Shown one piece after another: positions 1 to 64,000 of a stretch of DNA of 64,000 nucleotides (its first letter is position 1; the number at the start of each line of letters is the position of its first letter). Position numbers and translations under genes: made by a program. Origin of the DNA: Luteibacter sp. OK325 (GTDB taxonomy: Bacteria; Pseudomonadota; Gammaproteobacteria; Xanthomonadales; Rhodanobacteraceae); NCBI RefSeq assembly GCF_003050935.1, contig NZ_QAOX01000010.1, forward strand, positions 1 to 64,000, in the 5' to 3' direction. The notes beneath the pieces are model-generated. The model was not told the DNA's origin, made no database searches, and worked only from the letters and a program-made list of their open reading frames with translations.

Positions 1-34
1 CCCGCTGAGCCTGCGTAATGTCTTTGCGTCCCAT
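1..34 (-). CDS. Putative IS transposase OrfA, N-terminal fragment
   Basis: An ATG at 34 opens a frame reading MGRKDITQAQR before the window ends. A short basic start of this kind fits the helix-turn-helix OrfA subunit of IS3-family transposases, and it lies the expected few dozen bases inside the putative IS tip. With only eleven residues visible the product is inferred from context. Confidence 0.4.
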   Translation of the reverse strand, partial: MGRKDITQAQR

Positions 35-95
35 GGTTCACCTCGTTCTGGCTGTGAAGCCCTCTCGGGATGTCCAGAAAGATTAGACCACCTCA
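1..95 (-). mobile_element. Terminal part of an IS3-type insertion sequence (cut by window start)
   Basis: Read on the minus strand the segment begins TGAGGTGGTCTAATC, continues with a TTTCTGGACA block and is followed by a short leader and an ATG. This resembles the left end and orfA leader of IS3-family elements, whose tips begin with TG and often carry a CTGGACA-like block. Only about 95 bases lie in the window, so the family is a tentative call and the other end and target duplication cannot be checked. The outer tip lies right beside a large inverted repeat. Confidence 0.5.
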
Positions 96-97
96 CC

Positions 98-549
98 CAC
101 CCTCGCTGCTCAGACAGTCCTCCGCGTTCGGTCCGGAAGGCCGCTGCGCGGCCCATGTATCTATTTGGCCTGCGGCCGCTCACTTGTGCGGAACTCGCCT
201 CGAGGGTGGGCACCGAAGGCTCTCCCGGGCCCTGAGGCTCGCGCGGGTCGAGCCAAAGCGCGCAGCAGCATCGTCGGCAGCACGCCGCACAGGCGCGAGG
301 AAGGTGTTCGGCAACCGGGTACCCGCAGCTTCCGCATCCGCCCGGGGTTCCGGCAGCGGCCGGGACCGGCGACGAACCACGCAACGGCTCTCCTTCCACT
401 CAGCCGTATCGTCGTGAGAGACCTTGGTGTCCACCCTCGAGGCGAGTTCCGCACAAGTGGAGCGGCCGTAGGCCAGATAGATACGCGGGCCGCGCAGCGG
501 CCTTTCCCCTACGAAACGCGGAGGACTGTCTGAGCTGCGAGGGTGGGCA
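98..549. repeat. Large imperfect inverted repeat, about 130-bp arms
   Basis: Positions 98-224 and 416-549 are near-reverse complements over about 130 bases. They share the blocks CTCAGACAGTCCTCCGCG, GGCCGCTGCGCGGCCC, CTTGTGCGGAACTCGCCTCG and a GAGGGTGGRCACC motif, with a few indels. The central 191 bases are unique, and no open frame in the 35-698 stretch looks like a gene. The arms could form a cruciform or long hairpin. This may be a dispersed intergenic repeat pair or debris beside the insertion sequence. Confidence 0.75.
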
Positions 550-698
550 CCAAGGTCTCCCCCGCGAAGCGCCCAAGTGTAGAGAGCGAGGGCGCAGCCG
601 AGCCCGCGAAGCCGAAGGCGAGCCATGGGCGAGGTGCAAGGTGCGAAAGAATGCCGGCCTGAAAGCCGAGCGCCCGGCCCCGGTAATCCACGATGAGC

Positions 699-730
699 CA
701 AAAAAAAGCCGGCGCCCTTGGGGTGCCGGC
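699..730 (-). terminator. Rho-independent terminator of the TonB receptor gene
   Basis: On the minus strand a GCCGGCACCCC / GGGCGCCGGC-type stem is followed directly by a run of eight T. It lies about 85 bases after the stop codon of the TonB-dependent receptor gene, on the same strand. Confidence 0.85.
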
Positions 731-763
731 TTCGATCTGGGGCGGTCCTTTGCCCCGAGCGCT

Positions 764-811
764 ATCGCCGCTGAAGCGGCTCCCACATCGCCGATGAATC
801 GGCTCCTACAG
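764..811. repeat. Two adjacent REP elements (C-type and A-type stems)
   Basis: Two palindromic units lie head to tail: one with core GCCGCTGAAGCGGC and one with core GCCGATGAATCGGC, each followed by CTCC(C/T)ACA. They sit within a few bases of the stop codon of the TonB receptor gene. Confidence 0.9.
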
Positions 812-814
812 GGG

Positions 815-3800
815 TTAGAACGTGTACTTGACGGTCAGCTGGACCGACCAGCGCTGGGCGAGGTCGTCGTTGTTGTTGACGTAGGTCGGGATGGCCAGCG
901 GCTGGTAGTTATTACCCGAGGAGTAATTCTTGCCCGTGATGTCGTAGATGTACTTGTTCGTCGCGGTGTCGATACCGGCGTAGTCGGCCAGACCGCGGCC
1001 GCCCGGGAAGTTCACGCGCTTCTCGATACCCCAATGCTTGTTCAGCATGTTGGTGAAGTTGTAGATATCGAACTTGATCAGGCCCTTGTTGCCCTTGAAG
1101 ATGCCCGGGATTTCCTGGCTGAAGCTCAGGTCGATCTGGTTGATCCAGCCCGCACGGTCGCCGTTACGCGCGGCCGTCTTGCCCTGCTCGTGCTTGAGGT
1201 AATCGTTGTTCTGGATGTAGTCATAGAACGACTGCTGCAGCGCCGCGCTGGTACCGGCCTTGAACTCCACCTGACCTTCCTTCGGAACGAAGGCCACGTC
1301 GTTGGTGAGGCCGTCGCCGTTGGCGTCGTTGCCGAAGGCCCATGTGTACGGGGCAGCCGAATGGCCGTCGTAGAACATGCTGGCGGTGGTGGCGTAGTCG
1401 CCGAAGAACGCGTGCTGCCAGGTCAGGGCGGCGATCACGCGACGCGGGGTCGAGTAGTTCGACGTGCTGGCCTTGTCTTCGTTCGAGTTGAGAACGAAGT
1501 TGTTGTTGTAGTTCGAGCTGGCGACGCTGGACGTGCCCGGGTTGACTTCCGTCGAACGGGTCCAGGTGAAGCCGACCATGCCGGACCAGTCGTTGGAGAA
1601 GTTCTTCTTCATCGACAGTGCCAGGCTGTCTGCCTCGCCCTTGCTCGTGTTGCCCAGCTCGATCGTGCTGCCGGAGAACTTCGAGTTGGCATTGGCGCGC
1701 GAACGCTGGCCGGTCGAATTGGTCGCACCGTTGGTCAGGAAGTAGTTATCGCGACCGTCCGGTGCCGAGCGCACCGGCGCACCCAGGTTGATGTTCTTGA
1801 AGTAGATGGCATCGCGCTGGTCGATATGCTCATAGTCGACCGTCGCGATCAGGCCCCACCACGGCAGCTCCTTGTCGAAGCCGAGGCTCAGCTTCCAGGC
1901 GGTCGGGATGTTCCAGTCCTTGGTGACGGTGTTAACCGTCATCTGGCCACCGGCACGGCCGTCGTTCTGAGCGTTGGCGTTGGGGCTGAATGCCGGCAGG
2001 TTGGCGCCCGTGCAAGGTGCTACGCCACCGCTGTTCGGTCCGCAGACGAACTGCGTCTGGGTCACGCCGGAGTTCGAGAAGATGTTGCCCAGCCACACCG
2101 CCGGCTGGTTGGTCACGAACAGGCCGGCGCCACCACGCAGCTGCGTCATGTGCTCAGTGTTGAACTGGTAGTTGAACGACATGCGCGGCTGGAAGATGCG
2201 ATGGCCGTCGATGTTGTACTGGTTGGTCTGGCCGTACGCGTTGGCGTAGGTCGCGTTGTACAGCGGCTTGTCGTTCATCAGCGGGATGTCAACGCGGAAG
2301 CCGTACTGGACCGACAGGTTCTGCGTTGCCTGCCAGGTATCCTGCAGGAACACGCCCCACTGCTGCAGGCTGTACTTGGCGGCGACATCGGACAGGCCCA
2401 GGCCGTTGGCCGGGCGGTTGTACGAGTACTTCCAGTAGTTGCCGTTGGCGAAGTTGGCCAGACCGTTGTTGGCACCCTGGCCGGCCGGCAGTTCTTCGAA
2501 GGTATAGCTACCGAAGGCACCCTGCAGGAACAGGTTGTAGTAGTCGTCCTTCTCGTAGTCGAAGCCGCCCTTCACGGTGTGGTCGCCGAGGTACAGCGAG
2601 CCGGCCCATGCGGCATTCCAGGACTTCACGCTCAGCACGTTCGCCTGGCTGGAGAACTCCGAACCGAACTCAACCGCGCCGCCGTTGGCGAACGTGGTCG
2701 GGTACACCGTCACGTCCGGCATGTCCGGGCCGTTCGGCACGCGGTTCTGGTCGAACTTGGCGTACGAAACCGTCGTGTCGCTGGAGAAGATGTCCGACCA
2801 GTCGTCGTAGAAGTGCAGCGCGTAGGACTTGTTGTCCGCCGTGGTGTTGTACCAGCCGCTGGAGAGCACGAGCTTGGTGTCGGAGCCCGTGATGATGGGC
2901 TTCTGTTCCTTGGTCTCGTTATAGGTGAAGCTGGCGCGGTGGTTGTCGGTGATGTTCCAGTCCAGCTTGCCGAGATAGCGCTTGTCCTGGAGATTCTGGT
3001 TACCGCCGCCGACCGTACCGATATCGCCGAGGCCGAGGTTCTGGGCGATGCTGCGGATCGAATTCAGCTGTGCCGTCGTCAGGTTCTTGACCGGAATCGC
3101 GGCGCCCGAATCCGACGGACCGTACGGGCTGCCCGAACCAATCTGCTTGCTCTTCTCATACAGGCCGAAGAAGAACAGCTTGTCCTTGATGATCGGGCCA
3201 CCGACGGTGCCGCCTGCGGTGAACTGGCGATCGAAACCGGCGTACGGCTTGTTGAGCTCGTTGTCGCCGATCATGTTCTGGTTCTGGAATACGTAGTAGA
3301 CCGAACCGTGGAAGTCGTTCGTACCGCTCTTGGTGACGGCGTTGATGTTGGCGCCGACGCCGCGACGCGTTGCCACGTCATAGTTCGCGGTGGAGATGTT
3401 GTATTCCTGGATCGCGTCCTGCGAGATCGGCGTGCCGAGCGTCGGCAGGCCGTTCGCGTTCAGGCCGAACGGATCGTTGGCTGACACGGAGTCGACCGTG
3501 ATGTTGTTGTAGCGGCTGTTCTGGCCGACAGCCGAAATTTCGCCGCGTGCGCGATCCGAAACCACGATGCGCGGGTCGAGACGGACGACGTTCTGGATGG
3601 AACGGCCCGGGGTCGGGATCGACTCCAGTTCCTTGTTCGAGATGTTGGTCGACAGACCCTTGTTGTCCGCCGAGAACGTCTGCGACAGCGAGTTCGCCGA
3701 AACGGTCACGCCTTCGAGTGCCTGGGCGCTCGCACCGGCAGCCTGCTCGGCAGTGAGGTTCACCGCGTTGGTCTGCGCCAGCTGCAGGAACACGTTGGTC

Positions 3801-4081
3801 TGCTCGGCAACCGTCTGGCCGCCCTTGGTGGCGGTGACGTCGAATGGACCGCCGACGCGCAGGCCCTGGGCGGAGTAACGGCCCTCGGCATCGGTCTGGA
3901 CGATCTTGGTGGTGCCGGACGGCTCGTGGACGAGCTTGACGTCGGCGTTGGCCACCGGCTTGCCGGCGGCGTCCAGGACGCGGCCGCTGATGGCGGAAGA
4001 GGTGTCCTGCGCAAAGGCAGGTGCCGCGAGCAGCGAGGCGATCGCGAGCGGCAGAAGTTTGGCGCGGATACGGCTATTCAT
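815..4081 (-). CDS. TonB-dependent receptor, Oar-like, with carboxypeptidase-regulatory-like domain
   Basis: This 1088-residue outer-membrane protein probably takes up a ligand that the sequence does not reveal. Residues 1-24 form a signal peptide ending AFA. Residues 28-110 are a carboxypeptidase-regulatory-like beta-sandwich (SGRVLDAAGKPVANADVKL), then come a plug domain around 140-260 and a long beta-barrel ending in KYTF with a terminal Phe, the usual BAM signal. The length fits Oar/CarboxypepD_reg-type receptors of Xanthomonadales. No clear ribosome-binding site precedes the ATG. The 267-base upstream gap (4082-4348) holds a GTTAA/TTAAC inverted repeat at 4238-4254 but no promoter I would assert. 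The gene stands alone and has its own terminator. Confidence 0.92.
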   Translation of the reverse strand: MNSRIRAKLLPLAIASLLAAPAFAQDTSSAISGRVLDAAGKPVANADVKLVHEPSGTTKIVQTDAEGRYSAQGLRVGGPFDVTATKGGQTVAEQTNVFLQLAQTNAVNLTAEQAAGASAQALEGVTVSANSLSQTFSADNKGLSTNISNKELESIPTPGRSIQNVVRLDPRIVVSDRARGEISAVGQNSRYNNITVDSVSANDPFGLNANGLPTLGTPISQDAIQEYNISTANYDVATRRGVGANINAVTKSGTNDFHGSVYYVFQNQNMIGDNELNKPYAGFDRQFTAGGTVGGPIIKDKLFFFGLYEKSKQIGSGSPYGPSDSGAAIPVKNLTTAQLNSIRSIAQNLGLGDIGTVGGGNQNLQDKRYLGKLDWNITDNHRASFTYNETKEQKPIITGSDTKLVLSSGWYNTTADNKSYALHFYDDWSDIFSSDTTVSYAKFDQNRVPNGPDMPDVTVYPTTFANGGAVEFGSEFSSQANVLSVKSWNAAWAGSLYLGDHTVKGGFDYEKDDYYNLFLQGAFGSYTFEELPAGQGANNGLANFANGNYWKYSYNRPANGLGLSDVAAKYSLQQWGVFLQDTWQATQNLSVQYGFRVDIPLMNDKPLYNATYANAYGQTNQYNIDGHRIFQPRMSFNYQFNTEHMTQLRGGAGLFVTNQPAVWLGNIFSNSGVTQTQFVCGPNSGGVAPCTGANLPAFSPNANAQNDGRAGGQMTVNTVTKDWNIPTAWKLSLGFDKELPWWGLIATVDYEHIDQRDAIYFKNINLGAPVRSAPDGRDNYFLTNGATNSTGQRSRANANSKFSGSTIELGNTSKGEADSLALSMKKNFSNDWSGMVGFTWTRSTEVNPGTSSVASSNYNNNFVLNSNEDKASTSNYSTPRRVIAALTWQHAFFGDYATTASMFYDGHSAAPYTWAFGNDANGDGLTNDVAFVPKEGQVEFKAGTSAALQQSFYDYIQNNDYLKHEQGKTAARNGDRAGWINQIDLSFSQEIPGIFKGNKGLIKFDIYNFTNMLNKHWGIEKRVNFPGGRGLADYAGIDTATNKYIYDITGKNYSSGNNYQPLAIPTYVNNNDDLAQRWSVQLTVKYTF

Positions 4082-4348
4082 CTAATGGTCTGCCCTGTGA
4101 CTTGCAACGAAAATTCGGCCGAACGAAAGGCCACCTGGCCGTTGGGCCGGGCTGACTCAGTCGTTGAGCGTTCCCCAATTTTTTATGGTGCCGCCTGTGT
4201 GACCCGGATCACGTAATGGCTCCGGGCGGCGACACTTGTTAAGCGAACTTTAACGGGATTCTATGACAGATTCGTAACATTTTCACGTGACATTGATAAA
4301 TACCACTTTTTCCTAGAGGCGCGCCCTTCCCGCGCACCTCTATGAAAT

Positions 4349-6058
4349 TCAAGCAGTTTTACCCAGGTAACGCGCTCGCTTCGCAGGTTTCAGGGAAGCC
4401 AGATCCAACATGACGAGGCCGTCCACGCATCCGGAGAACTCCGGATCCTCGCCAAAGGCAAGAAACTGGACGCCTGTCGGCTCGACCAGATCGACGTACT
4501 GGCGGTAGAGCACTGGCAGGCTGACACCGAGGGCGTCGAGGCGGTGCTTGAGCTTGCCCAGGCCGGCGGCCGGATCGAGCCCTTCCAGCTCGGCACGGAT
4601 CGCGACGCTGGTGGCATCGGGGACGACAAAGGGCAGGCGAGCGGCGGCAAGTCCTTCAACACCAAAGAAATGCTGGTGCGCCACCGTGATCCACTCGCGC
4701 GCTTCGCGCGGCATGCTGACCGACATGCTCACCGGTCCGAACACGTAGTGAAGTTCCGGGTTGCGCTGCAGGTAGAGGCCGATGCCCTGCCACAGGTGGT
4801 CGAGCGCGCGCGAACGCCAGTACGCCGGTGCGACGAAACTGCGACCGGCCTCAAGTCCCTGCGCCAGGCGCGATTCCAGCGCCGGGGAGTAATCGAAAAG
4901 ACTTGAGGTATAGAGCGCCGATATACCGCGCTCCGCGATCAGACGGCCGCCGTGCCCGAAGCGGTAGGAGCCGACGATGCGCAAAGCCTTCGGATCCCAA
5001 AGCACCAGGTGCTCGTAGTACGGATCGTAGGCGTCGAGATCGCGACGCTTGCCGGTGCCCTCGCCGACGCGACGGAAGGTGAGTTCGCGCAGGCGGCCAA
5101 TCTCGCGCAGCGCGGCGCTATCTTGCGAACCCTGCATCAGCAGGATGCGCTTGCCATCGGGCAGGTCGGCAAGAAATTCAGCCTTGTCGAGTTCGGCCAC
5201 CACTCGCTCGATCGGTTCCGGATGCGCCAGCGGGGTCTGTCCACCGAAGACGAGGTCGCGTCCGCGACCCACGCGGTAAACGTGGCGACGCATGAGCTTG
5301 GCGGCCTGCTCGGGCGAGCCGCCGCTGAGCTGCTTGATCTCGATGGCGTCGACCAGCTTGCCGATTCGGAAACCCACGCGCTGTTTCCCCGAGGTCGCTT
5401 CGCGCGGAAGCATCGCGGTGCTGAGCGGTTTGGCCAGCATGGAAAGACCATAAAACATGGCTGAATTGCGCGCGGCGATGTGTACGGGCAATACAGGCAC
5501 GCCGGTGCGCATGGCGATGCGCGCGAAACCGTCGGACCACTTGCCGTCACGCACGCCACCAGCGCCCATGCGGGACACTTCACCCGCCGGGAAGATCACC
5601 AGCACTTCGCCGGCCTCGATGCTACGGAAGATGCCGCGCATCTTCGATGCGCCACCCTTGCCGAACACGTCCACGGGCAACAGCAACGGACCGAGCTGCG
5701 GCACGGCCGCAAGCACGTCGTTACCGAGGATGCGCACGTCGCGACGCACGCTGCCGATCATCTGCAGCAGGGCGATCGCGTCGACCATGCCCAGCGGATG
5801 ATTGGCGACGACGAGCAGCGGCCCCTCGACGGGAATGTTCTCGCGCTCGCGCTCGGTGATACGGCAGCTGACGCCGAGGTAGTCCAGCGTGCGTTCGCAG
5901 AAATCGAAGCCCAGCGCCGCGCCTGCGTGGTCGAGCGTCTTGTTGAAGCGAGTTTCGTGGGCGAGCTTTTCCAGCATGCCGACGAGGGGCTTGCGAAGAA
6001 GGGGGTGCTGGTCCAGCCAGGGGATGCGCTCGGCCAGGGTCTGATCGATGCTCAGCAT
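4349..6058 (-). CDS. Bifunctional acyltransferase: PlsC-type plus GNAT (OlsF-like ornithine-lipid synthase candidate)
   Basis: The 569-residue protein has two domains. Residues about 75-300 are a lysophospholipid-acyltransferase domain with NHPLGMVD (His87) and a later FPAGEVSRM block. Residues about 300-520 are a GNAT-type N-acyltransferase of the hemolysin/OlsB family (LRELTFRRVGEGTG, RSFVAPAYWRS). The same pair of activities is known from OlsF, which makes ornithine lipid by N-acylating ornithine and then O-acylating the product. The assignment rests on domain order and motifs, and a different amino acid or acceptor is possible. The start is the ATG at 6058, with a GGAG 8 bases upstream. 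The gene is monocistronic, about 190 bases downstream of marC on the same strand. Confidence 0.8.
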   Translation of the reverse strand: MLSIDQTLAERIPWLDQHPLLRKPLVGMLEKLAHETRFNKTLDHAGAALGFDFCERTLDYLGVSCRITERERENIPVEGPLLVVANHPLGMVDAIALLQMIGSVRRDVRILGNDVLAAVPQLGPLLLPVDVFGKGGASKMRGIFRSIEAGEVLVIFPAGEVSRMGAGGVRDGKWSDGFARIAMRTGVPVLPVHIAARNSAMFYGLSMLAKPLSTAMLPREATSGKQRVGFRIGKLVDAIEIKQLSGGSPEQAAKLMRRHVYRVGRGRDLVFGGQTPLAHPEPIERVVAELDKAEFLADLPDGKRILLMQGSQDSAALREIGRLRELTFRRVGEGTGKRRDLDAYDPYYEHLVLWDPKALRIVGSYRFGHGGRLIAERGISALYTSSLFDYSPALESRLAQGLEAGRSFVAPAYWRSRALDHLWQGIGLYLQRNPELHYVFGPVSMSVSMPREAREWITVAHQHFFGVEGLAAARLPFVVPDATSVAIRAELEGLDPAAGLGKLKHRLDALGVSLPVLYRQYVDLVEPTGVQFLAFGEDPEFSGCVDGLVMLDLASLKPAKRARYLGKTA

Positions 6059-6245
6059 GACTTGGGCTCCCTGTGACGTCGGACGGAGAAAACCGTGCGG
6101 GGCCGGGGCGGAGTCGTGTTTTTCATACCTTCGAACGTCCTCAGTGCCCCTTGTGGGGGCTTCGACCCATGCCCGGAGGTAGACGGCGCCTACCCCCGGA
6201 CATGCTCGCGGGGAATTATGACAGCAACCCTACTGCCTCGTATGT

Positions 6246-6854
6246 TCATACGGCAATGTGCAGGTAGGCCGACAGACCCGTCAGGAACATCTGCACCGAC
6301 AACGCGATCAGGAGCATGCCCATCAGGCGCTCCAGCGCGGTGAGAACGCTCTCGCCCAGCCATTTGAACAGGAAGGTGGAGCTGAGCAGGATGACTGCCG
6401 TCGCCAGCCAGGCCAGGAACAGGGCGATACCCCACTCCGCCGTACGGCCCGGCTGGGAATTGGTCAGCAGCAGCAGGGCGGCCATCGCCGAGGGACCGGC
6501 CACGCCGGGAATCGCCATGGGCACGATGAACGGTTCGCCCTCGCCCTGCTTGCCGAACACGCCGCCCTCGACAGGCGGAAATACCATGCGGATGCCGATC
6601 AGGAACAGCACGATGCCACCGCCGATGCTGACCGATTCCTGGCGAAGCTGCAGCACCTTGAGGATGTACTGGCCACCGAGCAGAAAGCCGATGAGTACGC
6701 CGAGGGCGATCAACAGCTCGCGCACCATCACCTTGCGGCGGCGCTGCGGCGGCACGTCCTTGAGCAGGGCCAGGAACAACGGGATATTGCCCAGCGGGTC
6801 CATGATCAGGAACAGCAGGATGCCCGCGGACAACGTCGTCATCTGCGCTTCCAT
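6246..6854 (-). CDS. MarC family integral membrane protein
   Basis: A 202-residue inner-membrane protein with about six hydrophobic segments. It carries the MarC/UPF0056 signature in its first helix (FLIMDPLGNIPLFLALL). The family's transport function is unresolved and the old link to multiple antibiotic resistance has not held up. The start is the ATG at 6854 because AAGGAG lies six bases upstream. It follows grxD and the SDR gene on the same strand after a 47-base gap and may be the last gene of that unit. Confidence 0.9.
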   Translation of the reverse strand: MEAQMTTLSAGILLFLIMDPLGNIPLFLALLKDVPPQRRRKVMVRELLIALGVLIGFLLGGQYILKVLQLRQESVSIGGGIVLFLIGIRMVFPPVEGGVFGKQGEGEPFIVPMAIPGVAGPSAMAALLLLTNSQPGRTAEWGIALFLAWLATAVILLSSTFLFKWLGESVLTALERLMGMLLIALSVQMFLTGLSAYLHIAV

Positions 6855-6901
6855 TTGAAACTCCTTTGCGGCTGCCCCTTTGCGACGGGCAGCGCGGTAC
6901 G

Positions 6902-7675
6902 TCAGTGGGTGTTGCGAATATCGAGCACGGCGCCGCGCGCATCCGCGCCGGCACCCGAGAGCAGGTAAACGATGGCTTCAGCGGAGGCCGTCGGCAGCGG
7001 TCGTTCGAGGGTGTTTTCACCGTAATAGGCGGCGCGGCGCAGGGCCGTGCGCATCGGCGCGGGAAGCAGCGCATGCACGCGCATGCTGCCCTTGCCGTTT
7101 TCCGCGTGCAGCACAGCGGCCATGCGCTCGACGGCCGCCTTGGACACGCCGTAACCACCCCAGTGTGCACGGGAGACCAGGTCGGCGTCGTCGAATACGA
7201 AGACGACGGCGCTGTCTCCAGCCTTCGTCAGCAGGGGCATGCAGGCCTGGGTGAGCGCGAACGGCGCCGAAACATTTACTTGCATCGCGCGCAGCCAGTC
7301 GTCCGGCTTGTGCATGGCGATGGGCGTGAGTTCGTTGAAATGCGCGGCGGCGTGGACCACGCCGTCGAGCCGGCCGAACTCTTTCTCCAGGCCCTCGGCA
7401 AGCGCGGCGTAGTCGTTCGGCGTGGCGCTTTCCAGGTCCAGCGGATGGATGACCGGTTCGGCGCCGCCGATGGCGACCAGCTCGTCGTAGAGCTTCTCCA
7501 GTGCACGCACCTTGCGACCGGTGATGACGACGGTCGCACCGGCGCGCACGACGGCTTTCGCGGTTTCACCGCCGAGACCGCCGGTAGCCCCGGTGACCAC
7601 GACGACGCGGCCGACCAGCGAGCCGGCGGCCGGCGCCCAACCTTCAGGCAGGCCTACGGACGCCCATGCACTCAC
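6902..7675 (-). CDS. SDR family NAD(P)-dependent oxidoreductase
   Basis: A 257-residue classical short-chain dehydrogenase/reductase with a Rossmann cofactor motif TGATGGLG near residue 30, an HAAAHFNE segment and the catalytic YGVSK. It resembles the YciK-like subgroup, but the substrate cannot be read from sequence. The start is a GTG at 7675 that overlaps the TGA of grxD (GTGA), suggesting translational coupling. The next ATG in the frame would add or remove little of the fold. Confidence 0.88.
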   Translation of the reverse strand: MSAWASVGLPEGWAPAAGSLVGRVVVVTGATGGLGGETAKAVVRAGATVVITGRKVRALEKLYDELVAIGGAEPVIHPLDLESATPNDYAALAEGLEKEFGRLDGVVHAAAHFNELTPIAMHKPDDWLRAMQVNVSAPFALTQACMPLLTKAGDSAVVFVFDDADLVSRAHWGGYGVSKAAVERMAAVLHAENGKGSMRVHALLPAPMRTALRRAAYYGENTLERPLPTASAEAIVYLLSGAGADARGAVLDIRNTH

Positions 7676-7995
7676 GATTCGGCCCCGGCGACTTCCGCCG
7701 CCATCCGCTTGAGTTCACCGGCGGCATGCAGATCCTCGACGATGTCGCAACCGCCGATGAATTCACCTAGCAGGAACAACTGAGGGAACGTCGGCCAGTT
7801 CGAGTAATGCGGCAGGCCAGCGCGCACGCGCGGATCCGCCAGGACATTGACCGAGAAGAACGTCGCACCGGCGGCTTCGAGCGCTTTTACCGCGCGATCG
7901 GAGAAGCCGCAGGTAGGGAATTCCGGCGTGCCTTTCATGAAAAGCACGATGGGGTGCGCCGCTACGATGGCCTTGATCTCGTCTACGACGTCCAT
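7672..7995 (-). CDS. grxD: Grx4-family monothiol glutaredoxin
   Basis: A 107-residue cytosolic protein with the monothiol active site CGFS (in FPTCGFSDRA) and the family segments FMKGTPEFP, NWPTFPQLF and GEFIGGCDI. Such proteins bind a [2Fe-2S] cluster with glutathione and act in iron-sulfur trafficking and iron sensing. The start is the ATG at 7995, giving MDVVDEIK. The frame stays open far upstream through the antisense of sodB, which is only a GC-rich artefact. It is divergent from sodB with 108 bases between the starts, and its stop overlaps the next gene's start. Confidence 0.95.
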   Translation of the reverse strand: MDVVDEIKAIVAAHPIVLFMKGTPEFPTCGFSDRAVKALEAAGATFFSVNVLADPRVRAGLPHYSNWPTFPQLFLLGEFIGGCDIVEDLHAAGELKRMAAEVAGAES

Positions 7996-8103
7996 AGGTC
8001 GGGTTTCATCATTAGAATGCTGATAGTTGCGTAGTGTAGCAGTGCCGCGCCAAGCGCCCTGCTTCGTTTTCTTTCCCCCAGCCACCGCTAAGGAGTCCTG
8101 CAC

Positions 8104-8682
8104 ATGGCGATCGAACTTCCCCCGCTGCCCTACGAGAAGAACGCCCTGGAGCCGCACATCTCCGCTGAAACCCTCGAGTTTCATTACGGCAAGCACCACC
8201 AGACCTACGTCACGAACCTCAATAACCTGATCAAAGGCACGGAGTTCGAGGGCAAGGACCTGGTCGATATCGTGAAGTCCTCCTCGGGCGGCATCTTCAA
8301 CAACGCCGCGCAGGTCTGGAACCACACCTTCTACTGGCACTCGATGCGCGCCCCGGGCGGTGCCGAGCCGCCGGCCAAGCTTGCCGACGCCCTGACCAAG
8401 GCCTTTGGCGGCGTGGACAAGTTCAAGGAAGAGTTCACCAAGAGCGCCGTCGGCAACTTCGGCTCGGGCTGGACCTGGCTGGTGCAGCGCCCGGATGGCT
8501 CCCTGGCCATCGTCAACACCTCCAACGCCGCCACGCCGATCACCGGCAGCGACAAGCCGCTGTTCACCGCGGACGTGTGGGAGCATGCCTACTACATCGA
8601 CTACCGCAACGCCCGTCCGAAGTACCTGGAAGCGTTCTGGAGCCTGGTCAACTGGGACTTCGCGGCGAAGAACCTCGCCTGA
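8104..8682 (+). CDS. sodB: Superoxide dismutase [Fe]
   Basis: A 192-residue enzyme that converts superoxide to hydrogen peroxide and oxygen in the cytoplasm. The metal ligands fall at the canonical sites: His27 (FHYGKHH), His74 (NHTFYW), Asp157 and His161 (DVWEHAYY). Gln70 in NNAAQ and GNFGSGW point to the iron rather than the manganese type. AAGGAG lies eight bases before the ATG. The gene has its own terminator and shares a divergent upstream region with grxD. Confidence 0.97.
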
Positions 8683-8702
8683 GTCTCCAGATGTAGGTAA
8701 GC

Positions 8703-8735
8703 AAAAAGGCCGGGGCGCAAGACCCGGCCTTTTTC
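8703..8735 (+). terminator. Rho-independent terminator after sodB
   Basis: A GGCCGGG / CCCGGCC stem with a short loop, flanked by A5 and followed by T5, begins 21 bases after the sodB stop. Confidence 0.9.
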
Positions 8736-8752
8736 GTTGTGGGTAGGCTTTC

Positions 8753-8857
8753 TGTGGGAGCCGCTTCAGCGGCGATGGGTGCTTGCCGTGACCTGGCCCG
8801 CTACCGCGGGATCGCCGCTGAAGCGGCTCCCACACGCCGCTGAAGCGGCTCCCACAC
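8753..8857. repeat. REPIN (inverted REP pair) plus an extra REP abutting the purK stop
   Basis: Positions 8753-8834 hold two GCCGCTTCAGCGGC-type REPs in opposite orientation around a 34-base spacer. A third unit fills 8835-8857 up to the purK stop codon. The spacer is nearly identical, in reverse complement, to that of the REPIN at 26509-26590. Confidence 0.9.
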
Positions 8858-10012
8858 TTACCCGAGAAGGTCGACGGCCGGGGCGACCTGCTCGTTGCGG
8901 CCAAGGGCGGCACCCACGTCGGCCAGCTTGGTCCGCAGGCTGCCTGCGTCCGGAGCGCAGAGGGTGGCGTGGCCCACCTTGCGGCCGGGTCGCGCTTCCT
9001 TGCCGTAGTCGTGCCAGTGGCCGTCGGCCGTCGAAAGGACTGGCGTCGGGTCGGGCATCTCGCCGATCCAATTGAGCATGGCGCTGGCCCCGCGTACACC
9101 GGTGTCGCCCAGCGGTAGCCCGAGCACGGCGCGTATGTGGTTCTCGAACTGACTGGTGTGGGCGCCTTCGATGGTCCAGTGCCCGGAGTTATGCACGCGG
9201 GGAGCCATCTCGTTGCCGAGCAGTTCGCCGCCGCAGACGAACAGCTCCAGGGCGAAAACGCCCACGTAGTCGAGGGTCTCGGCGATGGTGCGGGCGTGGC
9301 CGATGGCCGCCTGTTCCAGCGCGTCCGAAGTACCGGGGGCCGGTGCCAGGCTAAGCGAGAGCACGCCATCGACGTGCCAGTTGCGGGTCAGCGGCCAGGT
9401 GCGAAACGCCCCGTCGCGACCGCGAACGGCGACGACGGACAGCTCGCGCTCGAACGGTACGAACGCTTCGAGGATCAGCCCGACCGACGCGGCCGCCTCA
9501 CCCAGCGCCGCCCACGCGGCGTCGATGTCGTCGGCGGTCTTCAGGCGAAACTGGCCCTTGCCGTCGTAACCCAGGCGGCGGGTCTTGAGGATGGCCGGCG
9601 CGCCGATCCGGGCTACGGCCCGGACCAGGTCGTCGCGGCTGTCCACGGGTTCGAAATCCGGCGTGTTCAGGCCAGAGGCGCGGAACAGGGTCTTCTCGGC
9701 CAGGCGATCCTGGGCGACGGACAAGGCGCCCGGATTCGGGAACACGTTGACGAGCCCGGCCAGGCGCTCGGCCGTGCTGGCGGGCACGTTCTCGAAATCG
9801 AAAGTGACCACGTCCACACGCGCCGCAAAGGCTTCCAGCGCCTCGTCGTCGTTCCAGTCGGCGACGACCAGCTCGCTGACCTGACCGGCACAGGCGTCGG
9901 CCGAGCCGTCGACTACCAGGGTGCGTACGCCCAGCGGCGCGGCGGCCAGTGCGAGCATGCGGGCGAGCTGGCCGCCACCGAGGATTCCGACCGTGGGCAG
10001 CTTTCGGGTCAC
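8858..10012 (-). CDS. purK: N5-carboxyaminoimidazole ribonucleotide synthase
   Basis: A 384-residue ATP-grasp enzyme of purine synthesis. It carboxylates AIR with bicarbonate and ATP to give N5-CAIR, the substrate of PurE. Visible motifs are the N-terminal [11 protein letters not shown], the ATP-grasp segment [14 protein letters not shown] and the later [11 protein letters not shown]. Length and motifs match the family. The ATG at 10012 overlaps the purE stop by four bases (ATGA), so the two are almost certainly co-translated. REP sequence begins at the base after its stop. Confidence 0.97.
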
Positions 10013-10524
10013 GTACGCGGGTCCGGATTGTCGAGGACGGAACGGGTCTGTTCGGCGCGGAAGGCATCCAGCGCCGCGGCAACGGAGGCGTCATGCAGGG
10101 CCAGTACCGAGGCGGCAAGCAGGGCCGCATTGGTCGCGCCGGCGCGACCAATGGCAAGGGTTCCCACGGGAATGCCGGCCGGCATCTGCGCGATCGAGAG
10201 CAGGGAATCCATGCCGTTGAGGGCCTTGGACTGCACCGGGACGCCGAAAACAGGCAGCGCCGTCTTCGCGGCGAGCATGCCAGGCAGGTGGGCGGCGCCA
10301 CCGGCACCCGCGATGATCACCTGGATGCCACGGCCACGGGCGGTATCGGCGTAGTCGAACAGGAGGTCGGGTGTACGGTGGGCCGAGACCACGCGGACCT
10401 CGTGGACGATGCCCATGCGGGTGAGCGTGGCGGAGGCGTGCTCCATCGTTTCCCAGTCCGAACGCGAGCCCATCACCACGCCAACGCGCGGTGCGTTCGC
10501 CTCGTTCACCTCGTTGGAAGTCAT
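10009..10524 (-). CDS. purE: N5-carboxyaminoimidazole ribonucleotide mutase
   Basis: A 171-residue class I PurE. It moves the carboxylate of N5-CAIR to give CAIR. Signature segments are [22 protein letters not shown] and [15 protein letters not shown] take the ATG at 10524 (MTSNEVNEA); a TTG at 10539 in the same frame would add five residues. It is the first gene of purEK and is divergent from the Trm112-like gene. Confidence 0.96.
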
Positions 10525-10600
10525 GGCCGGAGCACCCAAAAGTCGCTATTGTAAGTGCATTCCCGATCTACATACAGGTTGGCCCTTCGCGGCCGCTCCC

Positions 10601-10891
10601 ATGGACAAGCGTCTTATCGACATCCTCTGCTGCCCCGTCAGCAAGCGACCGCTGCGCCCGCTCACCGCGACCGAGCGCGACAACCTCAATGGCGCCATCC
10701 GCGCCGGTAGCCTCGACACGGTCGCCGGCGAGAAGGTTACCGAGGCGATCACCGAAGGGCTCATCACCACGGACGGCAAGCTGGTTTATCGGGTGGAGGA
10801 CGGCATTCCCGTCATGCTGCCCGAGGCGGGCATCGGCACGACCCAGCTGCAGGGCTTTACGACGGAATCCGGCCTCGCGCAAAATCCGTGA
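10601..10891 (+). CDS. Trm112/YcaR family protein
   Basis: A 96-residue protein opening with MDKRLIDILCCPVSKRPL, the Trm112-like start in which one Cys-Pro knuckle remains. It ends with the family segment YRVEDGIPVMLPEA. Relatives are small partners or stabilisers of methyltransferases, and bacterial YcaR members lie near lipid A or LPS genes. The partner here is unknown. The ATG at 10601 is chosen because the homologous region begins exactly there. A longer reading in the same frame runs over the divergent purE promoter. Confidence 0.87.
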   Translation: MDKRLIDILCCPVSKRPLRPLTATERDNLNGAIRAGSLDTVAGEKVTEAITEGLITTDGKLVYRVEDGIPVMLPEAGIGTTQLQGFTTESGLAQNP

Positions 10892-10969
10892 TGCCAGTCA
10901 CACTTTAAAGCATCCGTTCCCGCACAATGGCCCCTCGGGCGGGGGCCAGTAAGAATCCAGAGAAGCGTG

Positions 10970-13255
10970 ATGACCAACGCGAGCGAGCCGTCCAATGTCG
11001 TCGACCTGAGCCAGCGCCTCGACCCGCGCAGCGAGCGCGTGGGCGAGCTCCTGGTCACGGTGCGGGGGCTCGCCACCAAGCGCCTCCACGCGCTTGCGAC
11101 CAATATGTTCGAGAACATCGACGACGCCTTGTTCGACCTCGCCGAGAAGGCGGAGAACAACGCGGCACAGACCCAGTTCTTCGACGGCATGCGCGAAGTC
11201 CGAAAGAAGCGCGCCATCGTCGAGCGAACCTTCCTCGGCCAGGTCGCCCGCGACCTGGCCGATTTTTCAGCCGGCCGCACGCGCGCACCGAACGCCGACG
11301 GCGCCGCCCGCCCGCTCGCCAACATCGAGCTGAGCCTGGTCGGCGAGAACGAGCTGGAAGAGTCGCTTGCCATCACCAGCATGATCGGCAAGAACGAACA
11401 GCGCCTTGCGCGCGCCCTCTTCGCCGTCAACCAGCGCCTGTCCGTGATCTGCGGCGGCACCAAGATGGACGACGCCTCCAATCCGGTCGGCCCCGCCGCC
11501 CTTGCCTCGGCGTTCCGGCAGGCCATGCGCGAACTGATGGTCGAAGTCCGCGTCAAGCTGATCATCTACAAGTTGTTCGACCGTTACGTGCTCGCCGGCA
11601 TCGACGAGCTCTACGACGACATCAACAACGAACTGGCCGCCGCTGGCGTGCTTCCGCAGTTGCGGCATGAAATCTCGACCCGCCGCAGCGATGCGCCGGC
11701 GCCCATCGGCCCGGCCACCACGGCCGTCGCGCCGCAGCAGGCCGTCGCCAGCGCACCGGTGACGGATGCCGCGGCCGCCGAGTTCATGCAGTCGCTGCAC
11801 GCCCTGTTTTCCGCACGGCGCGACAGCGCGTCCATGGTCATGGGCGCGGCCACGGCCGCCCCGATCCAGACGGGTCCGCTGCCCAGCGCCGGCGAGTTGC
11901 TTGGCGCGCTGACCCTGCTGCAGAGCCAGATCGCCAGCCTTCCATCGCATGCGACACCCCTGGCCACGCAGGCCGACGTCACGCGTGATGTCGCTCACCT
12001 CAAGGAGCAGCTGCTCGCGCAGATCGGCCAGCTCCGCGGTCAGCACACCTCGCATGTGTCCGGCGTGGACGAAGACACGATCGACCTGGTGGGCATGCTT
12101 TTCGAGTTCATTCTCGAAGATCACAACCTTCCGGCCGAAATGCAGGTATTGCTCGCCCGGTTGCAGATTCCTTACCTCAAGGTGGCCCTGCTCGACCGTC
12201 GGATGTTCGCGCACAAGTCGCACCCGGCGCGTCAGCTGCTGGACGCCCTCGCCGATGCCGCCAAGGGCTGGTCGACGGAAGGCGATCGCGACGGGCGCCT
12301 GTTCGACAAGGTCAAGTCGATCGTCGAGCGCCTGCTGCATGACTTCGACGACGACGTCGTCATCTTCACGCGCCTTGCCAGCGAGCTGCAGGAATTCCTC
12401 GACATCAGCCGCAAGCGCGCCGAGCTGGCCGAACAGCGCGTCGCCGAGTCCACCCGGGGCCGCGAGAAGCTGGAGCAGGCGCGTCGCCGCGCGGCATCGG
12501 AAATCGTCAGCCGCGTCGGCGGCGCGGCACTCCCGCCGCTCATCTACGGCGTGCTCACGCGTGCCTGGGCGAACTACATCGTGCTCACCCTGCTTCGCCA
12601 GGGTGACGAGGCGCCCGAGTTCCGCGAGTCGCTGCGCTTCATCGACGACTTCATCGCCAGCGCGCGCCCGGTGTACGACCTCAACGGTCGTCGCGACGTG
12701 CGCTCGCTGCTGCCCGGCATCGAGCGCTCGCTGCGCCGTGGCCTGGCCTCGGTGGCCTTCCAGGAAAGCGACACCGAACAACTGCTCGGCCAGTTGCATG
12801 CCTTCTACCGCCAGCAACTCGGCGAATCGACCCCGGAAACGGAGTCCGGCACCCTCGTCTCCAGCGTCATGCCGCTGCCCGAAGCAATCCAGGCGATCGA
12901 AGAGCCGACGCTCGGGCCGGAACTCGATGACGAAAACGAGGGCCTGCTGGACGAAGCCTTCGACGAGCGCAACCTCGCCCAGGCGCGCGAGCTCAAGGTC
13001 GGCCAGTGGCTCGAGTTCACGGCCGAAGACGGCGCGACAGATCGCGCGAAGCTGTCGTGGGTCAGCCCCATCAGTGGCCGCTTCCTGTTCGTCAATCGTC
13101 GCGGCCTCAAGGTGGCCGACCACAGCCTCGCCGGCCTCGCCCAGGCTTTTGCCAACGGCACGGCGCGTCTGCTCGACTCGTCGCTGCTGTTCGACCGCGC
13201 CATGGATGCCATCGTCGAGCGTTTGCGCCAGCCAGACCCGAACGCTGCGGCCTGA
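10970..13255 (+). CDS. DUF1631 family protein
   Basis: A 761-residue, highly charged cytoplasmic protein typical of DUF1631, sometimes misnamed thymidine phosphorylase. The N-terminus (FENIDDALFDLAEKA) and the central all-helical part (KVKSIVERLLHDFDDDV) are family-like. The last 100 residues (KLSWVSPISGRFLFVNRRG) look like a PilZ-type beta-barrel, so binding of c-di-GMP or a degenerate version is possible. No canonical RxxxR plus DxSxxG pair is obvious. The ATG at 10970 directly follows an in-frame GTG. The biochemical role is unknown. Confidence 0.85.
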   Translation: MTNASEPSNVVDLSQRLDPRSERVGELLVTVRGLATKRLHALATNMFENIDDALFDLAEKAENNAAQTQFFDGMREVRKKRAIVERTFLGQVARDLADFSAGRTRAPNADGAARPLANIELSLVGENELEESLAITSMIGKNEQRLARALFAVNQRLSVICGGTKMDDASNPVGPAALASAFRQAMRELMVEVRVKLIIYKLFDRYVLAGIDELYDDINNELAAAGVLPQLRHEISTRRSDAPAPIGPATTAVAPQQAVASAPVTDAAAAEFMQSLHALFSARRDSASMVMGAATAAPIQTGPLPSAGELLGALTLLQSQIASLPSHATPLATQADVTRDVAHLKEQLLAQIGQLRGQHTSHVSGVDEDTIDLVGMLFEFILEDHNLPAEMQVLLARLQIPYLKVALLDRRMFAHKSHPARQLLDALADAAKGWSTEGDRDGRLFDKVKSIVERLLHDFDDDVVIFTRLASELQEFLDISRKRAELAEQRVAESTRGREKLEQARRRAASEIVSRVGGAALPPLIYGVLTRAWANYIVLTLLRQGDEAPEFRESLRFIDDFIASARPVYDLNGRRDVRSLLPGIERSLRRGLASVAFQESDTEQLLGQLHAFYRQQLGESTPETESGTLVSSVMPLPEAIQAIEEPTLGPELDDENEGLLDEAFDERNLAQARELKVGQWLEFTAEDGATDRAKLSWVSPISGRFLFVNRRGLKVADHSLAGLAQAFANGTARLLDSSLLFDRAMDAIVERLRQPDPNAAA

Positions 13256-13263
13256 GGCCGCGA

Positions 13264-13287
13264 CCGTTCCCCGTCGCCGGGGAACGG
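13264..13287 (+). terminator. Strong hairpin after the DUF1631 gene
   Basis: A perfect nine-base stem (CCGTTCCCC / GGGGAACGG) with a six-base loop starts nine bases after the stop. The T-rich tract (TCTTTTG) comes only about 15 bases later, so it is either a weak intrinsic terminator or an mRNA 3' end stabiliser. Confidence 0.5.
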
Positions 13288-13406
13288 ACCCATGCTCGGT
13301 CTTTTGCGAAAAAGATCACATGTAGGCGATCGCCTACAGAATTGCTCCTGAGCCGTTGCTAGCATCCCTTGCGCCGCAGTCCGTGCGGTCTTTAGGGAAG
13401 ACGAGC

Positions 13407-15179
13407 ATGTCCAGATTGATACGGCGACTCATGACGTCGGTCGCTTCGTGCGCCATCGGTGCGTCAACGCTTCTCTTCGCGCCGCAACCGGCACACGCCC
13501 AGGTGGCGAATTTCCAGCCGGTCTCGGTTCCGGGATGCAATGCGACCAGCCTTGCTCAGGTGCCTGGCACAACCGACCTGTTCCTCGGGCGCCAGCTCAT
13601 TAATACATCAAGCGACGGTTGCTCGGGCTCGCGGTGGAGCGTCGTACTCCTTCGCTTCGACTGGGCTAGCCAGACCTTCAGTTTCGTGAAGTATCTCGTC
13701 GCCCCCGCGGGCAACGGCATCCCGCTAGGCGTCCAATCCGACTCAACGATCACAACGGCGTACGACGCGACCGCCGCCGACGTCAACGGCGAACTATGGA
13801 TGGTCTTCGAATGTGGGGGCTCCGGTTCCGCTCTCGGGCCATATGCCTCATCGTGCGCGGCGCCTATCTCACGCGGTGACTACAGCGTAGACCTCAGCCG
13901 CATGAACGTCATCGTTTCGGGCGTCGCCGCAAGCGAACCAACGACAGGAAAATCCGCGAGCGTTCCGAAGATCTTCACCTATCAAGGCGTTCCTTACGTC
14001 TACTGGAGTGCGATGGAATTCCGCGAAACAGCGGGCGGCCAGGTCGTCACTCGTCTGGCAACGCGCGGCGTGCAACTGGTACGCGACGACGCGGGCATGA
14101 TGTGGGCCGCAGGCACCCAGCGGGCGTGGCCGGCCGACCAGGGCGATGAAGTGCTGGGCTCGTCCGCTGATGGAAAAGTTGGCGACCTGGAGGACGGTTT
14201 CGATGTACAGGTCATTGATGGCCGTCTGCTGATGACGTCGGGCGCCGGCACGACGGGCTGCACGACGCCGCTGTCACCCATGTTCGGTTGTTACCACCTA
14301 CAGATCCGCACGTCGGCCACCCCGCTCGGCAACCACGTGTACAACGCGTGGGTGGTCAACAACGTGGCCCTGCCCTTCAATCCACATGAATACGGCAGGT
14401 TCGCCAGAGACCCATCCGGCAACTGGCACATCTTTGGCCAGTTCCTTCCGCCCATCAACACCGGTTCGGCAGCTCCAGGCAATACGGTATCTCCGAGCCA
14501 GGGGCATTTTCCAGTGACGCCCAGCGCTTTCCAGTTCGGATCCGTGGATGCCTCAGCGCAACCTGATCCAACGTCGGGACCCAATTACCTCGATGTTCCG
14601 TTCACATTACTCCGCGCGCAGAATCTCGATTGCCAGGCCGCATCCGCGCGACTGGACCCCGTCGGAAACTCTTGCGCCTCCTCGGTGGCACGGTACTGCC
14701 GGTCCCAGGGGTACGCTTCTGGCGGCATCATGGAAGAGCTGAACACCGTACAGGCCGGGGTCCTCTGCTTCCGGTCGGAACATGTAGCCTCTCCTATTGT
14801 GTCCATCAGTCAACTGACCGCGCGTGACGCCCACTGCGTGGCAGGTAACCTGTTTTCCGATTCGTGCGCAAGCGCTATTGCCGGTTACTGCAAGGCGACC
14901 GGCTTTGCAGGTGGCGGCTTCGGTCCGATGGAATACAGCAACGACGCTGCGCAGGTCGCTTGTCTCGACGGCGTCGCAGGCAACATTGTCCCGACGTCGT
15001 ACACCGAGATTTCCGGCTACAACACCTGCTCGGCATCCGGGTGGCCGGGGACGACCACATGCTTCTCCGCGGTCAATCGAGCCTGCCTCGCGAAAGGCTA
15101 TGCCGGGGGATACGGGATCCTTGATCACTTTGGTGACGGCGCCACCATCGGTTGCGCCCGCCGCGGCGTCCCTCGATAG
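13407..15179 (+). CDS. Secreted protein with three C-terminal cysteine-rich repeats, function unknown
   Basis: A 590-residue protein. I choose the ATG at 13407 because AGGGAAG precedes it and a signal peptide follows (RRLMTSVASCAIGAS, cleavage near PAHA-QV). Residues about 30-400 are rich in beta-type segments with scattered cysteines (VPKIFTYQGVPYVYWSAME) and recall beta-propeller or GH43-like folds, which is only a guess. The last 170 residues are three tandem units of about 57 residues with shared spacing: Cys, then SCA(S)xxAxYCxxxGYAxGG, then a final Cys. I do not recognise the family. It lies between the DUF1631 gene and nadC without operon links. Confidence 0.75.
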   Translation: MSRLIRRLMTSVASCAIGASTLLFAPQPAHAQVANFQPVSVPGCNATSLAQVPGTTDLFLGRQLINTSSDGCSGSRWSVVLLRFDWASQTFSFVKYLVAPAGNGIPLGVQSDSTITTAYDATAADVNGELWMVFECGGSGSALGPYASSCAAPISRGDYSVDLSRMNVIVSGVAASEPTTGKSASVPKIFTYQGVPYVYWSAMEFRETAGGQVVTRLATRGVQLVRDDAGMMWAAGTQRAWPADQGDEVLGSSADGKVGDLEDGFDVQVIDGRLLMTSGAGTTGCTTPLSPMFGCYHLQIRTSATPLGNHVYNAWVVNNVALPFNPHEYGRFARDPSGNWHIFGQFLPPINTGSAAPGNTVSPSQGHFPVTPSAFQFGSVDASAQPDPTSGPNYLDVPFTLLRAQNLDCQAASARLDPVGNSCASSVARYCRSQGYASGGIMEELNTVQAGVLCFRSEHVASPIVSISQLTARDAHCVAGNLFSDSCASAIAGYCKATGFAGGGFGPMEYSNDAAQVACLDGVAGNIVPTSYTEISGYNTCSASGWPGTTTCFSAVNRACLAKGYAGGYGILDHFGDGATIGCARRGVPR

Positions 15180-15300
15180 CTGAAGGCGTTGGTGGCCAGG
15201 GTACGGAATTCGTCTCACGCCCTGGCTGCCTCATCACCGCCTGTTCGCCGGAAGATGACCGCGTTATCGTAGCCGTCTTCTCCACGGACGCAGCCCGCTG

Positions 15301-16179
15301 ATGACCACTTCCGTTCCGCAGTATCTCGCCGATGCCCTGCCCGCAGCCGCCGATATCCTGGCCGACGTGCAGCGCGCCTTCGCCGAAGACATCGGCCCCG
15401 GCGATGCGACGGCCGACCTGCTCGATGCCGGCGCCACGGCCACCGCCGTACTCACCTGCCGCGAAGACGCCGTGCTCAGCGGCGCGGCCTGGTTCGACGC
15501 CTGCTTCCGTCAACTCGATCCGGATGTGCGCATTGAATGGCTCGTGCATGATGGCGATCGCGTTGCCGCCGGCTCGACCATCTGCCGCCTTGCCGGCAAG
15601 GCGCGCGCCCTGGTCACCGCCGAGCGCTCGGCGCTCAATTTCCTCCAGCTGCTCTCGGCCACGGCGACGGTTACCTCGCGCTATGCCGATGCCATCGCAG
15701 GTACGCGTACGCGCGTGCTCGATACGCGAAAGACACTGCCGGGCCTGCGCCGCGCGCAAAAGTACGCGGTACTCTGCGGCGGCGGTACCAACCACCGCAT
15801 TGGCCTGTTCGACGCGATGATGCTGAAGGAAAACCACATCATCGCCGCGGGCGGCATTCCGGCCGCGGTCGAGGCGGCTCGCAGGATTCACCCGAAGCTT
15901 CCGCTCATCGTCGAAGTGGAAACCCTCGACGAACTGGCCCAGGCCCTCGACGCCGGCGCCGATCGCGCCCTGCTCGACAACTTCACCCCGGCGATGCTGG
16001 CCGAAGCCGTGGCGTTCACGGCGGGGCGGATGCCGCTGGAGGTCTCCGGCAATGTCGAGATCGATACGATCCGGGCGATTGCGGAGACGGGGGTGGACTT
16101 TATTTCTAGCGGGGCGTTGACGAAGAACGTGCGGGCGATTGATCTGTCGCTGCGGCTGGATGTGAAGCACGGGGGCTGA
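15301..16179 (+). CDS. nadC: Nicotinate-nucleotide pyrophosphorylase (quinolinate phosphoribosyltransferase)
   Basis: A 292-residue enzyme that turns quinolinate and PRPP into nicotinate mononucleotide, CO2 and PPi in de novo NAD synthesis. Signature segments are AEDIGPGDATADLL, AERSALNFLQLLS, DTRKTLPGLR, GGGTNHRIGLFDAMMLKENH and the closing VSGNVEIDTIRAIAETGVD. Length is normal. The last 60 codons shift toward G-ending synonymous choices just before a REPIN. Confidence 0.97.
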   Translation: MTTSVPQYLADALPAAADILADVQRAFAEDIGPGDATADLLDAGATATAVLTCREDAVLSGAAWFDACFRQLDPDVRIEWLVHDGDRVAAGSTICRLAGKARALVTAERSALNFLQLLSATATVTSRYADAIAGTRTRVLDTRKTLPGLRRAQKYAVLCGGGTNHRIGLFDAMMLKENHIIAAGGIPAAVEAARRIHPKLPLIVEVETLDELAQALDAGADRALLDNFTPAMLAEAVAFTAGRMPLEVSGNVEIDTIRAIAETGVDFISSGALTKNVRAIDLSLRLDVKHGG

Positions 16180-16199
16180 GTGGCCTCGCTTCGCAGGAA

Positions 16200-16258
16200 A
16201 TCGCCGCTGAAGCGGCTCCCACATCCCTGTTCCTTGTGGGAGCCGCTTCAGCGGCGAT
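16200..16258. repeat. Short REPIN (inverted pair of C-type REPs)
   Basis: Two 24-base REP units with the GCCGCTTCAGCGGC core face each other around an 11-base spacer, 20 bases after the nadC stop. Confidence 0.92.
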
Positions 16259-16307
16259 GCCTTTGTGGGGGCTTGTGGTCGCGCCGACGCGGCCACACAC
16301 TGACCCC

Positions 16308-16703
16308 ATGGATTCCTTCACCGATCTGTTCTGGCTCATGGCCCTGGCCGCAGGTATCGCCAGCTGGTATCGGCTGACCCGCGCACGCGAAGTGGCGGTG
16401 CGAGCCGCGGCGGCCTTATGCAAACGGAACGGGTTGCAACTGCTCGACCAGAGCGTTGGGCTGCGCTCCATCCGGCTGCAGGGCGTGGACGGCGTACGGC
16501 GCCTTGAGCGCTGCTACGTATTCGAAGTGAGCGAAGACGGCCAGTCGCGGGAACTCGCGCGGTTGTGGATGGCCGGGAATGACGTGGTGAGTTTTTCGCT
16601 GCCGATGAGCGGCTCGCCTGCGCTGGAAACCGTCGTCGCGACGGATTCGATCGTGCATGGGGCGAATGTGATTTCGCTGGCCGATCGGCGTCGGTTGCAC
16701 TGA
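16308..16703 (+). CDS. DUF3301 family membrane-anchored protein
   Basis: A 131-residue protein with one N-terminal membrane helix (DLFWLMALAAGIASWY) followed by a small soluble domain. That domain carries the DUF3301 segments AAAALCKRNGLQLLDQSV, GVRRLERCYVFEVSEDG and RLWMAGNDVVSF. The function is unknown; related proteins are common in gammaproteobacteria. The ATG at 16308 is used because the upstream part of the frame is REP DNA. Confidence 0.82.
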   Translation: MDSFTDLFWLMALAAGIASWYRLTRAREVAVRAAAALCKRNGLQLLDQSVGLRSIRLQGVDGVRRLERCYVFEVSEDGQSRELARLWMAGNDVVSFSLPMSGSPALETVVATDSIVHGANVISLADRRRLH

Positions 16704-16725
16704 GCCTGCTGCGCCCTGCGAGGGC

Positions 16726-16857
16726 TTCTTACCCTGTGAGTGCTTCTTACCCTGTGGGAGCCGCTTACCCTGTGGGAACCGCTTACCCTGTGGGAGCCGC
16801 TTCAGCGGCGATGGGGTTGCGACACAGTTAGGAATCGCCGATGAATCGGCTCCCACA
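16726..16857. repeat. Tandem half-REP array leading into a mixed REPIN
   Basis: The motif ACCCTGTGGGAGCCGCTT, with variants, recurs about every 18 bases from 16726 to 16790. It leads into a complete C-type REP (16789-16812). A 21-base spacer and an inverted A-type REP (16834-16857) follow, giving a REPIN whose two arms have different stem types. Confidence 0.85.
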
Positions 16858-16918
16858 ACAGCAACAACAGCCACAACAGCAACAACAGCAACAACAGCAA
16901 CAACAGCCACAACAGCAG
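16855..16918. repeat. CAACAACAG minisatellite
   Basis: About seven near-perfect copies of a nine-base unit (CAACAACAG, with CCACAACAG variants) fill the space between the REPIN and the sspB stop codon. On the sspB strand it reads as CTGTTGTTG repeats just downstream of the gene. Confidence 0.9.
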
Positions 16919-16924
16919 GTTTTC

Positions 16925-17386
16925 TTATTTGACGACGCGCAGGTGCGGGGCGCCGCGCTTGGGGCGGTCGTCATCGCCGCCGGCGGAGGGCGTGGATGCC
17001 TCAGCCTCGGCTTCATCCGCGGCTTCGATGCCGTCGGTGGGCAGGGTTTCGTTCTCGTCGGCGGGGAACATCATGCCCTGGCCGTTCTCCTGCGCGTACA
17101 ACGCGAGCACGGCATGCATGGGAATGACGATGGACTGGCTCACGCCCGAGAAACGCGCCTGGAAGGCGATGCGGTCGTTGCCGAGGTCGAGATGCGCGAC
17201 GGCGCGCATGGCGAGGTTGAGAACCACCTGGCCGTTCTTCACGACGTGGGCAGGCACCTTCACGCCCGGCTGCGCGGCGTCCACCAGAACGTACGGGGTC
17301 AGGCCGTTATCGCTGATCCAGTCGTAGATGGCGCGGAGCAGATAGGGGCGATTGGAGGTCATGCCCGTGCTTTCGTTCGTATCCAT
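16925..17386 (-). CDS. sspB: ClpXP protease specificity-enhancing factor SspB
   Basis: A 153-residue adaptor that binds the ssrA tag of stalled-ribosome products and delivers them to ClpXP. The core matches SspB: RPYLLRAIYDWISDNGLTPY, VLNLAMRAVAHLDLGND, RFSG and ALYAQENGQG. An acidic, flexible linker follows, then the ClpX-docking tail GAPHLRVVK. I take the ATG at 17386; a GTG two codons upstream and an ATG at 17362 are alternatives. It follows sspA by 32 bases on the same strand. Confidence 0.95.
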   Translation of the reverse strand: MDTNESTGMTSNRPYLLRAIYDWISDNGLTPYVLVDAAQPGVKVPAHVVKNGQVVLNLAMRAVAHLDLGNDRIAFQARFSGVSQSIVIPMHAVLALYAQENGQGMMFPADENETLPTDGIEAADEAEAEASTPSAGGDDDRPKRGAPHLRVVK

Positions 17387-17418
17387 GTGCACAGTTTACG
17401 GGATACGACGTAGCGAGG

Positions 17419-18063
17419 CTAACCGGGGGCGAAATTGAAGTCCGGGCGCATGTTGCGCTCTTCGGGCGTGAGACTGCGGGCAAATCCCTGGCTGTGGAAC
17501 AGACGCTCGCCGTAGTCGACGACCGGCTTGCCGTCTTTGCCCAGATCCACCCCCAGGTGCGGCAGACGCCAGACCACCGGGGCGACCAGGCAGTCGATCA
17601 GGCTCATTTCCGGATTCAGGAAAAACCGGGAGGCCCGGAACAGGGGCACGGACAGGAGCAGGTGTTCGCGCAGCCGGCGGCGGGCGCCGTCGGCAGTCTT
17701 GCCGCCCTCCCCGATCGCTTCGATCTCGGGCAGCCAGTCGTTCTCGATGCGCCAGGTCGCCAGGCGCAGGCGTGCCCGGGACAGCGGGTCGATCGGCATG
17801 AGGGGCGGATGCGGATAGCGCTCGTCGAGGTACTCGACGACGATCATGGGGTCGTAAACGGTCAGGTCGCGATCGACCAGGGTCGGCAGGGTGCCGTAGG
17901 GGTTCAACTCGAGCAGGTCGGGAGTCGGTTCGTCGGCTCTCAGGATGATCCGGTCGTACGCCACGCCCTTGGCAGCCAGCACCAACCGGGTGCGGTGGCA
18001 GTGGATATCGTCGGCGCTGGTATACAGCGTCAAAGCCGTTCGCGAACGAGCATTCTGGACCAT
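17419..18063 (-). CDS. sspA: Stringent starvation protein A (glutathione S-transferase fold)
   Basis: A 214-residue RNA-polymerase-associated protein with a thioredoxin-like N-terminal domain (LYTSADDIHCHRTRLVLAAKG, LELNPYGTLPTLVDRD) and an all-helical C-terminal GST domain (EMSLIDCLVAPVVWRLPHLG). The order bc1 operon, sspA, sspB is common in beta- and gammaproteobacteria. A GGGAGAGGG tract precedes the ATG. The petC terminator separates it from the bc1 genes. Confidence 0.95.
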   Translation of the reverse strand: MVQNARSRTALTLYTSADDIHCHRTRLVLAAKGVAYDRIILRADEPTPDLLELNPYGTLPTLVDRDLTVYDPMIVVEYLDERYPHPPLMPIDPLSRARLRLATWRIENDWLPEIEAIGEGGKTADGARRRLREHLLLSVPLFRASRFFLNPEMSLIDCLVAPVVWRLPHLGVDLGKDGKPVVDYGERLFHSQGFARSLTPEERNMRPDFNFAPG

Positions 18064-18089
18064 GCGTGCGAGCCCTCTCCCTGCCGCTG

Positions 18090-18119
18090 TAAAACGGGGC
18101 GACCGGTCAGGTCGCCCCG
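18090..18119 (-). terminator. Rho-independent terminator of the bc1 operon
   Basis: On the minus strand a perfect CGGGGCGACC / GGTCGCCCCG stem with a five-base loop is followed by TTTTA. It lies about 12 bases after the petC stop. Confidence 0.85.
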
Positions 18120-18130
18120 CGGGACATCAT

Positions 18131-18886
18131 TCAGTGATTCTCGTGAACGTCCTTCCAGTACTCATGCTTCACCAGATACAGCAGGAAGGTGAGCAAGGCC
18201 AGGAACAGCACTACCCAGACACCGACCGACTGCCGTTCGAGCACGGCCGGCTCGGCCGTGTACTCGAGGAAGGTGGCAAGATCGCGCGTTGCGCCCTTGA
18301 ACTCTTCCGGCGTCATGCGGCCAGGCTGGGAGAGTTCGAGCTTCTCCACCACCGAATCGTGGCCCGGCGTGGCTTCGGAATGGACGGCCACCTGCAAGCC
18401 CTGCAGTTCCCACAAGGGGTTCGGCATGGAAGCATTCGGGAAAACCGTGTTGTTCCAGCCGACCGGACGACTCGGGTCGAGGTAGAACGAGTTCAGGTAA
18501 TTGAAGATGAAATCCACGCCCTTGGCGCGCGCTTCGAGCGAGAGATCCGGCGGCTCCTTGCCGAACCAGGTCTTCGCCGAATCGGCCGGCATGTGCGAGA
18601 TCACCGGCTCACCGAACTTCGCGCCGGTGAAGTTGAGGTTGGACATCACCTCGTCTTCGCTCAGGCCGAGGTCGCTGGCCACGCGCGAGTAACGCACGTA
18701 TTTCAGCGAGTGGCAGCCGACGCAGTAGTTGAAGAACAGCTTGGCGCCACGCTGCAGCGACGCCCGGTCGTTCACGTTCGTACCGGCCGAGGGCAGACCC
18801 TCACCGCCTTCCTGTGCGAAGGCGGGAACGGTGACGACGAAGAGGCCCAGCGCCAGGGCCATGGCGGATAGATAGCGCTTAATCAT
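18131..18886 (-). CDS. petC: Cytochrome c1 subunit of the bc1 complex
   Basis: A 251-residue subunit that passes electrons from the Rieske centre to periplasmic cytochrome c. A signal peptide ends at AFA (residue 24). The c-type haem site is CVGCH (Cys55, Cys58, His59). One C-terminal membrane anchor is visible (SVGVWVVLFLALLTFLLYLV). Its ATG overlaps the end of petB by eight bases. It is the last gene of petA-petB-petC. Confidence 0.96.
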   Translation of the reverse strand: MIKRYLSAMALALGLFVVTVPAFAQEGGEGLPSAGTNVNDRASLQRGAKLFFNYCVGCHSLKYVRYSRVASDLGLSEDEVMSNLNFTGAKFGEPVISHMPADSAKTWFGKEPPDLSLEARAKGVDFIFNYLNSFYLDPSRPVGWNNTVFPNASMPNPLWELQGLQVAVHSEATPGHDSVVEKLELSQPGRMTPEEFKGATRDLATFLEYTAEPAVLERQSVGVWVVLFLALLTFLLYLVKHEYWKDVHENH

Positions 18887-20168
18887 GCATCGTCACCCGT
18901 TCCGGAACCGGCTTGGTCTTCTCGAGGCCAAAGTGCGTGTACACCCAGATGAAGATGAAGAACCCGAAGTAGGCCAGCGTCATGATGCGGCCGAAGGCGT
19001 TCTCCAACGTGGTCGCGTCCGCGCCCGGGAACCACTCGGGAATCAGCTCGGCAGTGACGCCGGCGCCGACCGCACCCAGGGACAGGAACGAGATCACCAG
19101 CACCGCCAGCGCGATGCGATACCCCATGCCACGGAAGCGTACCGAGCGGACTTCGCCACGATCCAGCCATGGCAGCAAGGCCAGCATCAGGATCGAGCCG
19201 AACATGCCGATGACGCCCCAGATGGCCGTGCCGAAGAACGACGGGATCATGCGCAGGATCGCGTAGAACGGCGTGAAGTACCACGACGGCTTGATGTGCG
19301 TCGGCGTCACCAGGTTGTTGGCCGGGGTGAAGTTGTCGTGCTCGAGGAACCAGCCGCCAAAGGTGGGCGCGAAGAAGATGATGAACGCCGCGATGAGCAG
19401 GAAGAAGCCCACGCCGACCAGGTCCTTCACCGTGTAGTACGGATGGAACGGAATCGCGTCGAGCGGCTTGCTGGCATCCCAGCGATTGCCCTTCGGACCA
19501 TGCTTCACGTCCACGCCGTCCGGGTTGTTCGAACCCACTTCGTGCAGCGCGGCCAGGTGCAGCACCACCAGGAGCAGGAGCACCAGCGGCAGCGCGATCA
19601 CGTGCAGCGCGAAGAAGCGGTTGAGCGTGGCGTCGGCGGGCAGGAAGTCGCCCATGATCCACTCCACCAGGCCGGGGCCGATGTAGGGAATGGTGCCGAA
19701 CAGCGAAATGATGACCTTCGCGCCCCAGAAGGACATGTTGCCCCACGGCAGCACGTAGCCCATGAAGGCTTCGGCCATGAGCACCAGGAAGATCAGCATG
19801 CCGAGGATCCACACCAGCTCGCGTGGTCGCTTGAACGAGCCGTACATGATCCCGCGGAACATATGCAGGAACACCACCACGAAGAACAGCGAGGCTCCGG
19901 TGGAGTGCATGTAGCGGATCAGCCAGCCCCATTCGACGTCACGCATGATGTACTCGACCGAGTTGAACGCTTCCAGCGCACTCGTCTTGTAGTTCATGGT
20001 GAGGAAGATGCCGGTCACGATCTGGTTGACCAGCACCAGGATCGCCAGCGAGCCGAAGTAGTACCAAAGATTGAAGTTCTTCGGTGCGTAGTACTCGGTC
20101 ATGTGCTTGCGGAACGTGGGCGCCAGGTTCGGCGCGCGTTCGTTGACCCAGTCAAATAGGTTAGCCAT
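18879..20168 (-). CDS. petB: Cytochrome b subunit of the bc1 complex
   Basis: A 429-residue integral membrane protein that holds haems bL and bH and both quinone sites. Typical segments are YMHSTGASLFFVVVFLHMFR, GYVLPWGNMSFWGA (Qo side) and the PEW-equivalent THIKPSWYFTPFYAILR, in which PSW replaces PEW. The ATG shares one base with the petA stop (TGATG), so translation is coupled. Length is typical of bacterial forms with a C-terminal extension. Confidence 0.97.
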   Translation of the reverse strand: MANLFDWVNERAPNLAPTFRKHMTEYYAPKNFNLWYYFGSLAILVLVNQIVTGIFLTMNYKTSALEAFNSVEYIMRDVEWGWLIRYMHSTGASLFFVVVFLHMFRGIMYGSFKRPRELVWILGMLIFLVLMAEAFMGYVLPWGNMSFWGAKVIISLFGTIPYIGPGLVEWIMGDFLPADATLNRFFALHVIALPLVLLLLVVLHLAALHEVGSNNPDGVDVKHGPKGNRWDASKPLDAIPFHPYYTVKDLVGVGFFLLIAAFIIFFAPTFGGWFLEHDNFTPANNLVTPTHIKPSWYFTPFYAILRMIPSFFGTAIWGVIGMFGSILMLALLPWLDRGEVRSVRFRGMGYRIALAVLVISFLSLGAVGAGVTAELIPEWFPGADATTLENAFGRIMTLAYFGFFIFIWVYTHFGLEKTKPVPERVTMHD

Positions 20169-20767
20169 CAGCCGGCCTCCTTCGGATCGACACCGATCTG
20201 GATGTGCGTGTCGTCCACGAAGTGGTACGGCGGCACGGGGAGGTTCTTCGGTGCGGGCACGCCGCTGAACACGCGGCCGGAGAGGTCGTAGCGCGACTTA
20301 TGGCAGGGGCAGTAGAAGCCACCCTTCCAGTTCGCGTCGAACGGCTCGGGCTTGATGTCCGGAACGAAGTCGGGAACGCAACCCAGGTGGGTGCACAGGC
20401 CGATGACGACCAGCCACTCAGGCTTGATGGAACGGGTTTCGTTGGTCGCGTACTTCGGCTGCTGTTCCGTGTTGGACGACTGTGGATCCAGCAAGCGGGG
20501 CTCGAGGCCCTTCAGCTGGGCCAGCTGGTCCTTGGTGCGGTTGACCACGAAAACAGGAAGGCTGCGCCATGCGAAAGTGACCTTCTGGCCCGCATCGATG
20601 GCACTTATATCAACCGTGACGGGCGCACCTGCCGCCTTTGCCCTTGCGCTTGGTTCCCACGACTTAATGAAGGGCACGACCGCCGCGACCACTCCCACAC
20701 CACCTACGACTGCTGTCGTAACGGTAAGGAAGCGACGGCGCCCGTGATCGACGACTTCGTTCGCCAT
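20168..20767 (-). CDS. petA: Rieske iron-sulfur subunit of the bc1 complex
   Basis: A 199-residue protein with a twin-arginine-type N-terminus ([12 protein letters not shown]) and a membrane anchor. The [2Fe-2S] ligands are in CTHLGC (Cys125, His127) and CPCH (Cys153, His156). Cys130 and Cys155 supply the disulfide. It is the first gene of the petABC operon, divergent from the DegS-like protease gene. Confidence 0.97.
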
Positions 20768-20964
20768 CAGGCTCTCCGGAACTTATGCCATTGAGGTTGC
20801 GGACCCCTATCGCCGGTTCATTCGGAAATCGGCTTCCGCAAATCGCGTCAGTGTAACGTCAGCACCGGCCACGTACAATAAACTGAACGCCACCCTCTCC
20901 CATCAGGGGCAAGGGCTGCCATGGGCAAGGCACTGCGACGACGACAGGATCCCTCAGTTCTTAG

Positions 20965-22152
20965 ATGAAACACGCCGCCCGCACGCTCGCCTTCATTGCC
21001 CGCTTCGTCGTGCTCGGTCTCGCCGTGGCCTTCATCATTGGCATGTTCTGGCCCGGTAGCGGCGCCTTCCTGCGCCAGCGATTCACCGCGCCAGCAGGGA
21101 TAACGGCAACCGCCACGGGCGAAGCGCCCGCCTCCGGCCCGGCCTCGTATGCCGACGCCGTGGCCAAGGCGGCACCCTCCGTGGTCAACATCTACGCCAA
21201 CAAGATGGTCACCGAGCAGCCGCGCCAGCTGTATTCGGATCCCGTACTGCAGCGCATCTTCAGTGTGCCCACGGGGCCGGCGCGTACACGGCGCCAGCAG
21301 AACCTGGGCTCGGGCGTGATCGTCAGCGACGATGGTTACGTATTGACCAACAACCACGTGATCGCCAACGCCGACGATATCCAGCTGTTGCTCTACGACG
21401 GCCGCGTGGCCAAGGCCCGCGTGGTCGGCTCCGACGACGAGACCGACCTCGCCGTCCTCAAGGTGGACGCCGGCAACCTGCCGGCCATCCACATGACCGA
21501 CCCGGATCACCGCCCGCGCGTGGGCGACGTGGTGCTCGCCATCGGCAATCCCTTCGGCATTGGTCAAACCGTGACCATGGGTATCGTCAGCGCCATCGGA
21601 CGCCAGATCAACCTGTCCAGCCTGGAGAATTTCATCCAGACGGATGCCGCCATCAACTTCGGTAACTCGGGCGGCGCGCTGGTCAACGCCCATGGCGACC
21701 TCGTCGGCATCAACACCTCGCTGATCGGCCAGGCCGTGGGCGCCGAAGGCATCGGCTTCGCCATCCCGGTCGCGAGCGCGCGCAACGTGCTCGACCAGAT
21801 CGTGCAGACCGGCCACGTGGTGCGCGGCTGGATCGGCGCGGATTACGGTGCCGTGCCGATTTCGGCCGATAGCGGCCTGCCCTCCGCGGCACGCGGCGTC
21901 GTGGTCAACGACGTGTCACCCGGCGGCCCCGCGGCCATGGCGGGCATCCAGCAGCGCGACGTGCTGCTGAAGATCGGCGGTGAAGACATCCTCGATCCCT
22001 CCGACCTGCGTCGGCGCGAGGCCTCGTTCAAACCCGGCGCCACGATCGAGATTTCCGGCTTGCGCAACGGCGCGGCATTCACCAGCACGATCACCCCAAG
22101 CCAACGGCCGCCTACGGCGCCGATGCAGGCATTGCAAGGCGCCACCCGGTAA
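20965..22152 (+). CDS. DegS-like trypsin-type serine protease with one PDZ domain
   Basis: A 395-residue periplasmic protease tethered by one N-terminal helix (FVVLGLAVAFIIGMFW). The catalytic triad is His131 (TNNHVIAN), Asp161 (DDETDLAVLKV) and Ser235 (NFGNSGGALV). A single PDZ domain covers about 270-375. One PDZ plus a membrane anchor is the DegS layout, which in E. coli cuts RseA to release sigma E. The genome context needed to prove that role is not in the window. REP sequence begins about 15 bases after the stop. Confidence 0.88.
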   Translation: MKHAARTLAFIARFVVLGLAVAFIIGMFWPGSGAFLRQRFTAPAGITATATGEAPASGPASYADAVAKAAPSVVNIYANKMVTEQPRQLYSDPVLQRIFSVPTGPARTRRQQNLGSGVIVSDDGYVLTNNHVIANADDIQLLLYDGRVAKARVVGSDDETDLAVLKVDAGNLPAIHMTDPDHRPRVGDVVLAIGNPFGIGQTVTMGIVSAIGRQINLSSLENFIQTDAAINFGNSGGALVNAHGDLVGINTSLIGQAVGAEGIGFAIPVASARNVLDQIVQTGHVVRGWIGADYGAVPISADSGLPSAARGVVVNDVSPGGPAAMAGIQQRDVLLKIGGEDILDPSDLRRREASFKPGATIEISGLRNGAAFTSTITPSQRPPTAPMQALQGATR

Positions 22153-22167
22153 AAACCGATTCCCTGT

Positions 22168-22345
22168 TGGGAGCCGCATCCTCGTGGGAGCCGCTTCCTT
22201 GTGGGAGCCGCTTCAGCGGCGATGCCCTTGCCCTGTAGGAGCCGATTTATCGGCAATGGAAGTTACGGCGTCACCGCTCCGTTGGCCTTTCGCCGCTGAA
22301 GCGGATCCCACATGTACCCGATCGCCGCTGAAGCGGCTCCTACAG
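22168..22345. repeat. Cluster of about six REP units
   Basis: The segment contains two partial units (GGGAGCCGCATCC, GGGAGCCGCTTCC) and a full C-type unit. After these come an A-type unit with a single T-loop change (GCCGATTTATCGGC), an inverted C-type unit with one base change (GCGGATCCCACA) and a last inverted C-type unit. The last unit overlaps the stop codon of the lytic transglycosylase gene. Confidence 0.9.
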
Positions 22346-23557
22346 ACGGGCTGAGGCCAGGGGTACGCTGGTGCTGGGGTGCTGCTTCAACGTCTCGCCA
22401 TAGCGCTTGCGAAGCACGCCCACGCGTTCGACGTAAACCTGTGTCTCGTCGTAAGGCGGCACGCCGTTGTACTTCTGTACGGCGCCGGGCCCCGCGTTAT
22501 ACGCCGCCGCCGCGAGGCGTTCGTTGCCGTTGAAGTTCCGCAGCAACATCGCAAGATACCGCGCACCGCCGCGAATATTCTGGTTCGCGTCGAAGGCATC
22601 GAGCACGCCCATGTCGCGCGCCGTGCCGGGAATCAGCTGCATCAGCCCTTGCGCGCCAGCGACGGAAAGCGCGCGCGGATTGAACGCGCTCTCCGCATGG
22701 ATGATCGCGCGCAGCAAGGCCTCGTCCACCCCGAACTCCGTGCTGGCCGACGAGATGGCGTCGCCATACGAGGTGATGTTGAGCGCGACGCTGTTCCAGT
22801 CGATCTTCGAATGCACATCGCACGCGGCGCAGGTGGCGATGTAGGTGAAGAGCATCTTGATGCTCTGGCCCTTCTCCGCGTTGCCGGCCTGGGGAATGTT
22901 GGTGTACTCGACGCCGCCGTCCGCGCGGGTGATCCGGTAGACGGCACCGCGCAACACGCGCGAACCCTTGGGTTGCTCTGGGGCCGGCGCTGAAGCCAGG
23001 TCCGTCGAAGTGGACTCGTGATAGTCCCACGTGCCCTTCGGCGCCTTGATGGCAGGCGACGCTGAGACCGCGGGCGTGGCAGGAATGACCGGCGCCACGC
23101 GGGCCGGCCCGAGGGCCGTCGCGGTCGTCAGGACAGACGCCTCCACGGTCATGCCCGCCGCTGCGGGGGACACCGCAGCCAGCCCAGCCGCCGCCCGATC
23201 ATCGTTCCGACCCGGGGCCAGGACGACGCTCCCGATGACACCCTTCAAGGAGGGCGCCGCTTCGACCGTTTGAAAGACGGGGGCCGCCGGGGCCAAAGAG
23301 GCCACGGGCCTTGCCGGACGGGCCGGCGCCATATTGGCCAGGCGCTTGCACTCCTTGTACCCAGCGGTGCTGCCGGAGAACACGGTTTCGCCCGTGCTGC
23401 CGACACATCTATATAGGGCGCCCGCCGAAGCGGGACCGGCGACCAGCCCCAGAAGCAGCACGACAACGCCCGCAGCCCTTCGCAGGGCCGTCCGGGAGAG
23501 CAGAAAACGGCGGGCGGGATGGCCGGCGCTTTCCCCTGGCGTCGCGTCGTGAACCAT
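22340..23557 (-). CDS. Lytic transglycosylase (SLT domain) with N-terminal DUF4124-like segment
   Basis: A 405-residue exported enzyme predicted to cleave peptidoglycan glycan strands. The N-terminus has arginines and a hydrophobic stretch (AAGVVVLLLGLVAGPASA), followed by a DUF4124-like piece (ALYRCVGSTGETVFSG) and a long Ala/Pro-rich linker. The catalytic SLT domain covers about the last 150 residues, with the catalytic Glu in AIIHAESAFNP and the motifs GAQGLMQLIPGTA and AAYNAGPGAV. I use the ATG at 23557; an earlier in-frame start at 23593 is possible. The TAG stop is part of a REP element. Confidence 0.88.
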   Translation of the reverse strand: MVHDATPGESAGHPARRFLLSRTALRRAAGVVVLLLGLVAGPASAGALYRCVGSTGETVFSGSTAGYKECKRLANMAPARPARPVASLAPAAPVFQTVEAAPSLKGVIGSVVLAPGRNDDRAAAGLAAVSPAAAGMTVEASVLTTATALGPARVAPVIPATPAVSASPAIKAPKGTWDYHESTSTDLASAPAPEQPKGSRVLRGAVYRITRADGGVEYTNIPQAGNAEKGQSIKMLFTYIATCAACDVHSKIDWNSVALNITSYGDAISSASTEFGVDEALLRAIIHAESAFNPRALSVAGAQGLMQLIPGTARDMGVLDAFDANQNIRGGARYLAMLLRNFNGNERLAAAAYNAGPGAVQKYNGVPPYDETQVYVERVGVLRKRYGETLKQHPSTSVPLASARL

Positions 23558-23715
23558 GGGCGCGAGTGTGCCCGAGCACCCCTGGCCTGCCAAGAGCTAA
23601 GAACGTGATGTTCCTCACGCAAGTCATTGATCCACCGAACCCTGTGGCAAGGCGGGTGGTGGCGGCGTAAACTGTGCGGTTCGGTAAACTCCCTCGAATC
23701 ACGGTACCCCGGCCC

Positions 23716-25065
23716 ATGAGCGGCAAGCTTTTCATCAAGACCCACGGCTGCCAGATGAACGAGTACGACTCGGCCAAGATGGCCGACGTCCTGCACGCAT
23801 CGCACGGTCTCGAGCTGACCCAGGACGAATCGGAAGCCGATGTCATCCTGGTCAACACCTGTTCGATCCGCGAAAAGGCCCAGGAAAAAGTCTTCAGCCA
23901 GCTCGGCCGCTGGAAGGCTCACAAGGCCGGCGGCAAGCCCGTGCTCATCGGCGTCGGCGGTTGCGTGGCCTCGCAGGAAGGCGACGCCATCCTCAAGCGC
24001 GCCCCCTATGTCGACCTGGTGTTCGGCCCGCAGACCCTTCACCGCTTGCCGGAAATGATCGAAGCCCAGCGCGCCAGCGGCAAGTCGCAGGTGGACATCA
24101 GCTTCCCGGAGATCGAGAAGTTCGACAACCTGCCCGAGCCGCGCGCCGAAGGCCCCACCGCCTTCGTCTCGATCATGGAAGGTTGCTCGAAGTACTGTTC
24201 CTACTGCGTGGTGCCCTATACGCGCGGTGAGGAAATCAGCCGTCCCTTCGACGACGTCATCGTCGAGGTGGCCCAGCTCGCCGAGCAAGGCGTGCGCGAG
24301 GTCAACCTGCTCGGCCAGAACGTCAACGCCTACCGTGGCCCCATGCACGAAGGCGGCACGGCTGACCTCTCCGTGCTGATCCATGCCATCGCGCAGATCG
24401 AAGGCATCGGCCGCATCCGCTTCACCACCTCGCATCCGCTGGAGTTCTCCGACTCGCTGATCGAGGCCTACGCCAACGTACCGCAGCTGGCCAACTACCT
24501 GCACCTGCCCGTGCAGGCGGGGTCGGACCGGATCCTCTCGGCGATGAAGCGGGGCTACACGGCGATCGAATTCAAGCAGAAGATCCGCAAGCTGCGCGCC
24601 GTGCGCCCGGATATCTGCGTGTCGTCGGACTTCATCGTCGGCTTCCCTGGCGAGACGGACGAAGACTTCGAGAAGACCATGAAGCTGATCGACGACATCG
24701 GCTTCGACCAGAGCTTCTCCTTCATTTTCTCGTCGCGCCCCGGCACGCCGGCGGCGAACCTCGCCGACGAAACGCCGGCCGAAGTGAAGCACGCGCGCCT
24801 GTCGCGCCTGCAGGCCGCGATCAACGAGAACGCCCGCAAGATCAACCAGGCCATGGTCGGCAGCGTGCAGCGCGTGCTGGTCGAGAAGCCCAGCCGCCGC
24901 GACGCCAACGAGCTGTCGGGACGCACCGAGAACATGCGCTACGTGAACTTCCCGGGCCATGCCCGGATGATCGGCCAGTTCGTCGACGTGGTGATCACCG
25001 AGGCGATGTCCAACTCCCTTCGCGGCCGCGTCCGCCTCGACGAAGAGGTCGCGCTCGCCTCGTGA
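23716..25065 (+). CDS. miaB: tRNA-2-methylthio-N6-dimethylallyladenosine synthase
   Basis: A 449-residue radical-SAM methylthiotransferase that modifies A37 of tRNAs reading UNN codons. The N-terminal UPF0004 domain has three cluster cysteines (HGCQMN, VNTCSIR, GGCVA). The radical-SAM motif is CSKYCSYC, and a TRAM domain closes the protein ([12 protein letters not shown]). The ATG at 23716 ([12 protein letters not shown]) is the family start. The gene heads miaB-ybeZ-ybeY-corC. Confidence 0.97.
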
Positions 25066-26048
25066 ATGCCATGAGCCAGCTTGTCCAGCGCGACTTCTCC
25101 CTCGAACCCGAAGACAACGTGCGGCTTGCCAACCTGTGCGGACCACTCGACGAGCACATCCGCCAGATCGAGCTGCGCCTGGGCGTGGAAATCGACCATC
25201 GCGGCGCCACCTTCCGCGTCATCGGTGACGAACTCACCGCCCGCGCGGGCGAGAAGGTGCTGCGCGCGCTGTACTCGGCGACCGAGCATGAAGCCCTCAA
25301 CGGCCAGGTCATCAACCTGCACCTGGCCGAATCCGGCATCGACGCGCTCGCCGACCAGGCGGCCGAGTCGACGCAGGAAGTGGTGATCAAGGTGAAACGC
25401 GGCGTGATCAAGGGTCGCGGCCCGAACCAGGCCCGTTACCTGCACGCCATCACCAGCCACGACATCAACTTCGGCGTGGGTCCGGCCGGTACCGGCAAGA
25501 CGTACCTCGCCGTAGCCAGTGCCATCGAAGCCCTCGAGAACAATCGCGTGCAGCGCGTGCTGCTCGTGCGTCCGGCCGTGGAAGCGGGCGAGAAGCTTGG
25601 CTTCCTGCCTGGCGACCTCAGCCAGAAGATCGACCCTTACCTGCGCCCGCTGTATGACGCGCTGTACGAGATGGTCGGCTTCGAGAAGGTGGCCAAGCTG
25701 ATCGAGCGCAACGTGATCGAGATCGCCCCGCTCGCCTATATGCGCGGTCGCACGCTCAACGACTCCTACGTGATTCTTGACGAAGCGCAGAACACCACCG
25801 TCGAACAGATGAAAATGTTCCTGACCCGCATCGGCTTCGGCTCGGTGGCGGTGATCACCGGCGACGTTTCACAGGTGGACCTGCCGCGCAATATCCGCTC
25901 CGGCCTGCGCCACGCGGTCGAAGTACTGCGCGGCGTCGACGGCATCAGCTTCACCTTCTTCACCTCGCGCGACGTGGTCCGCCACCCGCTCGTGGCCAAG
26001 ATCGTGCGCGCCTACGAGGCCTTCGAGCAGAAGGACGAAGCCCGTTGA
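25062..26048 (+). CDS. ybeZ: PhoH-like ATPase
   Basis: A 328-residue cytoplasmic P-loop ATPase with Walker [12 protein letters not shown], the segment [13 protein letters not shown] and Walker [11 protein letters not shown]. It is thought to act with YbeY in RNA metabolism. The first possible start is a GTG at 25062 that overlaps the miaB TGA (GTGA); an ATG three codons on is the alternative. Confidence 0.94.
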
Positions 26049-26506
26049 GCAAGCTCGACGTTGCCGTGGGTTATGCCGCGCCGCGCAAGGGCGTGCCGGC
26101 ATCCGCCAGCTTCCGTCGCTGGATCGAGGCCGCGCTCAAGGGCGCCAAGCGCCGCAAGGCCAGCGAGGTATCGATCCGCATCGTCGACGCCGAGGAAGGC
26201 CAGGCCCTGAACCTGCAGTACCGCGGCCGCGACTACGCCACCAACGTGCTCTCGTTCCCCGTCGAACTCCCGCCCGGCTTAGACCTGCCCCTCATCGGCG
26301 ACCTGGTCATCTGCGCCCCCGTGGTCGCCCGCGAGGCCGCCGAGCAGGGCAAAAAGCCGGCCGACCACTGGGCCCACCTGACCATCCACGGCACCCTGCA
26401 CCTGCTGGGTTACGACCACATCGACGAGGCCGAAGCCGAGGCAATGGAGGCCTTGGAGACCAAGGTGCTGGCTGGGCTGGGCATCTCGGATCCTTATCTG
26501 GCGTGA
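26045..26506 (+). CDS. ybeY: Endoribonuclease YbeY (16S rRNA maturation)
   Basis: A 153-residue zinc endoribonuclease involved in 16S rRNA 3' processing and ribosome quality control. The zinc motif H-x3-H-x5-H is present in [14 protein letters not shown]. The segment [13 protein letters not shown] is also typical. The only fitting start is a TTG at 26045 that overlaps the ybeZ stop (TTGA), so translation probably depends on coupling. A REPIN starts within three bases of the stop. Confidence 0.94.
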
Positions 26507-26508
26507 CC

Positions 26509-26590
26509 TGTAGGAGCCGATTCATCGGCGATCCCGCGGCAGCGGGCCAGGTTCCGGCCAGCACCCATCGCCGATGAATCGGCTCCCACA
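26509..26590. repeat. REPIN with A-type stems
   Basis: An 82-base element: two GCCGATTCATCGGC-type REPs in opposite orientation around a 34-base spacer. Length and spacer match the 8753-8834 REPIN, whose stems are of the other type. It lies inside the ybeY-corC interval. Confidence 0.93.
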
Positions 26591-26668
26591 AAAAGCTGTG
26601 GCCTGAACCGTCACAAGATTTCCGTTAGACTCCCCATTCCGCCCATTCGGGCCGAATATCAAAGAGTA

Positions 26669-27538
26669 ATGAACGAGGACCCTGGCAGTACCAACGGCCC
26701 TACTCACCGATCCTGGTGGGACCGTCTGGGCCACATGTTTTCCGGCGAGCCCCGCAACCGCGACGAACTGATCGCAGAACTGCGTACCGCCCAGGCCAAC
26801 GGCCTGCTTTCCAACGACACCCTGACCATGGTCGAGGGTGCGATCAAAGTCACCGAGCTCAGCGTCGACGACGTCATGGTCCCCCGGGCCCAGATCGTCA
26901 GCTTGCCTGTCGATGCGCCGCTGCCGGACATCCTGGCCGCCGTGGTCGAATCCGGTCACTCACGCTTTCCCGTGCATGGCGAGGACAAGGACGAAGTCCT
27001 TGGCATCCTGCTGGCCAAAGACCTGCTGAAGTACTTCGGCCAGAGCGAGTGTGGCGATGTACGCGCCCTGCTCCGCCCCGCGGTACTTATTCCCGAATCC
27101 ATGCGGCTCAACGTGCTGCTGGCGGAATTCCGCCTGACGCGCAACCACATGGCCCTGGTGGTGGACGAGTACGGCGGTGTCGCCGGCCTCATCACCATCG
27201 AGGACGTGCTCGAGCAGATCGTCGGCGAGATCGACGACGAGCACGACGACGAGGAAGATCCGGTACTCGCCACCCAGCTCGACGATGGCGTGTTCGCGGT
27301 TAGCGCGCTCACTCCCATCGCCGACTTCAACGAGGTGGCGGGTGCACACTTTTCCGACGAAGAGTTCGACACCATCGGCGGCATGATCACCTCCGAGTTC
27401 GGCCATTTGCCGAGCGTGGGCGAGGAAATCACCATGGGCGACTTCAGCTTCCGCGTCACCGAAGCCGACGATCGCCGCGTGCTGCACTTCCACGTCACCC
27501 GTGTCAGCGGCAACGGCAACGGTAACAACGGCGCCTAA
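26669..27538 (+). CDS. corC: CorC/HlyC family transporter-associated protein (CBS domains)
   Basis: A 289-residue cytosolic protein lacking membrane helices, as in E. coli CorC/YbeX. Two CBS domains (VDDVMVPRAQIVSLPVD, GHSRFPVHGEDKDEVLGILLAKDLL and MALVVDEYGGVAGLITIEDV) are followed by a CorC_HlyC domain (FNEVAGAHFSDEEFDTIGG). The family is linked to magnesium/cobalt efflux and ribosome-related processes. It continues the miaB-ybeZ-ybeY block after a REPIN. Confidence 0.93.
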   Translation: MNEDPGSTNGPTHRSWWDRLGHMFSGEPRNRDELIAELRTAQANGLLSNDTLTMVEGAIKVTELSVDDVMVPRAQIVSLPVDAPLPDILAAVVESGHSRFPVHGEDKDEVLGILLAKDLLKYFGQSECGDVRALLRPAVLIPESMRLNVLLAEFRLTRNHMALVVDEYGGVAGLITIEDVLEQIVGEIDDEHDDEEDPVLATQLDDGVFAVSALTPIADFNEVAGAHFSDEEFDTIGGMITSEFGHLPSVGEEITMGDFSFRVTEADDRRVLHFHVTRVSGNGNGNNGA

Positions 27539-27584
27539 CCGCCTTCCTTCAAGCCATGCCTGCGGGCAAGGACCACGCCCCACG

Positions 27585-28793
27585 ATGCGCTACGCCCTGC
27601 TTTTGTTGATCGCCCTGTGTTTCGTTCCCGTTGCCCAAGCCGGCATCGTCGATGCCCCGGCCGCCAACCTCGAAATCTCGCTGATGACATACGGCCCGGG
27701 CGATATCTACTGGGAGCGCTTCGGTCACGATGCGCTTGAAGTGCGCGACACCGTGAGCGGCGAAGCCATCGCCTTCAATTACGGCGTGTTCGACTTCGAC
27801 CAGAAGGGCTTCATCGTCAATTTCGCCCGCGGCATCATGGCCTACCGCATGGACGCGGAGACCACGCAGTCCGATGTCGAGTTCTATTCGGGCGAGGGCC
27901 GCTACGTGCGCCGCCAGCGCCTCGCGCTGGACGATACGCAGAAAGACAGCCTGCGCCGCTTCGTGATCTGGAACGTGCAGCCGGCCAACGCCGGCTACAA
28001 CTACGATTACTACGCCGACAACTGCACCACGCGCGTTCGCGATGTCTTGGACAACGCCCTGGGTGGTGCACTCCACCGCCAGTGGCGCGAGCAGCCGGGT
28101 GGCATGACCTTCCGCGAGCAGACCGCGCGACTTATGAGCAACCAGGCCTGGCTGATGCTGGGCATGGATCTCGGCCTCGGCCCCTATGCGGACCAGCCAA
28201 TGACGGCGTGGAAGGAGGCCTTCCTGCCGATGGTGCTCGAAGATGAGCTGCGCCACGTGCATGTCGGCGAAGGTGCCGAGGCGCGACCGCTGGTGGCGCA
28301 GGAAGAGACGCTCGCACAGAACAAGCTCGATCCGCCGCCGGAGCAGGCGCCCGATCTGCGCTGGCCGCTGCTTATCGTCGGCCTGTTGTGGGCTATTCCG
28401 CTCGCACTCCCCGCCTTTACCCGGCATCGCGTGGCCCGCGGCATCTTCGTCGCCGCGGGCACGCTTTTCACGGTGTTTGCCGGCGTGGCAGGCCTGTTCA
28501 TGCTCGGCCTGTGGACGCTGACCCTGCATCGTTCCGCCTGGGGCAACTTCAACCTGCTGGCTTTCCAGCCGTTTGCCTTGCTGCTGATTCCGGGCATCTG
28601 GCGCCTGCGTGTTGCCGGCCGGCAGATCGGTCACCTCGCACCGCGGGTGACTGCGCTGTCGTTCGCGGCCTGCGTCATCGGCCTGCTGTTGCACCTGTGG
28701 CCGGAGTTCCCGCAGCGGAACATGCCGTGGTTGCTGCTCGCACTGCCGTGCTGGACCGCGTTGTTCGCCACGTTCTGCCGCCGGCACGACTGA
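27585..28793 (+). CDS. DUF4105 membrane protein, candidate lipoprotein N-acyltransferase (Lnb-like)
   Basis: A 402-residue protein with a signal peptide (LLLLIALCFVPVAQA). A periplasmic DUF4105 domain (about 20-250) carries WERFGHDALEV with a conserved His, and ADNCTTRVRD with a candidate catalytic Cys. Five C-terminal membrane helices follow. DUF4105 has been reported, as I recall it, as the lipoprotein N-acyltransferase Lnb of Bacteroides. The gene follows corC by 46 bases, where E. coli has lnt. That function is therefore a plausible inference, not shown by sequence alone. The ATG at 27585 fits the signal peptide. Confidence 0.78.
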   Translation: MRYALLLLIALCFVPVAQAGIVDAPAANLEISLMTYGPGDIYWERFGHDALEVRDTVSGEAIAFNYGVFDFDQKGFIVNFARGIMAYRMDAETTQSDVEFYSGEGRYVRRQRLALDDTQKDSLRRFVIWNVQPANAGYNYDYYADNCTTRVRDVLDNALGGALHRQWREQPGGMTFREQTARLMSNQAWLMLGMDLGLGPYADQPMTAWKEAFLPMVLEDELRHVHVGEGAEARPLVAQEETLAQNKLDPPPEQAPDLRWPLLIVGLLWAIPLALPAFTRHRVARGIFVAAGTLFTVFAGVAGLFMLGLWTLTLHRSAWGNFNLLAFQPFALLLIPGIWRLRVAGRQIGHLAPRVTALSFAACVIGLLLHLWPEFPQRNMPWLLLALPCWTALFATFCRRHD

Positions 28794-28808
28794 GCTCGCC
28801 AGGCCTCG

Positions 28809-30071
28809 TTATTTGCGAGGGACCAGTTTCTTCAACGCGGTCCACAGCCGGGTGCGCAGCTTTTCGTTGGCCGGCACCGCTGCCGACTTGACCAGTTCGG
28901 CGATGACCGCGTCTCCACTTTCGAAGACGTAGCCCACGTCGCGCAGGTAGCCTGCGCCCCAGGTTTTCAGCTGGTCGATATAGGCTACGCCGGCGTCGAA
29001 CTTCGCTTGCGTGATCAGCTCGCCTTCGAGACTGAACATGCGAAGCAGGTGAGCCTTGTCGCCGCAGAGACCGCTGTTGAGCGTCAGCACCGGAATCACC
29101 GGCACCCGCATGGCGACATTCCGGTACCAGAGGTTGAACTCGTATGGCCGCCGATGCAGGGCGTCGGGACGGTTGCGGTCCGCCCAGTGCGCCTTCGCTT
29201 CATGGAAGAACTGACGCATGTAATAGAAGTCATGTGCCCGCCGGACGAAGGACGCCAGTGCGTCGATGGCCGAGAACACGATCCGGCCGATGGCGCTCGA
29301 GGCACCCGCCGTCACGCCCTCCACCACCAGTTGGGCTCCGCCCTTCAGTGCCGCGTAGACATTCCCGGCCAGCGTGAAGTCCATGGCGCGCTTGATGCCG
29401 TCGATGGTGGTGGTTGGCGTACCGGGAAGGACATTCACCTGCTTGCCACGCGCATGGACCAGATAACGCTGGCAGCCCGTCTCCAGCGCATCTATCACAC
29501 CGGCCGCAGTGGTCAGGCCGCTGAGTAAAAAGGGCTGGGCCTGCGCAGCCGCGGCTTCGGCGATGGTCCGGGTCACCTGTTTCATCAGGCCCGGTCGCGA
29601 AGCCCAGATACCCGCGGCGGCGGCCGCGAGCGGCACTGCGGCACCCGTGCCACCGGCGAGCTGCGCCTGCGTGACGCCGGCGATGAGGGTGGCCATGCGT
29701 GCCAGCTCGGTAGCGAGCTCGTCGCGCAGCGCGCCCTCTTCGGCCGTCACGGCGGTGGCATCAGGGCGCGATGACAAACGCGTGGCATCGACGTCGCGTG
29801 CGGCTTCGTTGGCACGGATGGCACGGTCGAGCGTCTCAGCCAGCCGGGTCGGGTCATTCTTCCCGGGCGGCACGACGGGTTTCACGGGCTTGCTGCCAAG
29901 CAGGTCGAGGACCCCGTCGGTGCTGAAGGTGAAGCGGTCTTCGTCGCAGGCGACGTTGGCGAAGAGATAGACGATACCCAGGCGGGCATGGACCATTTCC
30001 TCGGTCATGAAGGCCGGGACGCCATTGGCCTCGTCGGTGTCCTGCGATGGTTTCTGAGGGGTCAAAGTCAC
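28809..30071 (-). CDS. Conserved hypothetical protein, unknown function
   Basis: A 420-residue protein I do not recognise. The start is a GTG at 30071 with AAGGAG six bases upstream, which overrides a longer reading of the frame. Residues 1-120 are polar and acidic. Residues about 140-260 are Ala-rich and partly hydrophobic (AAVPLAAAAAGIWASRPG), so weak membrane association or a packed helical bundle is possible. The C-terminal third has aromatic, basic segments (FYYMRQFFHEAKAHW, EFNLWYRNVAMR). It is convergent with the DUF4105 gene and divergent from corA. Confidence 0.7.
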   Translation of the reverse strand: MTLTPQKPSQDTDEANGVPAFMTEEMVHARLGIVYLFANVACDEDRFTFSTDGVLDLLGSKPVKPVVPPGKNDPTRLAETLDRAIRANEAARDVDATRLSSRPDATAVTAEEGALRDELATELARMATLIAGVTQAQLAGGTGAAVPLAAAAAGIWASRPGLMKQVTRTIAEAAAAQAQPFLLSGLTTAAGVIDALETGCQRYLVHARGKQVNVLPGTPTTTIDGIKRAMDFTLAGNVYAALKGGAQLVVEGVTAGASSAIGRIVFSAIDALASFVRRAHDFYYMRQFFHEAKAHWADRNRPDALHRRPYEFNLWYRNVAMRVPVIPVLTLNSGLCGDKAHLLRMFSLEGELITQAKFDAGVAYIDQLKTWGAGYLRDVGYVFESGDAVIAELVKSAAVPANEKLRTRLWTALKKLVPRK

Positions 30072-30288
30072 GATACGCTCCTTGTGATCATGGAATTTCC
30101 TGGTGCGAAGCCGCCAGGGAGAATCGCAAGATCCAGCGATCCAGCCGCGTCGCCTCCGCCCCACCACCCTAGGGAACTGGCTCGGCAAGCGAAATCCGGC
30201 CGCGACTGAACACCCATCCGGCGCCGCCCGATCTGCCTTTGAGACTTTTCTGAATCCGCGATTGCCCCGTCACACAGGGGGCGGCATC

Positions 30289-31323
30289 ATGCCCGCCATG
30301 GCATCTGTCTCGATTCTTCCCGAACCCGTCGCTCCGCCCGCTTCCAACGGCGGCATGGTCGTCAACTGCGTCGCTTACCGCACCGATGGTCGCCGCATCG
30401 GCGACATCACCATCGACGCGATCAGCGACGTGCTCAAGGAACCGGACACCTTCGTCTGGGTCGGTTTGCACGAGCCGGACGAACCGCTGCTGCTGAAGTT
30501 GCAGGAAGAGTTCAACCTGCACGATCTCGCCATCGAGGACGCGCAGCTCGCGCACCAGCGCACCAAGATCGAAACCTACGGCGACTCCCTCTTCATCGTG
30601 GCGCAGACCGCCCAGCTCGTTGGCGGCAACATCGCCTTCGGTGAAACGCAGATCTTCGTCGGCCAGCGCTACTTCGTCACCGTGCGCCACGGCGCGTCGC
30701 TGTCGTACGCGCCGGCGCGCCGCACCTGCGAGCAAACGCCCGAGCTGCTCGCCATGGGGCCGAGTTACGCCCTCTACTCCGTGCTCGACTTCATCGTCGA
30801 CAACTTCCTGCCGATCGTCCGCGACTTCCGGCAGGAGCTGCACGAACTCGAGAACGACATCTTTGCCGAGACGTACAACCGGATGACCATCAAGCGCCTC
30901 TATGACATGCAGCGCGAGCTGATGACGTTGCGCCTGGCCGTCGTACCGCTGCAGGACATCGTGGCGCAGCTGACGCGGCTGCATCCGCACCTGATTCACG
31001 ATGAGCTGCGGGCGTATTTCCGCGATATTTACGATCACGTCTTCCGCGTGAACGAGTCGATTTCCGCGATGCGGGAAATGCTTGGGGCGGCGATCAGTGT
31101 GAACCTGGCGCTCGTGACCTTCGGACAGAACGAAGTGATGAAGAAGCTTGCCGGTTGGGCGGCTATGTTGGCTGCGCCTACCTTGATCACGAGCTGGTAC
31201 GGCATGAACTTCGCGCACATGCCCGAGCTGCAACAACCCTGGGCCTACCCCGCCATCACCTGCCTGGTCGCCTGCGTAGTAGGCATCATCTTCATAGCCC
31301 TAAAACGCAACAAGTGGTTCTAG
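30289..31323 (+). CDS. corA: Magnesium and cobalt transport protein CorA
   Basis: A 344-residue homopentameric divalent-cation channel with a large N-terminal cytosolic domain and two C-terminal helices. The first helix ends in the signature YGMNF; the second is AITCLVACVVGIIFIAL, followed by the basic tail KRNKWF. ATG codons at 30289 and 30298 are both possible. I use the first, behind a G-rich Shine-Dalgarno-like tract. Length is normal. Confidence 0.95.
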   Translation: MPAMASVSILPEPVAPPASNGGMVVNCVAYRTDGRRIGDITIDAISDVLKEPDTFVWVGLHEPDEPLLLKLQEEFNLHDLAIEDAQLAHQRTKIETYGDSLFIVAQTAQLVGGNIAFGETQIFVGQRYFVTVRHGASLSYAPARRTCEQTPELLAMGPSYALYSVLDFIVDNFLPIVRDFRQELHELENDIFAETYNRMTIKRLYDMQRELMTLRLAVVPLQDIVAQLTRLHPHLIHDELRAYFRDIYDHVFRVNESISAMREMLGAAISVNLALVTFGQNEVMKKLAGWAAMLAAPTLITSWYGMNFAHMPELQQPWAYPAITCLVACVVGIIFIALKRNKWF

Positions 31324-31337
31324 CCAAAGCGCGCTTT

Positions 31338-31360
31338 TGTAGGAGCCGATTCATCGGCGA
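31338..31360 (+). repeat. Single A-type REP element
   Basis: One GCCGATTCATCGGC unit preceded by TGTAGGA lies 15 bases after the corA stop. Confidence 0.9.
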
Positions 31361-31389
31361 AAGGGTGCTAGCCACAAGGAACCTACCGC

Positions 31390-32121
31390 ATGAACTCACT
31401 AACCGCCGAACACTACCTACTAGAAGTAAAACTCCGCCGCGACCGCACCCCCTCCTTCGACACCTACCCCTTCTCCCTCCCCGCCGTAAAAGAACTCGGC
31501 ACGCTAAAGCTCCACCCCAAAGTCACCTTCATCGTCGGCGAGAACGGCAGCGGGAAGTCGACGTTGCTGGAGGCGATTGCTACGAGCTGGGGCTTCAATC
31601 CTGAGGGTGGAACGAAGAACTTCAACTTTGGAACGCGGCGATCGCACTCGGAGTTGCATGCGTTTCTTACGCTGGGGAAGAGCGTGAAGCGGGCGAAGGA
31701 TGGGTTTTTCCTTCGGGCTGAGAGCTTCTTTAACGTGGCGACCGAGATAGAAAACCTCGGCGTCGGCGACTCCTACGGCGGGCGATCGCTTCACGAGCAG
31801 TCCCACGGGGAAGCTTTTTTTGCCGTCATCACAAAGCGGTTCGGTGGAAACGGCCTTTATATTCTCGACGAGCCGGAGGCGGCACTCTCGCCCTCGCGAC
31901 AGCTGGCCATGCTAGTGCGCATGCATGAGCTCGTGGACATGAACTCTCAGTTCATCATCGCCACGCACTCGCCGATCTTGATGGCTTATCCGGATGCGGA
32001 TATTTATCAGATTGATGAGACGGGGTTCTCCAGGACGGCTTATGAGCAGACGGAGCATTTCTTGGTGACGAAGGCTTTCTTGGGAAATCCGAATAGGGAA
32101 TTGGCGTTGTTGCTCGAGTGA
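31390..32121 (+). CDS. AAA family ATPase (COG3910-like predicted ATPase)
   Basis: A 243-residue soluble ABC/RecF-type ATPase with Walker A GENGSGKST, a Q-loop-like region, Walker B GLYILDEPEAALS and the H-loop FIIATHSPIL. No membrane partner is adjacent, so it is probably one of the stand-alone ATPases of unknown role, a group that includes phage-defence-related members. The first 45 codons use mostly C-ending synonyms and the rest mostly G-ending ones, an abrupt change inside one gene. Confidence 0.85.
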   Translation: MNSLTAEHYLLEVKLRRDRTPSFDTYPFSLPAVKELGTLKLHPKVTFIVGENGSGKSTLLEAIATSWGFNPEGGTKNFNFGTRRSHSELHAFLTLGKSVKRAKDGFFLRAESFFNVATEIENLGVGDSYGGRSLHEQSHGEAFFAVITKRFGGNGLYILDEPEAALSPSRQLAMLVRMHELVDMNSQFIIATHSPILMAYPDADIYQIDETGFSRTAYEQTEHFLVTKAFLGNPNRELALLLE

Positions 32122-32227
32122 GTCGGCATCCACATCGTCATTGCCCCTCGTAGAACTGCTGAACTTACCGTCAAAGAGCAGATAAAGCCTCGATTTCAGC
32201 CCGTTCAAGTTCTCAATGCTCGCCAGA

Positions 32228-32587
32228 CTAGGCGCGAATCTGCCGCACCGTCCCGTCTTCGTTGTAATCGATGAAGCCTGGCTGGCGCTTCCCCTGCACC
32301 ATGCTTCCGTCGCACTCCGGCGTACCATCGTCCCACCAGCGCCGATATCGCCCTGCGTAAACACCCTCGACCATGGTCGCATCCAGCGTCATGTAACCGT
32401 CCCGGTTCCACTCGCGAACGGCGCCGTTTGCTATGCCAAGTTTGAACGTCGCTTCCCCGAATAACTGGCCGTTATCAAACCACATCCTGTGCAGACCACC
32501 CATCTCCGCGCCAACGGTGCTCCACTCGGCGCGGAGCACCCCGTTCGGGTGATAGATTTTATGCAACTGCCGTTCTTCTGATGTCAT
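32228..32587 (-). CDS. MORN-type/YwqK-like repeat protein
   Basis: A 119-residue protein made of short beta-hairpin repeats of the MORN or YwqK kind (HKIYHPNGVLRAEWS, HRMWFDNGQLFGEA, YRRWWDDGTPECDG, GFIDYNEDGTVRQ). Such proteins are labelled toxin-antitoxin or YwqK-antitoxin-like, but no toxin gene is beside it. I use the ATG at 32587 because GAGGTG lies six bases upstream. Confidence 0.75.
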   Translation of the reverse strand: MTSEERQLHKIYHPNGVLRAEWSTVGAEMGGLHRMWFDNGQLFGEATFKLGIANGAVREWNRDGYMTLDATMVEGVYAGRYRRWWDDGTPECDGSMVQGKRQPGFIDYNEDGTVRQIRA

Positions 32588-32754
32588 GTTCACCTCATGT
32601 CGCCCATGCTCCAAGGTTCCGGCGCTCTCAGCGAGGCCGCGTGAACGTGTTCTGCCGTGTCCTTGGTGATCATGGGCGCTGCGCCTTTCTGCCAGTAGCC
32701 ACAGCTATCCATCCTTCAAAGGTGTGCGGGTTAGCCAACATCGTCGCCAGCTGC

Positions 32755-33684
32755 TCATCGATCGCCAACGGCAGCCTGCGCCCCCGGCCCCGATTCGTCG
32801 AGCTCCGAGAGCGTCAGGACCGCGAAGGATGCCTCAAGGCTTCCTGACGGAGAGAACGCGATCTTAAGCACCTTCTTCTCTGCTACAGCCGACACACTGG
32901 CTTCATATACTCTAAGCCTGTCGTCGGCGTTAGAGATGTCGAGAGTGAAGTCGTTGATGCCTGAAATCTCGATCACACAAGGGACGAGGCCAACGTATTC
33001 CGGTAGCCCGAGGGAGTTGGCATTTATGTCTTCAATTCTTATTTCGACACGCCTCTGCATCGGCTGCCAAACCAGCGATTCAATCACGCAATCGTGAAGG
33101 CCCCCTTTCCGGTCAAAGTACGCGACCAGATCGTCATCTTCCGTCAACTCCACACCCAGCTGTGCCCATTCGCGGACTTCGCTATCGGGGTCTGAAAGGA
33201 GCTTGTCGAGCGTCTCGACGACTTCCGGCAGAGGACCCAGGCGACCCAGCGAAACGGCAGCCATGGCTCGAACGTCAGCCTCAGGATCGTTAGCTGACTC
33301 AAGAAGAACCTGCATGCTCTCCTCAGCGTGCAGATGCCCCAGGCTCGCGACGGCCGTCGCACGAACTTCGAATGAGGGGTCGTGGACGGCCAGTTCCGCA
33401 AGTTTTGGTATGGATTCCGAACGAAACGGATACGTGGGCGTTCCGAATTGGCCGAGCGTAAACGCCGCAATTTCACGAACGAAATCGCGCAGATCGTCGC
33501 ACCGTAGAAGAGCGTGATCGAACGCCTTCTTCTCCCCTCGCACCTGCAACTCGCGAGCCACAGCCATTCTCACGATGGTGTCCTCATCGTCGAGCATGAG
33601 CAGCAAAGCGTCAGACGGGTATGACCGGATAGCTTCAAACACCAGCAGCCTAACCGTTGAGTTGGGTACTTCATCATCAATCAT
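32755..33684 (-). CDS. HEAT-repeat domain protein
   Basis: A 309-residue protein. Residues about 10-190 are alpha-helical HEAT repeats (SYPSDALLLMLDDEDTIVRM, DPSFEVRATAVASLGHLH, DPEADVRAMAAVSLGRLG, DPDSEVREWAQLGVEL). The C-terminal 120 residues form an unrecognised beta-rich domain. It probably mediates protein contacts. The ATG at 33684 has GAGAGG just upstream. It is part of an accessory strip of small unrelated genes. Confidence 0.78.
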   Translation of the reverse strand: MIDDEVPNSTVRLLVFEAIRSYPSDALLLMLDDEDTIVRMAVARELQVRGEKKAFDHALLRCDDLRDFVREIAAFTLGQFGTPTYPFRSESIPKLAELAVHDPSFEVRATAVASLGHLHAEESMQVLLESANDPEADVRAMAAVSLGRLGPLPEVVETLDKLLSDPDSEVREWAQLGVELTEDDDLVAYFDRKGGLHDCVIESLVWQPMQRRVEIRIEDINANSLGLPEYVGLVPCVIEISGINDFTLDISNADDRLRVYEASVSAVAEKKVLKIAFSPSGSLEASFAVLTLSELDESGPGAQAAVGDR

Positions 33685-33797
33685 CTGGCCCTCTCTCATC
33701 GTACCAAGGCAACTCTCGATTCATCATGGCGGCACGGGAACCGAGCGGCCAGACACGTGGCACCTCGGCGAGGTGCCGCCTACACGAGTGAAGTCGT

Positions 33798-34391
33798 TCA
33801 AGCACAGCTGTCCATCCCGTCGAACCCCCGGGGATTCGCCAACCAGCCCTCGACACCCTGCGCATTCTTGACCTGCACCCACCAAACAAACGTCGGTCGC
33901 GACTCGACCTTCAAGAAGCCCGTAAACGACACGTTCCCGAAAGCGTCCTCCGGCATGTCGATCTCATCGTCGTAAAATTTGCCGTGGTACCAGAAGCGGT
34001 CATAGGCCTCGCCCATGGGGTACAGGGTGAGCAAGGCGTCGCCTGGCTTTAGCGACAGCTCGGGTGCCGTACCGCCATCGCGATAACCCAGTGTTACGGC
34101 CTTGATGACCCTGGTCACGCCGGGCTTGCTCGTAATGACGATGCCGCGCCGCGCGCGGACCGTGTCACCCGGCTTCACCGCGAAGACGATCTTCGCGCCG
34201 GGAATGGTGGACGCCACCGCAGCCGCGGCGCTGGTGGCCCGCCATGGTCCATATTGACAGCACTCAAAGGTGCACGCGTTCTGAGCGACGTAAGGCATCG
34301 GGGGCGAGTCATGCGCACTTGCGTGAGGCTCCCGAGAAGGGCCCGCGGACGGCGACGACATGGCCAACAGCGTATGAAGCAGGACAATCAT
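33798..34391 (-). CDS. Putative exported protein with SH3-like region, function unknown
   Basis: A 197-residue protein with a short hydrophobic N-terminus (MIVLLHTLLAMSS) that may be a signal peptide or anchor. After it come a small Cys cluster (NACTFECCQYGPW) and a beta-rich part with KPGDTVRARRG and VQVKNAQGVEGWLANP, reminiscent of bacterial SH3 domains. I cannot name the family. A GGCACCTC/GAGGTGCC hairpin lies downstream at about 33757-33780. Confidence 0.65.
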   Translation of the reverse strand: MIVLLHTLLAMSSPSAGPSREPHASAHDSPPMPYVAQNACTFECCQYGPWRATSAAAAVASTIPGAKIVFAVKPGDTVRARRGIVITSKPGVTRVIKAVTLGYRDGGTAPELSLKPGDALLTLYPMGEAYDRFWYHGKFYDDEIDMPEDAFGNVSFTGFLKVESRPTFVWWVQVKNAQGVEGWLANPRGFDGMDSCA

Positions 34392-34455
34392 TTCCCTTGA
34401 TCCCCCGAAGGCGGCAATCCGCCGCGAGACATCGTCGCCGCAAGCTCAGCCCCCG

Positions 34456-34749
34456 TCAACCGAGGGCCCCCTCCTCGGTGCGGGCCTCCTTCCAGCAAAG
34501 GCGCGCGTGTGCCTCGGTCGTGCACTTCACCGCCACATGAGTCAGCGCGCCGATGGCTTCGAGGCCCAGCGCCATTCGGCGGCAATCCACCGAATCAGCT
34601 TCGTGAATCAGGTCTGCCAGTAGTCTGGTGAGACCACGGGCATACTGCAACCACTCGGTGGCATCGTTCAAAAGCTCGTGCGCCGAGGTTTCAGGATCGA
34701 TGGGATAGCTGGCGTGGCGATCCACCGGTCGATCGGTCGATACGGACAT
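34456..34749 (-). CDS. Small hypothetical protein (DUF6124/DUF3077-like)
   Basis: A 97-residue mostly helical protein (SAHELLNDATEWLQYARGL, RRMALGLEAIGALTHVAVK). The pattern recalls the small Pseudomonas/xanthomonad families DUF3077 and DUF6124 of unknown role, a weak match by eye. The ATG at 34749 has AAGGAG six bases upstream, which fixes the start. Confidence 0.6.
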   Translation of the reverse strand: MSVSTDRPVDRHASYPIDPETSAHELLNDATEWLQYARGLTRLLADLIHEADSVDCRRMALGLEAIGALTHVAVKCTTEAHARLCWKEARTEEGALG

Positions 34750-35388
34750 CGCATTCTCCTTATGTGAGCAGCGCCACTCGTCCAGTTGCGGCATGCCATG
34801 CAAGCACGGCATGCCGCGGATCATCCGGACTCGCGGGTTCATCGGCGGCCCGTGACCGGGCCCCAGGTGGTCTGCTTTGATGAAGTGTATTGCGGCGTCA
34901 GCTCCCTTCTCTCAGGTCACACGGCGACGCGCCGCGTTGCTCGGCCGAGAAAAAACTCAGGATTGCGGCTGACGCCGCGGTTCCTCAACCGTGTCTGCGG
35001 TGTAGGCAGACGGCCCGGTAACCGATGGGGGTGTCGCCGAGGGGATCCGGCGGGCGAACGGGTGCCGTATGATCGGGGGTAGCCAAGATCAGCTCCTACG
35101 TAGTTGGTTTGGTCAGCGGACCAGGGGTGTCTTCAGCACTCCTGGTCCGCGCTTTTCACCGCATTGAGCGATGGTTGCCTGCGAGGCGTTTGGAGCGACG
35201 ACGCAGGCAACAAGGTGACCGTAGCAAATCAACTTGCGGTTGTCTGTAGGGGATCTTTCGTGCATGGCATGGCGGGTTGGTTTGTCACCTAGGGCAGTGA
35301 ACGTGAAGCGTTGCTCCCTTCACCGTTCGGCCAGTTCTCGGGGATAACCCAGAGCTTCGTCGTCGAAGGATTCGGCCACCGGAATCCC
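34750..35388. other. Gene-poor stretch with a strong hairpin
   Basis: No open frame here looks like a gene. A perfect hairpin at 35116-35150 (GCGGACCAGG / CCTGGTCCGC, 15-base loop) followed by GCTTTTC could be a rho-independent terminator or the 3' end of a small RNA on the plus strand. No matching promoter could be assigned. The rest appears to be decayed or non-coding sequence. Confidence 0.5.
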
Positions 35389-35712
35389 CTATCCGAATGC
35401 TGATAGTTCGATTTTTACCGAGACTTCCTCGCCTCTGGCAAGCGCCGCAAGTGCTTTCGAAAAAGCTTCCACTTGCACGTAGTCGATCAGGAAGTTACTT
35501 CTGCCCCGTGCCGCGTTCCATGCTTATGACCCCTGTGCGCTCCTGCCCCGACACGCAGTTCGACTGGACTTCTGTCGCCTGCGGAAAATCTGAGCGACAT
35601 GAGCTTTTCGCGCAGAACCTCCGGATGACTTGGATCGAGATAGCCGACATCTACCTCTCTCGACACCAGCCTCTCGCGGAGATTCGTTGCAACTTGACGT
35701 CGGATTTTTCCC
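35389..35712 (-). pseudogene. Frameshifted remnant of a small protein gene
   Basis: Two open segments in different minus-strand frames read like one broken protein. 35712-35487 encodes REVDVGYLDPSHPEVLREKL and neighbours. 35523-35389 encodes FLIDYVQVEAFSKALAALAR and ends KIELSAFG-stop. Neither has a good start codon and the frames overlap by 37 bases. The acidic, amphipathic C-terminus recalls immunity proteins of polymorphic toxins. It lies beside the RHS tip, but the family cannot be named. Confidence 0.5.
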
Positions 35713-35972
35713 CAGACACCTTAAAACGAGAGCAGGGCCGCCATTGCCGTCACGATCATTGGAGATCTAGGGGACTCCGGTCGACCATGCCGGCCCTCGA
35801 CACTTAATTTGGCAGATCGGGAAGAAATAAGGGACATGCCGATTGAAACATGTCTCATATCCTTCCGCCCACGCCTAGAGGTCATCACGTGAGGCAATCC
35901 CGTCGGGAATCTCGCGTAGTCCCTCCGGACCAGCCGACCAAGGGAAAGTACCAAACCCAAGGACTCCATTCT

Positions 35973-36497
35973 CTACCGTGGATCTTTGGCACAGCCCTTG
36001 GAAGGGAGCGGAAGCCGATCAATCGTGACGAGTCGGTTGCCCCGCCATCCTTTAATGGGTATCCCACGCTTCGTAACTTCGTCATCCAGAAGCGCAATCA
36101 ACTCGTCCGCGCCATCGATGCTTGGCATGATCATGATGAAGGAAAATGGCCATAGGCGCTTGTACGCCTGAAAGGAGCAAGCGGGGACCTTGCCGGTAGG
36201 TGAATCAATGACACCGCACCGAACAGCGACAATCTTCTCCCAACGCAAAGTCCGCCCTCGTATTCCGAAGAACGATCTGGCGATTCCGATGTCGTTCACC
36301 ACGACGTCGCGGAACACAAGGATCGCAAAGAGGATCATGAAGGCGGCTACGGCGACCACGCTACCGATGTATATGCCATCGCCCGGGCGGTACCGCACGA
36401 TCGCCAGGCGAAGGACATATCCGACAGCCGTGGCGAAGATGGTCGAGAGGATAAGGCCCAGACCCTGCTTGTTACCGTACCGAAATGTCCGTTTCAT
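35973..36497 (-). CDS. Small membrane protein, putative immunity protein of the RHS tip
   Basis: A 174-residue protein with two N-terminal membrane helices (LGLILSTIFATAVGYVL, YIGSVVAVAAFMILFAILVF) followed by a PH-like soluble domain (LRWEKIVAVRCGVIDSP). It starts 11 bases after the stop of the RHS tip on the same strand. That is the usual place for the immunity gene of a contact-dependent toxin, and a membrane location would suit a membrane-acting toxin. The role is inferred from position only. Confidence 0.6.
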   Translation of the reverse strand: MKRTFRYGNKQGLGLILSTIFATAVGYVLRLAIVRYRPGDGIYIGSVVAVAAFMILFAILVFRDVVVNDIGIARSFFGIRGRTLRWEKIVAVRCGVIDSPTGKVPACSFQAYKRLWPFSFIMIMPSIDGADELIALLDDEVTKRGIPIKGWRGNRLVTIDRLPLPSKGCAKDPR

Positions 36498-36507
36498 AAG
36501 ATGTTTG

Positions 36508-37530
36508 TCACCAAGCCATACTGGGCCATGGGAAATGCTGGTCCTCTGGAGGCTGCGACTTTGCGCAATCGCCAAGTGGGTCAAAGGCACCGCCGAGTGC
36601 GTTCATGCCACCAGACATCATGCCACCGTACGCATCGCCCATGAGGCCAAGCCCTATATCGCCAGCGCCTGCCACCAATGCCTCGCCTGAGATAAGGGGG
36701 ACTATCGCACCCAGACCCGCACCATATCCCGCTCGCTTCCATGTCGGCTTGTTCGACGCATAGTTTCCTGCGGCAGTTCCCAGCGCGCCGGAAGCGCCGC
36801 CCCATAGCGACGTCATGCCAGCCCTGCCCAGCGCGCCACCGATAGCGCCCCCGACATCACCTCCGATTGCCCCTCCGAGCTCGCCCATAACAGCACCTGC
36901 GGCAGGACCAAGTAAACCACCGAGCGCGCCTGTGGCGCCGCCGACAAGGGCGCCTGTCAAGGTGCTGCGTATGTCGCCGCCTGACGAGACATAGCCTGCG
37001 ACACCTCCGATTACCGCGCCAACGACCCCACCCACAAAGCAAGTGAGACAGTGGCCACTAGCGTCCGTGAAATTGGTGGGCGCGCCACCCACGTACTGAT
37101 ATATGTTCGGCTGCCCCGCGAAGATAGCCATCGAGTCTTCGCTCAGAAAACGCCCCTCGGCAGGCAAGTAGTAACGCGACCGGTAGAAATAGAGGTCCTC
37201 ATCATCCATTTCTCGGCCGGCATACAGATATTTGTTCGCCGCCGCGCCTGCGCCACCCGAGGTAACACCGTAGGCGTCATAGCCGATGCGGCCAACGATC
37301 GCCCCCGACCCATCTGTCGTTGCAGTCGTCGACCCAAGTGCATCGCGAAGAAAGTACTGCTCGCCAGCGTCGGATCCGCGCGAAAGCTTCTCGTCGACCG
37401 AGGTGCCCGTGATCATGCGATAGGAGGCATCGGCCACGCCTTCCTCAACCTTACTCAGGCCGTCGTATACGTACAATTTTTCTACGTCGGACTTCTTCGA
37501 CGTCCCGAATCCCTTCCCCGCTCTGTCAGT
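36508..37530 (-). pseudogene. Orphan RHS-repeat C-terminal tip with glycine-rich toxin-like end
   Basis: The frame begins after a stop at 37531-37533 with no proper start codon (the first candidate is a TTG at 37476). It reads KLYVYDGLSKVEEG and then the RHS core signature YFYRSRYYLPAEGRFLSED, which marks the toxin-domain junction. The rest, about 190 residues, is a Gly/Ala-rich variable region (VGGVVGAVIGGVAGYVSSGG) that could insert in membranes. Full RHS proteins exceed 1000 residues, so this is a displaced tip or silent cassette. Confidence 0.8.
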
Positions 37531-37622
37531 TCACTTTCCCGCGTCGCCGGACAGGAGCGCCGCGATTCGCCGCGCGTCATCCGCGGATCCCAGGGCCGAG
37601 GCCCGCCCAGTCTTGAGGCTCC

Positions 37623-37662
37623 CCAGCGGTAGCTCCGGCCATTGGTCATTGCGCCCCGCGGG
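37623..37662 (-). pseudogene. 40-base fragment of an S9 peptidase gene
   Basis: This stretch matches positions about 39083-39120 of the downstream S9 peptidase gene with only about five differences. On the minus strand it still encodes GAMTN and SYRW, as in GAMTNSWSYRW of the intact gene. It is flanked by unrelated sequence, so it looks like a recombination scar. The wider 37531-37784 interval holds nothing else I can name. Confidence 0.6.
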
Positions 37663-37784
37663 ATGACCAAAGCTCAGGTCCGCCCCAAGTCGGATAGATC
37701 ACGTCAAGTCGTTCTGATACTTTCGCAAAAGCGCCATGGGCCGATGCAAGGTGCATCTAGCAGCGAACAGCAGGGGGAATAAGC

Positions 37785-38381
37785 ATGGAAAATCCGTTCT
37801 TGACGCGTTATCTCGTTAGCTCTGAATTACGCGAACTGGGCTTTAAGAGCGTAGGAGAAAAGGTACTCGTCGCCGCAAACTGCACCATCGTCGGCGCCGA
37901 GAACATCGAGATCGGTGACAACGTGAGGATTGATCCTTACACGACCATTACCGCTGGCGGCTCGGGCTGGTTGAAGGTCGGATCGCACGTTCACATCGCG
38001 GGATACGCGTTGCTGTCGGCGGGTGACGGCATCGAGATGGAGGACTTCAGCGGCATATCACAAGGGGTACGGGTCTATAGCCGCACCGACGACTACACCG
38101 GTAAAGCGCTGACGAACCCCACCGTTCCTGCCGAATTCACCCAAGTACGAGGCGGCACAGTACGACTTGGCCGGCACGTCATCATCGGATCGGGGACAGT
38201 GATCCTGCCTCGCCTCACGATCGGTGAGGGAACTTCCGTAGGCGCCCTGTCACTGGTGACAAAATCACTTGAGCCCTGGGGCGTCTATACAGGAATGCCA
38301 GCCACACGCCTCAAGGCTCGCTCTCAGGCACTACTGGAGAAGGAGCAAGCGTTCCTTGCCACACTGCGTCGAGCCCCATGA
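37785..38381 (+). CDS. Hexapeptide-repeat acyltransferase (LbH family)
   Basis: A 198-residue left-handed beta-helix acetyltransferase with repeated [LIV]-G-x4 turns (CTIVGAENIEIGDNVRID, GTVRLGRHVIIGSGTVILP, LTIGEGTSVGALSLVTKSL) and a C-terminal helix. Relatives acetylate sugars during O-antigen or capsule synthesis with acetyl-CoA as donor. It could supply an acetyl-sugar to the nearby glycan genes, but it is not linked to them in an operon. Confidence 0.85.
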   Translation: MENPFLTRYLVSSELRELGFKSVGEKVLVAANCTIVGAENIEIGDNVRIDPYTTITAGGSGWLKVGSHVHIAGYALLSAGDGIEMEDFSGISQGVRVYSRTDDYTGKALTNPTVPAEFTQVRGGTVRLGRHVIIGSGTVILPRLTIGEGTSVGALSLVTKSLEPWGVYTGMPATRLKARSQALLEKEQAFLATLRRAP

Positions 38382-38388
38382 AAGAATG

Positions 38389-38417
38389 CCCCCGAGGCAC
38401 ATGTGCAACCTCGAGGG
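38389..38417 (-). terminator. Hairpin between convergent genes
   Basis: A nine-base stem (CCCTCGAGG / CCTCGGGGG, one mismatch) lies between the acetyltransferase and S9 peptidase stops. On the minus strand it is followed by CATTCTTT, so it probably ends the peptidase transcript. Confidence 0.45.
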
Positions 38418-38444
38418 CCGTTCAGTAACTCGCCGTTTCAGCGC

Positions 38445-40538
38445 TTACTTGGCCTTGGCCTGCGGAGCCGTCCACTCCTTCAACCAGGCATTCACCTCTT
38501 CATGCCACTGCACACTGTTCTGCGGCTTGAGCACCCAGTGATTCTCATCCGGGAAGTGCATCAGCTTGCTCGGAATGCCACGACGCTGCAGCGCCGTGAA
38601 TGCGCCCAGGCCCTGCGTTTCCGGAATGCGGAAGTCCTTGCCACTGTGGATGACCAGCATCGGAACGCGCCAGTCTTTCACGTGGTTGATCGGATTGAAG
38701 CGCTCGTAGTTTTCCGGGTGCTCGTACTGCGTGCCACCGTTCTCTTTCTCTTCGAACCAGAGCTCTTCGGTGTCGTAGTACATGGCGCGTGCGTCGAAGA
38801 CACCGTCGTGGTCGACGAGGCACTTCCAGGGCTGGTTCCACACGCCGGCGATCCAATAGACCATGTAGCCGCCGTAGCTCGCACCGAGGGCACACGCACG
38901 GTCGCCATCGAGGAACTTGTACTTGGAGAGCGCAGCGCTCCAGCCGGCCTTGAGGTCATCCAGCGGCTTGCCACCCCAGTCACCCGATATGGCGTCGGTG
39001 AACTTCTGGCCGTAGCCGGTGGAACCGTGGAAGTTCACCGTGACCACCGCAAAGCCCTGCCCTGCGTAGGTCTGGGCATTCCAGCGGTAGCTCCAGCTAT
39101 TGGTCATCGCGCCCTGCGGACCACCGTGGATGATGAAGGCCACCGGGTAGGTCTTGCCGCGCTTGTAGCCGACTGGCTTGACCACATAGCCCTGTACGTT
39201 GTCGCCGTTCGCACCCTTGAAGGTGAAGAACTCGAAGTCGCCGGTCTGCGCGCTCTTGATGCGCTTGGCGTTGAAGTGCGAGACCTGCTTGAGGCTCTTG
39301 CCCTTGACGTCGGCGGTGTAAAGATCGGCCGGATGCTTCAGGTCATCACGAGTCAGAAGAACCTTGTTGCCACTGATCGAGTAGCCGCTGACGGAGCCAT
39401 CGGTGACCAGCGTGGTCGCCTTGCCCGTCGCCACGTCGATCGCGAACAGCGGATGCTGGCCGTTGTCGTCGGTGGTGGTGTAGAGGGTCTTGCCGTCTGC
39501 CGATACCGTAAGGGTGCCTGCGGATCGATCCCATGAAGGGTCGATCTCATGCTTGGCGCCAGAAGCGATGTCCAAAGCCCAGATACCGAAACGATCGGCT
39601 TCCGAGCCGGGATCCTTCATGGCCGTATAAAAGAGCGTCTTGCCGTCCGGCGACACCACGGGGTTGGCATCCCAGGCCAGGTTATCGGCCGTGAGATTCG
39701 TCGGAGCCGCTGAGCCATCCGAAGGCACACTATAGATATCGAAGTTGGTCGACCAGGGCTCGGTCTTGCCGGCAATGCGTACGTCGAAGTACACGGTCTT
39801 GCCGTCCGGCGAGAAGGTGAACTCGTCTTCGCTGCCGAATGGTTTGCTCGGCACGTCGCCGTCGATGCCCTTGCTCAGGAGCACGGGCTGCGAGGCGTTG
39901 CTAGCGTCGGCAATGTAGAGCTGGTTACGACGGCCATCGGCCCAGGTGTCCCAGTGACGGACGAAGAGTTTGTCGTAGACCGTGCCGGTGGACTTGTCCT
40001 TCTCGCGGCCGTCGAGGCGTTCCTTGGTGCAAGCCAGGTCGGCGCAGTCGGTAAAGACCTCATAGCTCAGCAGCAGCTTCGAGCCGTCCGGCGAGAGCTT
40101 GAACGAGCCGACGTCCAGGGGAGCCGTGGTCACGGCATCGCCAGTCCGCACGGTCAGGGCCAGGCCCTTAGCATTATCTGCGTCGAACGCGCGGTGCCAG
40201 ACCTGGGCCACCCCATCCTTCGCAGCCGTATAGAAGATGGACTTGCCATCCGGCGCCCAGCGCGGCGAGGAACCCTTCTCTACCACCTTGACCGGCTGCG
40301 GCGGTTTGTTGAGGTCCATCACATAAATCGAGGTCACGCCCTTGTTGGCGGCGTAGTCGGTGGCGCGCACGGTAAAGAGTGCGTAGCGCCCGTCCGGCGA
40401 GAGCTGCGGGTCCCCGACACGGTCCATCATGACCAGGTCGCGGATGGAAAAGGGGTGCACGGTGGCGTTGTCTGCGTCAGCAGCCAAAATTGGGCCGGAC
40501 GCAAGCGCGAGGGCCATCGCGGCGAGTAGAAGTTTCAT
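38445..40538 (-). CDS. S9 family prolyl-oligopeptidase-type peptidase
   Basis: A 697-residue exported peptidase. A signal peptide ends at ILAA-DA near residue 20. An N-terminal seven-bladed propeller with PDGK-type repeats (LSPDGRYALFT, WAPDGKSIFYT, VSPDGKTLFYT) guards an alpha/beta-hydrolase domain. The catalytic Ser is in GASYGGYM, the Asp in HSGKDFRIP and the His in DENHWV. Such DPP-like enzymes cleave short peptides in the periplasm. Two cysteines (CADLAC) sit in the propeller. It is monocistronic. Confidence 0.93.
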   Translation of the reverse strand: MKLLLAAMALALASGPILAADADNATVHPFSIRDLVMMDRVGDPQLSPDGRYALFTVRATDYAANKGVTSIYVMDLNKPPQPVKVVEKGSSPRWAPDGKSIFYTAAKDGVAQVWHRAFDADNAKGLALTVRTGDAVTTAPLDVGSFKLSPDGSKLLLSYEVFTDCADLACTKERLDGREKDKSTGTVYDKLFVRHWDTWADGRRNQLYIADASNASQPVLLSKGIDGDVPSKPFGSEDEFTFSPDGKTVYFDVRIAGKTEPWSTNFDIYSVPSDGSAAPTNLTADNLAWDANPVVSPDGKTLFYTAMKDPGSEADRFGIWALDIASGAKHEIDPSWDRSAGTLTVSADGKTLYTTTDDNGQHPLFAIDVATGKATTLVTDGSVSGYSISGNKVLLTRDDLKHPADLYTADVKGKSLKQVSHFNAKRIKSAQTGDFEFFTFKGANGDNVQGYVVKPVGYKRGKTYPVAFIIHGGPQGAMTNSWSYRWNAQTYAGQGFAVVTVNFHGSTGYGQKFTDAISGDWGGKPLDDLKAGWSAALSKYKFLDGDRACALGASYGGYMVYWIAGVWNQPWKCLVDHDGVFDARAMYYDTEELWFEEKENGGTQYEHPENYERFNPINHVKDWRVPMLVIHSGKDFRIPETQGLGAFTALQRRGIPSKLMHFPDENHWVLKPQNSVQWHEEVNAWLKEWTAPQAKAK

Positions 40539-40675
40539 GGGGGGCTCCCTTGGTAATGCCGCTGGGGACGGTACGGCGTGTGGGGCGCCGGTGCAAGCGA
40601 CTCGGGCTGCCAGCTTACGGCCGAGGCGTGTACGATCACGACCCTGACGGCAGTGGGCCGTCTGGAGGGGACAGC

Positions 40676-42034
40676 GTGGGCAAAGCAGCCAGGGACCCGA
40701 CGTGGTGGGTGCTCGTCATCGCCACGGCCGCCGCATTCGTGCTCAGGTATTGGTTTGTATCCACCGCCTGGATCGAGCATCCGGTGCGCGGGGACGCGCT
40801 GGACTACGTGTCCTATGCGGCAAACCTCATTCAGCACCACGTGTTTTCCGTGGCATCCGGCGGGGCGCCGGTCGTCCCGGACAGTTACAGGGACCCTGGG
40901 TATCCGACGTTCCTCGCGCCGTTCCTCGCCCTTATCCAGAACGCCGGCCTCAGGTATCGAACCCTGCAGACCGCCCAGGCATTACTGGGCGCGCTCACAG
41001 TCACAGCATATCTATGCCTCGCACGTCGCTGGCTCAGTATTCCCTGGCTCATCGTCACAGCCGTGCTACTCGCCATCTGGCCCCACTCGATCACTGCGCC
41101 GGCCTATTTGCTCAGCGAAACACTGCTTGGGTTTCTTGTCTCGGTCGCGCTGGCGACGGTCGCCAAGGGCGTTGCCGACGATCGCGCTGGACGGCTTGCC
41201 GCTGGCGGCCTGCTGTTCGGATGCGCCGCGCTGACCAACGCGGTCATGGCACCTTTTCTCCCTGTCGTGGCTGCCGCCGGATACCTGGCGCAACCGGCCC
41301 GGCGTCGGCAATGGATCATTCTTCTCGTCGCGTCGCTGGCGCTTCCGGGGCTGTGGGCGTTGCGAAATGCGGTCTCCGCCGAAGGCCCCGCGGCAAGCCA
41401 ACGTGCCATCACGAACCTCGTGCAAGGTTCCTGGCCCGAGTACCACAGTGCGTGGCTCGACAGCCTCTCGGGTGACCCGGCTGGCGTCGCCATGACTCGC
41501 CGCATCGATCACGAAGTCTCACTGGCCGTTCGTGACCGCGCCGCAGGCATGACTTCGCTCACCAATCGCCTGGGTGCGGAGCCGGGTAGATACGCCGCTT
41601 GGTACGCCTCGAAACCTGCGCTGCTCTGGAGCTGGAGCATGCGCATCGCAAGCGGACATATCTACGTCTTTCCGACCGTCGACTCACCGCTGGAGTCGAA
41701 CGATATAGCCTGGTACACCATGCAGGCTCTCGTGATGGCTAATCCGATCGTCGCGATCCTTGCGTTGCTCGGCTGCGTCGTTGTGATCATCGGTCGCGCC
41801 GATCGCCAGGCAAGCATGACGGCTGTCTTGCTGCTTTACGTTACAGCCGTCTACTCGGTGCTTCAGTCGGAACCACGGTATGCCGTGCCATTTCGAGGAG
41901 CCGAGATCGTCATGGCTGCCCTGGGAGCAGCATGGCTGAGCGCAGGCTTTCTTACCCTCTGGCGCAGGCGACTTGGGCACCTCGCCACTTCCGGAACCTC
42001 ATCCGCCGGGGCTGCCCCGAGGCGATCGGCATGA
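40676..42034 (+). CDS. Membrane glycosyltransferase, GT-C (ArnT/PMT-like), paralog A
   Basis: A 452-residue inner-membrane protein with about ten to eleven helices. After the first helix comes an acidic periplasmic loop GDALDY followed by SYRDPGYPTFLAPF, the layout of lipid-phosphate-sugar-dependent GT-C enzymes. The start is a GTG at 40676 with GGAGGGG just upstream. It overlaps its paralog by four bases (ATGA), and the pair leads into the first pilin gene. I infer transfer of a lipid-linked sugar to pilin or to a glycan. Confidence 0.78.
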   Translation: MGKAARDPTWWVLVIATAAAFVLRYWFVSTAWIEHPVRGDALDYVSYAANLIQHHVFSVASGGAPVVPDSYRDPGYPTFLAPFLALIQNAGLRYRTLQTAQALLGALTVTAYLCLARRWLSIPWLIVTAVLLAIWPHSITAPAYLLSETLLGFLVSVALATVAKGVADDRAGRLAAGGLLFGCAALTNAVMAPFLPVVAAAGYLAQPARRRQWIILLVASLALPGLWALRNAVSAEGPAASQRAITNLVQGSWPEYHSAWLDSLSGDPAGVAMTRRIDHEVSLAVRDRAAGMTSLTNRLGAEPGRYAAWYASKPALLWSWSMRIASGHIYVFPTVDSPLESNDIAWYTMQALVMANPIVAILALLGCVVVIIGRADRQASMTAVLLLYVTAVYSVLQSEPRYAVPFRGAEIVMAALGAAWLSAGFLTLWRRRLGHLATSGTSSAGAAPRRSA

Positions 42035-43404
42035 GTAGACAAAAAAAGCGGACGGCGTGGATCATCCTCGCCTGCACCCTTCTGGCCCTCGCCCTGCGCC
42101 TCTACTTTACAAATGTCGCCATAGTCGACAAACCGATCAGCGGCGATGCGCGCGACTACACCGCCTATGCGTGGAATCTCATCAATCACAGCGTTTTTTC
42201 CAGCGCCGCTCCCTCGCCGGCCAAACCTGTGCCGGATAGCTACCGCGATCCAGGTTATCCCGTTTTTCTTGCCGCAGTCGTCTCGGCCTTCCCCACAGGT
42301 TGGTACGGTGCCGTTCGCTGGATTCAATGCCTGCTAGGCGCCCTGACCGTGCTGGCGTTGCTCGCCGCCGCGAGGGACTGGCTGAGAGACGGCTGGCTGA
42401 TCGCGGCCGGCGTGTTGATGGCGGTATGGCCTCACTGCATCACTATTCCTACCTACATTCTCAGCGAAACGCTGTTCGGGTTTCTTGTCGCCATGGCGCT
42501 TGCCGCCACGAACGAAGCTATCCGACGCACCGATACGCGATGGGCATGCGCGGGGGGCCTCATGTTCGGCGCCGCGGCCCTGACCAATGCCGTGCTGATG
42601 CCGTTCGCACCGATGGTCGCTGCGATTTTCGCGTGGCGCTCGCCTACCGAGCGGCGTCAATGGCTCGCTCTTCTTCTGTGCGCTGTCATGTTGCCAGGGG
42701 CATGGTTGGCAAGGGGCGCAACCATCGATGCCGGCCAATCCGCCGGGCTCCGCGCATCCACGAACTTTGTCCAGGGGTCATGGTCGTCCTACCATGCTGC
42801 GGCGCACGGCGTAGCCGCTGGCGACGAGACCAGCAAGAGGATCATGGGCACGATCGATGGCGAAGTTGCCGAGATGGCCCGGGACCCATCCGCCGGCCTG
42901 CACGCCATTCTGGATCGGCTGCAGGCGACACCGCGAGACTCGATGTCGTGGTACCTGTCCAAGCCAGCACTCTTGTGGAGCTGGAATCTCCAGATCGCCT
43001 CCGGACATATCTATCCGTTTGCGACGTCCCACTCGCCCTTCCAGGTGCGCAACGCGCTCTATGCAATGACCCAGTTGCTGATTGCCATGAACGACTGGAT
43101 GGCCGCCGCCGCACTCGCTGGCTGCCTGGTCGTGGCGTTCCGCGGGGTCGGGGGGACGGCTTCTCTTTCGAGCATGCTGCTGCTCTATGTCACGGCTGTC
43201 TACGGCATTCTCCAGTCCGAACCGCGCTACGTCATCGCCTTCCGCGGAGAGGAAATCTTGCTGGCAGTCCTCGCAGTAGCGACGGCTACAAGGGCGATCT
43301 TCGAACCCAATGGACCTGTCCTAAGGCATTTTCGGAGAACGACGTCACGTTTCGGCAACGAAAAGGCAGGCGGGTTGGCCGATGGTATGGATCGTGCTGA
43401 GTGA
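42031..43404 (+). CDS. Membrane glycosyltransferase, GT-C (ArnT/PMT-like), paralog B
   Basis: A 457-residue paralog of the preceding protein. It has the same first-loop motif (GDARDYTAYAWNL), DSYRDPGYPVFLAA, YILSETLFGFLV, NFVQGSWSSYH and LQSEPRYVIAFRGEE at matching places. The pair is clearly a tandem duplication that has diverged. The start is the ATG at 42031, overlapping the previous stop. Its stop lies 27 bases before the first pilin gene, so co-transcription with that pilin is likely. Confidence 0.78.
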   Translation: MSRQKKRTAWIILACTLLALALRLYFTNVAIVDKPISGDARDYTAYAWNLINHSVFSSAAPSPAKPVPDSYRDPGYPVFLAAVVSAFPTGWYGAVRWIQCLLGALTVLALLAAARDWLRDGWLIAAGVLMAVWPHCITIPTYILSETLFGFLVAMALAATNEAIRRTDTRWACAGGLMFGAAALTNAVLMPFAPMVAAIFAWRSPTERRQWLALLLCAVMLPGAWLARGATIDAGQSAGLRASTNFVQGSWSSYHAAAHGVAAGDETSKRIMGTIDGEVAEMARDPSAGLHAILDRLQATPRDSMSWYLSKPALLWSWNLQIASGHIYPFATSHSPFQVRNALYAMTQLLIAMNDWMAAAALAGCLVVAFRGVGGTASLSSMLLLYVTAVYGILQSEPRYVIAFRGEEILLAVLAVATATRAIFEPNGPVLRHFRRTTSRFGNEKAGGLADGMDRAE

Positions 43405-43431
43405 CAGGAACACTCCGCCAAGAACCCGCCC

Positions 43432-43866
43432 ATGCTTCCGACCAAGCACGCCAACGGCTTCACTTTGATCGAACTCATGATCGTCGTCACGATCATCGCC
43501 ATCCTGGCGGCCATCGCCATCCCTGCTTATCAGGATTATGCGATTCGTGCCCAGGTGTCCGAGGGGATCAATCTCTCCACAGGTGCAAAAACAGCGGTGT
43601 GGGACTTCTTTGCGGATAAAGGTCGCCTTCCGGCGGCGAATGAATCCGCCGGCCTCGCAGCAGAAGGGTCGATCTCCGGAAAATACGTGTCGGGCGTTCG
43701 GGTAACCGATGGCGCGGTCACCGTCTTCTACGACACAACCAACGCCAACGCGCATGTGCAGTCCAGCGCTATCACACTCTCCCCCATCACTGGCCCCGGT
43801 GCCATTGCCTGGGTGTGCAAGGGATCACCCATGGAAAGCCGCTACCTTCCCACGGCTTGCCGATAA
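43432..43866 (+). CDS. Type IV pilin, first copy
   Basis: A 144-residue prepilin. A nine-residue basic leader ends in Gly before the cleavage site ([12 protein letters not shown], Glu at position 5 of the mature protein), followed by the hydrophobic assembly helix. The C-terminal cysteine pair WVCKG...TACR forms the D-region loop. The first 60 residues closely match the second pilin; the rest diverges strongly and the loop is different. Unlike the second copy it has no terminal Ser and no obvious promoter of its own. Confidence 0.93.
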
Positions 43867-44019
43867 CACAGTAGGAAGTGACGCTAAATGTCACCTTGTG
43901 ACGCGCAGTGTCATGACGCAGCACATTGAATATAGGCGGATTTCTCCTATTGCATGCGAGACGTGACACCCGGCACAATTCCGGCACGCGCAATATGAGG
44001 GAATATGCGCCGTCGGGTA

Positions 44020-44035
44020 TGGCATGCAAGATGCA
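44020..44035 (+). promoter_or_regulatory. Sigma-54 (RpoN) promoter of pilA
   Basis: The sequence TGGCATGCAAGATGCA matches the -24/-12 consensus TGGCACG-N4-TTGCA at all but two positions, with the required spacing between the GG and GC pairs. Pilin promoters of Pseudomonas and Xanthomonas are RpoN/PilR-dependent. It lies about 145 bases before the pilA ATG, in a 312-base gap between the pilin genes. Confidence 0.75.
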
Positions 44036-44178
44036 TTCGACAAACACGAGCTTCCTGGTCGTTCCTGACCACGTGAGTGAGAAAGGGGATCGGGGCCCTT
44101 CCTAGGGGGATCCGGTACCGGGGCTCAGGGGGCACCACAATCGGTTAGCTAACCACCTTTACATAGATAGGAATCGCC

Positions 44179-44619
44179 ATGAAGAACGTGCAGAAGGGCT
44201 TTACCCTGATCGAACTGATGATCGTTGTCGCGATCATCGCCATCCTGGCCGCCATCGCTATCCCGGCTTACCAGGACTACACCATCCGCTCGCAGGTCTC
44301 GGAAGGTCCGGTCCTCGCTGACGGCGCCAAGACGGCCGTTGCCGAGTTCTTCCAGAACACCGGTCGCTTCCCGCCGAACAATGAATCGGCTGGCCTTGCC
44401 TCGGCCGGCAGCATCAGCGGCCAGTACGTCAAGACCATCACGGTTGGTGCCAACACCGGCCTGATCACGGCTGCGTACGGTGGCCCGAAGGCCAGCACCA
44501 AGATCCCGGAGGCTTCGACGCTGGAGCTTTCGCCGATCACGAATGCCGGTTCGATCGCGTGGACCTGCAAGAGCACCACGATCAAGAGCAACTACCTGCC
44601 GTCGAACTGCCGCTCGTAA
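44179..44619 (+). CDS. pilA: Type IV pilin, probable major subunit PilA
   Basis: A 146-residue prepilin with a short leader MKNVQKG and the cleavage/assembly segment [19 protein letters not shown]. The D-region disulfide joins WTCK and NCRS. The own RpoN-type promoter, codon use rich in preferred codons and a strong terminator mark it as the highly expressed major subunit. It ends in a Ser right after the disulfide loop, the site at which TfpO-type enzymes glycosylate some Pseudomonas pilins. Confidence 0.95.
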
Positions 44620-44643
44620 TTCGAGCTGCATGCAGGACAAAAA

Positions 44644-44673
44644 AGGAGCCGCTCACGCGGCTCCTTTTTTTTT
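44644..44673 (+). terminator. Rho-independent terminator after pilA
   Basis: An AGGAGCCGC / GCGGCTCCT stem with a short loop, followed by T9, begins 25 bases after the stop. Confidence 0.93.
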
Positions 44674-44818
44674 GGTCGCGCCTGGCTTCGGAAAGGCGCT
44701 ACCCCTTGGGTATGACAGGGAAGTAGACTAGGCCCGCGCGCCCGGCAAGGTCGCCATCGTCCGCCTTGTTCACCCCGTCGACCGCTACGATGCCTCGGCG
44801 CGCCACCTCGTCAGGCCA

Positions 44819-46828
44819 ATGACCCCACGAAGCTACCTACGCCTCGCGCTCCTCGCCGCCCTTCTACTTGTTGCGTGGCTAGCCTACCGGCCGGGCCTGA
44901 GCGGTGGCTTTGTCTTCGACGACTTCGCGAATCTACCCGCCCTCGGCGAAACCGGGCCGATCGATAACGCGGCTGCTTTTGCCCGCTACATCACATCCGG
45001 CACCGCCGACCCCATCGGCCGACCGCTGGCCATGGCCAGTTTTCTGATCGACGCCCACGACTGGCCGGCACAGCCGGAGCCATTCAAGCGGTCGAACGTC
45101 ATCCTTCACCTCCTCAATTGTGCGCTGCTCTACGCATTGCTCCGTGCCTTCGGGCGCGCGTGGGCGCGTGGGGAATCCGAGGCCACCACGGCGACCCGCA
45201 TGGACTATGCGGCACTGATCGCCTCAGGCCTTTGGGCGCTTCATCCCCTCTTCGTTTCAACCACGCTGTACATCGTGCAGCGCGAGGCGATGTTACCGGC
45301 CACGTTCTGCCTGACTGGCCTCCTGGCATGGGTAAAGGCACGCCAACTGCTTGCCGAGGGACAAACCCGCGCCGGCGGCTTCATGGCCGTCGTCGCGATC
45401 GTGGGGTGCACATTGCTGGCGGCCCTGTCGAAAGCGAACGGACTGCTGCTGCCGTCCCTCATTCTGGTAGTCGAGGGCTTCTCGTTGCCGCCGGGGCCTC
45501 GGCCAGTTGGCCGGTCGGCAACCGTCTTCCGTGCGGCGTTAGCCGCGTGCTGGATCGCGACGGGAGCCATGGTCCTTGCACTTGTCTACCTGGCCTGGGC
45601 GGGCATCGTTCATGGGATCCCGCATCGTCCATGGACTGAAGCCCAACGGCTGCTCACCGAGCCTCGCATCGTCTGGCAATACCTCGGCCAGCTGTGGCTC
45701 CCCCATCCCTATACCGCAGGCGTCTTCAACGATACGACGGCGGTCTCGACGCATCTGTGGCGCCCGTGGACCACGTTCCTAGCGATCGCTGGCCTTGTCG
45801 TGCTGTGTCTGTTTGCATGGTTCGGCAGGCGTCTGTCGCCCGCGATTGCCGGGGCCATTCTGTTCTTTCTGACGGGTCATCTGCTCGAATCAAGCAGCGT
45901 GCCGCTTGAACTGTACTTCGAGCACCGGAACTATCTGCCGGCCCTGCTGATGTTCTGGCCGGCGGGCCTGTGGTTGGTCGGCGTCCCTATGAACCTTCGA
46001 GCCAGATCCGCGAAGCCCGTCTTTCCCTTGCTGCGAGTGCGCTATGCACTTACCGCCGTCCTGATCATGTCGATGGCAGGAATGACTTACGCCAATGCTT
46101 CCGTTTGGGGCGACAATGCACATCAGGGGACCTTGTGGGCTCGCCTTAACCCGACCTCCGCTCGCGCCCAGGTCACCGCCGCACAGGAAGAGATTCAGCA
46201 TGGGACGCCATCCCGAGCCATCGCGCGCCTGACGCCCCTACTCGCGGCCAAACCCGAGGAAGTGCAGATTGCGTTCAACCTGATCGCCGCGCATTGCCAG
46301 GCGAGTGATCTTTCCGAGACGGACATGGCGACCGCTCGCCGGGCATTGCACCTCACTCGCGATCCCGGCGCGCTCATCGCTGGCTGGTACGCACGCACCA
46401 TCCCAGTCGCTCAAGAAGGTGAATGCCCAGGCCTGTCGCTCGCTGGCCTCAAGGACCTCACTCAGGCGGGACTCGACAATCCGAACCTTCCGCCTGGGCG
46501 CAAACAGGATCTCGAACACGCGCTAGGCGAAATAGCGTTGGCGACGAATGATCCGAAGGCCGCCCTCCTTCATTTCAATCGCGGCCTCGAGCTGGATCCT
46601 CACGAAACCGTTGCCCTGCGCCAGGCAGCGGAACTCGGCTCGGCCGGCCACGCTGAACTCGGTCTCCAGCATCTCTCGGTATATGACAGCCTTCCCATTG
46701 CTGCCGATGCCACTGGCCCCGGCATGGCGACGGTTCACGCCTGGGTGCTACAACGCCAGGCTTACTGGCCCCGCGAACGGGCACGCCTCGTCGCCACACT
46801 GAAAGCAGATGCCGGAGTCAGCCCATGA
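44819..46828 (+). CDS. TMTC-like membrane glycosyltransferase/TPR protein, paralog A
   Basis: A 669-residue protein with about ten to eleven membrane helices and a C-terminal periplasmic TPR-like helical region from about 450 on (ALLHFNRGLELDPHETVALR). The first loop has GGFVFDDFANLP with the paired Asp of GT-C enzymes, then RPLAMASFLID and a later EHRNYLPALLMFW. This is the TMTC/PMT-like layout, linked to protein O-glycosylation. It overlaps its paralog by four bases and lies 200 bases after pilA. Confidence 0.78.
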   Translation: MTPRSYLRLALLAALLLVAWLAYRPGLSGGFVFDDFANLPALGETGPIDNAAAFARYITSGTADPIGRPLAMASFLIDAHDWPAQPEPFKRSNVILHLLNCALLYALLRAFGRAWARGESEATTATRMDYAALIASGLWALHPLFVSTTLYIVQREAMLPATFCLTGLLAWVKARQLLAEGQTRAGGFMAVVAIVGCTLLAALSKANGLLLPSLILVVEGFSLPPGPRPVGRSATVFRAALAACWIATGAMVLALVYLAWAGIVHGIPHRPWTEAQRLLTEPRIVWQYLGQLWLPHPYTAGVFNDTTAVSTHLWRPWTTFLAIAGLVVLCLFAWFGRRLSPAIAGAILFFLTGHLLESSSVPLELYFEHRNYLPALLMFWPAGLWLVGVPMNLRARSAKPVFPLLRVRYALTAVLIMSMAGMTYANASVWGDNAHQGTLWARLNPTSARAQVTAAQEEIQHGTPSRAIARLTPLLAAKPEEVQIAFNLIAAHCQASDLSETDMATARRALHLTRDPGALIAGWYARTIPVAQEGECPGLSLAGLKDLTQAGLDNPNLPPGRKQDLEHALGEIALATNDPKAALLHFNRGLELDPHETVALRQAAELGSAGHAELGLQHLSVYDSLPIAADATGPGMATVHAWVLQRQAYWPRERARLVATLKADAGVSP

Positions 46829-48801
46829 TGTGGCGCAACGTCGGACACCATATGTCGCGCCCATGGGTCATCTTCTGCCTGGGATTGGTCGTCACTGTTG
46901 TTGTCTATTGGCCCGGCCTCTCAGGAACGTGGCTGTTCGACGACTATCCGAACATCGTCGACAACGTTGGGGTTCATCCCAAAAGCTGGAGTATTCCAGA
47001 CCTTGTCAGCGCAGCGCTTTCTTCACCGGCGAGCGATTTCAAACGCCCCCTGGCCTCGCTGAGCTTTGCCATCAACTACCTCATCACGGGCGCCAATGCG
47101 CCTGCGATGAAGTTCACGAACCTGTGCATCCATTTACTCAACGGCTTCGCGGCCTTCCTCTTCCTCAGGTCGCTCCTGCGCGCAGCAGGCGAAGATCGGC
47201 CGGACTCGACGGTCAGCGATCGCAAAGCGGCACTCATAGCGGCCGCATGGCTGGTGCTGCCAATCAACGTATCCTCTGTGCTGTACGTGGTGCAGCGCAT
47301 GGAGAGCATGGCTAATCTCGCTGTGCTGCTCGGTCTTTGGGGCTACGTGGCCGGACGTCGACGTATGCTCGGCGAAAAGCGTTACGGATGCCTTCTTGCC
47401 GCAGGTAGCGTGCTGGGTGCAACCGCCATCGGGGCGTTGGCGAAAGAAACAGCTGTCATGCTTCCGCTGTACGCCTTCCTGATCGAATGGTTCGTGTTCC
47501 GAGGCCACAGCTCGAGTGCGCGTGGCCACGCCATTGACCGGCGCGTTGCAGGCTTCTTCGTCGTTTTTCTTCTGATCCCCATGACGGCCGGCGCTATATG
47601 GCTACTGCCGGGCCTGCTGAATCCGTCCACCTGGGTCACGCGTGATTTCACGTTGTCGACCCGACTGTTGAGCGAGGGACGCATCGTCCTTGACTACATT
47701 GCGTGGACGCTCATTCCCACTCCCGGCGCGCTCTCGTTTTACCACGACGACTTTGTCGTTTCGCAGGGCTTGCTCTCACCCGTCACGACCGCCCTGTCAC
47801 TTGCTGGCATCGTCGCCCTGCTCTGCGTATCGCTCTGGCTACGGAAACGGCTCCCGCTGGCAGGGCTTGGCATTGCCCTGTTCTTCGGCTGCCATCTGCT
47901 GACTGGAACGGTGCTGCCGCTCGAACTGGTGTATGAGCATCGCAACTATTTTCCGAGCCTGGGTCTTCTGCTCACCCTTCTGGTCACGCTCACGGCCGTT
48001 CCCCCGTCGCGCGCACTTGCCCAGACTCTCGCGCGGCTCTGCCTTGGCCTGTTTGCGCTGCTTTGGCTCTTCATCACGTGGTCGACCGCGGAAGCCTGGG
48101 GCAACCCACTATCGCTCGCACGTGAACTCGCTTTCAGGGCGCCGGACTCGCCGCGCGCGCAATACGAGTTGGGTCGCACCTACATCATCTACTCAAACTA
48201 TGATCCGACCTCGCCATTCATTCCGCTCGTGTATGAGCCACTGGAACGGGCGGCACGAGTTCCTGGGTCGTCGATCCTGCCGGAGCAGGCGCTTATTTTC
48301 ATGACGTCGAGAATGCACCTTCCCGTCAAGGACGCTTGGTGGGACAGCATTGATGACAAGTTGAGAAAGCATCCTGCGACGATCCAGGATGAAAGTTCAC
48401 TTGACGCCCTGGCCCAGTGCCTCCGTCAGACGGCGTGCACCTTCCCACCCGAGCGCCTCTACGGCGCATTCGGTGCAGCACTTTCGCATGAGCGGCGCAG
48501 CCCACGCCTTTTGGCCATGTATGCCATGTTCGCCTGGGACACCATCAAGGACAAGCAACTCGCGTATCGCGTACAACGCGAAGCGGTTGCGGGTGCGCCC
48601 CGCGAGAGCGCCTATCGCATCGGTCTTGCCCGTTTCGCCATACAGCTGGGCGATCAGCAGGAGCTTGCTAGACAGATCAGCGAGCTCCAGACCATGAATG
48701 TTGGCGGCCGCCTCGGTGCCGATCTCGCGCCACTGCAGAATGCCTACACACGAATGGCACCGGCCAAGTGCGCGTCCACGAGTTCATCATGCGAGTATTG
48801 A
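46825..48801 (+). CDS. TMTC-like membrane glycosyltransferase/TPR protein, paralog B
   Basis: A 658-residue paralog of the preceding protein. Matching motifs are GTWLFDDYPNIVDN, FKRPLASLSFAINYL, ALAKETAVMLPLYAFLIEW and VYEHRNYFPSLGLLLTLL, with a divergent C-terminal helical half. The start ATG overlaps the previous stop (ATGA). It may act on a different acceptor or sugar from paralog A. The flippase gene starts 12 bases before its end, so all three are probably one operon. Confidence 0.76.
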   Translation: MMWRNVGHHMSRPWVIFCLGLVVTVVVYWPGLSGTWLFDDYPNIVDNVGVHPKSWSIPDLVSAALSSPASDFKRPLASLSFAINYLITGANAPAMKFTNLCIHLLNGFAAFLFLRSLLRAAGEDRPDSTVSDRKAALIAAAWLVLPINVSSVLYVVQRMESMANLAVLLGLWGYVAGRRRMLGEKRYGCLLAAGSVLGATAIGALAKETAVMLPLYAFLIEWFVFRGHSSSARGHAIDRRVAGFFVVFLLIPMTAGAIWLLPGLLNPSTWVTRDFTLSTRLLSEGRIVLDYIAWTLIPTPGALSFYHDDFVVSQGLLSPVTTALSLAGIVALLCVSLWLRKRLPLAGLGIALFFGCHLLTGTVLPLELVYEHRNYFPSLGLLLTLLVTLTAVPPSRALAQTLARLCLGLFALLWLFITWSTAEAWGNPLSLARELAFRAPDSPRAQYELGRTYIIYSNYDPTSPFIPLVYEPLERAARVPGSSILPEQALIFMTSRMHLPVKDAWWDSIDDKLRKHPATIQDESSLDALAQCLRQTACTFPPERLYGAFGAALSHERRSPRLLAMYAMFAWDTIKDKQLAYRVQREAVAGAPRESAYRIGLARFAIQLGDQQELARQISELQTMNVGGRLGADLAPLQNAYTRMAPAKCASTSSSCEY

Positions 48802-50042
48802 AAGGCGCCCTTGCCCGAAGCAGCATGGCGACCACCGGTATCCTCGGGTTACGTGTCGCAACCCAGGCACTCACGCTGGTCCTGGTGACCCGTCTCCTCG
48901 GGCCCACGACGTACGGCACCTATATGGCTGCGGCTTCACTCGCTGTCATTCTGGGCCTCCTTCCCAATCTTGGCGCCGGTTACGTGCTGATGGCCCGAGC
49001 CGCCCGCGACGGTGCGGATGCCATCGAGAACTGGCGCTACGGATGGCCACTCAGCCTTTCCGTCGGTAGCCTGCTCACTCTCGGCTTTCCCTTTGTTGCG
49101 AGCGCGGTCACCGGAGCCTCCCTCCCAATCGTCGAACTCGCACTGATCGGCGCGGCCGAGTTGCTCGTCACGCCTCTTACGCTGCTCCTGAGCTTTGTCC
49201 TGCAGGCGCGGAACCGCGTCGCAGCGGGACAGATGCTGCTCTGGATACCCATGGCCCTTCGCGCTGTAGCGGCCGCCACCTGCATCGTCTTCTTTGCCCG
49301 CACCCCGGTGCATGTATTCGTGGTCCTGCAAGCCACAGCAGCGCTGCTGGGCCTGGGACTCGCGCTTGTCGCGACCCATCGGATCGCGCCCCTACAGTGG
49401 CGACCGCGGCGACCCTCGCGCGACGAATGGCGCTCGGGCGCCGCCTACGCCGCCATGCATATCGTCGCCGCGAACCCGACGGAACTCGACAAGATCATTT
49501 CCCCCGCACTCCTCGGAGCGCATACCGCCGGCATTTACAGCGCAACGTCGCGCGTCATGAACGCCGTCGTTATGCCGGTGGTCGGAATGCTCGTCGCCGC
49601 GCAGCCACGGCTGTTCCGACACGGTACCGCCCCGACTGAGGAAGGGCAGCGTCTGGTCGGCTTGCTCGGACGCATTTCGTTCGGGTGGGGACTGCTGAGC
49701 GCAGCCGCGCTGGCCCTGGGAGCCCCCTTGTTGCCCTACCTTCTCGGCGATGCATTCGCCGAAACGGCAGCTACCCTACCCTGGGTCGCGATGGCATCGC
49801 CGTTCATGGCGCTGCGGATGGCCGCGGGCACGGTGCTCGTGGCCTCCGGCCATCCACTTCGACGCCTGCGGTTCGAGCTGACCGGGATAGTGCTGCTGGC
49901 ATTGCTACTGGGCGCGGGAGCGCGACTCTTCGACGTTCGCGGTATGGCGGTGGGCCTGACACTTGGTGAGGCATTCATGGCGAGCTACGGTTGGCATCTG
50001 GTGCGCCGCGCGCAGCAGGATTTCACGACGCCGGTGGCGTAA
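48789..50042 (+). CDS. Wzx-type oligosaccharide flippase (MOP superfamily)
   Basis: A 417-residue integral membrane protein with about twelve helices. Its N-terminus is typical of lipid-linked oligosaccharide flippases (MATTGILGLRVATQALTLVL, LLGPTTYGTYMAAASL). It would move undecaprenyl-linked glycan to the periplasm, where the GT-C enzymes act. I use the ATG at 48789, overlapping the previous gene by 13 bases; a GTG at 48768 is possible. Its last 20 bases overlap the convergent glycosyltransferase gene. Confidence 0.87.
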   Translation: MRVLKGALARSSMATTGILGLRVATQALTLVLVTRLLGPTTYGTYMAAASLAVILGLLPNLGAGYVLMARAARDGADAIENWRYGWPLSLSVGSLLTLGFPFVASAVTGASLPIVELALIGAAELLVTPLTLLLSFVLQARNRVAAGQMLLWIPMALRAVAAATCIVFFARTPVHVFVVLQATAALLGLGLALVATHRIAPLQWRPRRPSRDEWRSGAAYAAMHIVAANPTELDKIISPALLGAHTAGIYSATSRVMNAVVMPVVGMLVAAQPRLFRHGTAPTEEGQRLVGLLGRISFGWGLLSAAALALGAPLLPYLLGDAFAETAATLPWVAMASPFMALRMAAGTVLVASGHPLRRLRFELTGIVLLALLLGAGARLFDVRGMAVGLTLGEAFMASYGWHLVRRAQQDFTTPVA

Positions 50043-50904
50043 GGCTGCGACGCCTTCCACGCAGGAGGTCGCTCAGTGCCATGGCCAGTCCCTTCCACGG
50101 CCGCAGCGAGCGATGACGAACGCTTCGTACAAGCGCACGAAGGGTGAGGAAAAAGAAGCGCCCCGCACCCAATCCAAATCGAGCGGCCATACCGTAGCCA
50201 AGGCGACCCACCAGCAACAGATGGGCACGACTCATGTGATATTCGTAGAATATCGAGCCGTTGCCGCTGCTACCGGACCCCTCGTGAATGACCACGCCTT
50301 CAGGCACGTCCACCAAGGCGACACCACGCTGCGCCATTCGATAGCCCATCTCGATATCGTCGCCGTAGAAAAAGAACGTTTCGTCGAAAATGGGTTCGTG
50401 GACTAGCGTGTGATGCAGCATGAGGCACGCGCCGCCAAGTAAGGCGTGACCGCGCAGGCCCGGTCCCGCCGGAGAAATCGTCGCCGAAAGATGACGGTAG
50501 TAAGTTCGCGCCGGCACCAGTCCGGTTGGCCCGTCAATCGACGGCGCCGCGATGACCGGCGACTTGCCGGCTACAGCCGTACGCAAATGGCCGACCGTTC
50601 CCGGCGCCAACGAGGCGTCGCTATTGATGAGCAGCAGGTCGTACTCACCACCCCAACCGGCAATCAGTTCGACAGCGCGATTCACTCCAGCCGCAAAACC
50701 GAGGTTGACGCCGGGTTCCAGGTACACGACTTCGGTGGGGATGTGGGCCGCACCGCTACGAAGCGGGACAATCGACGCGCCATCGTCTTCGGAATTGTCG
50801 ACGACCACGACGATATCGACGCCCTCGCTGGCGAGCGACTGCAGACAACGCAGAGTCATGGCTGCGGAGCGGAAGTGAAGGAGGACGGCGACGCACTTAC
50901 GCAC
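50023..50904 (-). CDS. GT2 glycosyltransferase (rhamnosyltransferase-like)
   Basis: A 293-residue cytoplasmic enzyme with a GT-A fold: VVVVDNSEDDG, NLGFAAGVNRAV, LLINSDASL (DxD-like) and a later FFFYGDDIEMGYRM with HEGSGSSG. This is the WbbL/RfbF-type pattern, often dTDP-rhamnose dependent. The start is a GTG at 50904 overlapping the upstream methyltransferase stop by eight bases. It is the last gene of the seven-gene glycan operon. Confidence 0.85.
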   Translation of the reverse strand: MRKCVAVLLHFRSAAMTLRCLQSLASEGVDIVVVVDNSEDDGASIVPLRSGAAHIPTEVVYLEPGVNLGFAAGVNRAVELIAGWGGEYDLLLINSDASLAPGTVGHLRTAVAGKSPVIAAPSIDGPTGLVPARTYYRHLSATISPAGPGLRGHALLGGACLMLHHTLVHEPIFDETFFFYGDDIEMGYRMAQRGVALVDVPEGVVIHEGSGSSGNGSIFYEYHMSRAHLLLVGRLGYGMAARFGLGAGRFFFLTLRALVRSVRHRSLRPWKGLAMALSDLLRGRRRSLTPPAS

Positions 50905-51979
50905 GGTCGTTTGTCCCGTCAGATGCGAAGGCCACCGTAACGAGCTCCTCGCCCGCGCGCGCAAAGAACGTAGCCGCAAGATCCGCGTGCCAGCCCACGA
51001 TTGGTGCAACGAGTGCTCTTGCGCGGTTCGCGAGGCCCGGGCGCTGAGAAGCAATTCGCGCACTTTCCCGTGCAATGCTTCGCGCATGATGGCCCCGCCT
51101 AAGCGAGCGGACGTTCACAAACCCCACTTCCTCCAGCATGGTTTCCATGGCCTCGGCGCTCGGGACGCACAAGTGCCTGGGGGCCTCCAGGCCGCGCCAT
51201 GCCGACCGAAAGACGCGTGCGCCAAGGCCGCGCGGATTCGGCCATGCCAGCCAGATCATTCCACCGGGCTCGAGACGACGCAGACAATGCTCGAGATCGC
51301 TTCGCATGTCAGGAACGTGTTCGATGCTGTGCCGAAGGCTGATGACGTCGAACAGCCCTTCGGGCAAACCTCCTTTCGCACCTATAAAGCCCTGAAACGC
51401 AACGAGGCCTTGCGCGACGCACGCCGAAACAGCATCGGGATCGGGATCGAGTCCCGTCGCCGACCAGCCAAGTTCACTGGCGCGGCGGAGGAACTCGCCA
51501 TTGCCCGACCCGACATCGAGGACTCGGCGATGCTTGGCCTGGCGAGCGAGGAAAAGATGGCGTCCGTGATAATCGAGCTTCAGACGAAGAGGTTCGAAGG
51601 CGCAAAAAAGCAGCACGCCCAGGCGGTTAGACGGCGTCGCGTGGGCATCGAATCGCCAGTTCATGTAGCCCGTGACCAGCGCCATGAGCTGCGCCCTCGC
51701 GCCACGAAGCGATCCAGGGCCCGTCTCCGCAGTGTGCGTGTAATAGCTTCGGTAAGCTTCACCGATGGAATCGCTGGACGGCCGTGGGTCCGGATAGAGA
51801 CTCGAGCATGCATCGCAGCGCCAGAAAGCCCATAGGTCGCGACCGGCCGGATCGAGGTGATCGAATACATCCCGAGCCTGTTGGCGACGCTCCGAAGCGC
51901 CGCAGGCCGGGCAAAGAGGCACCCGCTCGGTGCGCCCACCTTGCCAGGTCGCAATGACGGGGACCGCGAGCGGGTTCAT
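50897..51979 (-). CDS. Class I SAM-dependent methyltransferase with zinc-knuckle, paralog A
   Basis: A 360-residue enzyme. An N-terminal Cys4 knuckle (CPACG and CDACS) precedes a helical linker. The Rossmann methyltransferase domain has motif I VLDVGSGNGEFL, the acidic GLDPDP and SLRHSIEHVPD. It probably methylates a sugar of the glycan or its lipid-linked precursor. It is a clear paralog of the next gene upstream and overlaps its neighbours at both ends. Confidence 0.84.
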   Translation of the reverse strand: MNPLAVPVIATWQGGRTERVPLCPACGASERRQQARDVFDHLDPAGRDLWAFWRCDACSSLYPDPRPSSDSIGEAYRSYYTHTAETGPGSLRGARAQLMALVTGYMNWRFDAHATPSNRLGVLLFCAFEPLRLKLDYHGRHLFLARQAKHRRVLDVGSGNGEFLRRASELGWSATGLDPDPDAVSACVAQGLVAFQGFIGAKGGLPEGLFDVISLRHSIEHVPDMRSDLEHCLRRLEPGGMIWLAWPNPRGLGARVFRSAWRGLEAPRHLCVPSAEAMETMLEEVGFVNVRSLRRGHHARSIARESARIASQRPGLANRARALVAPIVGWHADLAATFFARAGEELVTVAFASDGTNDRA

Positions 51980-53016
51980 GGGGCTGGTGCCTTTGTAGCT
52001 ACAACTACGAGTTCGTCCGCGTGGCGAACACTGACCGTCGCGAGAAGGTCGGACGCCAACGAAAACAACGCAGCCGTGATGGACGCATAGCGAAGACCAC
52101 GCTGACCGCGCTCACGCGCGATCTGCGCGCTTCTACGATAAAGGCGTCCGGTATGCACGCCCCTGCGCAGAGGTTCCACATGCGAAAACCCGGCGTCGCG
52201 GCACGCGGCGAGAAGCACGTCGAGTGCGGGCAGGCTCAGGTGCCGCGGCGCGTCATAACTCTCCCAGTGCAGGCCATAAAAACGGGCCCCCAGCGACGAA
52301 GGGTTGGGCAGGCCCATCCAAACGGTACCGCCGGGAGCCAGCATCGCGTGGACATCCCGAAGCATCGACCGGGGGTCGGGCACGTGCTCGAGACAATGAC
52401 TCATCGTCACGGCATCCCAATAATCTCTCTGGCGGGTCGCACCCAGATCGGACACAAAACCTTGAGTGACTGGGATGCCGCGGTCAAGGCAAGCCGCTAC
52501 GGCAGCGGTGTCTGGGTCCAGACCCTCTGCATTCCAGTTCATGGAACGCGCAAGCGCTACGAAGTCGCCGTTCCCGCAACCGATGTCCAGGAGGCGCCCG
52601 CCGCGTCCCGGCGGCAGATGCCGGCCATAGTAGTCAAGCTTGAGCCGAAGCGGCGCCAGGACGGAAAAGAACGCGAATCCCAAAGAAGATGACGGCGAGC
52701 GATGCATCCCGAATCGGCGATTGAGGTATCCGTCGATGAGTGAGGTCAACCAGCCAGCTCGCCGCGGCGCAGCGGGCGGGCGATGCGTGACGTAGTCAAA
52801 ATCATAGGCGGCCGGCAGCGAGGCATCATCTGGGCGAGGATCGAGCCACGCGGTAGCGCACGATTCGCAATGCCACAACATCCATGGGTCGGTTCCGTTG
52901 ACCATGGCATCCCGAGCCACACCGATGGGATCGCGACGGGCCTGTCCACACATGGGACACCGGGGCACCGCTGTCACGTCGCCGCGGGACCACCGATCAC
53001 CGTTCGTCGCGCTCAC
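51976..53016 (-). CDS. Class I SAM-dependent methyltransferase with zinc-knuckle, paralog B
   Basis: A 346-residue paralog of the preceding methyltransferase with the same order. It has the Cys4 knuckle (CPMCG, CESCA), WLDPRPDDASLP, PLRLKLDYYGRHLPPG, motif I LLDIGCGNGDF and SHCLEHVPDPRSML. The N-terminal half is well conserved between the two and the C-terminal third less so, which may mean different substrates. Its stop overlaps the next start by four bases (ATGA). Confidence 0.84.
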   Translation of the reverse strand: MSATNGDRWSRGDVTAVPRCPMCGQARRDPIGVARDAMVNGTDPWMLWHCESCATAWLDPRPDDASLPAAYDFDYVTHRPPAAPRRAGWLTSLIDGYLNRRFGMHRSPSSSLGFAFFSVLAPLRLKLDYYGRHLPPGRGGRLLDIGCGNGDFVALARSMNWNAEGLDPDTAAVAACLDRGIPVTQGFVSDLGATRQRDYWDAVTMSHCLEHVPDPRSMLRDVHAMLAPGGTVWMGLPNPSSLGARFYGLHWESYDAPRHLSLPALDVLLAACRDAGFSHVEPLRRGVHTGRLYRRSAQIARERGQRGLRYASITAALFSLASDLLATVSVRHADELVVVATKAPAP

Positions 53017-53948
53017 TTTGCCTCCCTCGACATACCCGTCTTCACACCTTTCCAGATCATGGAAAATTGTTCGCTGCGCCTCGAATCACTTGCCATCACG
53101 ACGAGTGCTGTCAGCATCATCTTCACGATTGCCCACGCCTTCCAAACGACCGGAACGTAACCGCGCCGCAAAAGCCAGACCGTGTTCCGATAAAGGTAAA
53201 AGTGTCGCAACGGGCTGCGCTCCGGCCAGACCCGCCAGCCGAACAGCCATATCCGCCGCCCGCGCTCCCCCATCCGATGGTCGAACGACAGCCACGGAAT
53301 GCCGAACAACCCGTAGGCGCGTGACGTCACGCGGAACGACCACTCGGTATCAACATGGTCGATGAACATCGCGCCGTCCAGGTCTCCAATGCGATCGACC
53401 AGTTCCAACATCATCGTCGTTCCGCTGCCATTGAGATTGGCGAGCGGAAACGGCGCAGCGTCAGGACCGGGATAAGCGCGCGACCATCGCCAGCCGTGCT
53501 CGATGTAGTGGAATCCGTGCGCCAGCCCCGTTCCGGGATCGAGAAGTACGGGTCCCACGCAGCAGAGGGTGCCGGTCATGGCCTGCACCTGATTCAGGGC
53601 GGCCACCAACCCGGCAGGCGTTTCAACCGGGAACGCGGAGTCCTGATCGAGCAGCAGCACCGCGCGACATGGCGTCTCCATCGACCTGGCGCGTGCGATG
53701 CCAACATTGAGGGCTGCCGCAAGGCCGATATTGTCGGCGTTCTCGATCAGCTCGACGCGCTCCACCCGTCCCACGAGCTCACGCACGGCATCACGGGCTG
53801 CGGGCGTCGAGGCATTGTCGACGACGATGATTCGCCCGACCTCACGTAGTGAAAGTAGCTGCCGTTCGAGCAGAGCGAGATCGGGATTGAATGTGACGGT
53901 GACCGATGCGAGCTCATTGACATCAACCGGGCGCCTATCAGTCGCCAT
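53013..53948 (-). CDS. GT2 glycosyltransferase (rhamnosyltransferase-like)
   Basis: A 311-residue GT-A enzyme with SVTVTFNPDLALLERQL, IIVVDNASTPAA, NIGLAAALNVGI, LLLDQDSAFP (DxD) and FIDHVDTEWSFR, a pattern close to RfbF/WsaF-type rhamnosyltransferases. A basic, hydrophobic C-terminal stretch (YRNTVWLLRRGYVPVVWKAW) suggests membrane contact. I use the ATG at 53948, which overlaps the upstream gene by 11 bases; a longer frame runs inside that gene. Confidence 0.86.
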   Translation of the reverse strand: MATDRRPVDVNELASVTVTFNPDLALLERQLLSLREVGRIIVVDNASTPAARDAVRELVGRVERVELIENADNIGLAAALNVGIARARSMETPCRAVLLLDQDSAFPVETPAGLVAALNQVQAMTGTLCCVGPVLLDPGTGLAHGFHYIEHGWRWSRAYPGPDAAPFPLANLNGSGTTMMLELVDRIGDLDGAMFIDHVDTEWSFRVTSRAYGLFGIPWLSFDHRMGERGRRIWLFGWRVWPERSPLRHFYLYRNTVWLLRRGYVPVVWKAWAIVKMMLTALVVMASDSRRSEQFSMIWKGVKTGMSREAK

Positions 53949-55083
53949 CGGAAAGCTCCATGGCACGCCGAATGCCGGCGCCGAACCGGGCCCATGCGAA
54001 TCGTTTCGCAAAAGCCTTGCATCCGTCTGCGAATGTGGAACGCCCTGACGCGAGGACATTCTTCACCGCGCCGGAAAATGCCTCCGTATCTCCCGCCGGA
54101 ACGAGAAAGCCCGAAACGCCCTCGGCGATCGCATCCGGCACACCACCGACGGCATAGGCAACAGTCGGAAGGCCGTGTGCGGCTGCTTCGATCGCAACCA
54201 TGCCAAAGCCTTCAATGTCTCCCTGGGTGGCCTTGACCGGAAACACAGCGACATCAGCGGCCGCATAAGCGCAATCGAGTGCTTCATCGGGCAACTCGCC
54301 ATACATCGCTATGTTGTCCTGGAACCCCATCGCGACAGCATGCTGGTTCACAGCTTCCCTGATGCCTTGACGCCCCTGGTTCAGAGCATCCGGCGCGTCG
54401 TTGCCCACCACGGCCAGGAGAAGTGACGGATCATCCGCCAGCAAGCGAGGCAACACATCGGTGACGAAATCGAGCAAGCCTTTGCGCTCCGTCAGGCGAC
54501 CTACGCAGAGGAGTACCCGGCGACCTGTCCAGCCGCGACTCGCGCGAAACGCTTCGACGGCATCGGTGTCAGGCGGAGCCGTGGGGATCATCACGCCGGG
54601 GTGGACGATGTGAATTCTGTCGGCCAGCACGCCGGCTTCGCGCGCGAGGCCAGCCGTGTTCGCGCTATTGGCAATACAGACGTCGCAGCGGCGAATGAAA
54701 GGTAGCCAGAGCAAGCGATAAATAGGGCTTTTCGTGACGATGTCGAGGCCGTGCACGTAGACCACTGCCCGCGCTCCGACCATGCGGGAGGTCAACCACA
54801 CGATAGGTGCGCACAATCCACTTCCGGCCAGTACATGCGACGGTCGCACCGATCGTGCGAGTCGCAATGAGCCGATGAGCGATTCTGCGAAGAACCGCCA
54901 GAGCGGTTTCAAGGTACATGTGACGACGCGCGAAGCGGCTGACAGAACGACGTCGCTCCCGCGTGGTCCGACGACATCGACCGGTATACCGAGCGCAAGC
55001 TCCTGGACCAGATGCAGATTCAACCTTTCCATTCCGCCGCGAAGGGGCGGCAGGTTACGTGTAACTAGCAGGACGCGTTCCAC
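53938..55083 (-). CDS. GT4 family glycosyltransferase
   Basis: A 381-residue retaining GT-B enzyme. The N-terminal domain has the glycine-rich LPPLRGGMERL, and the C-terminal domain has VGRLTERKGLLDFV and the E-x7-E site EGFGMVAIEAAAHGLPTVAY followed by GGVPDAI. It adds a sugar from a nucleotide donor to the growing lipid-linked glycan. Six bases separate it from the methyltransferase before it. Confidence 0.92.
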   Translation of the reverse strand: MERVLLVTRNLPPLRGGMERLNLHLVQELALGIPVDVVGPRGSDVVLSAASRVVTCTLKPLWRFFAESLIGSLRLARSVRPSHVLAGSGLCAPIVWLTSRMVGARAVVYVHGLDIVTKSPIYRLLWLPFIRRCDVCIANSANTAGLAREAGVLADRIHIVHPGVMIPTAPPDTDAVEAFRASRGWTGRRVLLCVGRLTERKGLLDFVTDVLPRLLADDPSLLLAVVGNDAPDALNQGRQGIREAVNQHAVAMGFQDNIAMYGELPDEALDCAYAAADVAVFPVKATQGDIEGFGMVAIEAAAHGLPTVAYAVGGVPDAIAEGVSGFLVPAGDTEAFSGAVKNVLASGRSTFADGCKAFAKRFAWARFGAGIRRAMELSDGD

Positions 55084-55089
55084 GCGGGC

Positions 55090-55818
55090 TTACTCCCCTG
55101 CCCGCCCGCAATAGTGATAAACCTGATATTGCCAGTCCATTGGCCAGATCGCGAGCGATAGTGCCTGCAGGGCACGCACGGGCCAGGTCCACCACTTGCC
55201 GTGGACGATCCAGCGCCAGCTGAGGGGGTGAAGGTCACGGCGATGGCGGTGCACGGACAGACCCGCCGATTCGAAGAGAGATCCCCACACGTCTAGGGAC
55301 ATCACGTCTTCCTTGACCTTGACCTGATGCGTACCGCCATAGAGACCGAGGCGTCGGCTCAGGAAGCCGGCGTTGGGTACCAGCAGCAGGAACTGTGCGC
55401 CTGTTCGCGACACACGGATCATTTCCCGAAGCGCCGCCGGCTTGTCGACGAAGTGCTCCAGCGATCCCATGCAGGTGATGACGTCAAAGCTGGCATCCGG
55501 AAAAGGCAGCCTCTCGGCGGGTCCAGCGTGGAAAGCGCCCTGCGGATATGCTGCACGGCACGCGTCGATCGCACGACCGGATAGATCGACCCCGCTGATG
55601 CTGCGCGCTCCCATCTTGGCGAAATGGCCCAACCAGACACCCGTCCCACATGCGACGTCGAGGACGTCACCTCCGGAAACCCTGGTCAGTTCGCGTGCCG
55701 CCAGGCGGCAATGCCAGGGCAGCGGATGCTGGCTGGGTCGCGCGCCGTAGTATTCGTCATCGTAGAACTCACGAATATGGTCAAGCTGCTGGCTTTCGTC
55801 TGCATCGATGGGGGTCAT
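55090..55818 (-). CDS. Class I SAM-dependent methyltransferase
   Basis: A 242-residue methyltransferase_11-type enzyme with motif I VLDVACGTGVWLGHFA, the acidic GVDLSGRAI and CMGSLEHFVDKPAAL. A C-terminal hydrophobic stretch is near WKTW-like aromatic residues. It is not closely related to the two zinc-knuckle methyltransferases of the same operon. The ATG at 55818 overlaps the stop of the GT2 gene (ATGA), so the longer frame is ignored. Confidence 0.86.
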   Translation of the reverse strand: MTPIDADESQQLDHIREFYDDEYYGARPSQHPLPWHCRLAARELTRVSGGDVLDVACGTGVWLGHFAKMGARSISGVDLSGRAIDACRAAYPQGAFHAGPAERLPFPDASFDVITCMGSLEHFVDKPAALREMIRVSRTGAQFLLLVPNAGFLSRRLGLYGGTHQVKVKEDVMSLDVWGSLFESAGLSVHRHRRDLHPLSWRWIVHGKWWTWPVRALQALSLAIWPMDWQYQVYHYCGRAGE

Positions 55819-56684
55819 CGCTGTGCGCTCCCGTCCGTGGGTCGGTACGTCAGCGAGGTGATTTGCTCGGACACCAGCCCGATCAGGAAAACGATCACGG
55901 CCGCGCTCCACATCAACGCGCTGCCATTGGTGAGGCGTCCCTCAGTCAGGAACGTGCGCGCGTAGTTCGCGCATCCCAGGAAGAAAAACAGTGCGCTTGC
56001 CGGGAAGAATAGCTTCAACGGCGAATACAACGTCGCAATCTTGAAGATGATCAGGAGAAAGCGCACGCCATCCTTCAGTGGCTTGATGTGGCTCTTGCCG
56101 ACTCGCTGTCCTGCCTTGATTGGTTCATAGGCCACGCCGTATGCGCTCCGGAAAAACGCCATAGTGCTGGTAGTCGGATAAGAAAAGCCGTTCGGCAAAA
56201 GATGAATGAATTCGCGGAAGCGGCTTGCGCGGGCCACGCGAAAGCCAGAGGTCAGGTCGGCCACAGCCTGACCCGTCATCTTGCTGGCAAGCCAGTTGTA
56301 AACCGTATTGGCCACCCCGCGACCGACGCCCGCTTGGCTCTCCCAGTCGCGGGCGCCGACCACCATGTCATAGCCCTGGTCCAGCCGCGCCAGCAGGCGG
56401 TCGATGTCGACCGGATCATGCTGGCCGTCCCCATCCATGAATACCAGGACCTCCGCTGTCGCCGCGCGGGCCCCACGCTTGATCGCTGCCCCATTGCCCA
56501 TCGAATAGGGCGAAGAAAGGCAGATAACATCCGACGCCGCGCACACGGCACGCGTGTCGTCGGTGGACCCGTCGTCCACCACGATGATCTCGGCGCCCGG
56601 CTGGGCGGCGGTCAGGCGGGGCAAAAGGTCTCGCAGTGCGGCCGCCTCGTTCTTGGCGGGCAGGATAATGCTGATACGGCTCAA
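55815..56684 (-). CDS. GT2 glycosyltransferase, polyprenyl-phosphate-sugar synthase type
   Basis: A 289-residue enzyme with an N-terminal GT-A domain close to dolichyl-phosphate mannose synthase (IILPAKNEAAALRDLL, IIVVDDGSTDDTRAV, FMDGDGQHDP, DLTSGFRVARASRF) and two C-terminal membrane helices. It would load a sugar onto undecaprenyl phosphate, the donor needed by GT-C enzymes such as the ArnT- and TMTC-like proteins of this locus. It is the first gene of the operon and is divergent from pilB. Confidence 0.9.
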   Translation of the reverse strand: MSRISIILPAKNEAAALRDLLPRLTAAQPGAEIIVVDDGSTDDTRAVCAASDVICLSSPYSMGNGAAIKRGARAATAEVLVFMDGDGQHDPVDIDRLLARLDQGYDMVVGARDWESQAGVGRGVANTVYNWLASKMTGQAVADLTSGFRVARASRFREFIHLLPNGFSYPTTSTMAFFRSAYGVAYEPIKAGQRVGKSHIKPLKDGVRFLLIIFKIATLYSPLKLFFPASALFFFLGCANYARTFLTEGRLTNGSALMWSAAVIVFLIGLVSEQITSLTYRPTDGSAQR

Positions 56685-56854
56685 GATAACTCCCCGATGG
56701 TCGTTGAATCATAAGGGATATCCCCCGCCGGAAACGAGACGCGGACGGCGGAGTCCACAGATTCATGACAGCGAGGGCTTCACGCGTCCGCACGTGACCA
56801 AATCCACAATCTAGAGTAGATTCAGGCGCGTATCTCGGGGAAACGGGACCCAAC

Positions 56855-58579
56855 ATGGCTTCACAAATGCAGGCGCCGATGCTGGCAGGTCTGACGGGTA
56901 TGGCACGCCGGTTAGTCACCGAGGGCGTCTTGCCCGAGGCGGACGTGCGCAAGGCGGTCCAGGACTCGGCGGAAAAGCGGGTCTCGCTGTCCTCCTGGCT
57001 GGTGGATCACAACCTTGTGGACAGTCCGAGACTGTCCCAGGTGGCATCGTCCGAGTTCGGCATGCCGCTGATGGACATCGGGAACATGGTCCCGGCCAAC
57101 ATGCCGTTGGACCTGGTTACCGAGGCACTCATCTCCAAGCACCAGGCCCTGCCCCTGTTCAAGCGCGGCAAGCGCCTGTTCGTCGGCATTGCCGATCCGA
57201 TGCAGTCGCATGCGCTGGACGAGATCAAGTTCCACTCGAACCATATGGTCGAGCCGGTGCTGGTCGAGCGCAGCCAGCTGCGTCGGATCATCGATAGCGC
57301 CCTCGCCTCGATGAATTCGCAGGTCTCTGGTTACGAGGACGGCACGCTCGACGAGCTGTCCCTCGAAGGCGGCGACGATGAAGGCGAAACGACTGGCATC
57401 GACGCCACAGCCGGCGACGACGCCCCGATCGTCAAGTTCGTCAACAAGATCCTGGTCGACGCGATCAAACGCGGTGCCTCGGATATCCATTTCGAACCTT
57501 TCGAAACGGTCTACCGCGTGCGCCTGCGCATGGACGGCATCCTGCGCGTGGTCGCCACGGCGCCGATCAAGCTGGGCAACCGCTTCGCCTCGCGCCTGAA
57601 GGTGATGAGCGGCCTGGATATCGCCGAGCGGCGCATTCCGCAGGACGGCCGCATCAAGCTCAACCTGACCAAAACCCGGGCGATCGACTTCCGCGTGAGC
57701 ACCCTGCCGACCCTGTTCGGCGAGAAGATCGTGCTGCGTATTCTCGACGGATCCTCGGCCAAACTGGGCATCGACAAGCTCGGCTACGAAGAAGTCCAGA
57801 AGAACCTCTACCTCGACGCTATCGAAAAGCCTTACGGCATGGTGCTGGTCACCGGTCCGACCGGCTCCGGTAAGACGGTCTCGTTGTACACGGCTCTCAA
57901 CATCCTCAACACCGAGGGGCGCAACATCTCCACGGTGGAAGACCCGGTCGAAATCCGCGTCGAAGGTATCAACCAGGTCCAGCAGAACGTCAAACGCGGC
58001 ATGACCTTCGCCGCCGCCCTGCGCTCGTTCCTGCGCCAGGATCCGGACGTGATCATGGTCGGCGAAATCCGCGACCTCGAGACCGCCGAGATTGCGGTCA
58101 AAGCGGCGCAGACAGGTCACATGGTCCTTTCGACCCTGCACACCAACGACGCACCACAGACCATTGCCCGCCTGATGAACATGGGCATTGCGCCCTACAA
58201 CATCATTTCGTCGGTCACCCTGATCATCGCCCAGCGCCTGGCCCGCCGCCTGCATGACTGCAAGCGAGAGATCGTCCTGCCCGCGACCGCGCTGCTAGCC
58301 GAAGGTTATACCCAGGAAGAAATCGATACCGGCTTCAAGGTTTACGAAGCCGTCGGCTGCGACAGCTGCAACGAGGGCTATAAGGGTCGCGTGGGCATCT
58401 ACCAGGTCATGCCGATGGTCGAGGACATCCAGAAGATCGTCCTGGAGGGCGGCAATGCCATGCAGATCGGCGAAGTGGCCCGCAGGAACGGCATCAATGA
58501 CCTCCGCGCGTCCGCCCTGCTCAAGGTCCGCAATGGCATGACCAGCCTGGCCGAGATCAACCGGGTTACCAAGGACTGA
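56855..58579 (+). CDS. pilB: Type IV pilus assembly ATPase PilB
   Basis: A 574-residue hexameric extension motor. An N-terminal T2SSE_N (MshEN-type) domain, often a c-di-GMP binding site in relatives, covers about 1-160. The ATPase domain has Walker A GPTGSGKT, an Asp box FLRQDPDVIMVGEIRD and the His box STLHTNDA. A zinc knuckle is visible (HDCKRE, CDSCNEGYKG). It starts pilB-pilC-pilD-coaE. Confidence 0.97.
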   Translation: MASQMQAPMLAGLTGMARRLVTEGVLPEADVRKAVQDSAEKRVSLSSWLVDHNLVDSPRLSQVASSEFGMPLMDIGNMVPANMPLDLVTEALISKHQALPLFKRGKRLFVGIADPMQSHALDEIKFHSNHMVEPVLVERSQLRRIIDSALASMNSQVSGYEDGTLDELSLEGGDDEGETTGIDATAGDDAPIVKFVNKILVDAIKRGASDIHFEPFETVYRVRLRMDGILRVVATAPIKLGNRFASRLKVMSGLDIAERRIPQDGRIKLNLTKTRAIDFRVSTLPTLFGEKIVLRILDGSSAKLGIDKLGYEEVQKNLYLDAIEKPYGMVLVTGPTGSGKTVSLYTALNILNTEGRNISTVEDPVEIRVEGINQVQQNVKRGMTFAAALRSFLRQDPDVIMVGEIRDLETAEIAVKAAQTGHMVLSTLHTNDAPQTIARLMNMGIAPYNIISSVTLIIAQRLARRLHDCKREIVLPATALLAEGYTQEEIDTGFKVYEAVGCDSCNEGYKGRVGIYQVMPMVEDIQKIVLEGGNAMQIGEVARRNGINDLRASALLKVRNGMTSLAEINRVTKD

Positions 58580-58723
58580 CAGCCCGACAAGCCATCCGGC
58601 TCGCCCAAGATGTGCGCCAGATGGCAGAAAGACAGATGACCAAGGCTTCACACTAGAATAAGAACAGGGGCCGACCGATAGGGGGCGGTCCCCTGAAGCA
58701 TCAATCCGGGGGAACACCGCGTC

Positions 58724-59989
58724 ATGGCCATTGCCACCGCCACCAAGAACACGCGCGCCGTGGGCGTTGCTCGTGCCCAAGTAAGCAAGCTCATATCCTA
58801 CGACTGGACTGCCCTGGACAAGCGCGGCAAGCGCATGAAGGGAGAGATGCAGTCGAAGAACGCCGCGCTGGTCAAGGCGGAACTGCGTCGCCAGGGGATG
58901 AACCCCCAGACAGTACGCGAGAAGTCCAAGCCCCTGTTCGGCTCGGCCGGCAAGACGGTCAAGCCACGCGACGTCGCGATCTTCAGCCGCCAGATCGCCA
59001 CCATGATGGCCTCGGGTGTGCCGATGGTCCAGGCTTTCGACATCATCATCGATGGCCAGAAGAACCCTCGCTTCAAGAACATCCTGATCGATGTGAAGAC
59101 CGGTATCGAGGGCGGCTCGTCGCTGCACGAGGCCCTGGGCCAACACCCGGTGCAGTTCGATGAGCTCTACCGTAACCTGGTCCACGCGGGCGAGTCCGCC
59201 GGTGTACTGGATACGGTGCTCGACACGGTGGCGACCTATAAGGAGCGCATGGAGAGCATCAAGGCAAAGATCAAGAAGGCCTTGTTCTATCCGCTCATGG
59301 TGATGGTCGTTGCCCTGCTGGTCTCGTCGATCCTGCTGCTCTTCGTCGTTCCGGTGTTCCAGCAAACCTTCAAGGATGCTGGTGCCCAGCTTCCCGCTCC
59401 GACCCAGTTCGTGGTGTCGGCTTCGGAGTTCATGCAGGCGTACTGGTGGTTGGTATTGATCTCCATCGTCGGCGGCGTCACGGTCCTAATCCAGGGCAAG
59501 AAACGCTCCCCGAAGTTCGCCCATTTCCTCGAACGAGTCATGCTCCGACTGCCCGTCATGGGCGCCATCATGCATCAGTCGGCGATCGCCCGATTCGCGC
59601 GCACCCTCGGCGTGACCTTCCATGCGGGTGTGCCGCTGGTCGAGGCGCTGGAAGCGGTCGCCGGCGCGACGGGCAGTGTCATTTACGGCGAAGCCATCAT
59701 GCAGATGCGCGACGACATCGCCGTGGGTCACCAGCTTCAGCTGGCCATGCGACAGACCAGCCTGTTCCCGAACATGGTGGTGCAGATGACGGCGATCGGC
59801 GAGGAGTCAGGCTCGCTCGACCACATGCTGTTCAAGGTGGCCGAGTTCTACGAAGAAGAAGTCAGCAACGCGGTGGACAACCTGGCCACGCTGCTCGAGC
59901 CCATGATCATGGTCATCCTCGGCGTCCTCGTCGGCGGCATGGTCATCTCCCTCTACCTGCCCATCTTCAAGCTGGCCGGTACGGTCTGA
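58724..59989 (+). CDS. pilC: Type IV pilus inner-membrane platform protein PilC
   Basis: A 421-residue protein with two T2SSF domains (FSRQIATMMASGVPMVQAFD, ARTLGVTFHAGVPLVEALE) and three membrane helices, including LMVMVVALLVSSILLLFVVPV and the C-terminal LLEPMIMVILGVLVGGMVI. It is the motor platform for the pilus. It lies 144 bases after pilB and is followed by an intrinsic terminator before pilD. Confidence 0.97.
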   Translation: MAIATATKNTRAVGVARAQVSKLISYDWTALDKRGKRMKGEMQSKNAALVKAELRRQGMNPQTVREKSKPLFGSAGKTVKPRDVAIFSRQIATMMASGVPMVQAFDIIIDGQKNPRFKNILIDVKTGIEGGSSLHEALGQHPVQFDELYRNLVHAGESAGVLDTVLDTVATYKERMESIKAKIKKALFYPLMVMVVALLVSSILLLFVVPVFQQTFKDAGAQLPAPTQFVVSASEFMQAYWWLVLISIVGGVTVLIQGKKRSPKFAHFLERVMLRLPVMGAIMHQSAIARFARTLGVTFHAGVPLVEALEAVAGATGSVIYGEAIMQMRDDIAVGHQLQLAMRQTSLFPNMVVQMTAIGEESGSLDHMLFKVAEFYEEEVSNAVDNLATLLEPMIMVILGVLVGGMVISLYLPIFKLAGTV

Positions 59990-60021
59990 CCTCTTCGCGC
60001 CCGCGCCATGCACAATAGGAA

Positions 60022-60051
60022 CCCTTCGCCCTTGCGGGCGGAGGGTTTTTT
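60022..60051 (+). terminator. Rho-independent terminator between pilC and pilD
   Basis: A ten-base stem CCCTTCGCCC / GGGCGGAGGG (one G-T pair) with a TTGC loop, followed by T6, lies 20 bases before the pilD ATG. It should uncouple pilD-coaE from pilBC at least in part. Confidence 0.85.
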
Positions 60052-60070
60052 CTTGGATCACGGATTGCCC

Positions 60071-60940
60071 ATGCTCGATTTACCCCTTGCCCTCTGGATC
60101 GGTGTCGCCGGCGTCTTCGGCCTGCTGGTCGGCAGTTTCCTCAACGTGGTAATCCTGCGGGTGCCCGAGCGCATGCAGGCGGACTGGCGCAAGCAGGCGC
60201 GCGAGGTGCTCGAGATCGAGGCACCCGAGGAGCCGCGGCCGCCGGGGATCGTGGTCGAAGGCTCGCATTGCCCGAAGTGCAAGCACGCGCTTGCCGCCCG
60301 CGACAATATCCCGGTGTTCGGCTGGCTGTTGCTACGTGGCCGTTGCCGATACTGCCGTGAGCCGATCTCGGCGCAGTACCCGCTGGTGGAGCTGCTCACG
60401 GGACTGGCCAGCGCCGCCGTCGTCTGGCGGTTCGGGCCGACCATCGGGGCCCTCGCCGGCCTGGTGATGACGTACTTCCTGATCGCCTTGTCCGGCATCG
60501 ACGCCCGCACCCAGTTCCTCCCGGACGAGCTCAACTACCCCCTGCTCTGGATCGGCCTGGGCCTGGCCCTGATCCCGGGCTGGCAAGCGCTGCCGGTATC
60601 GCCTTCCTCGGCCATCCTCGGCGCCCTGATCGGCTACCTCAGCCTGTGGAGTGTGTACTGGCTGTTCAAGCTGCTCACCGGCAAGGAAGGCATGGGTCAC
60701 GGCGACTTCAAATTGCTCGCCGCGCTCGGCGCGTGGCTAGGCCCGGTGGCCTTGCTGCCGATCATCATGCTGTCGTCGCTGATCGGCGCGCTGGTCGGCG
60801 GGAGCCTGATGGTGTTCCGCAAGCATCAGCGCGAAGTACCGATTCCTTTCGGCCCTTATCTCGCGGCGGCCGGCTGGGTCTGGCTGATGTTCGGCGACTC
60901 GCTCCTCTCCGGCTACATGCACCTGACGGGGCTGCAATGA
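60071..60940 (+). CDS. pilD: Prepilin peptidase and N-methyltransferase PilD
   Basis: A 289-residue aspartic membrane protease that cleaves prepilin leaders and methylates the new N-terminal Phe. The large cytosolic loop has two CxxC pairs (CPKCKHAL, CRYCREPIS). The catalytic Asp residues lie in GIDARTQFLPD and GMGHGDFKLLAA. I use the ATG at 60071, which precedes the first helix; the longer frame starts inside the terminator region. It overlaps coaE by four bases. Confidence 0.96.
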   Translation: MLDLPLALWIGVAGVFGLLVGSFLNVVILRVPERMQADWRKQAREVLEIEAPEEPRPPGIVVEGSHCPKCKHALAARDNIPVFGWLLLRGRCRYCREPISAQYPLVELLTGLASAAVVWRFGPTIGALAGLVMTYFLIALSGIDARTQFLPDELNYPLLWIGLGLALIPGWQALPVSPSSAILGALIGYLSLWSVYWLFKLLTGKEGMGHGDFKLLAALGAWLGPVALLPIIMLSSLIGALVGGSLMVFRKHQREVPIPFGPYLAAAGWVWLMFGDSLLSGYMHLTGLQ

Positions 60941-61566
60941 GCGCCTTCGTCGTCGCACTCACCGGTGGCGTAGCCTCGGGCAAGAGCGCGACGGAGCGCT
61001 GCTTCGAGGCCCTGGGTGTCCATGCCTACGACGCGGATGTCGCGGCGCGGGCCGTGGTCGAACCGGGATCGGAGGCGCTTGTGGAGATAGCTCGCGCCTT
61101 CGGTACGGACGCCCTGGACAGCGAAGGCCGGCTGGACCGGCCGGCCATGCGCAAGCGTGTCTTCGACAACCTGCTGGCCCGAACGACGCTGGAGGGCATT
61201 CTTCATCCGCGCATCCGCGCGTGGCTGCACGAAGCTGTCAACGCCGATAGCGGCCCTTACTGCATCCTGTCGATCCCGCTGCTGGTGGAGAATCGCGCCA
61301 ACTACGAATGGGTCGACCGCGTGCTGGTGGTCGATGTGCCGGAGGCGGTGCAGATTGAACGGCTGACGCGGCGTGACGGTGTGGATGAGGAGCTGGCGCG
61401 GAAGATGATCGCGGCGCAGGCGTCGCGCGAAAGGCGGCTGGGGATCGCGGACGATGTGATCGTCAATGAGGGGAGCGAGGCGGAGCTGGCGGTGAAGGTG
61501 GGCGAGCTGCACCAACACTACCTGGCTTTGTGTGGGAGCCGCTTCAGCGGCGATGCTCTGCCTTGA
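60937..61566 (+). CDS. coaE: Dephospho-CoA kinase
   Basis: A 209-residue P-loop kinase for the last step of coenzyme A synthesis. The Walker A motif is GGVASGKSA. Other family segments are YDADVAARAVVEPG, LEGILHPRIRAWL and IPLLVENRANYEWVDRVLVVDV. It overlaps pilD (ATGA), the usual order in this group. Its last residues CGSRFSGDALP are encoded by a REP element that was taken into the reading frame. Confidence 0.96.
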   Translation: MSAFVVALTGGVASGKSATERCFEALGVHAYDADVAARAVVEPGSEALVEIARAFGTDALDSEGRLDRPAMRKRVFDNLLARTTLEGILHPRIRAWLHEAVNADSGPYCILSIPLLVENRANYEWVDRVLVVDVPEAVQIERLTRRDGVDEELARKMIAAQASRERRLGIADDVIVNEGSEAELAVKVGELHQHYLALCGSRFSGDALP

Positions 61567-61601
61567 TGTAAGGGGCAATCGCCGCTGAAGCGGCTCCCAC
61601 A
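61531..61601. repeat. REPIN overlapping the coaE 3' end
   Basis: Two C-type REPs in opposite orientation (61531-61554 and 61578-61601) around a 23-base spacer. The first unit is translated as part of CoaE, and the second ends four bases before the stop of the EAL gene. Confidence 0.93.
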
Positions 61602-61605
61602 AAAG

Positions 61606-62859
61606 TCAGACCAGGGAGGCGGCGGCGATGCGCTCGGCGACGAAGTCCTCGGCGACCATGGGGCGGCCGATGTGGTAGCCCTGTACGAGGTCGCAGTCCA
61701 TCTCGACGAGGCGGCGCAGCGTCTCTTCGTTTTCCACGCCTTCAGCCACCGCTTCCAGGCCGAGGCGGTGAGCCACGTCGACCATCGCGCGGACGAGTAG
61801 CTCGGTGCGGCTGTCGCCGATCATGGCGTCGACGAAGCTGCGGTCGATCTTCAGCTCGGTGGCCGGGAAGTGGCGCAGGTAGGCGAACGAGGCGTAGCCC
61901 GTGCCGAAGTCGTCGATGGCCACGCGCACGCCCTGGTCGCGCAGGCGGCGCAGCACGCGCACGCTCATGTCGAGGTCGGTGAGCAGCGCGGTTTCGGTGA
62001 TCTCGATGATCGCCGATTCCGGCGGGACGCCCCAGATTTCCAGCGCGCCGAGCATCTGTTCGGCGAAGCCCTGTTCGGCGAAGACCCGCGGGGAAAGATT
62101 GATCGCCACGTCCAGCGGGCAGCCGCCGCGATGCAGGGCGGCCGTATGACGCAGCGACGCGTGAAGGCTCCAGCGGGTCAGCTGCACGATGAGGTCGCTG
62201 CGCTCGGCGAAGGGAACAAAGTCGGCCGGGGCCACTTCCACGCCGGAACGCGTGCTCCAGCGCGCCAGCGATTCCACGCGGACCACTTCGCCCGTACGCA
62301 GGTCGCACAGTGGCTGGAAAGCCACGTGCAGCCGGTTGGCTTCGATGTCCTCGCGCAGTTCGCCGTAGAGGATTTCGATCGGCGTGGCGTCTTGCTGATA
62401 AACCGCGAACGGCTCGCCGATGCGTAGCGCCTCGTCATGCGCGAGCTCGGCACGCCGGTAGAGCAATTCCGCCGTGGTGCCGTGCTCGCCGTAGAGTGTC
62501 ACGCCGATCACGGCGCGACCGTGCCAGGGACGCTCGCCGCGCAGCAGCGGGCTGTCGAAGGCACCGACGATACGCGTGGCGGCAAGCAGCGCATGCGTGC
62601 GGTTGCGGATGGCAGGCAGCACCGCGACGAAGGTGTCGTCACCGGCCACGAAGATCTTGTCCACGTGGCGCACGGCATCGACCATGCGCTCGCGGGCGGC
62701 AAGCATGACCTCGTTGCCGAAGTCGAAGCCGAAGCGCAGCTGTGCCTCGCGCATGCCCTGCAGGCGAATGACCAGCACCGCGCAAAGGCCGGCGTCGTTG
62801 ACCGACCGGTCGAGGATGCCCTGAATAGCCGGCAGGATGTGCGACCGCTCGCTGGTCAT
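61606..62859 (-). CDS. Degenerate GGDEF plus EAL domain protein (c-di-GMP phosphodiesterase candidate)
   Basis: A 417-residue cytosolic protein. Residues about 1-155 are a GGDEF-like domain whose active site reads AGDDTFV in place of GGDEF, so cyclase activity is not expected. Residues about 165-405 are an EAL domain with the key sites kept: VESLARW (Glu), AINLSP, EITETAL, IDDFGTGYASF, LKIDRSF, AEGVEN and QGYHIGRP. It should therefore hydrolyse c-di-GMP. The ATG overlaps the stop of the HD-GYP gene. Confidence 0.9.
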   Translation of the reverse strand: MTSERSHILPAIQGILDRSVNDAGLCAVLVIRLQGMREAQLRFGFDFGNEVMLAARERMVDAVRHVDKIFVAGDDTFVAVLPAIRNRTHALLAATRIVGAFDSPLLRGERPWHGRAVIGVTLYGEHGTTAELLYRRAELAHDEALRIGEPFAVYQQDATPIEILYGELREDIEANRLHVAFQPLCDLRTGEVVRVESLARWSTRSGVEVAPADFVPFAERSDLIVQLTRWSLHASLRHTAALHRGGCPLDVAINLSPRVFAEQGFAEQMLGALEIWGVPPESAIIEITETALLTDLDMSVRVLRRLRDQGVRVAIDDFGTGYASFAYLRHFPATELKIDRSFVDAMIGDSRTELLVRAMVDVAHRLGLEAVAEGVENEETLRRLVEMDCDLVQGYHIGRPMVAEDFVAERIAAASLV

Positions 62860-64000
62860 GACAGAAAATACTCCCTCGGGTCGATACCGAAACTGCCGGC
62901 GGCCAGTGTGCGCAGGATCTCGCGCCGTACACCGTTGGTCTGGCGCATGAGATCCACGATCATGAAGTCATCGAGATGGCTCTTGTCCGTGCGGGAAAGC
63001 AGCGCCACGCGCGGCTGCAGGCGGCGTGCCTGGTTCTGCACCATGACGATGGCCACCTCGCCGGTGTTGAGCTCAACCAGCGAGCCGGTCGGATAGACGC
63101 CGAGGCAAGCCTGGAACTGCTCCACCAGTTCACCCTGGAACTCACGATCCCGACCGGAATAGAGCTGCCGGATCGCCAGGTGCTGGGACACCGCTGGCCG
63201 ATAGGGCCGTGGCGTGGACATCGCATGGTAGGTGTCGATGATTGCAGCCATGCGTCCGGCCAGCGGGATGGCGGTGCCGGCCAGCCCCTGGGGGTAACCG
63301 CTGCCGTCGAAGCGCTCGTGATGGGTGAGCACCATGTCGCGGACTTCCGCATCGAGAACGCCGGAGTGATCGAGAATGGCCACGCCTTCGTTCACGTGCT
63401 GGCGGGCGAGCTCCCACTCGGCGTCGTTGAGCGGACCACCTCGCTCGAGCATCTCCTCGGGCAACTGCGACTTGCCCACGTCCATCAACAGGCCGCCGGC
63501 GGCGAGGCTGACGATGGCGTCGTCGGTGAAGCCCATGTGCCGGCCGAAGGCCGCCGCCAGCGTGCTGCAGCCGACGGCGTGCTGGTAGGTGTAGCTGTCG
63601 CGCTGGCGCAGGCTCTGCATCCAGAAAAAGGCGTCGCCGCTGCGCAGCACGCTCTCCACCATCGGCCGCACGGCATTTTCCACCGCGTCCGGATCGATCG
63701 GCCGGCCGGCCTGGATGTCTTCGACGATGCGCGCGGCGAAGCTGGCCACGGTATCGAAAGCCTCGCGGGCCCGCGGCATCTCGTCGTCGAAGGAAGCGGT
63801 GTCGCTGTAGCTATGCCGGGTGACCAGTCGCGTGTTCAGGACCGGGCGTACCTTGGCTGCCGTCGGCGCTGGCGCTGACGCGACTCCTGACACACGCGCC
63901 GGCGCGACGCGACGGTGCAGGTCGACGAAGACGTACTTGCAGATGCGCTGCAGGGACTCGATGTCCTCACGGGAGGTGATCGGCACCCCCTGCAACGGAA
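62856..64000 (-). CDS. HD-GYP domain protein with DUF3391 N-terminus (5' end beyond window)
   Basis: At least 380 residues are visible; the frame is open at the window edge, so the start lies outside. The beginning, LQGVPITSREDIESLQ, is the end of a DUF3391 domain. The HD-GYP domain keeps YQHAVGCS, RQHVNEGVAIL, LTHHERFDGSGYP and IIDTYHAMSTPRPYR. The HD dyad, however, reads LLMDVGKSQLP, with Met in place of the metal-binding His. Activity on c-di-GMP is therefore uncertain. It is co-transcribed with the EAL gene. Confidence 0.9.
   Translation of the reverse strand, partial: PLQGVPITSREDIESLQRICKYVFVDLHRRVAPARVSGVASAPAPTAAKVRPVLNTRLVTRHSYSDTASFDDEMPRAREAFDTVASFAARIVEDIQAGRPIDPDAVENAVRPMVESVLRSGDAFFWMQSLRQRDSYTYQHAVGCSTLAAAFGRHMGFTDDAIVSLAAGGLLMDVGKSQLPEEMLERGGPLNDAEWELARQHVNEGVAILDHSGVLDAEVRDMVLTHHERFDGSGYPQGLAGTAIPLAGRMAAIIDTYHAMSTPRPYRPAVSQHLAIRQLYSGRDREFQGELVEQFQACLGVYPTGSLVELNTGEVAIVMVQNQARRLQPRVALLSRTDKSHLDDFMIVDLMRQTNGVRREILRTLAAGSFGIDPREYFLS

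Follow-up and report, generated by a model that had tools for sequence, protein, structure and literature searches.

The locus at positions 40,676 to 60,940 of the window (the whole stretch of 64,000 nt of Luteibacter sp. OK325 DNA analysed here) probably encodes a TfpW/TMTC-type system for the O-glycosylation of pilin, in which a conserved sugar donor enzyme (DPMS_N) and a transferase matched to its pilin (TMTC_E, hereafter E, with its paralogue TMTC_F, hereafter F) work with a swappable glycan cassette. This reading is drawn from genomes, and what we observed is the gene content, a conserved gene order, the co-occurrence of E/F-type genes with DPMS, the covariation of E with pilin, a predicted GT-C fold with matching motifs, and homology to a protein in the TfpW position. 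We infer the chemistry, the identity of the sugar, the O-linkage, the sites, the E/F complex and the flow after donor loading, from lengthening to the A/B additions, as follows. On the inner side of the membrane, DPMS_N would transfer a sugar from a nucleotide donor to undecaprenyl monophosphate. The lipid-linked sugar may be extended by GT4_L, GT2_K and GT2_H, capped by the methyltransferases M, J and I, and flipped by Wzx_G. In the periplasm, the E/F pair would transfer the sugar or short glycan to Ser/Thr of pilin 2, and perhaps of pilin 1, before PilB/PilC assembly; E would be the member matched to the pilin and F the constant partner, and GTC_A and GTC_B may add more sugars from polyprenyl-phosphate donors.

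The interval between an S9 prolyl oligopeptidase-family gene (38445..40538, minus strand; Pfam PF00326) and pilBCD holds two pilins, four GT-C-type proteins, a flippase, three methyltransferases, three other glycosyltransferases and DPMS, so that the glycan genes that an earlier note on this DNA had named between the pilin genes and pilB-pilC-pilD are all confirmed. The peptidase gene is a conserved upstream border: 37 of 40 relatives have it in one set and 66 of 80 in another. On the plus strand follow GTC_A (40676..42034, GTG start), GTC_B (42031..43404; its frame opens at 41932, and we chose the ATG that overlaps the stop of A), pilin 1 (43432..43866) and pilin 2 (44179..44619), both pilins matching PF00114 and N_methyl. 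Pilin 2, the proposed acceptor, lies directly upstream of E (44819..46828), which starts 199 bases after it and joins a GT-C membrane domain with TMTC-type motifs to a TPR-like C-terminal domain. F (46825..48801, plus strand) overlaps E by 4 bases and is 31% identical to it, and is followed by Wzx_G, a Wzx-type flippase (48768..50042, plus strand; PF01943 Polysacc_synt, 43.7 bits). The minus strand carries GT2_H (50023..51087, true start probably near 50907; PF13641 at 25.8 bits and PF00535 at 20.4 bits, both just below cut-off), the methyltransferases MT_I (50897..51979) and MT_J (51976..53016), which both match PF13489 and are 39% identical, GT2_K (53013..54059, true start probably near 53948; PF00535), GT4_L (53938..55083; PF00534, PF13439), the methyltransferase MT_M (55090..55911, true start probably near 55818; PF08241) and DPMS_N, a polyprenyl-phosphate-sugar synthase (55815..56684; PF00535, 94 bits). 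The plus-strand genes for the assembly ATPase PilB (56855..58579; PF00437, PF05157), the platform protein PilC (58724..59989; PF00482) and the prepilin peptidase PilD (60008..60940; PF06750, PF01478) close the locus. A scan of 43300-45000 for sigma-70 promoters and terminators found none, and a sigma-54 pattern scan stayed at chance level (34 found, 31.95 expected).

Some of the first assignments stood only in part. Four GT-C enzymes had been proposed: for E and F this agrees with motifs and predicted fold, GTC_B lies around the threshold of Pfam PMT_2 (PF13231; 22.3 bits, and in the genome search 25.9 bits or 26.3 counting neighbours in the frame, against a cut-off of 26.1), and GTC_A, which has no Pfam match at 0.001, takes its GT-C label from its paralogue B (47% identical). 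Similarly, GT2_K resembles a rhamnosyltransferase as proposed, matching TIGR01556 just below cut-off (189.5 of 200.55 bits), and GT2_H does not, with its weak EpsD and GlfT1 matches.

Is the linkage to pilin genes conserved? We tested this without selecting for pilins, on loci chosen by the TMTC-like GT-C proteins E and F. All 40 family loci (fetched out of 160 genomes) have a pilin at a distance of 1 kb or less, as do 74 of the 80 that the F search gave (the top 80 among at least 542 relatives); the two sets overlap, at least 18 of these 80 having sequence in common with the first set. Of 40 other loci of the class (examined out of 86 matching genomes, long contigs preferred), 32 have a pilin at 350 bases or less, and of 13 loci from other classes, mostly from two genera, 11 have one at 60 bases or less. 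The linkage counts exceed what chance would give. Loci without a recognised pilin were 8 of the 40 class loci, 2 of the 13 other-class loci, 1 of 3 additional loci of the class and 6 of the 80 F loci; three of these last six start close to or at the end of a contig. Poor conservation of the linkage to pil genes had been named in the earlier note as a result that would speak against its pilus reading; because nearly every family locus examined shows the linkage and other classes show it too, that reading is not refuted.

The minimal unit found elsewhere is pilin-TMTC-DPMS, with loci L215 and L197 as near-minimal examples. The conserved core is thus pilin, TMTC-type GT-C and DPMS, and it is this core that remains of the module first seen as one set: the flippase, the GT2/GT4 enzymes and the methyltransferases are a variable add-on, and the A/B pair is optional in relatives. 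In the 19 complete loci, defined as those spanning F to pilB, the interval between F and DPMS holds a glycan cassette that differs between species, its gene clusters being named from one scanned representative each. An A-type match occurs in 5 of these loci, and a flippase was recognised in at least 11 of the 19 cassettes and is therefore not core. F is present in all 19, which come from the set chosen by F, and so is DPMS_N, at a median of 80.7% identity. The genes of the cassette are patchy and look like those for surface polysaccharides, and its glycosyltransferases, methyltransferases and flippase could serve to make an O-antigen or exopolysaccharide and sit at the pil locus by chance. We regard this as unlikely, given the constancy of DPMS_N in the 19 loci, its gain and loss together with E/F, and the distribution of Wzy_C proteins, none of which was found on the contig of the window and four of which are encoded on other contigs.

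DPMS_N, the donor enzyme of the proposed glycosylation system, has a GT2 domain and two hydrophobic segments by a hydropathy script; both the C-terminal membrane segments and the homology expected of a synthase are present. Its PDB relatives are undecaprenyl-phosphate aminoarabinose transferase, dolichol monophosphate mannose synthase and sll0501. In archaeal Agl N-glycosylation (AglJ, AglP, AglR, AglB), a methylated glycan is carried on a monophosphate lipid and flipped by a Wzx-like protein. AglJ is the best NCBIfam match of DPMS_N; however, its 101 bits fall far below the cut-off of 325, an AglB did not turn up in the locus, and the proposed target is pilin and not the S-layer. Relatives of DPMS (54-66% identical) occur in 34 of the 40 class loci, in 31 of them no more than 3 kb from the TMTC gene. 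Of the 16 phylum-search loci (fetched out of 23 matching genomes), only 5 have a DPMS relative at that distance, two of those at 21% identity. Among 197 genomes of the family, E/F-type genes (so called here because the E query also matches F-type genes) and DPMS are both present in 155 and both absent in 31, in a table compiled by eye. The two are thus concordant in 186 genomes (Fisher p 5e-25, uncorrected for kinship), and 5 of the 11 discordant genomes are less than 90% complete. Where both are absent, pilin is followed directly by pilBCD in genomes L249 and L252, and in a third such genome, L250, pilB and the pilins stand about 3 kb apart.

Among domain databases, Pfam returned only TPR matches for E and, for F, one sub-threshold match to an unrelated family; the scan gave neither protein a Wzy_C (O-antigen ligase) domain, nor a TMTC/DUF1736 domain among the matches listed up to E 10 with HMMER filters on. 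PDB sequence searches with E and with an E/F profile (best 60 of 61) put TPR proteins first, with no GT-C enzyme among the matches listed. Of the motifs M1-M7 given for TMTC O-mannosyltransferases in Table 4 of PMC7801869, the check covered DD, RP, QR, K, E/DHRxY and KE: both proteins have the first five, the KE motif is kept in F, and main-type E is without its glutamate. TPR matches dominated the Foldseek results for a full-length model of F, with STT3 subunits from rank 7, and therefore the GT-C part of E (residues 1-441) was modelled alone. The solved folds nearest to this predicted model (pLDDT 89.9) are the oligosaccharyltransferases STT3, AglB and PglB, with modest TM scores of 0.40-0.47 (nine matches with E <= 0.001).

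A further line of evidence comes from genome G807, presumably Pseudomonas PA7, whose pilin-adjacent protein would thus probably be TfpW. This protein is a remote homologue of E and F by hhalign (E-values of 1.5e-11 and 3.5e-8; probabilities of 97.4 with the E profile and 95.0 with the F profile; controls negative) and by hmmsearch (36.7 and 29.4 bits; in 51 controls each, scores stayed at or below 1.8 and 0.7 bits). Its gene, an open frame of 657 codons directly after the pilin, is followed by a TfpX/TfpZ-family gene, which supports the naming. Could E and F nevertheless be pilin accessory or assembly factors, TPR scaffolds and not transferases, much as assembly help has been proposed for TfpY-like proteins? 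Their TPR-like C-terminal domain and the glutamate missing from the KE motif of main-type E would fit, but the predicted GT-C fold, the conserved DD, RP, QR, K and HR positions, the frequent pairing with a polyprenyl-phosphate-sugar synthase and the homology to this G807 protein make it very improbable. The suggestion that the TMTC-like proteins may do the transfer is supported by these motifs, by the predicted fold, by the TfpW-position homology and by the covariation of E with pilin.

This covariation was measured on 98 loci with E, F and pilin, of which 88 had the peptidase and 72 were left after removal of near-identical E; a type could be assigned to 66 of these, main E to 42 and alternative E to 24. 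The divergence of E tracks that of the neighbouring pilin (partial Mantel 0.71, p 0.001), whereas that of F does not (0.02, p 0.43). Within main-type E the covariation is weak (0.20, p 0.009; given F, 0.14, p 0.052), and within the alternative type it is 0.69. Because E adjoins the pilin, co-transfer could mimic co-adaptation. The lack of covariation of F with pilin would also agree with E and F acting on another periplasmic or surface molecule, such as minor pilins, lipid A or other proteins, instead of the major pilin; yet E does covary, also within the alternative type, and the E/F neighbour is a pilin in most loci examined, so that we give such a target little credence. As for sites on the pilin, a C-terminal serine of the TfpO kind was rejected as a general one, only 26 of 184 pilins ending in S or T. 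Conserved S/T columns fall at positions 34, 63, 71, 111 and 118 of mature pilin 2, and these may have a structural role.

How does the proposed system compare with described ones? The earlier note knew of no system with this layout; TfpW, the D-arabinofuranosyltransferase described for group IV pilins of Pseudomonas aeruginosa (PMC11841053), is probably a relative, being like E and F a GT-C protein encoded by a pilin accessory gene. By contrast, the Luteibacter locus has two paralogues, DPMS and a glycan cassette, whereas the G807 locus showed no DPMS match within about 4.5 kb of the pilin and has pilB directly on the other side of it; the presence of DPMS suggests a donor different from that of TfpW. 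Eukaryotic TMTC1-4, as described in PMC7801869, resemble E in having a GT-C domain followed by TPR and similar motifs, and their proposed donor, dolichyl-phosphate-mannose, extends the likeness to the use of a polyprenyl-phosphate sugar. Unlike them, E and F have no Pfam TMTC domain, main-type E is without the KE glutamate and the target is another; the comparison is by motifs. TfpO/PilO, TfpM, PglS and PglL also move a lipid-linked glycan to pilins, and a 2025 review of these O-oligosaccharyltransferases describes the pilin-specific classes as often encoded near their target, and all known members as having WaaL-type/O-antigen ligase domains (PMC12645811), which E and F do not show. Neither TfpW nor TMTC occurs in the main text of that review, and a search of titles and abstract openings in open-licence literature gave, among the matches listed, none that treats TMTC-type proteins linked to pilins together with a sugar-phosphate synthase.

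More tentatively, and as an idea that may well prove wrong, E and F could form a heteromeric, non-WaaL protein O-glycosyltransferase using polyprenyl-monophosphate glycans, E being matched to the pilin and F to a constant first sugar set by DPMS_N. TfpW would then be one branch of a widespread class, and pili would diversify by swapping E-pilin pairs and cassette, the donor enzyme and F being kept. If the proposed system is true, many type IV pili would be glycosylated by a transferase class outside the O-oligosaccharyltransferase scheme set out in the 2025 review (PMC12645811), and the probable TfpW would become part of a wide family that is similar to the TMTC enzymes of eukaryotes. It would also help to explain the variable gene slot beside pilin genes, and would offer a natural experiment on acceptor recognition, in which E and pilin change together and F and DPMS_N stay.

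The ORF map and family scans of the window bore out the genes listed in the earlier note. Leftmost in the locus, on the minus strand, lies a gene of the S9 prolyl oligopeptidase family (38445-40538; hereafter the peptidase), followed on the plus strand by a pair of GT-C genes (GTC_A/GTC_B), pilins 1 and 2, a pair of paralogous TMTC-like GT-C genes (E and F) whose reading frames share a 4-base overlap, and a Wzx-type flippase. A tightly packed minus-strand run, N-M-L-K-J-I-H, begins next to pilB and ends against the flippase, encoding a polyprenyl-phosphate-sugar synthase, the putative sugar-donor enzyme (N, or DPMS_N), a methyltransferase (M), a GT4 (L), a rhamnosyltransferase-like GT2 (K), two methyltransferases (J, I) and a GT2 (H). 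After this run come pilB, pilC and pilD and, to their right, a reading frame that we take to be coaE-like. The genome carries a single E/F pair and a single close DPMS. A sigma-54-like site (44020-44035) precedes pilin 2 by about 140 bases, though such patterns turn up in the window about as often as expected by chance. The region adjoining the pil locus (31000-39000) has a lower G+C (0.57-0.64); among its genes are one for a short AAA ATPase and one for a HEAT-repeat protein, alongside ORFs with no Pfam match.

Loci were picked by E or F, so whether they hold a pilin is independent of how they were chosen. An E/F-type gene occurs in 160 of 197 Rhodanobacteraceae genomes, covering 26 of 26 genera, and in the neighbourhood survey of this family that the earlier note had proposed, all 40 loci fetched from those 160 genomes had a pilin within 1 kb of it; 39 had an F-type match and 37 the peptidase. 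GTC_A/B-type genes are present in 3 or 4 copies, flanking the peptidase gene on both sides, in L045 and in L049 and L140 (one genome). A scan of named genomes with an F profile gave at least 542 relatives; the 80 best, of which at least 18 share sequence with the 40 family loci, came mainly from Rhodanobacter, Dyella, Luteibacter, Frateuria and Oleiagrimonas, and also from Solimonas, Stenotrophobium and Luteimonas, and a pilin lay within 1 kb in 74 of these 80. Class-wide, a relative was found in 86 of 321 genomes, with a pilin within 350 bases in 32 of the 40 loci examined and a DPMS_N relative in 34 (within 3 kb in 31). Phylum-wide, 23 of 299 genomes gave a match. Pilins lay within 60 bases in 11 of 13 loci fetched from other classes, 11 of the 13 loci coming from two genera, and in 2 of three further class loci; 5 of these 16 had a DPMS relative within 3 kb.

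E/F-type genes and DPMS also occur together: 155 family genomes have both, 5 E/F alone, 6 DPMS alone and 31 neither (counts uncorrected for kinship). Two genomes without either (G004 and G044; L249, L252) have pilB, pilC and pilD immediately after the pilin, and in a third (G014; L250) about 3 kb separates pilB from the pilins. Several class loci are reduced units: L197 reads pilin, TMTC and DPMS with abutting ends, and L215 pilin, TMTC, a 427-residue TMTC frame, a 237-residue frame, DPMS, pilB, pilC, pilD and coaE. A flippase or extra transferase is thus not a necessary member of the locus.

Nineteen of the 80 F-profile loci reach from F to pilB, across 4.2 to 9.6 kb. All 19 contain DPMS_N, whose median identity to the window's copy (80.7%) is similar to that of pilB (78.8%; 15 loci long enough); for F it is 52.7% and for the best E match 33.2%. 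The remaining cassette genes are patchy and comprise GT4 and GT2 enzymes, methyltransferases, flippases and an asparagine synthase-like gene (L109:13405-15339), possibly a sugar amidotransferase. A DegT aminotransferase cluster is present in 10 cassettes, and a flippase was recognised in at least 11, resembling that of the window in seven (L085, L091, L105, L109, L119, L124, L140) and detected by Pfam in L110, L117, L123 and L139.

Both E and F carry positions resembling those tabulated for TMTC O-mannosyltransferases in a section of PMC7801869: DD past the first helix, RP, QR, K(E) and E/DHRxY. A Pfam scan matched neither the TMTC domain nor Wzy_C, the domain of known pilin O-oligosaccharyltransferases, in either protein. 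KE is kept in F and in an alternative E type, and is K-A-N or K-P-N in most E proteins (the main type). The structure models were confident (pLDDT 84.5 for F, 89.9 for E residues 1-441), and the solved folds nearest to the E domain model were the oligosaccharyltransferase subunits STT3, AglB and PglB, with nine matches at E <= 0.001 (best 7e-5; TM 0.40-0.47).

Across 72 loci, E distances followed those of the adjacent pilin given the peptidase (partial Mantel 0.71, p 0.001), F distances did not (0.02, p 0.43), and E and F were correlated (0.41). The E-pilin covariation stems largely from matched types. Main-type E goes with a single pilin group (64% identity among its members), and alternative E goes with other pilins, which share 45% among themselves and 44% across groups, while peptidase identity is 72% in all three comparisons. 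Inside the alternative type the correlation was 0.69; inside the main type it was 0.20 (p 0.009), or 0.14 given F (p 0.052). Physical adjacency alone could explain part of this covariation, yet F adjoins E too. In our reading, matched E-pilin pairs have probably been exchanged while F and the donor enzyme stayed constant.

Among 25 surveyed genomes of one genus (5.5-7.2 Mb), an E/F relative at E <= 1e-10 was present in three, directly after the pilin in two and at a contig end in the third. In G807 of this genus, presumably PA7, the next gene after the pilin encodes a protein with a 657-codon open frame and about 11 hydrophobic segments, and after it comes a TfpX/TfpZ-family protein. The 657-codon protein, right behind the pilin, shows remote homology to E/F, with hhalign E-values of 1.5e-11 and 3.5e-8 and hmmsearch scores of 36.7 and 29.4 bits; as controls, 50 shuffles reached 1.8 and 0.7 bits at most, and one reversal scored -2.0 and -0.8. 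As described in part of PMC11841053, the genes for pilin accessory proteins lie downstream of that for the pilin, PA7 has both TfpW and a TfpX of 244 residues, and TfpW adds D-arabinofuranose to pilins; one branch of the E/F family therefore probably includes an already known pilin glycosyltransferase. Elsewhere in this genus the pilin neighbour is mostly a different protein. Three genomes carry related membrane proteins there, 49-57% identical to one another (L329:4847-6799, L330:6283-8211 and L335:4157-6070), with a sulfatase/phosphodiesterase domain in the L329 copy, the one scanned. In G819, a CptA/EptA-like phosphoethanolamine transferase adjoins the pilin (L327:7016-8755), so the slot next to the pilin may house other pilin-modifying enzymes.

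The locus in the window is best read as a predicted pilin glycosylation system in which a conserved donor enzyme, a pilin-matched GT-C protein (E) and a constant one (F) would be combined with a swappable glycan cassette. Such a system would not be without precedent, since TfpW, judging from sequence, is probably a relative of its GT-C proteins.
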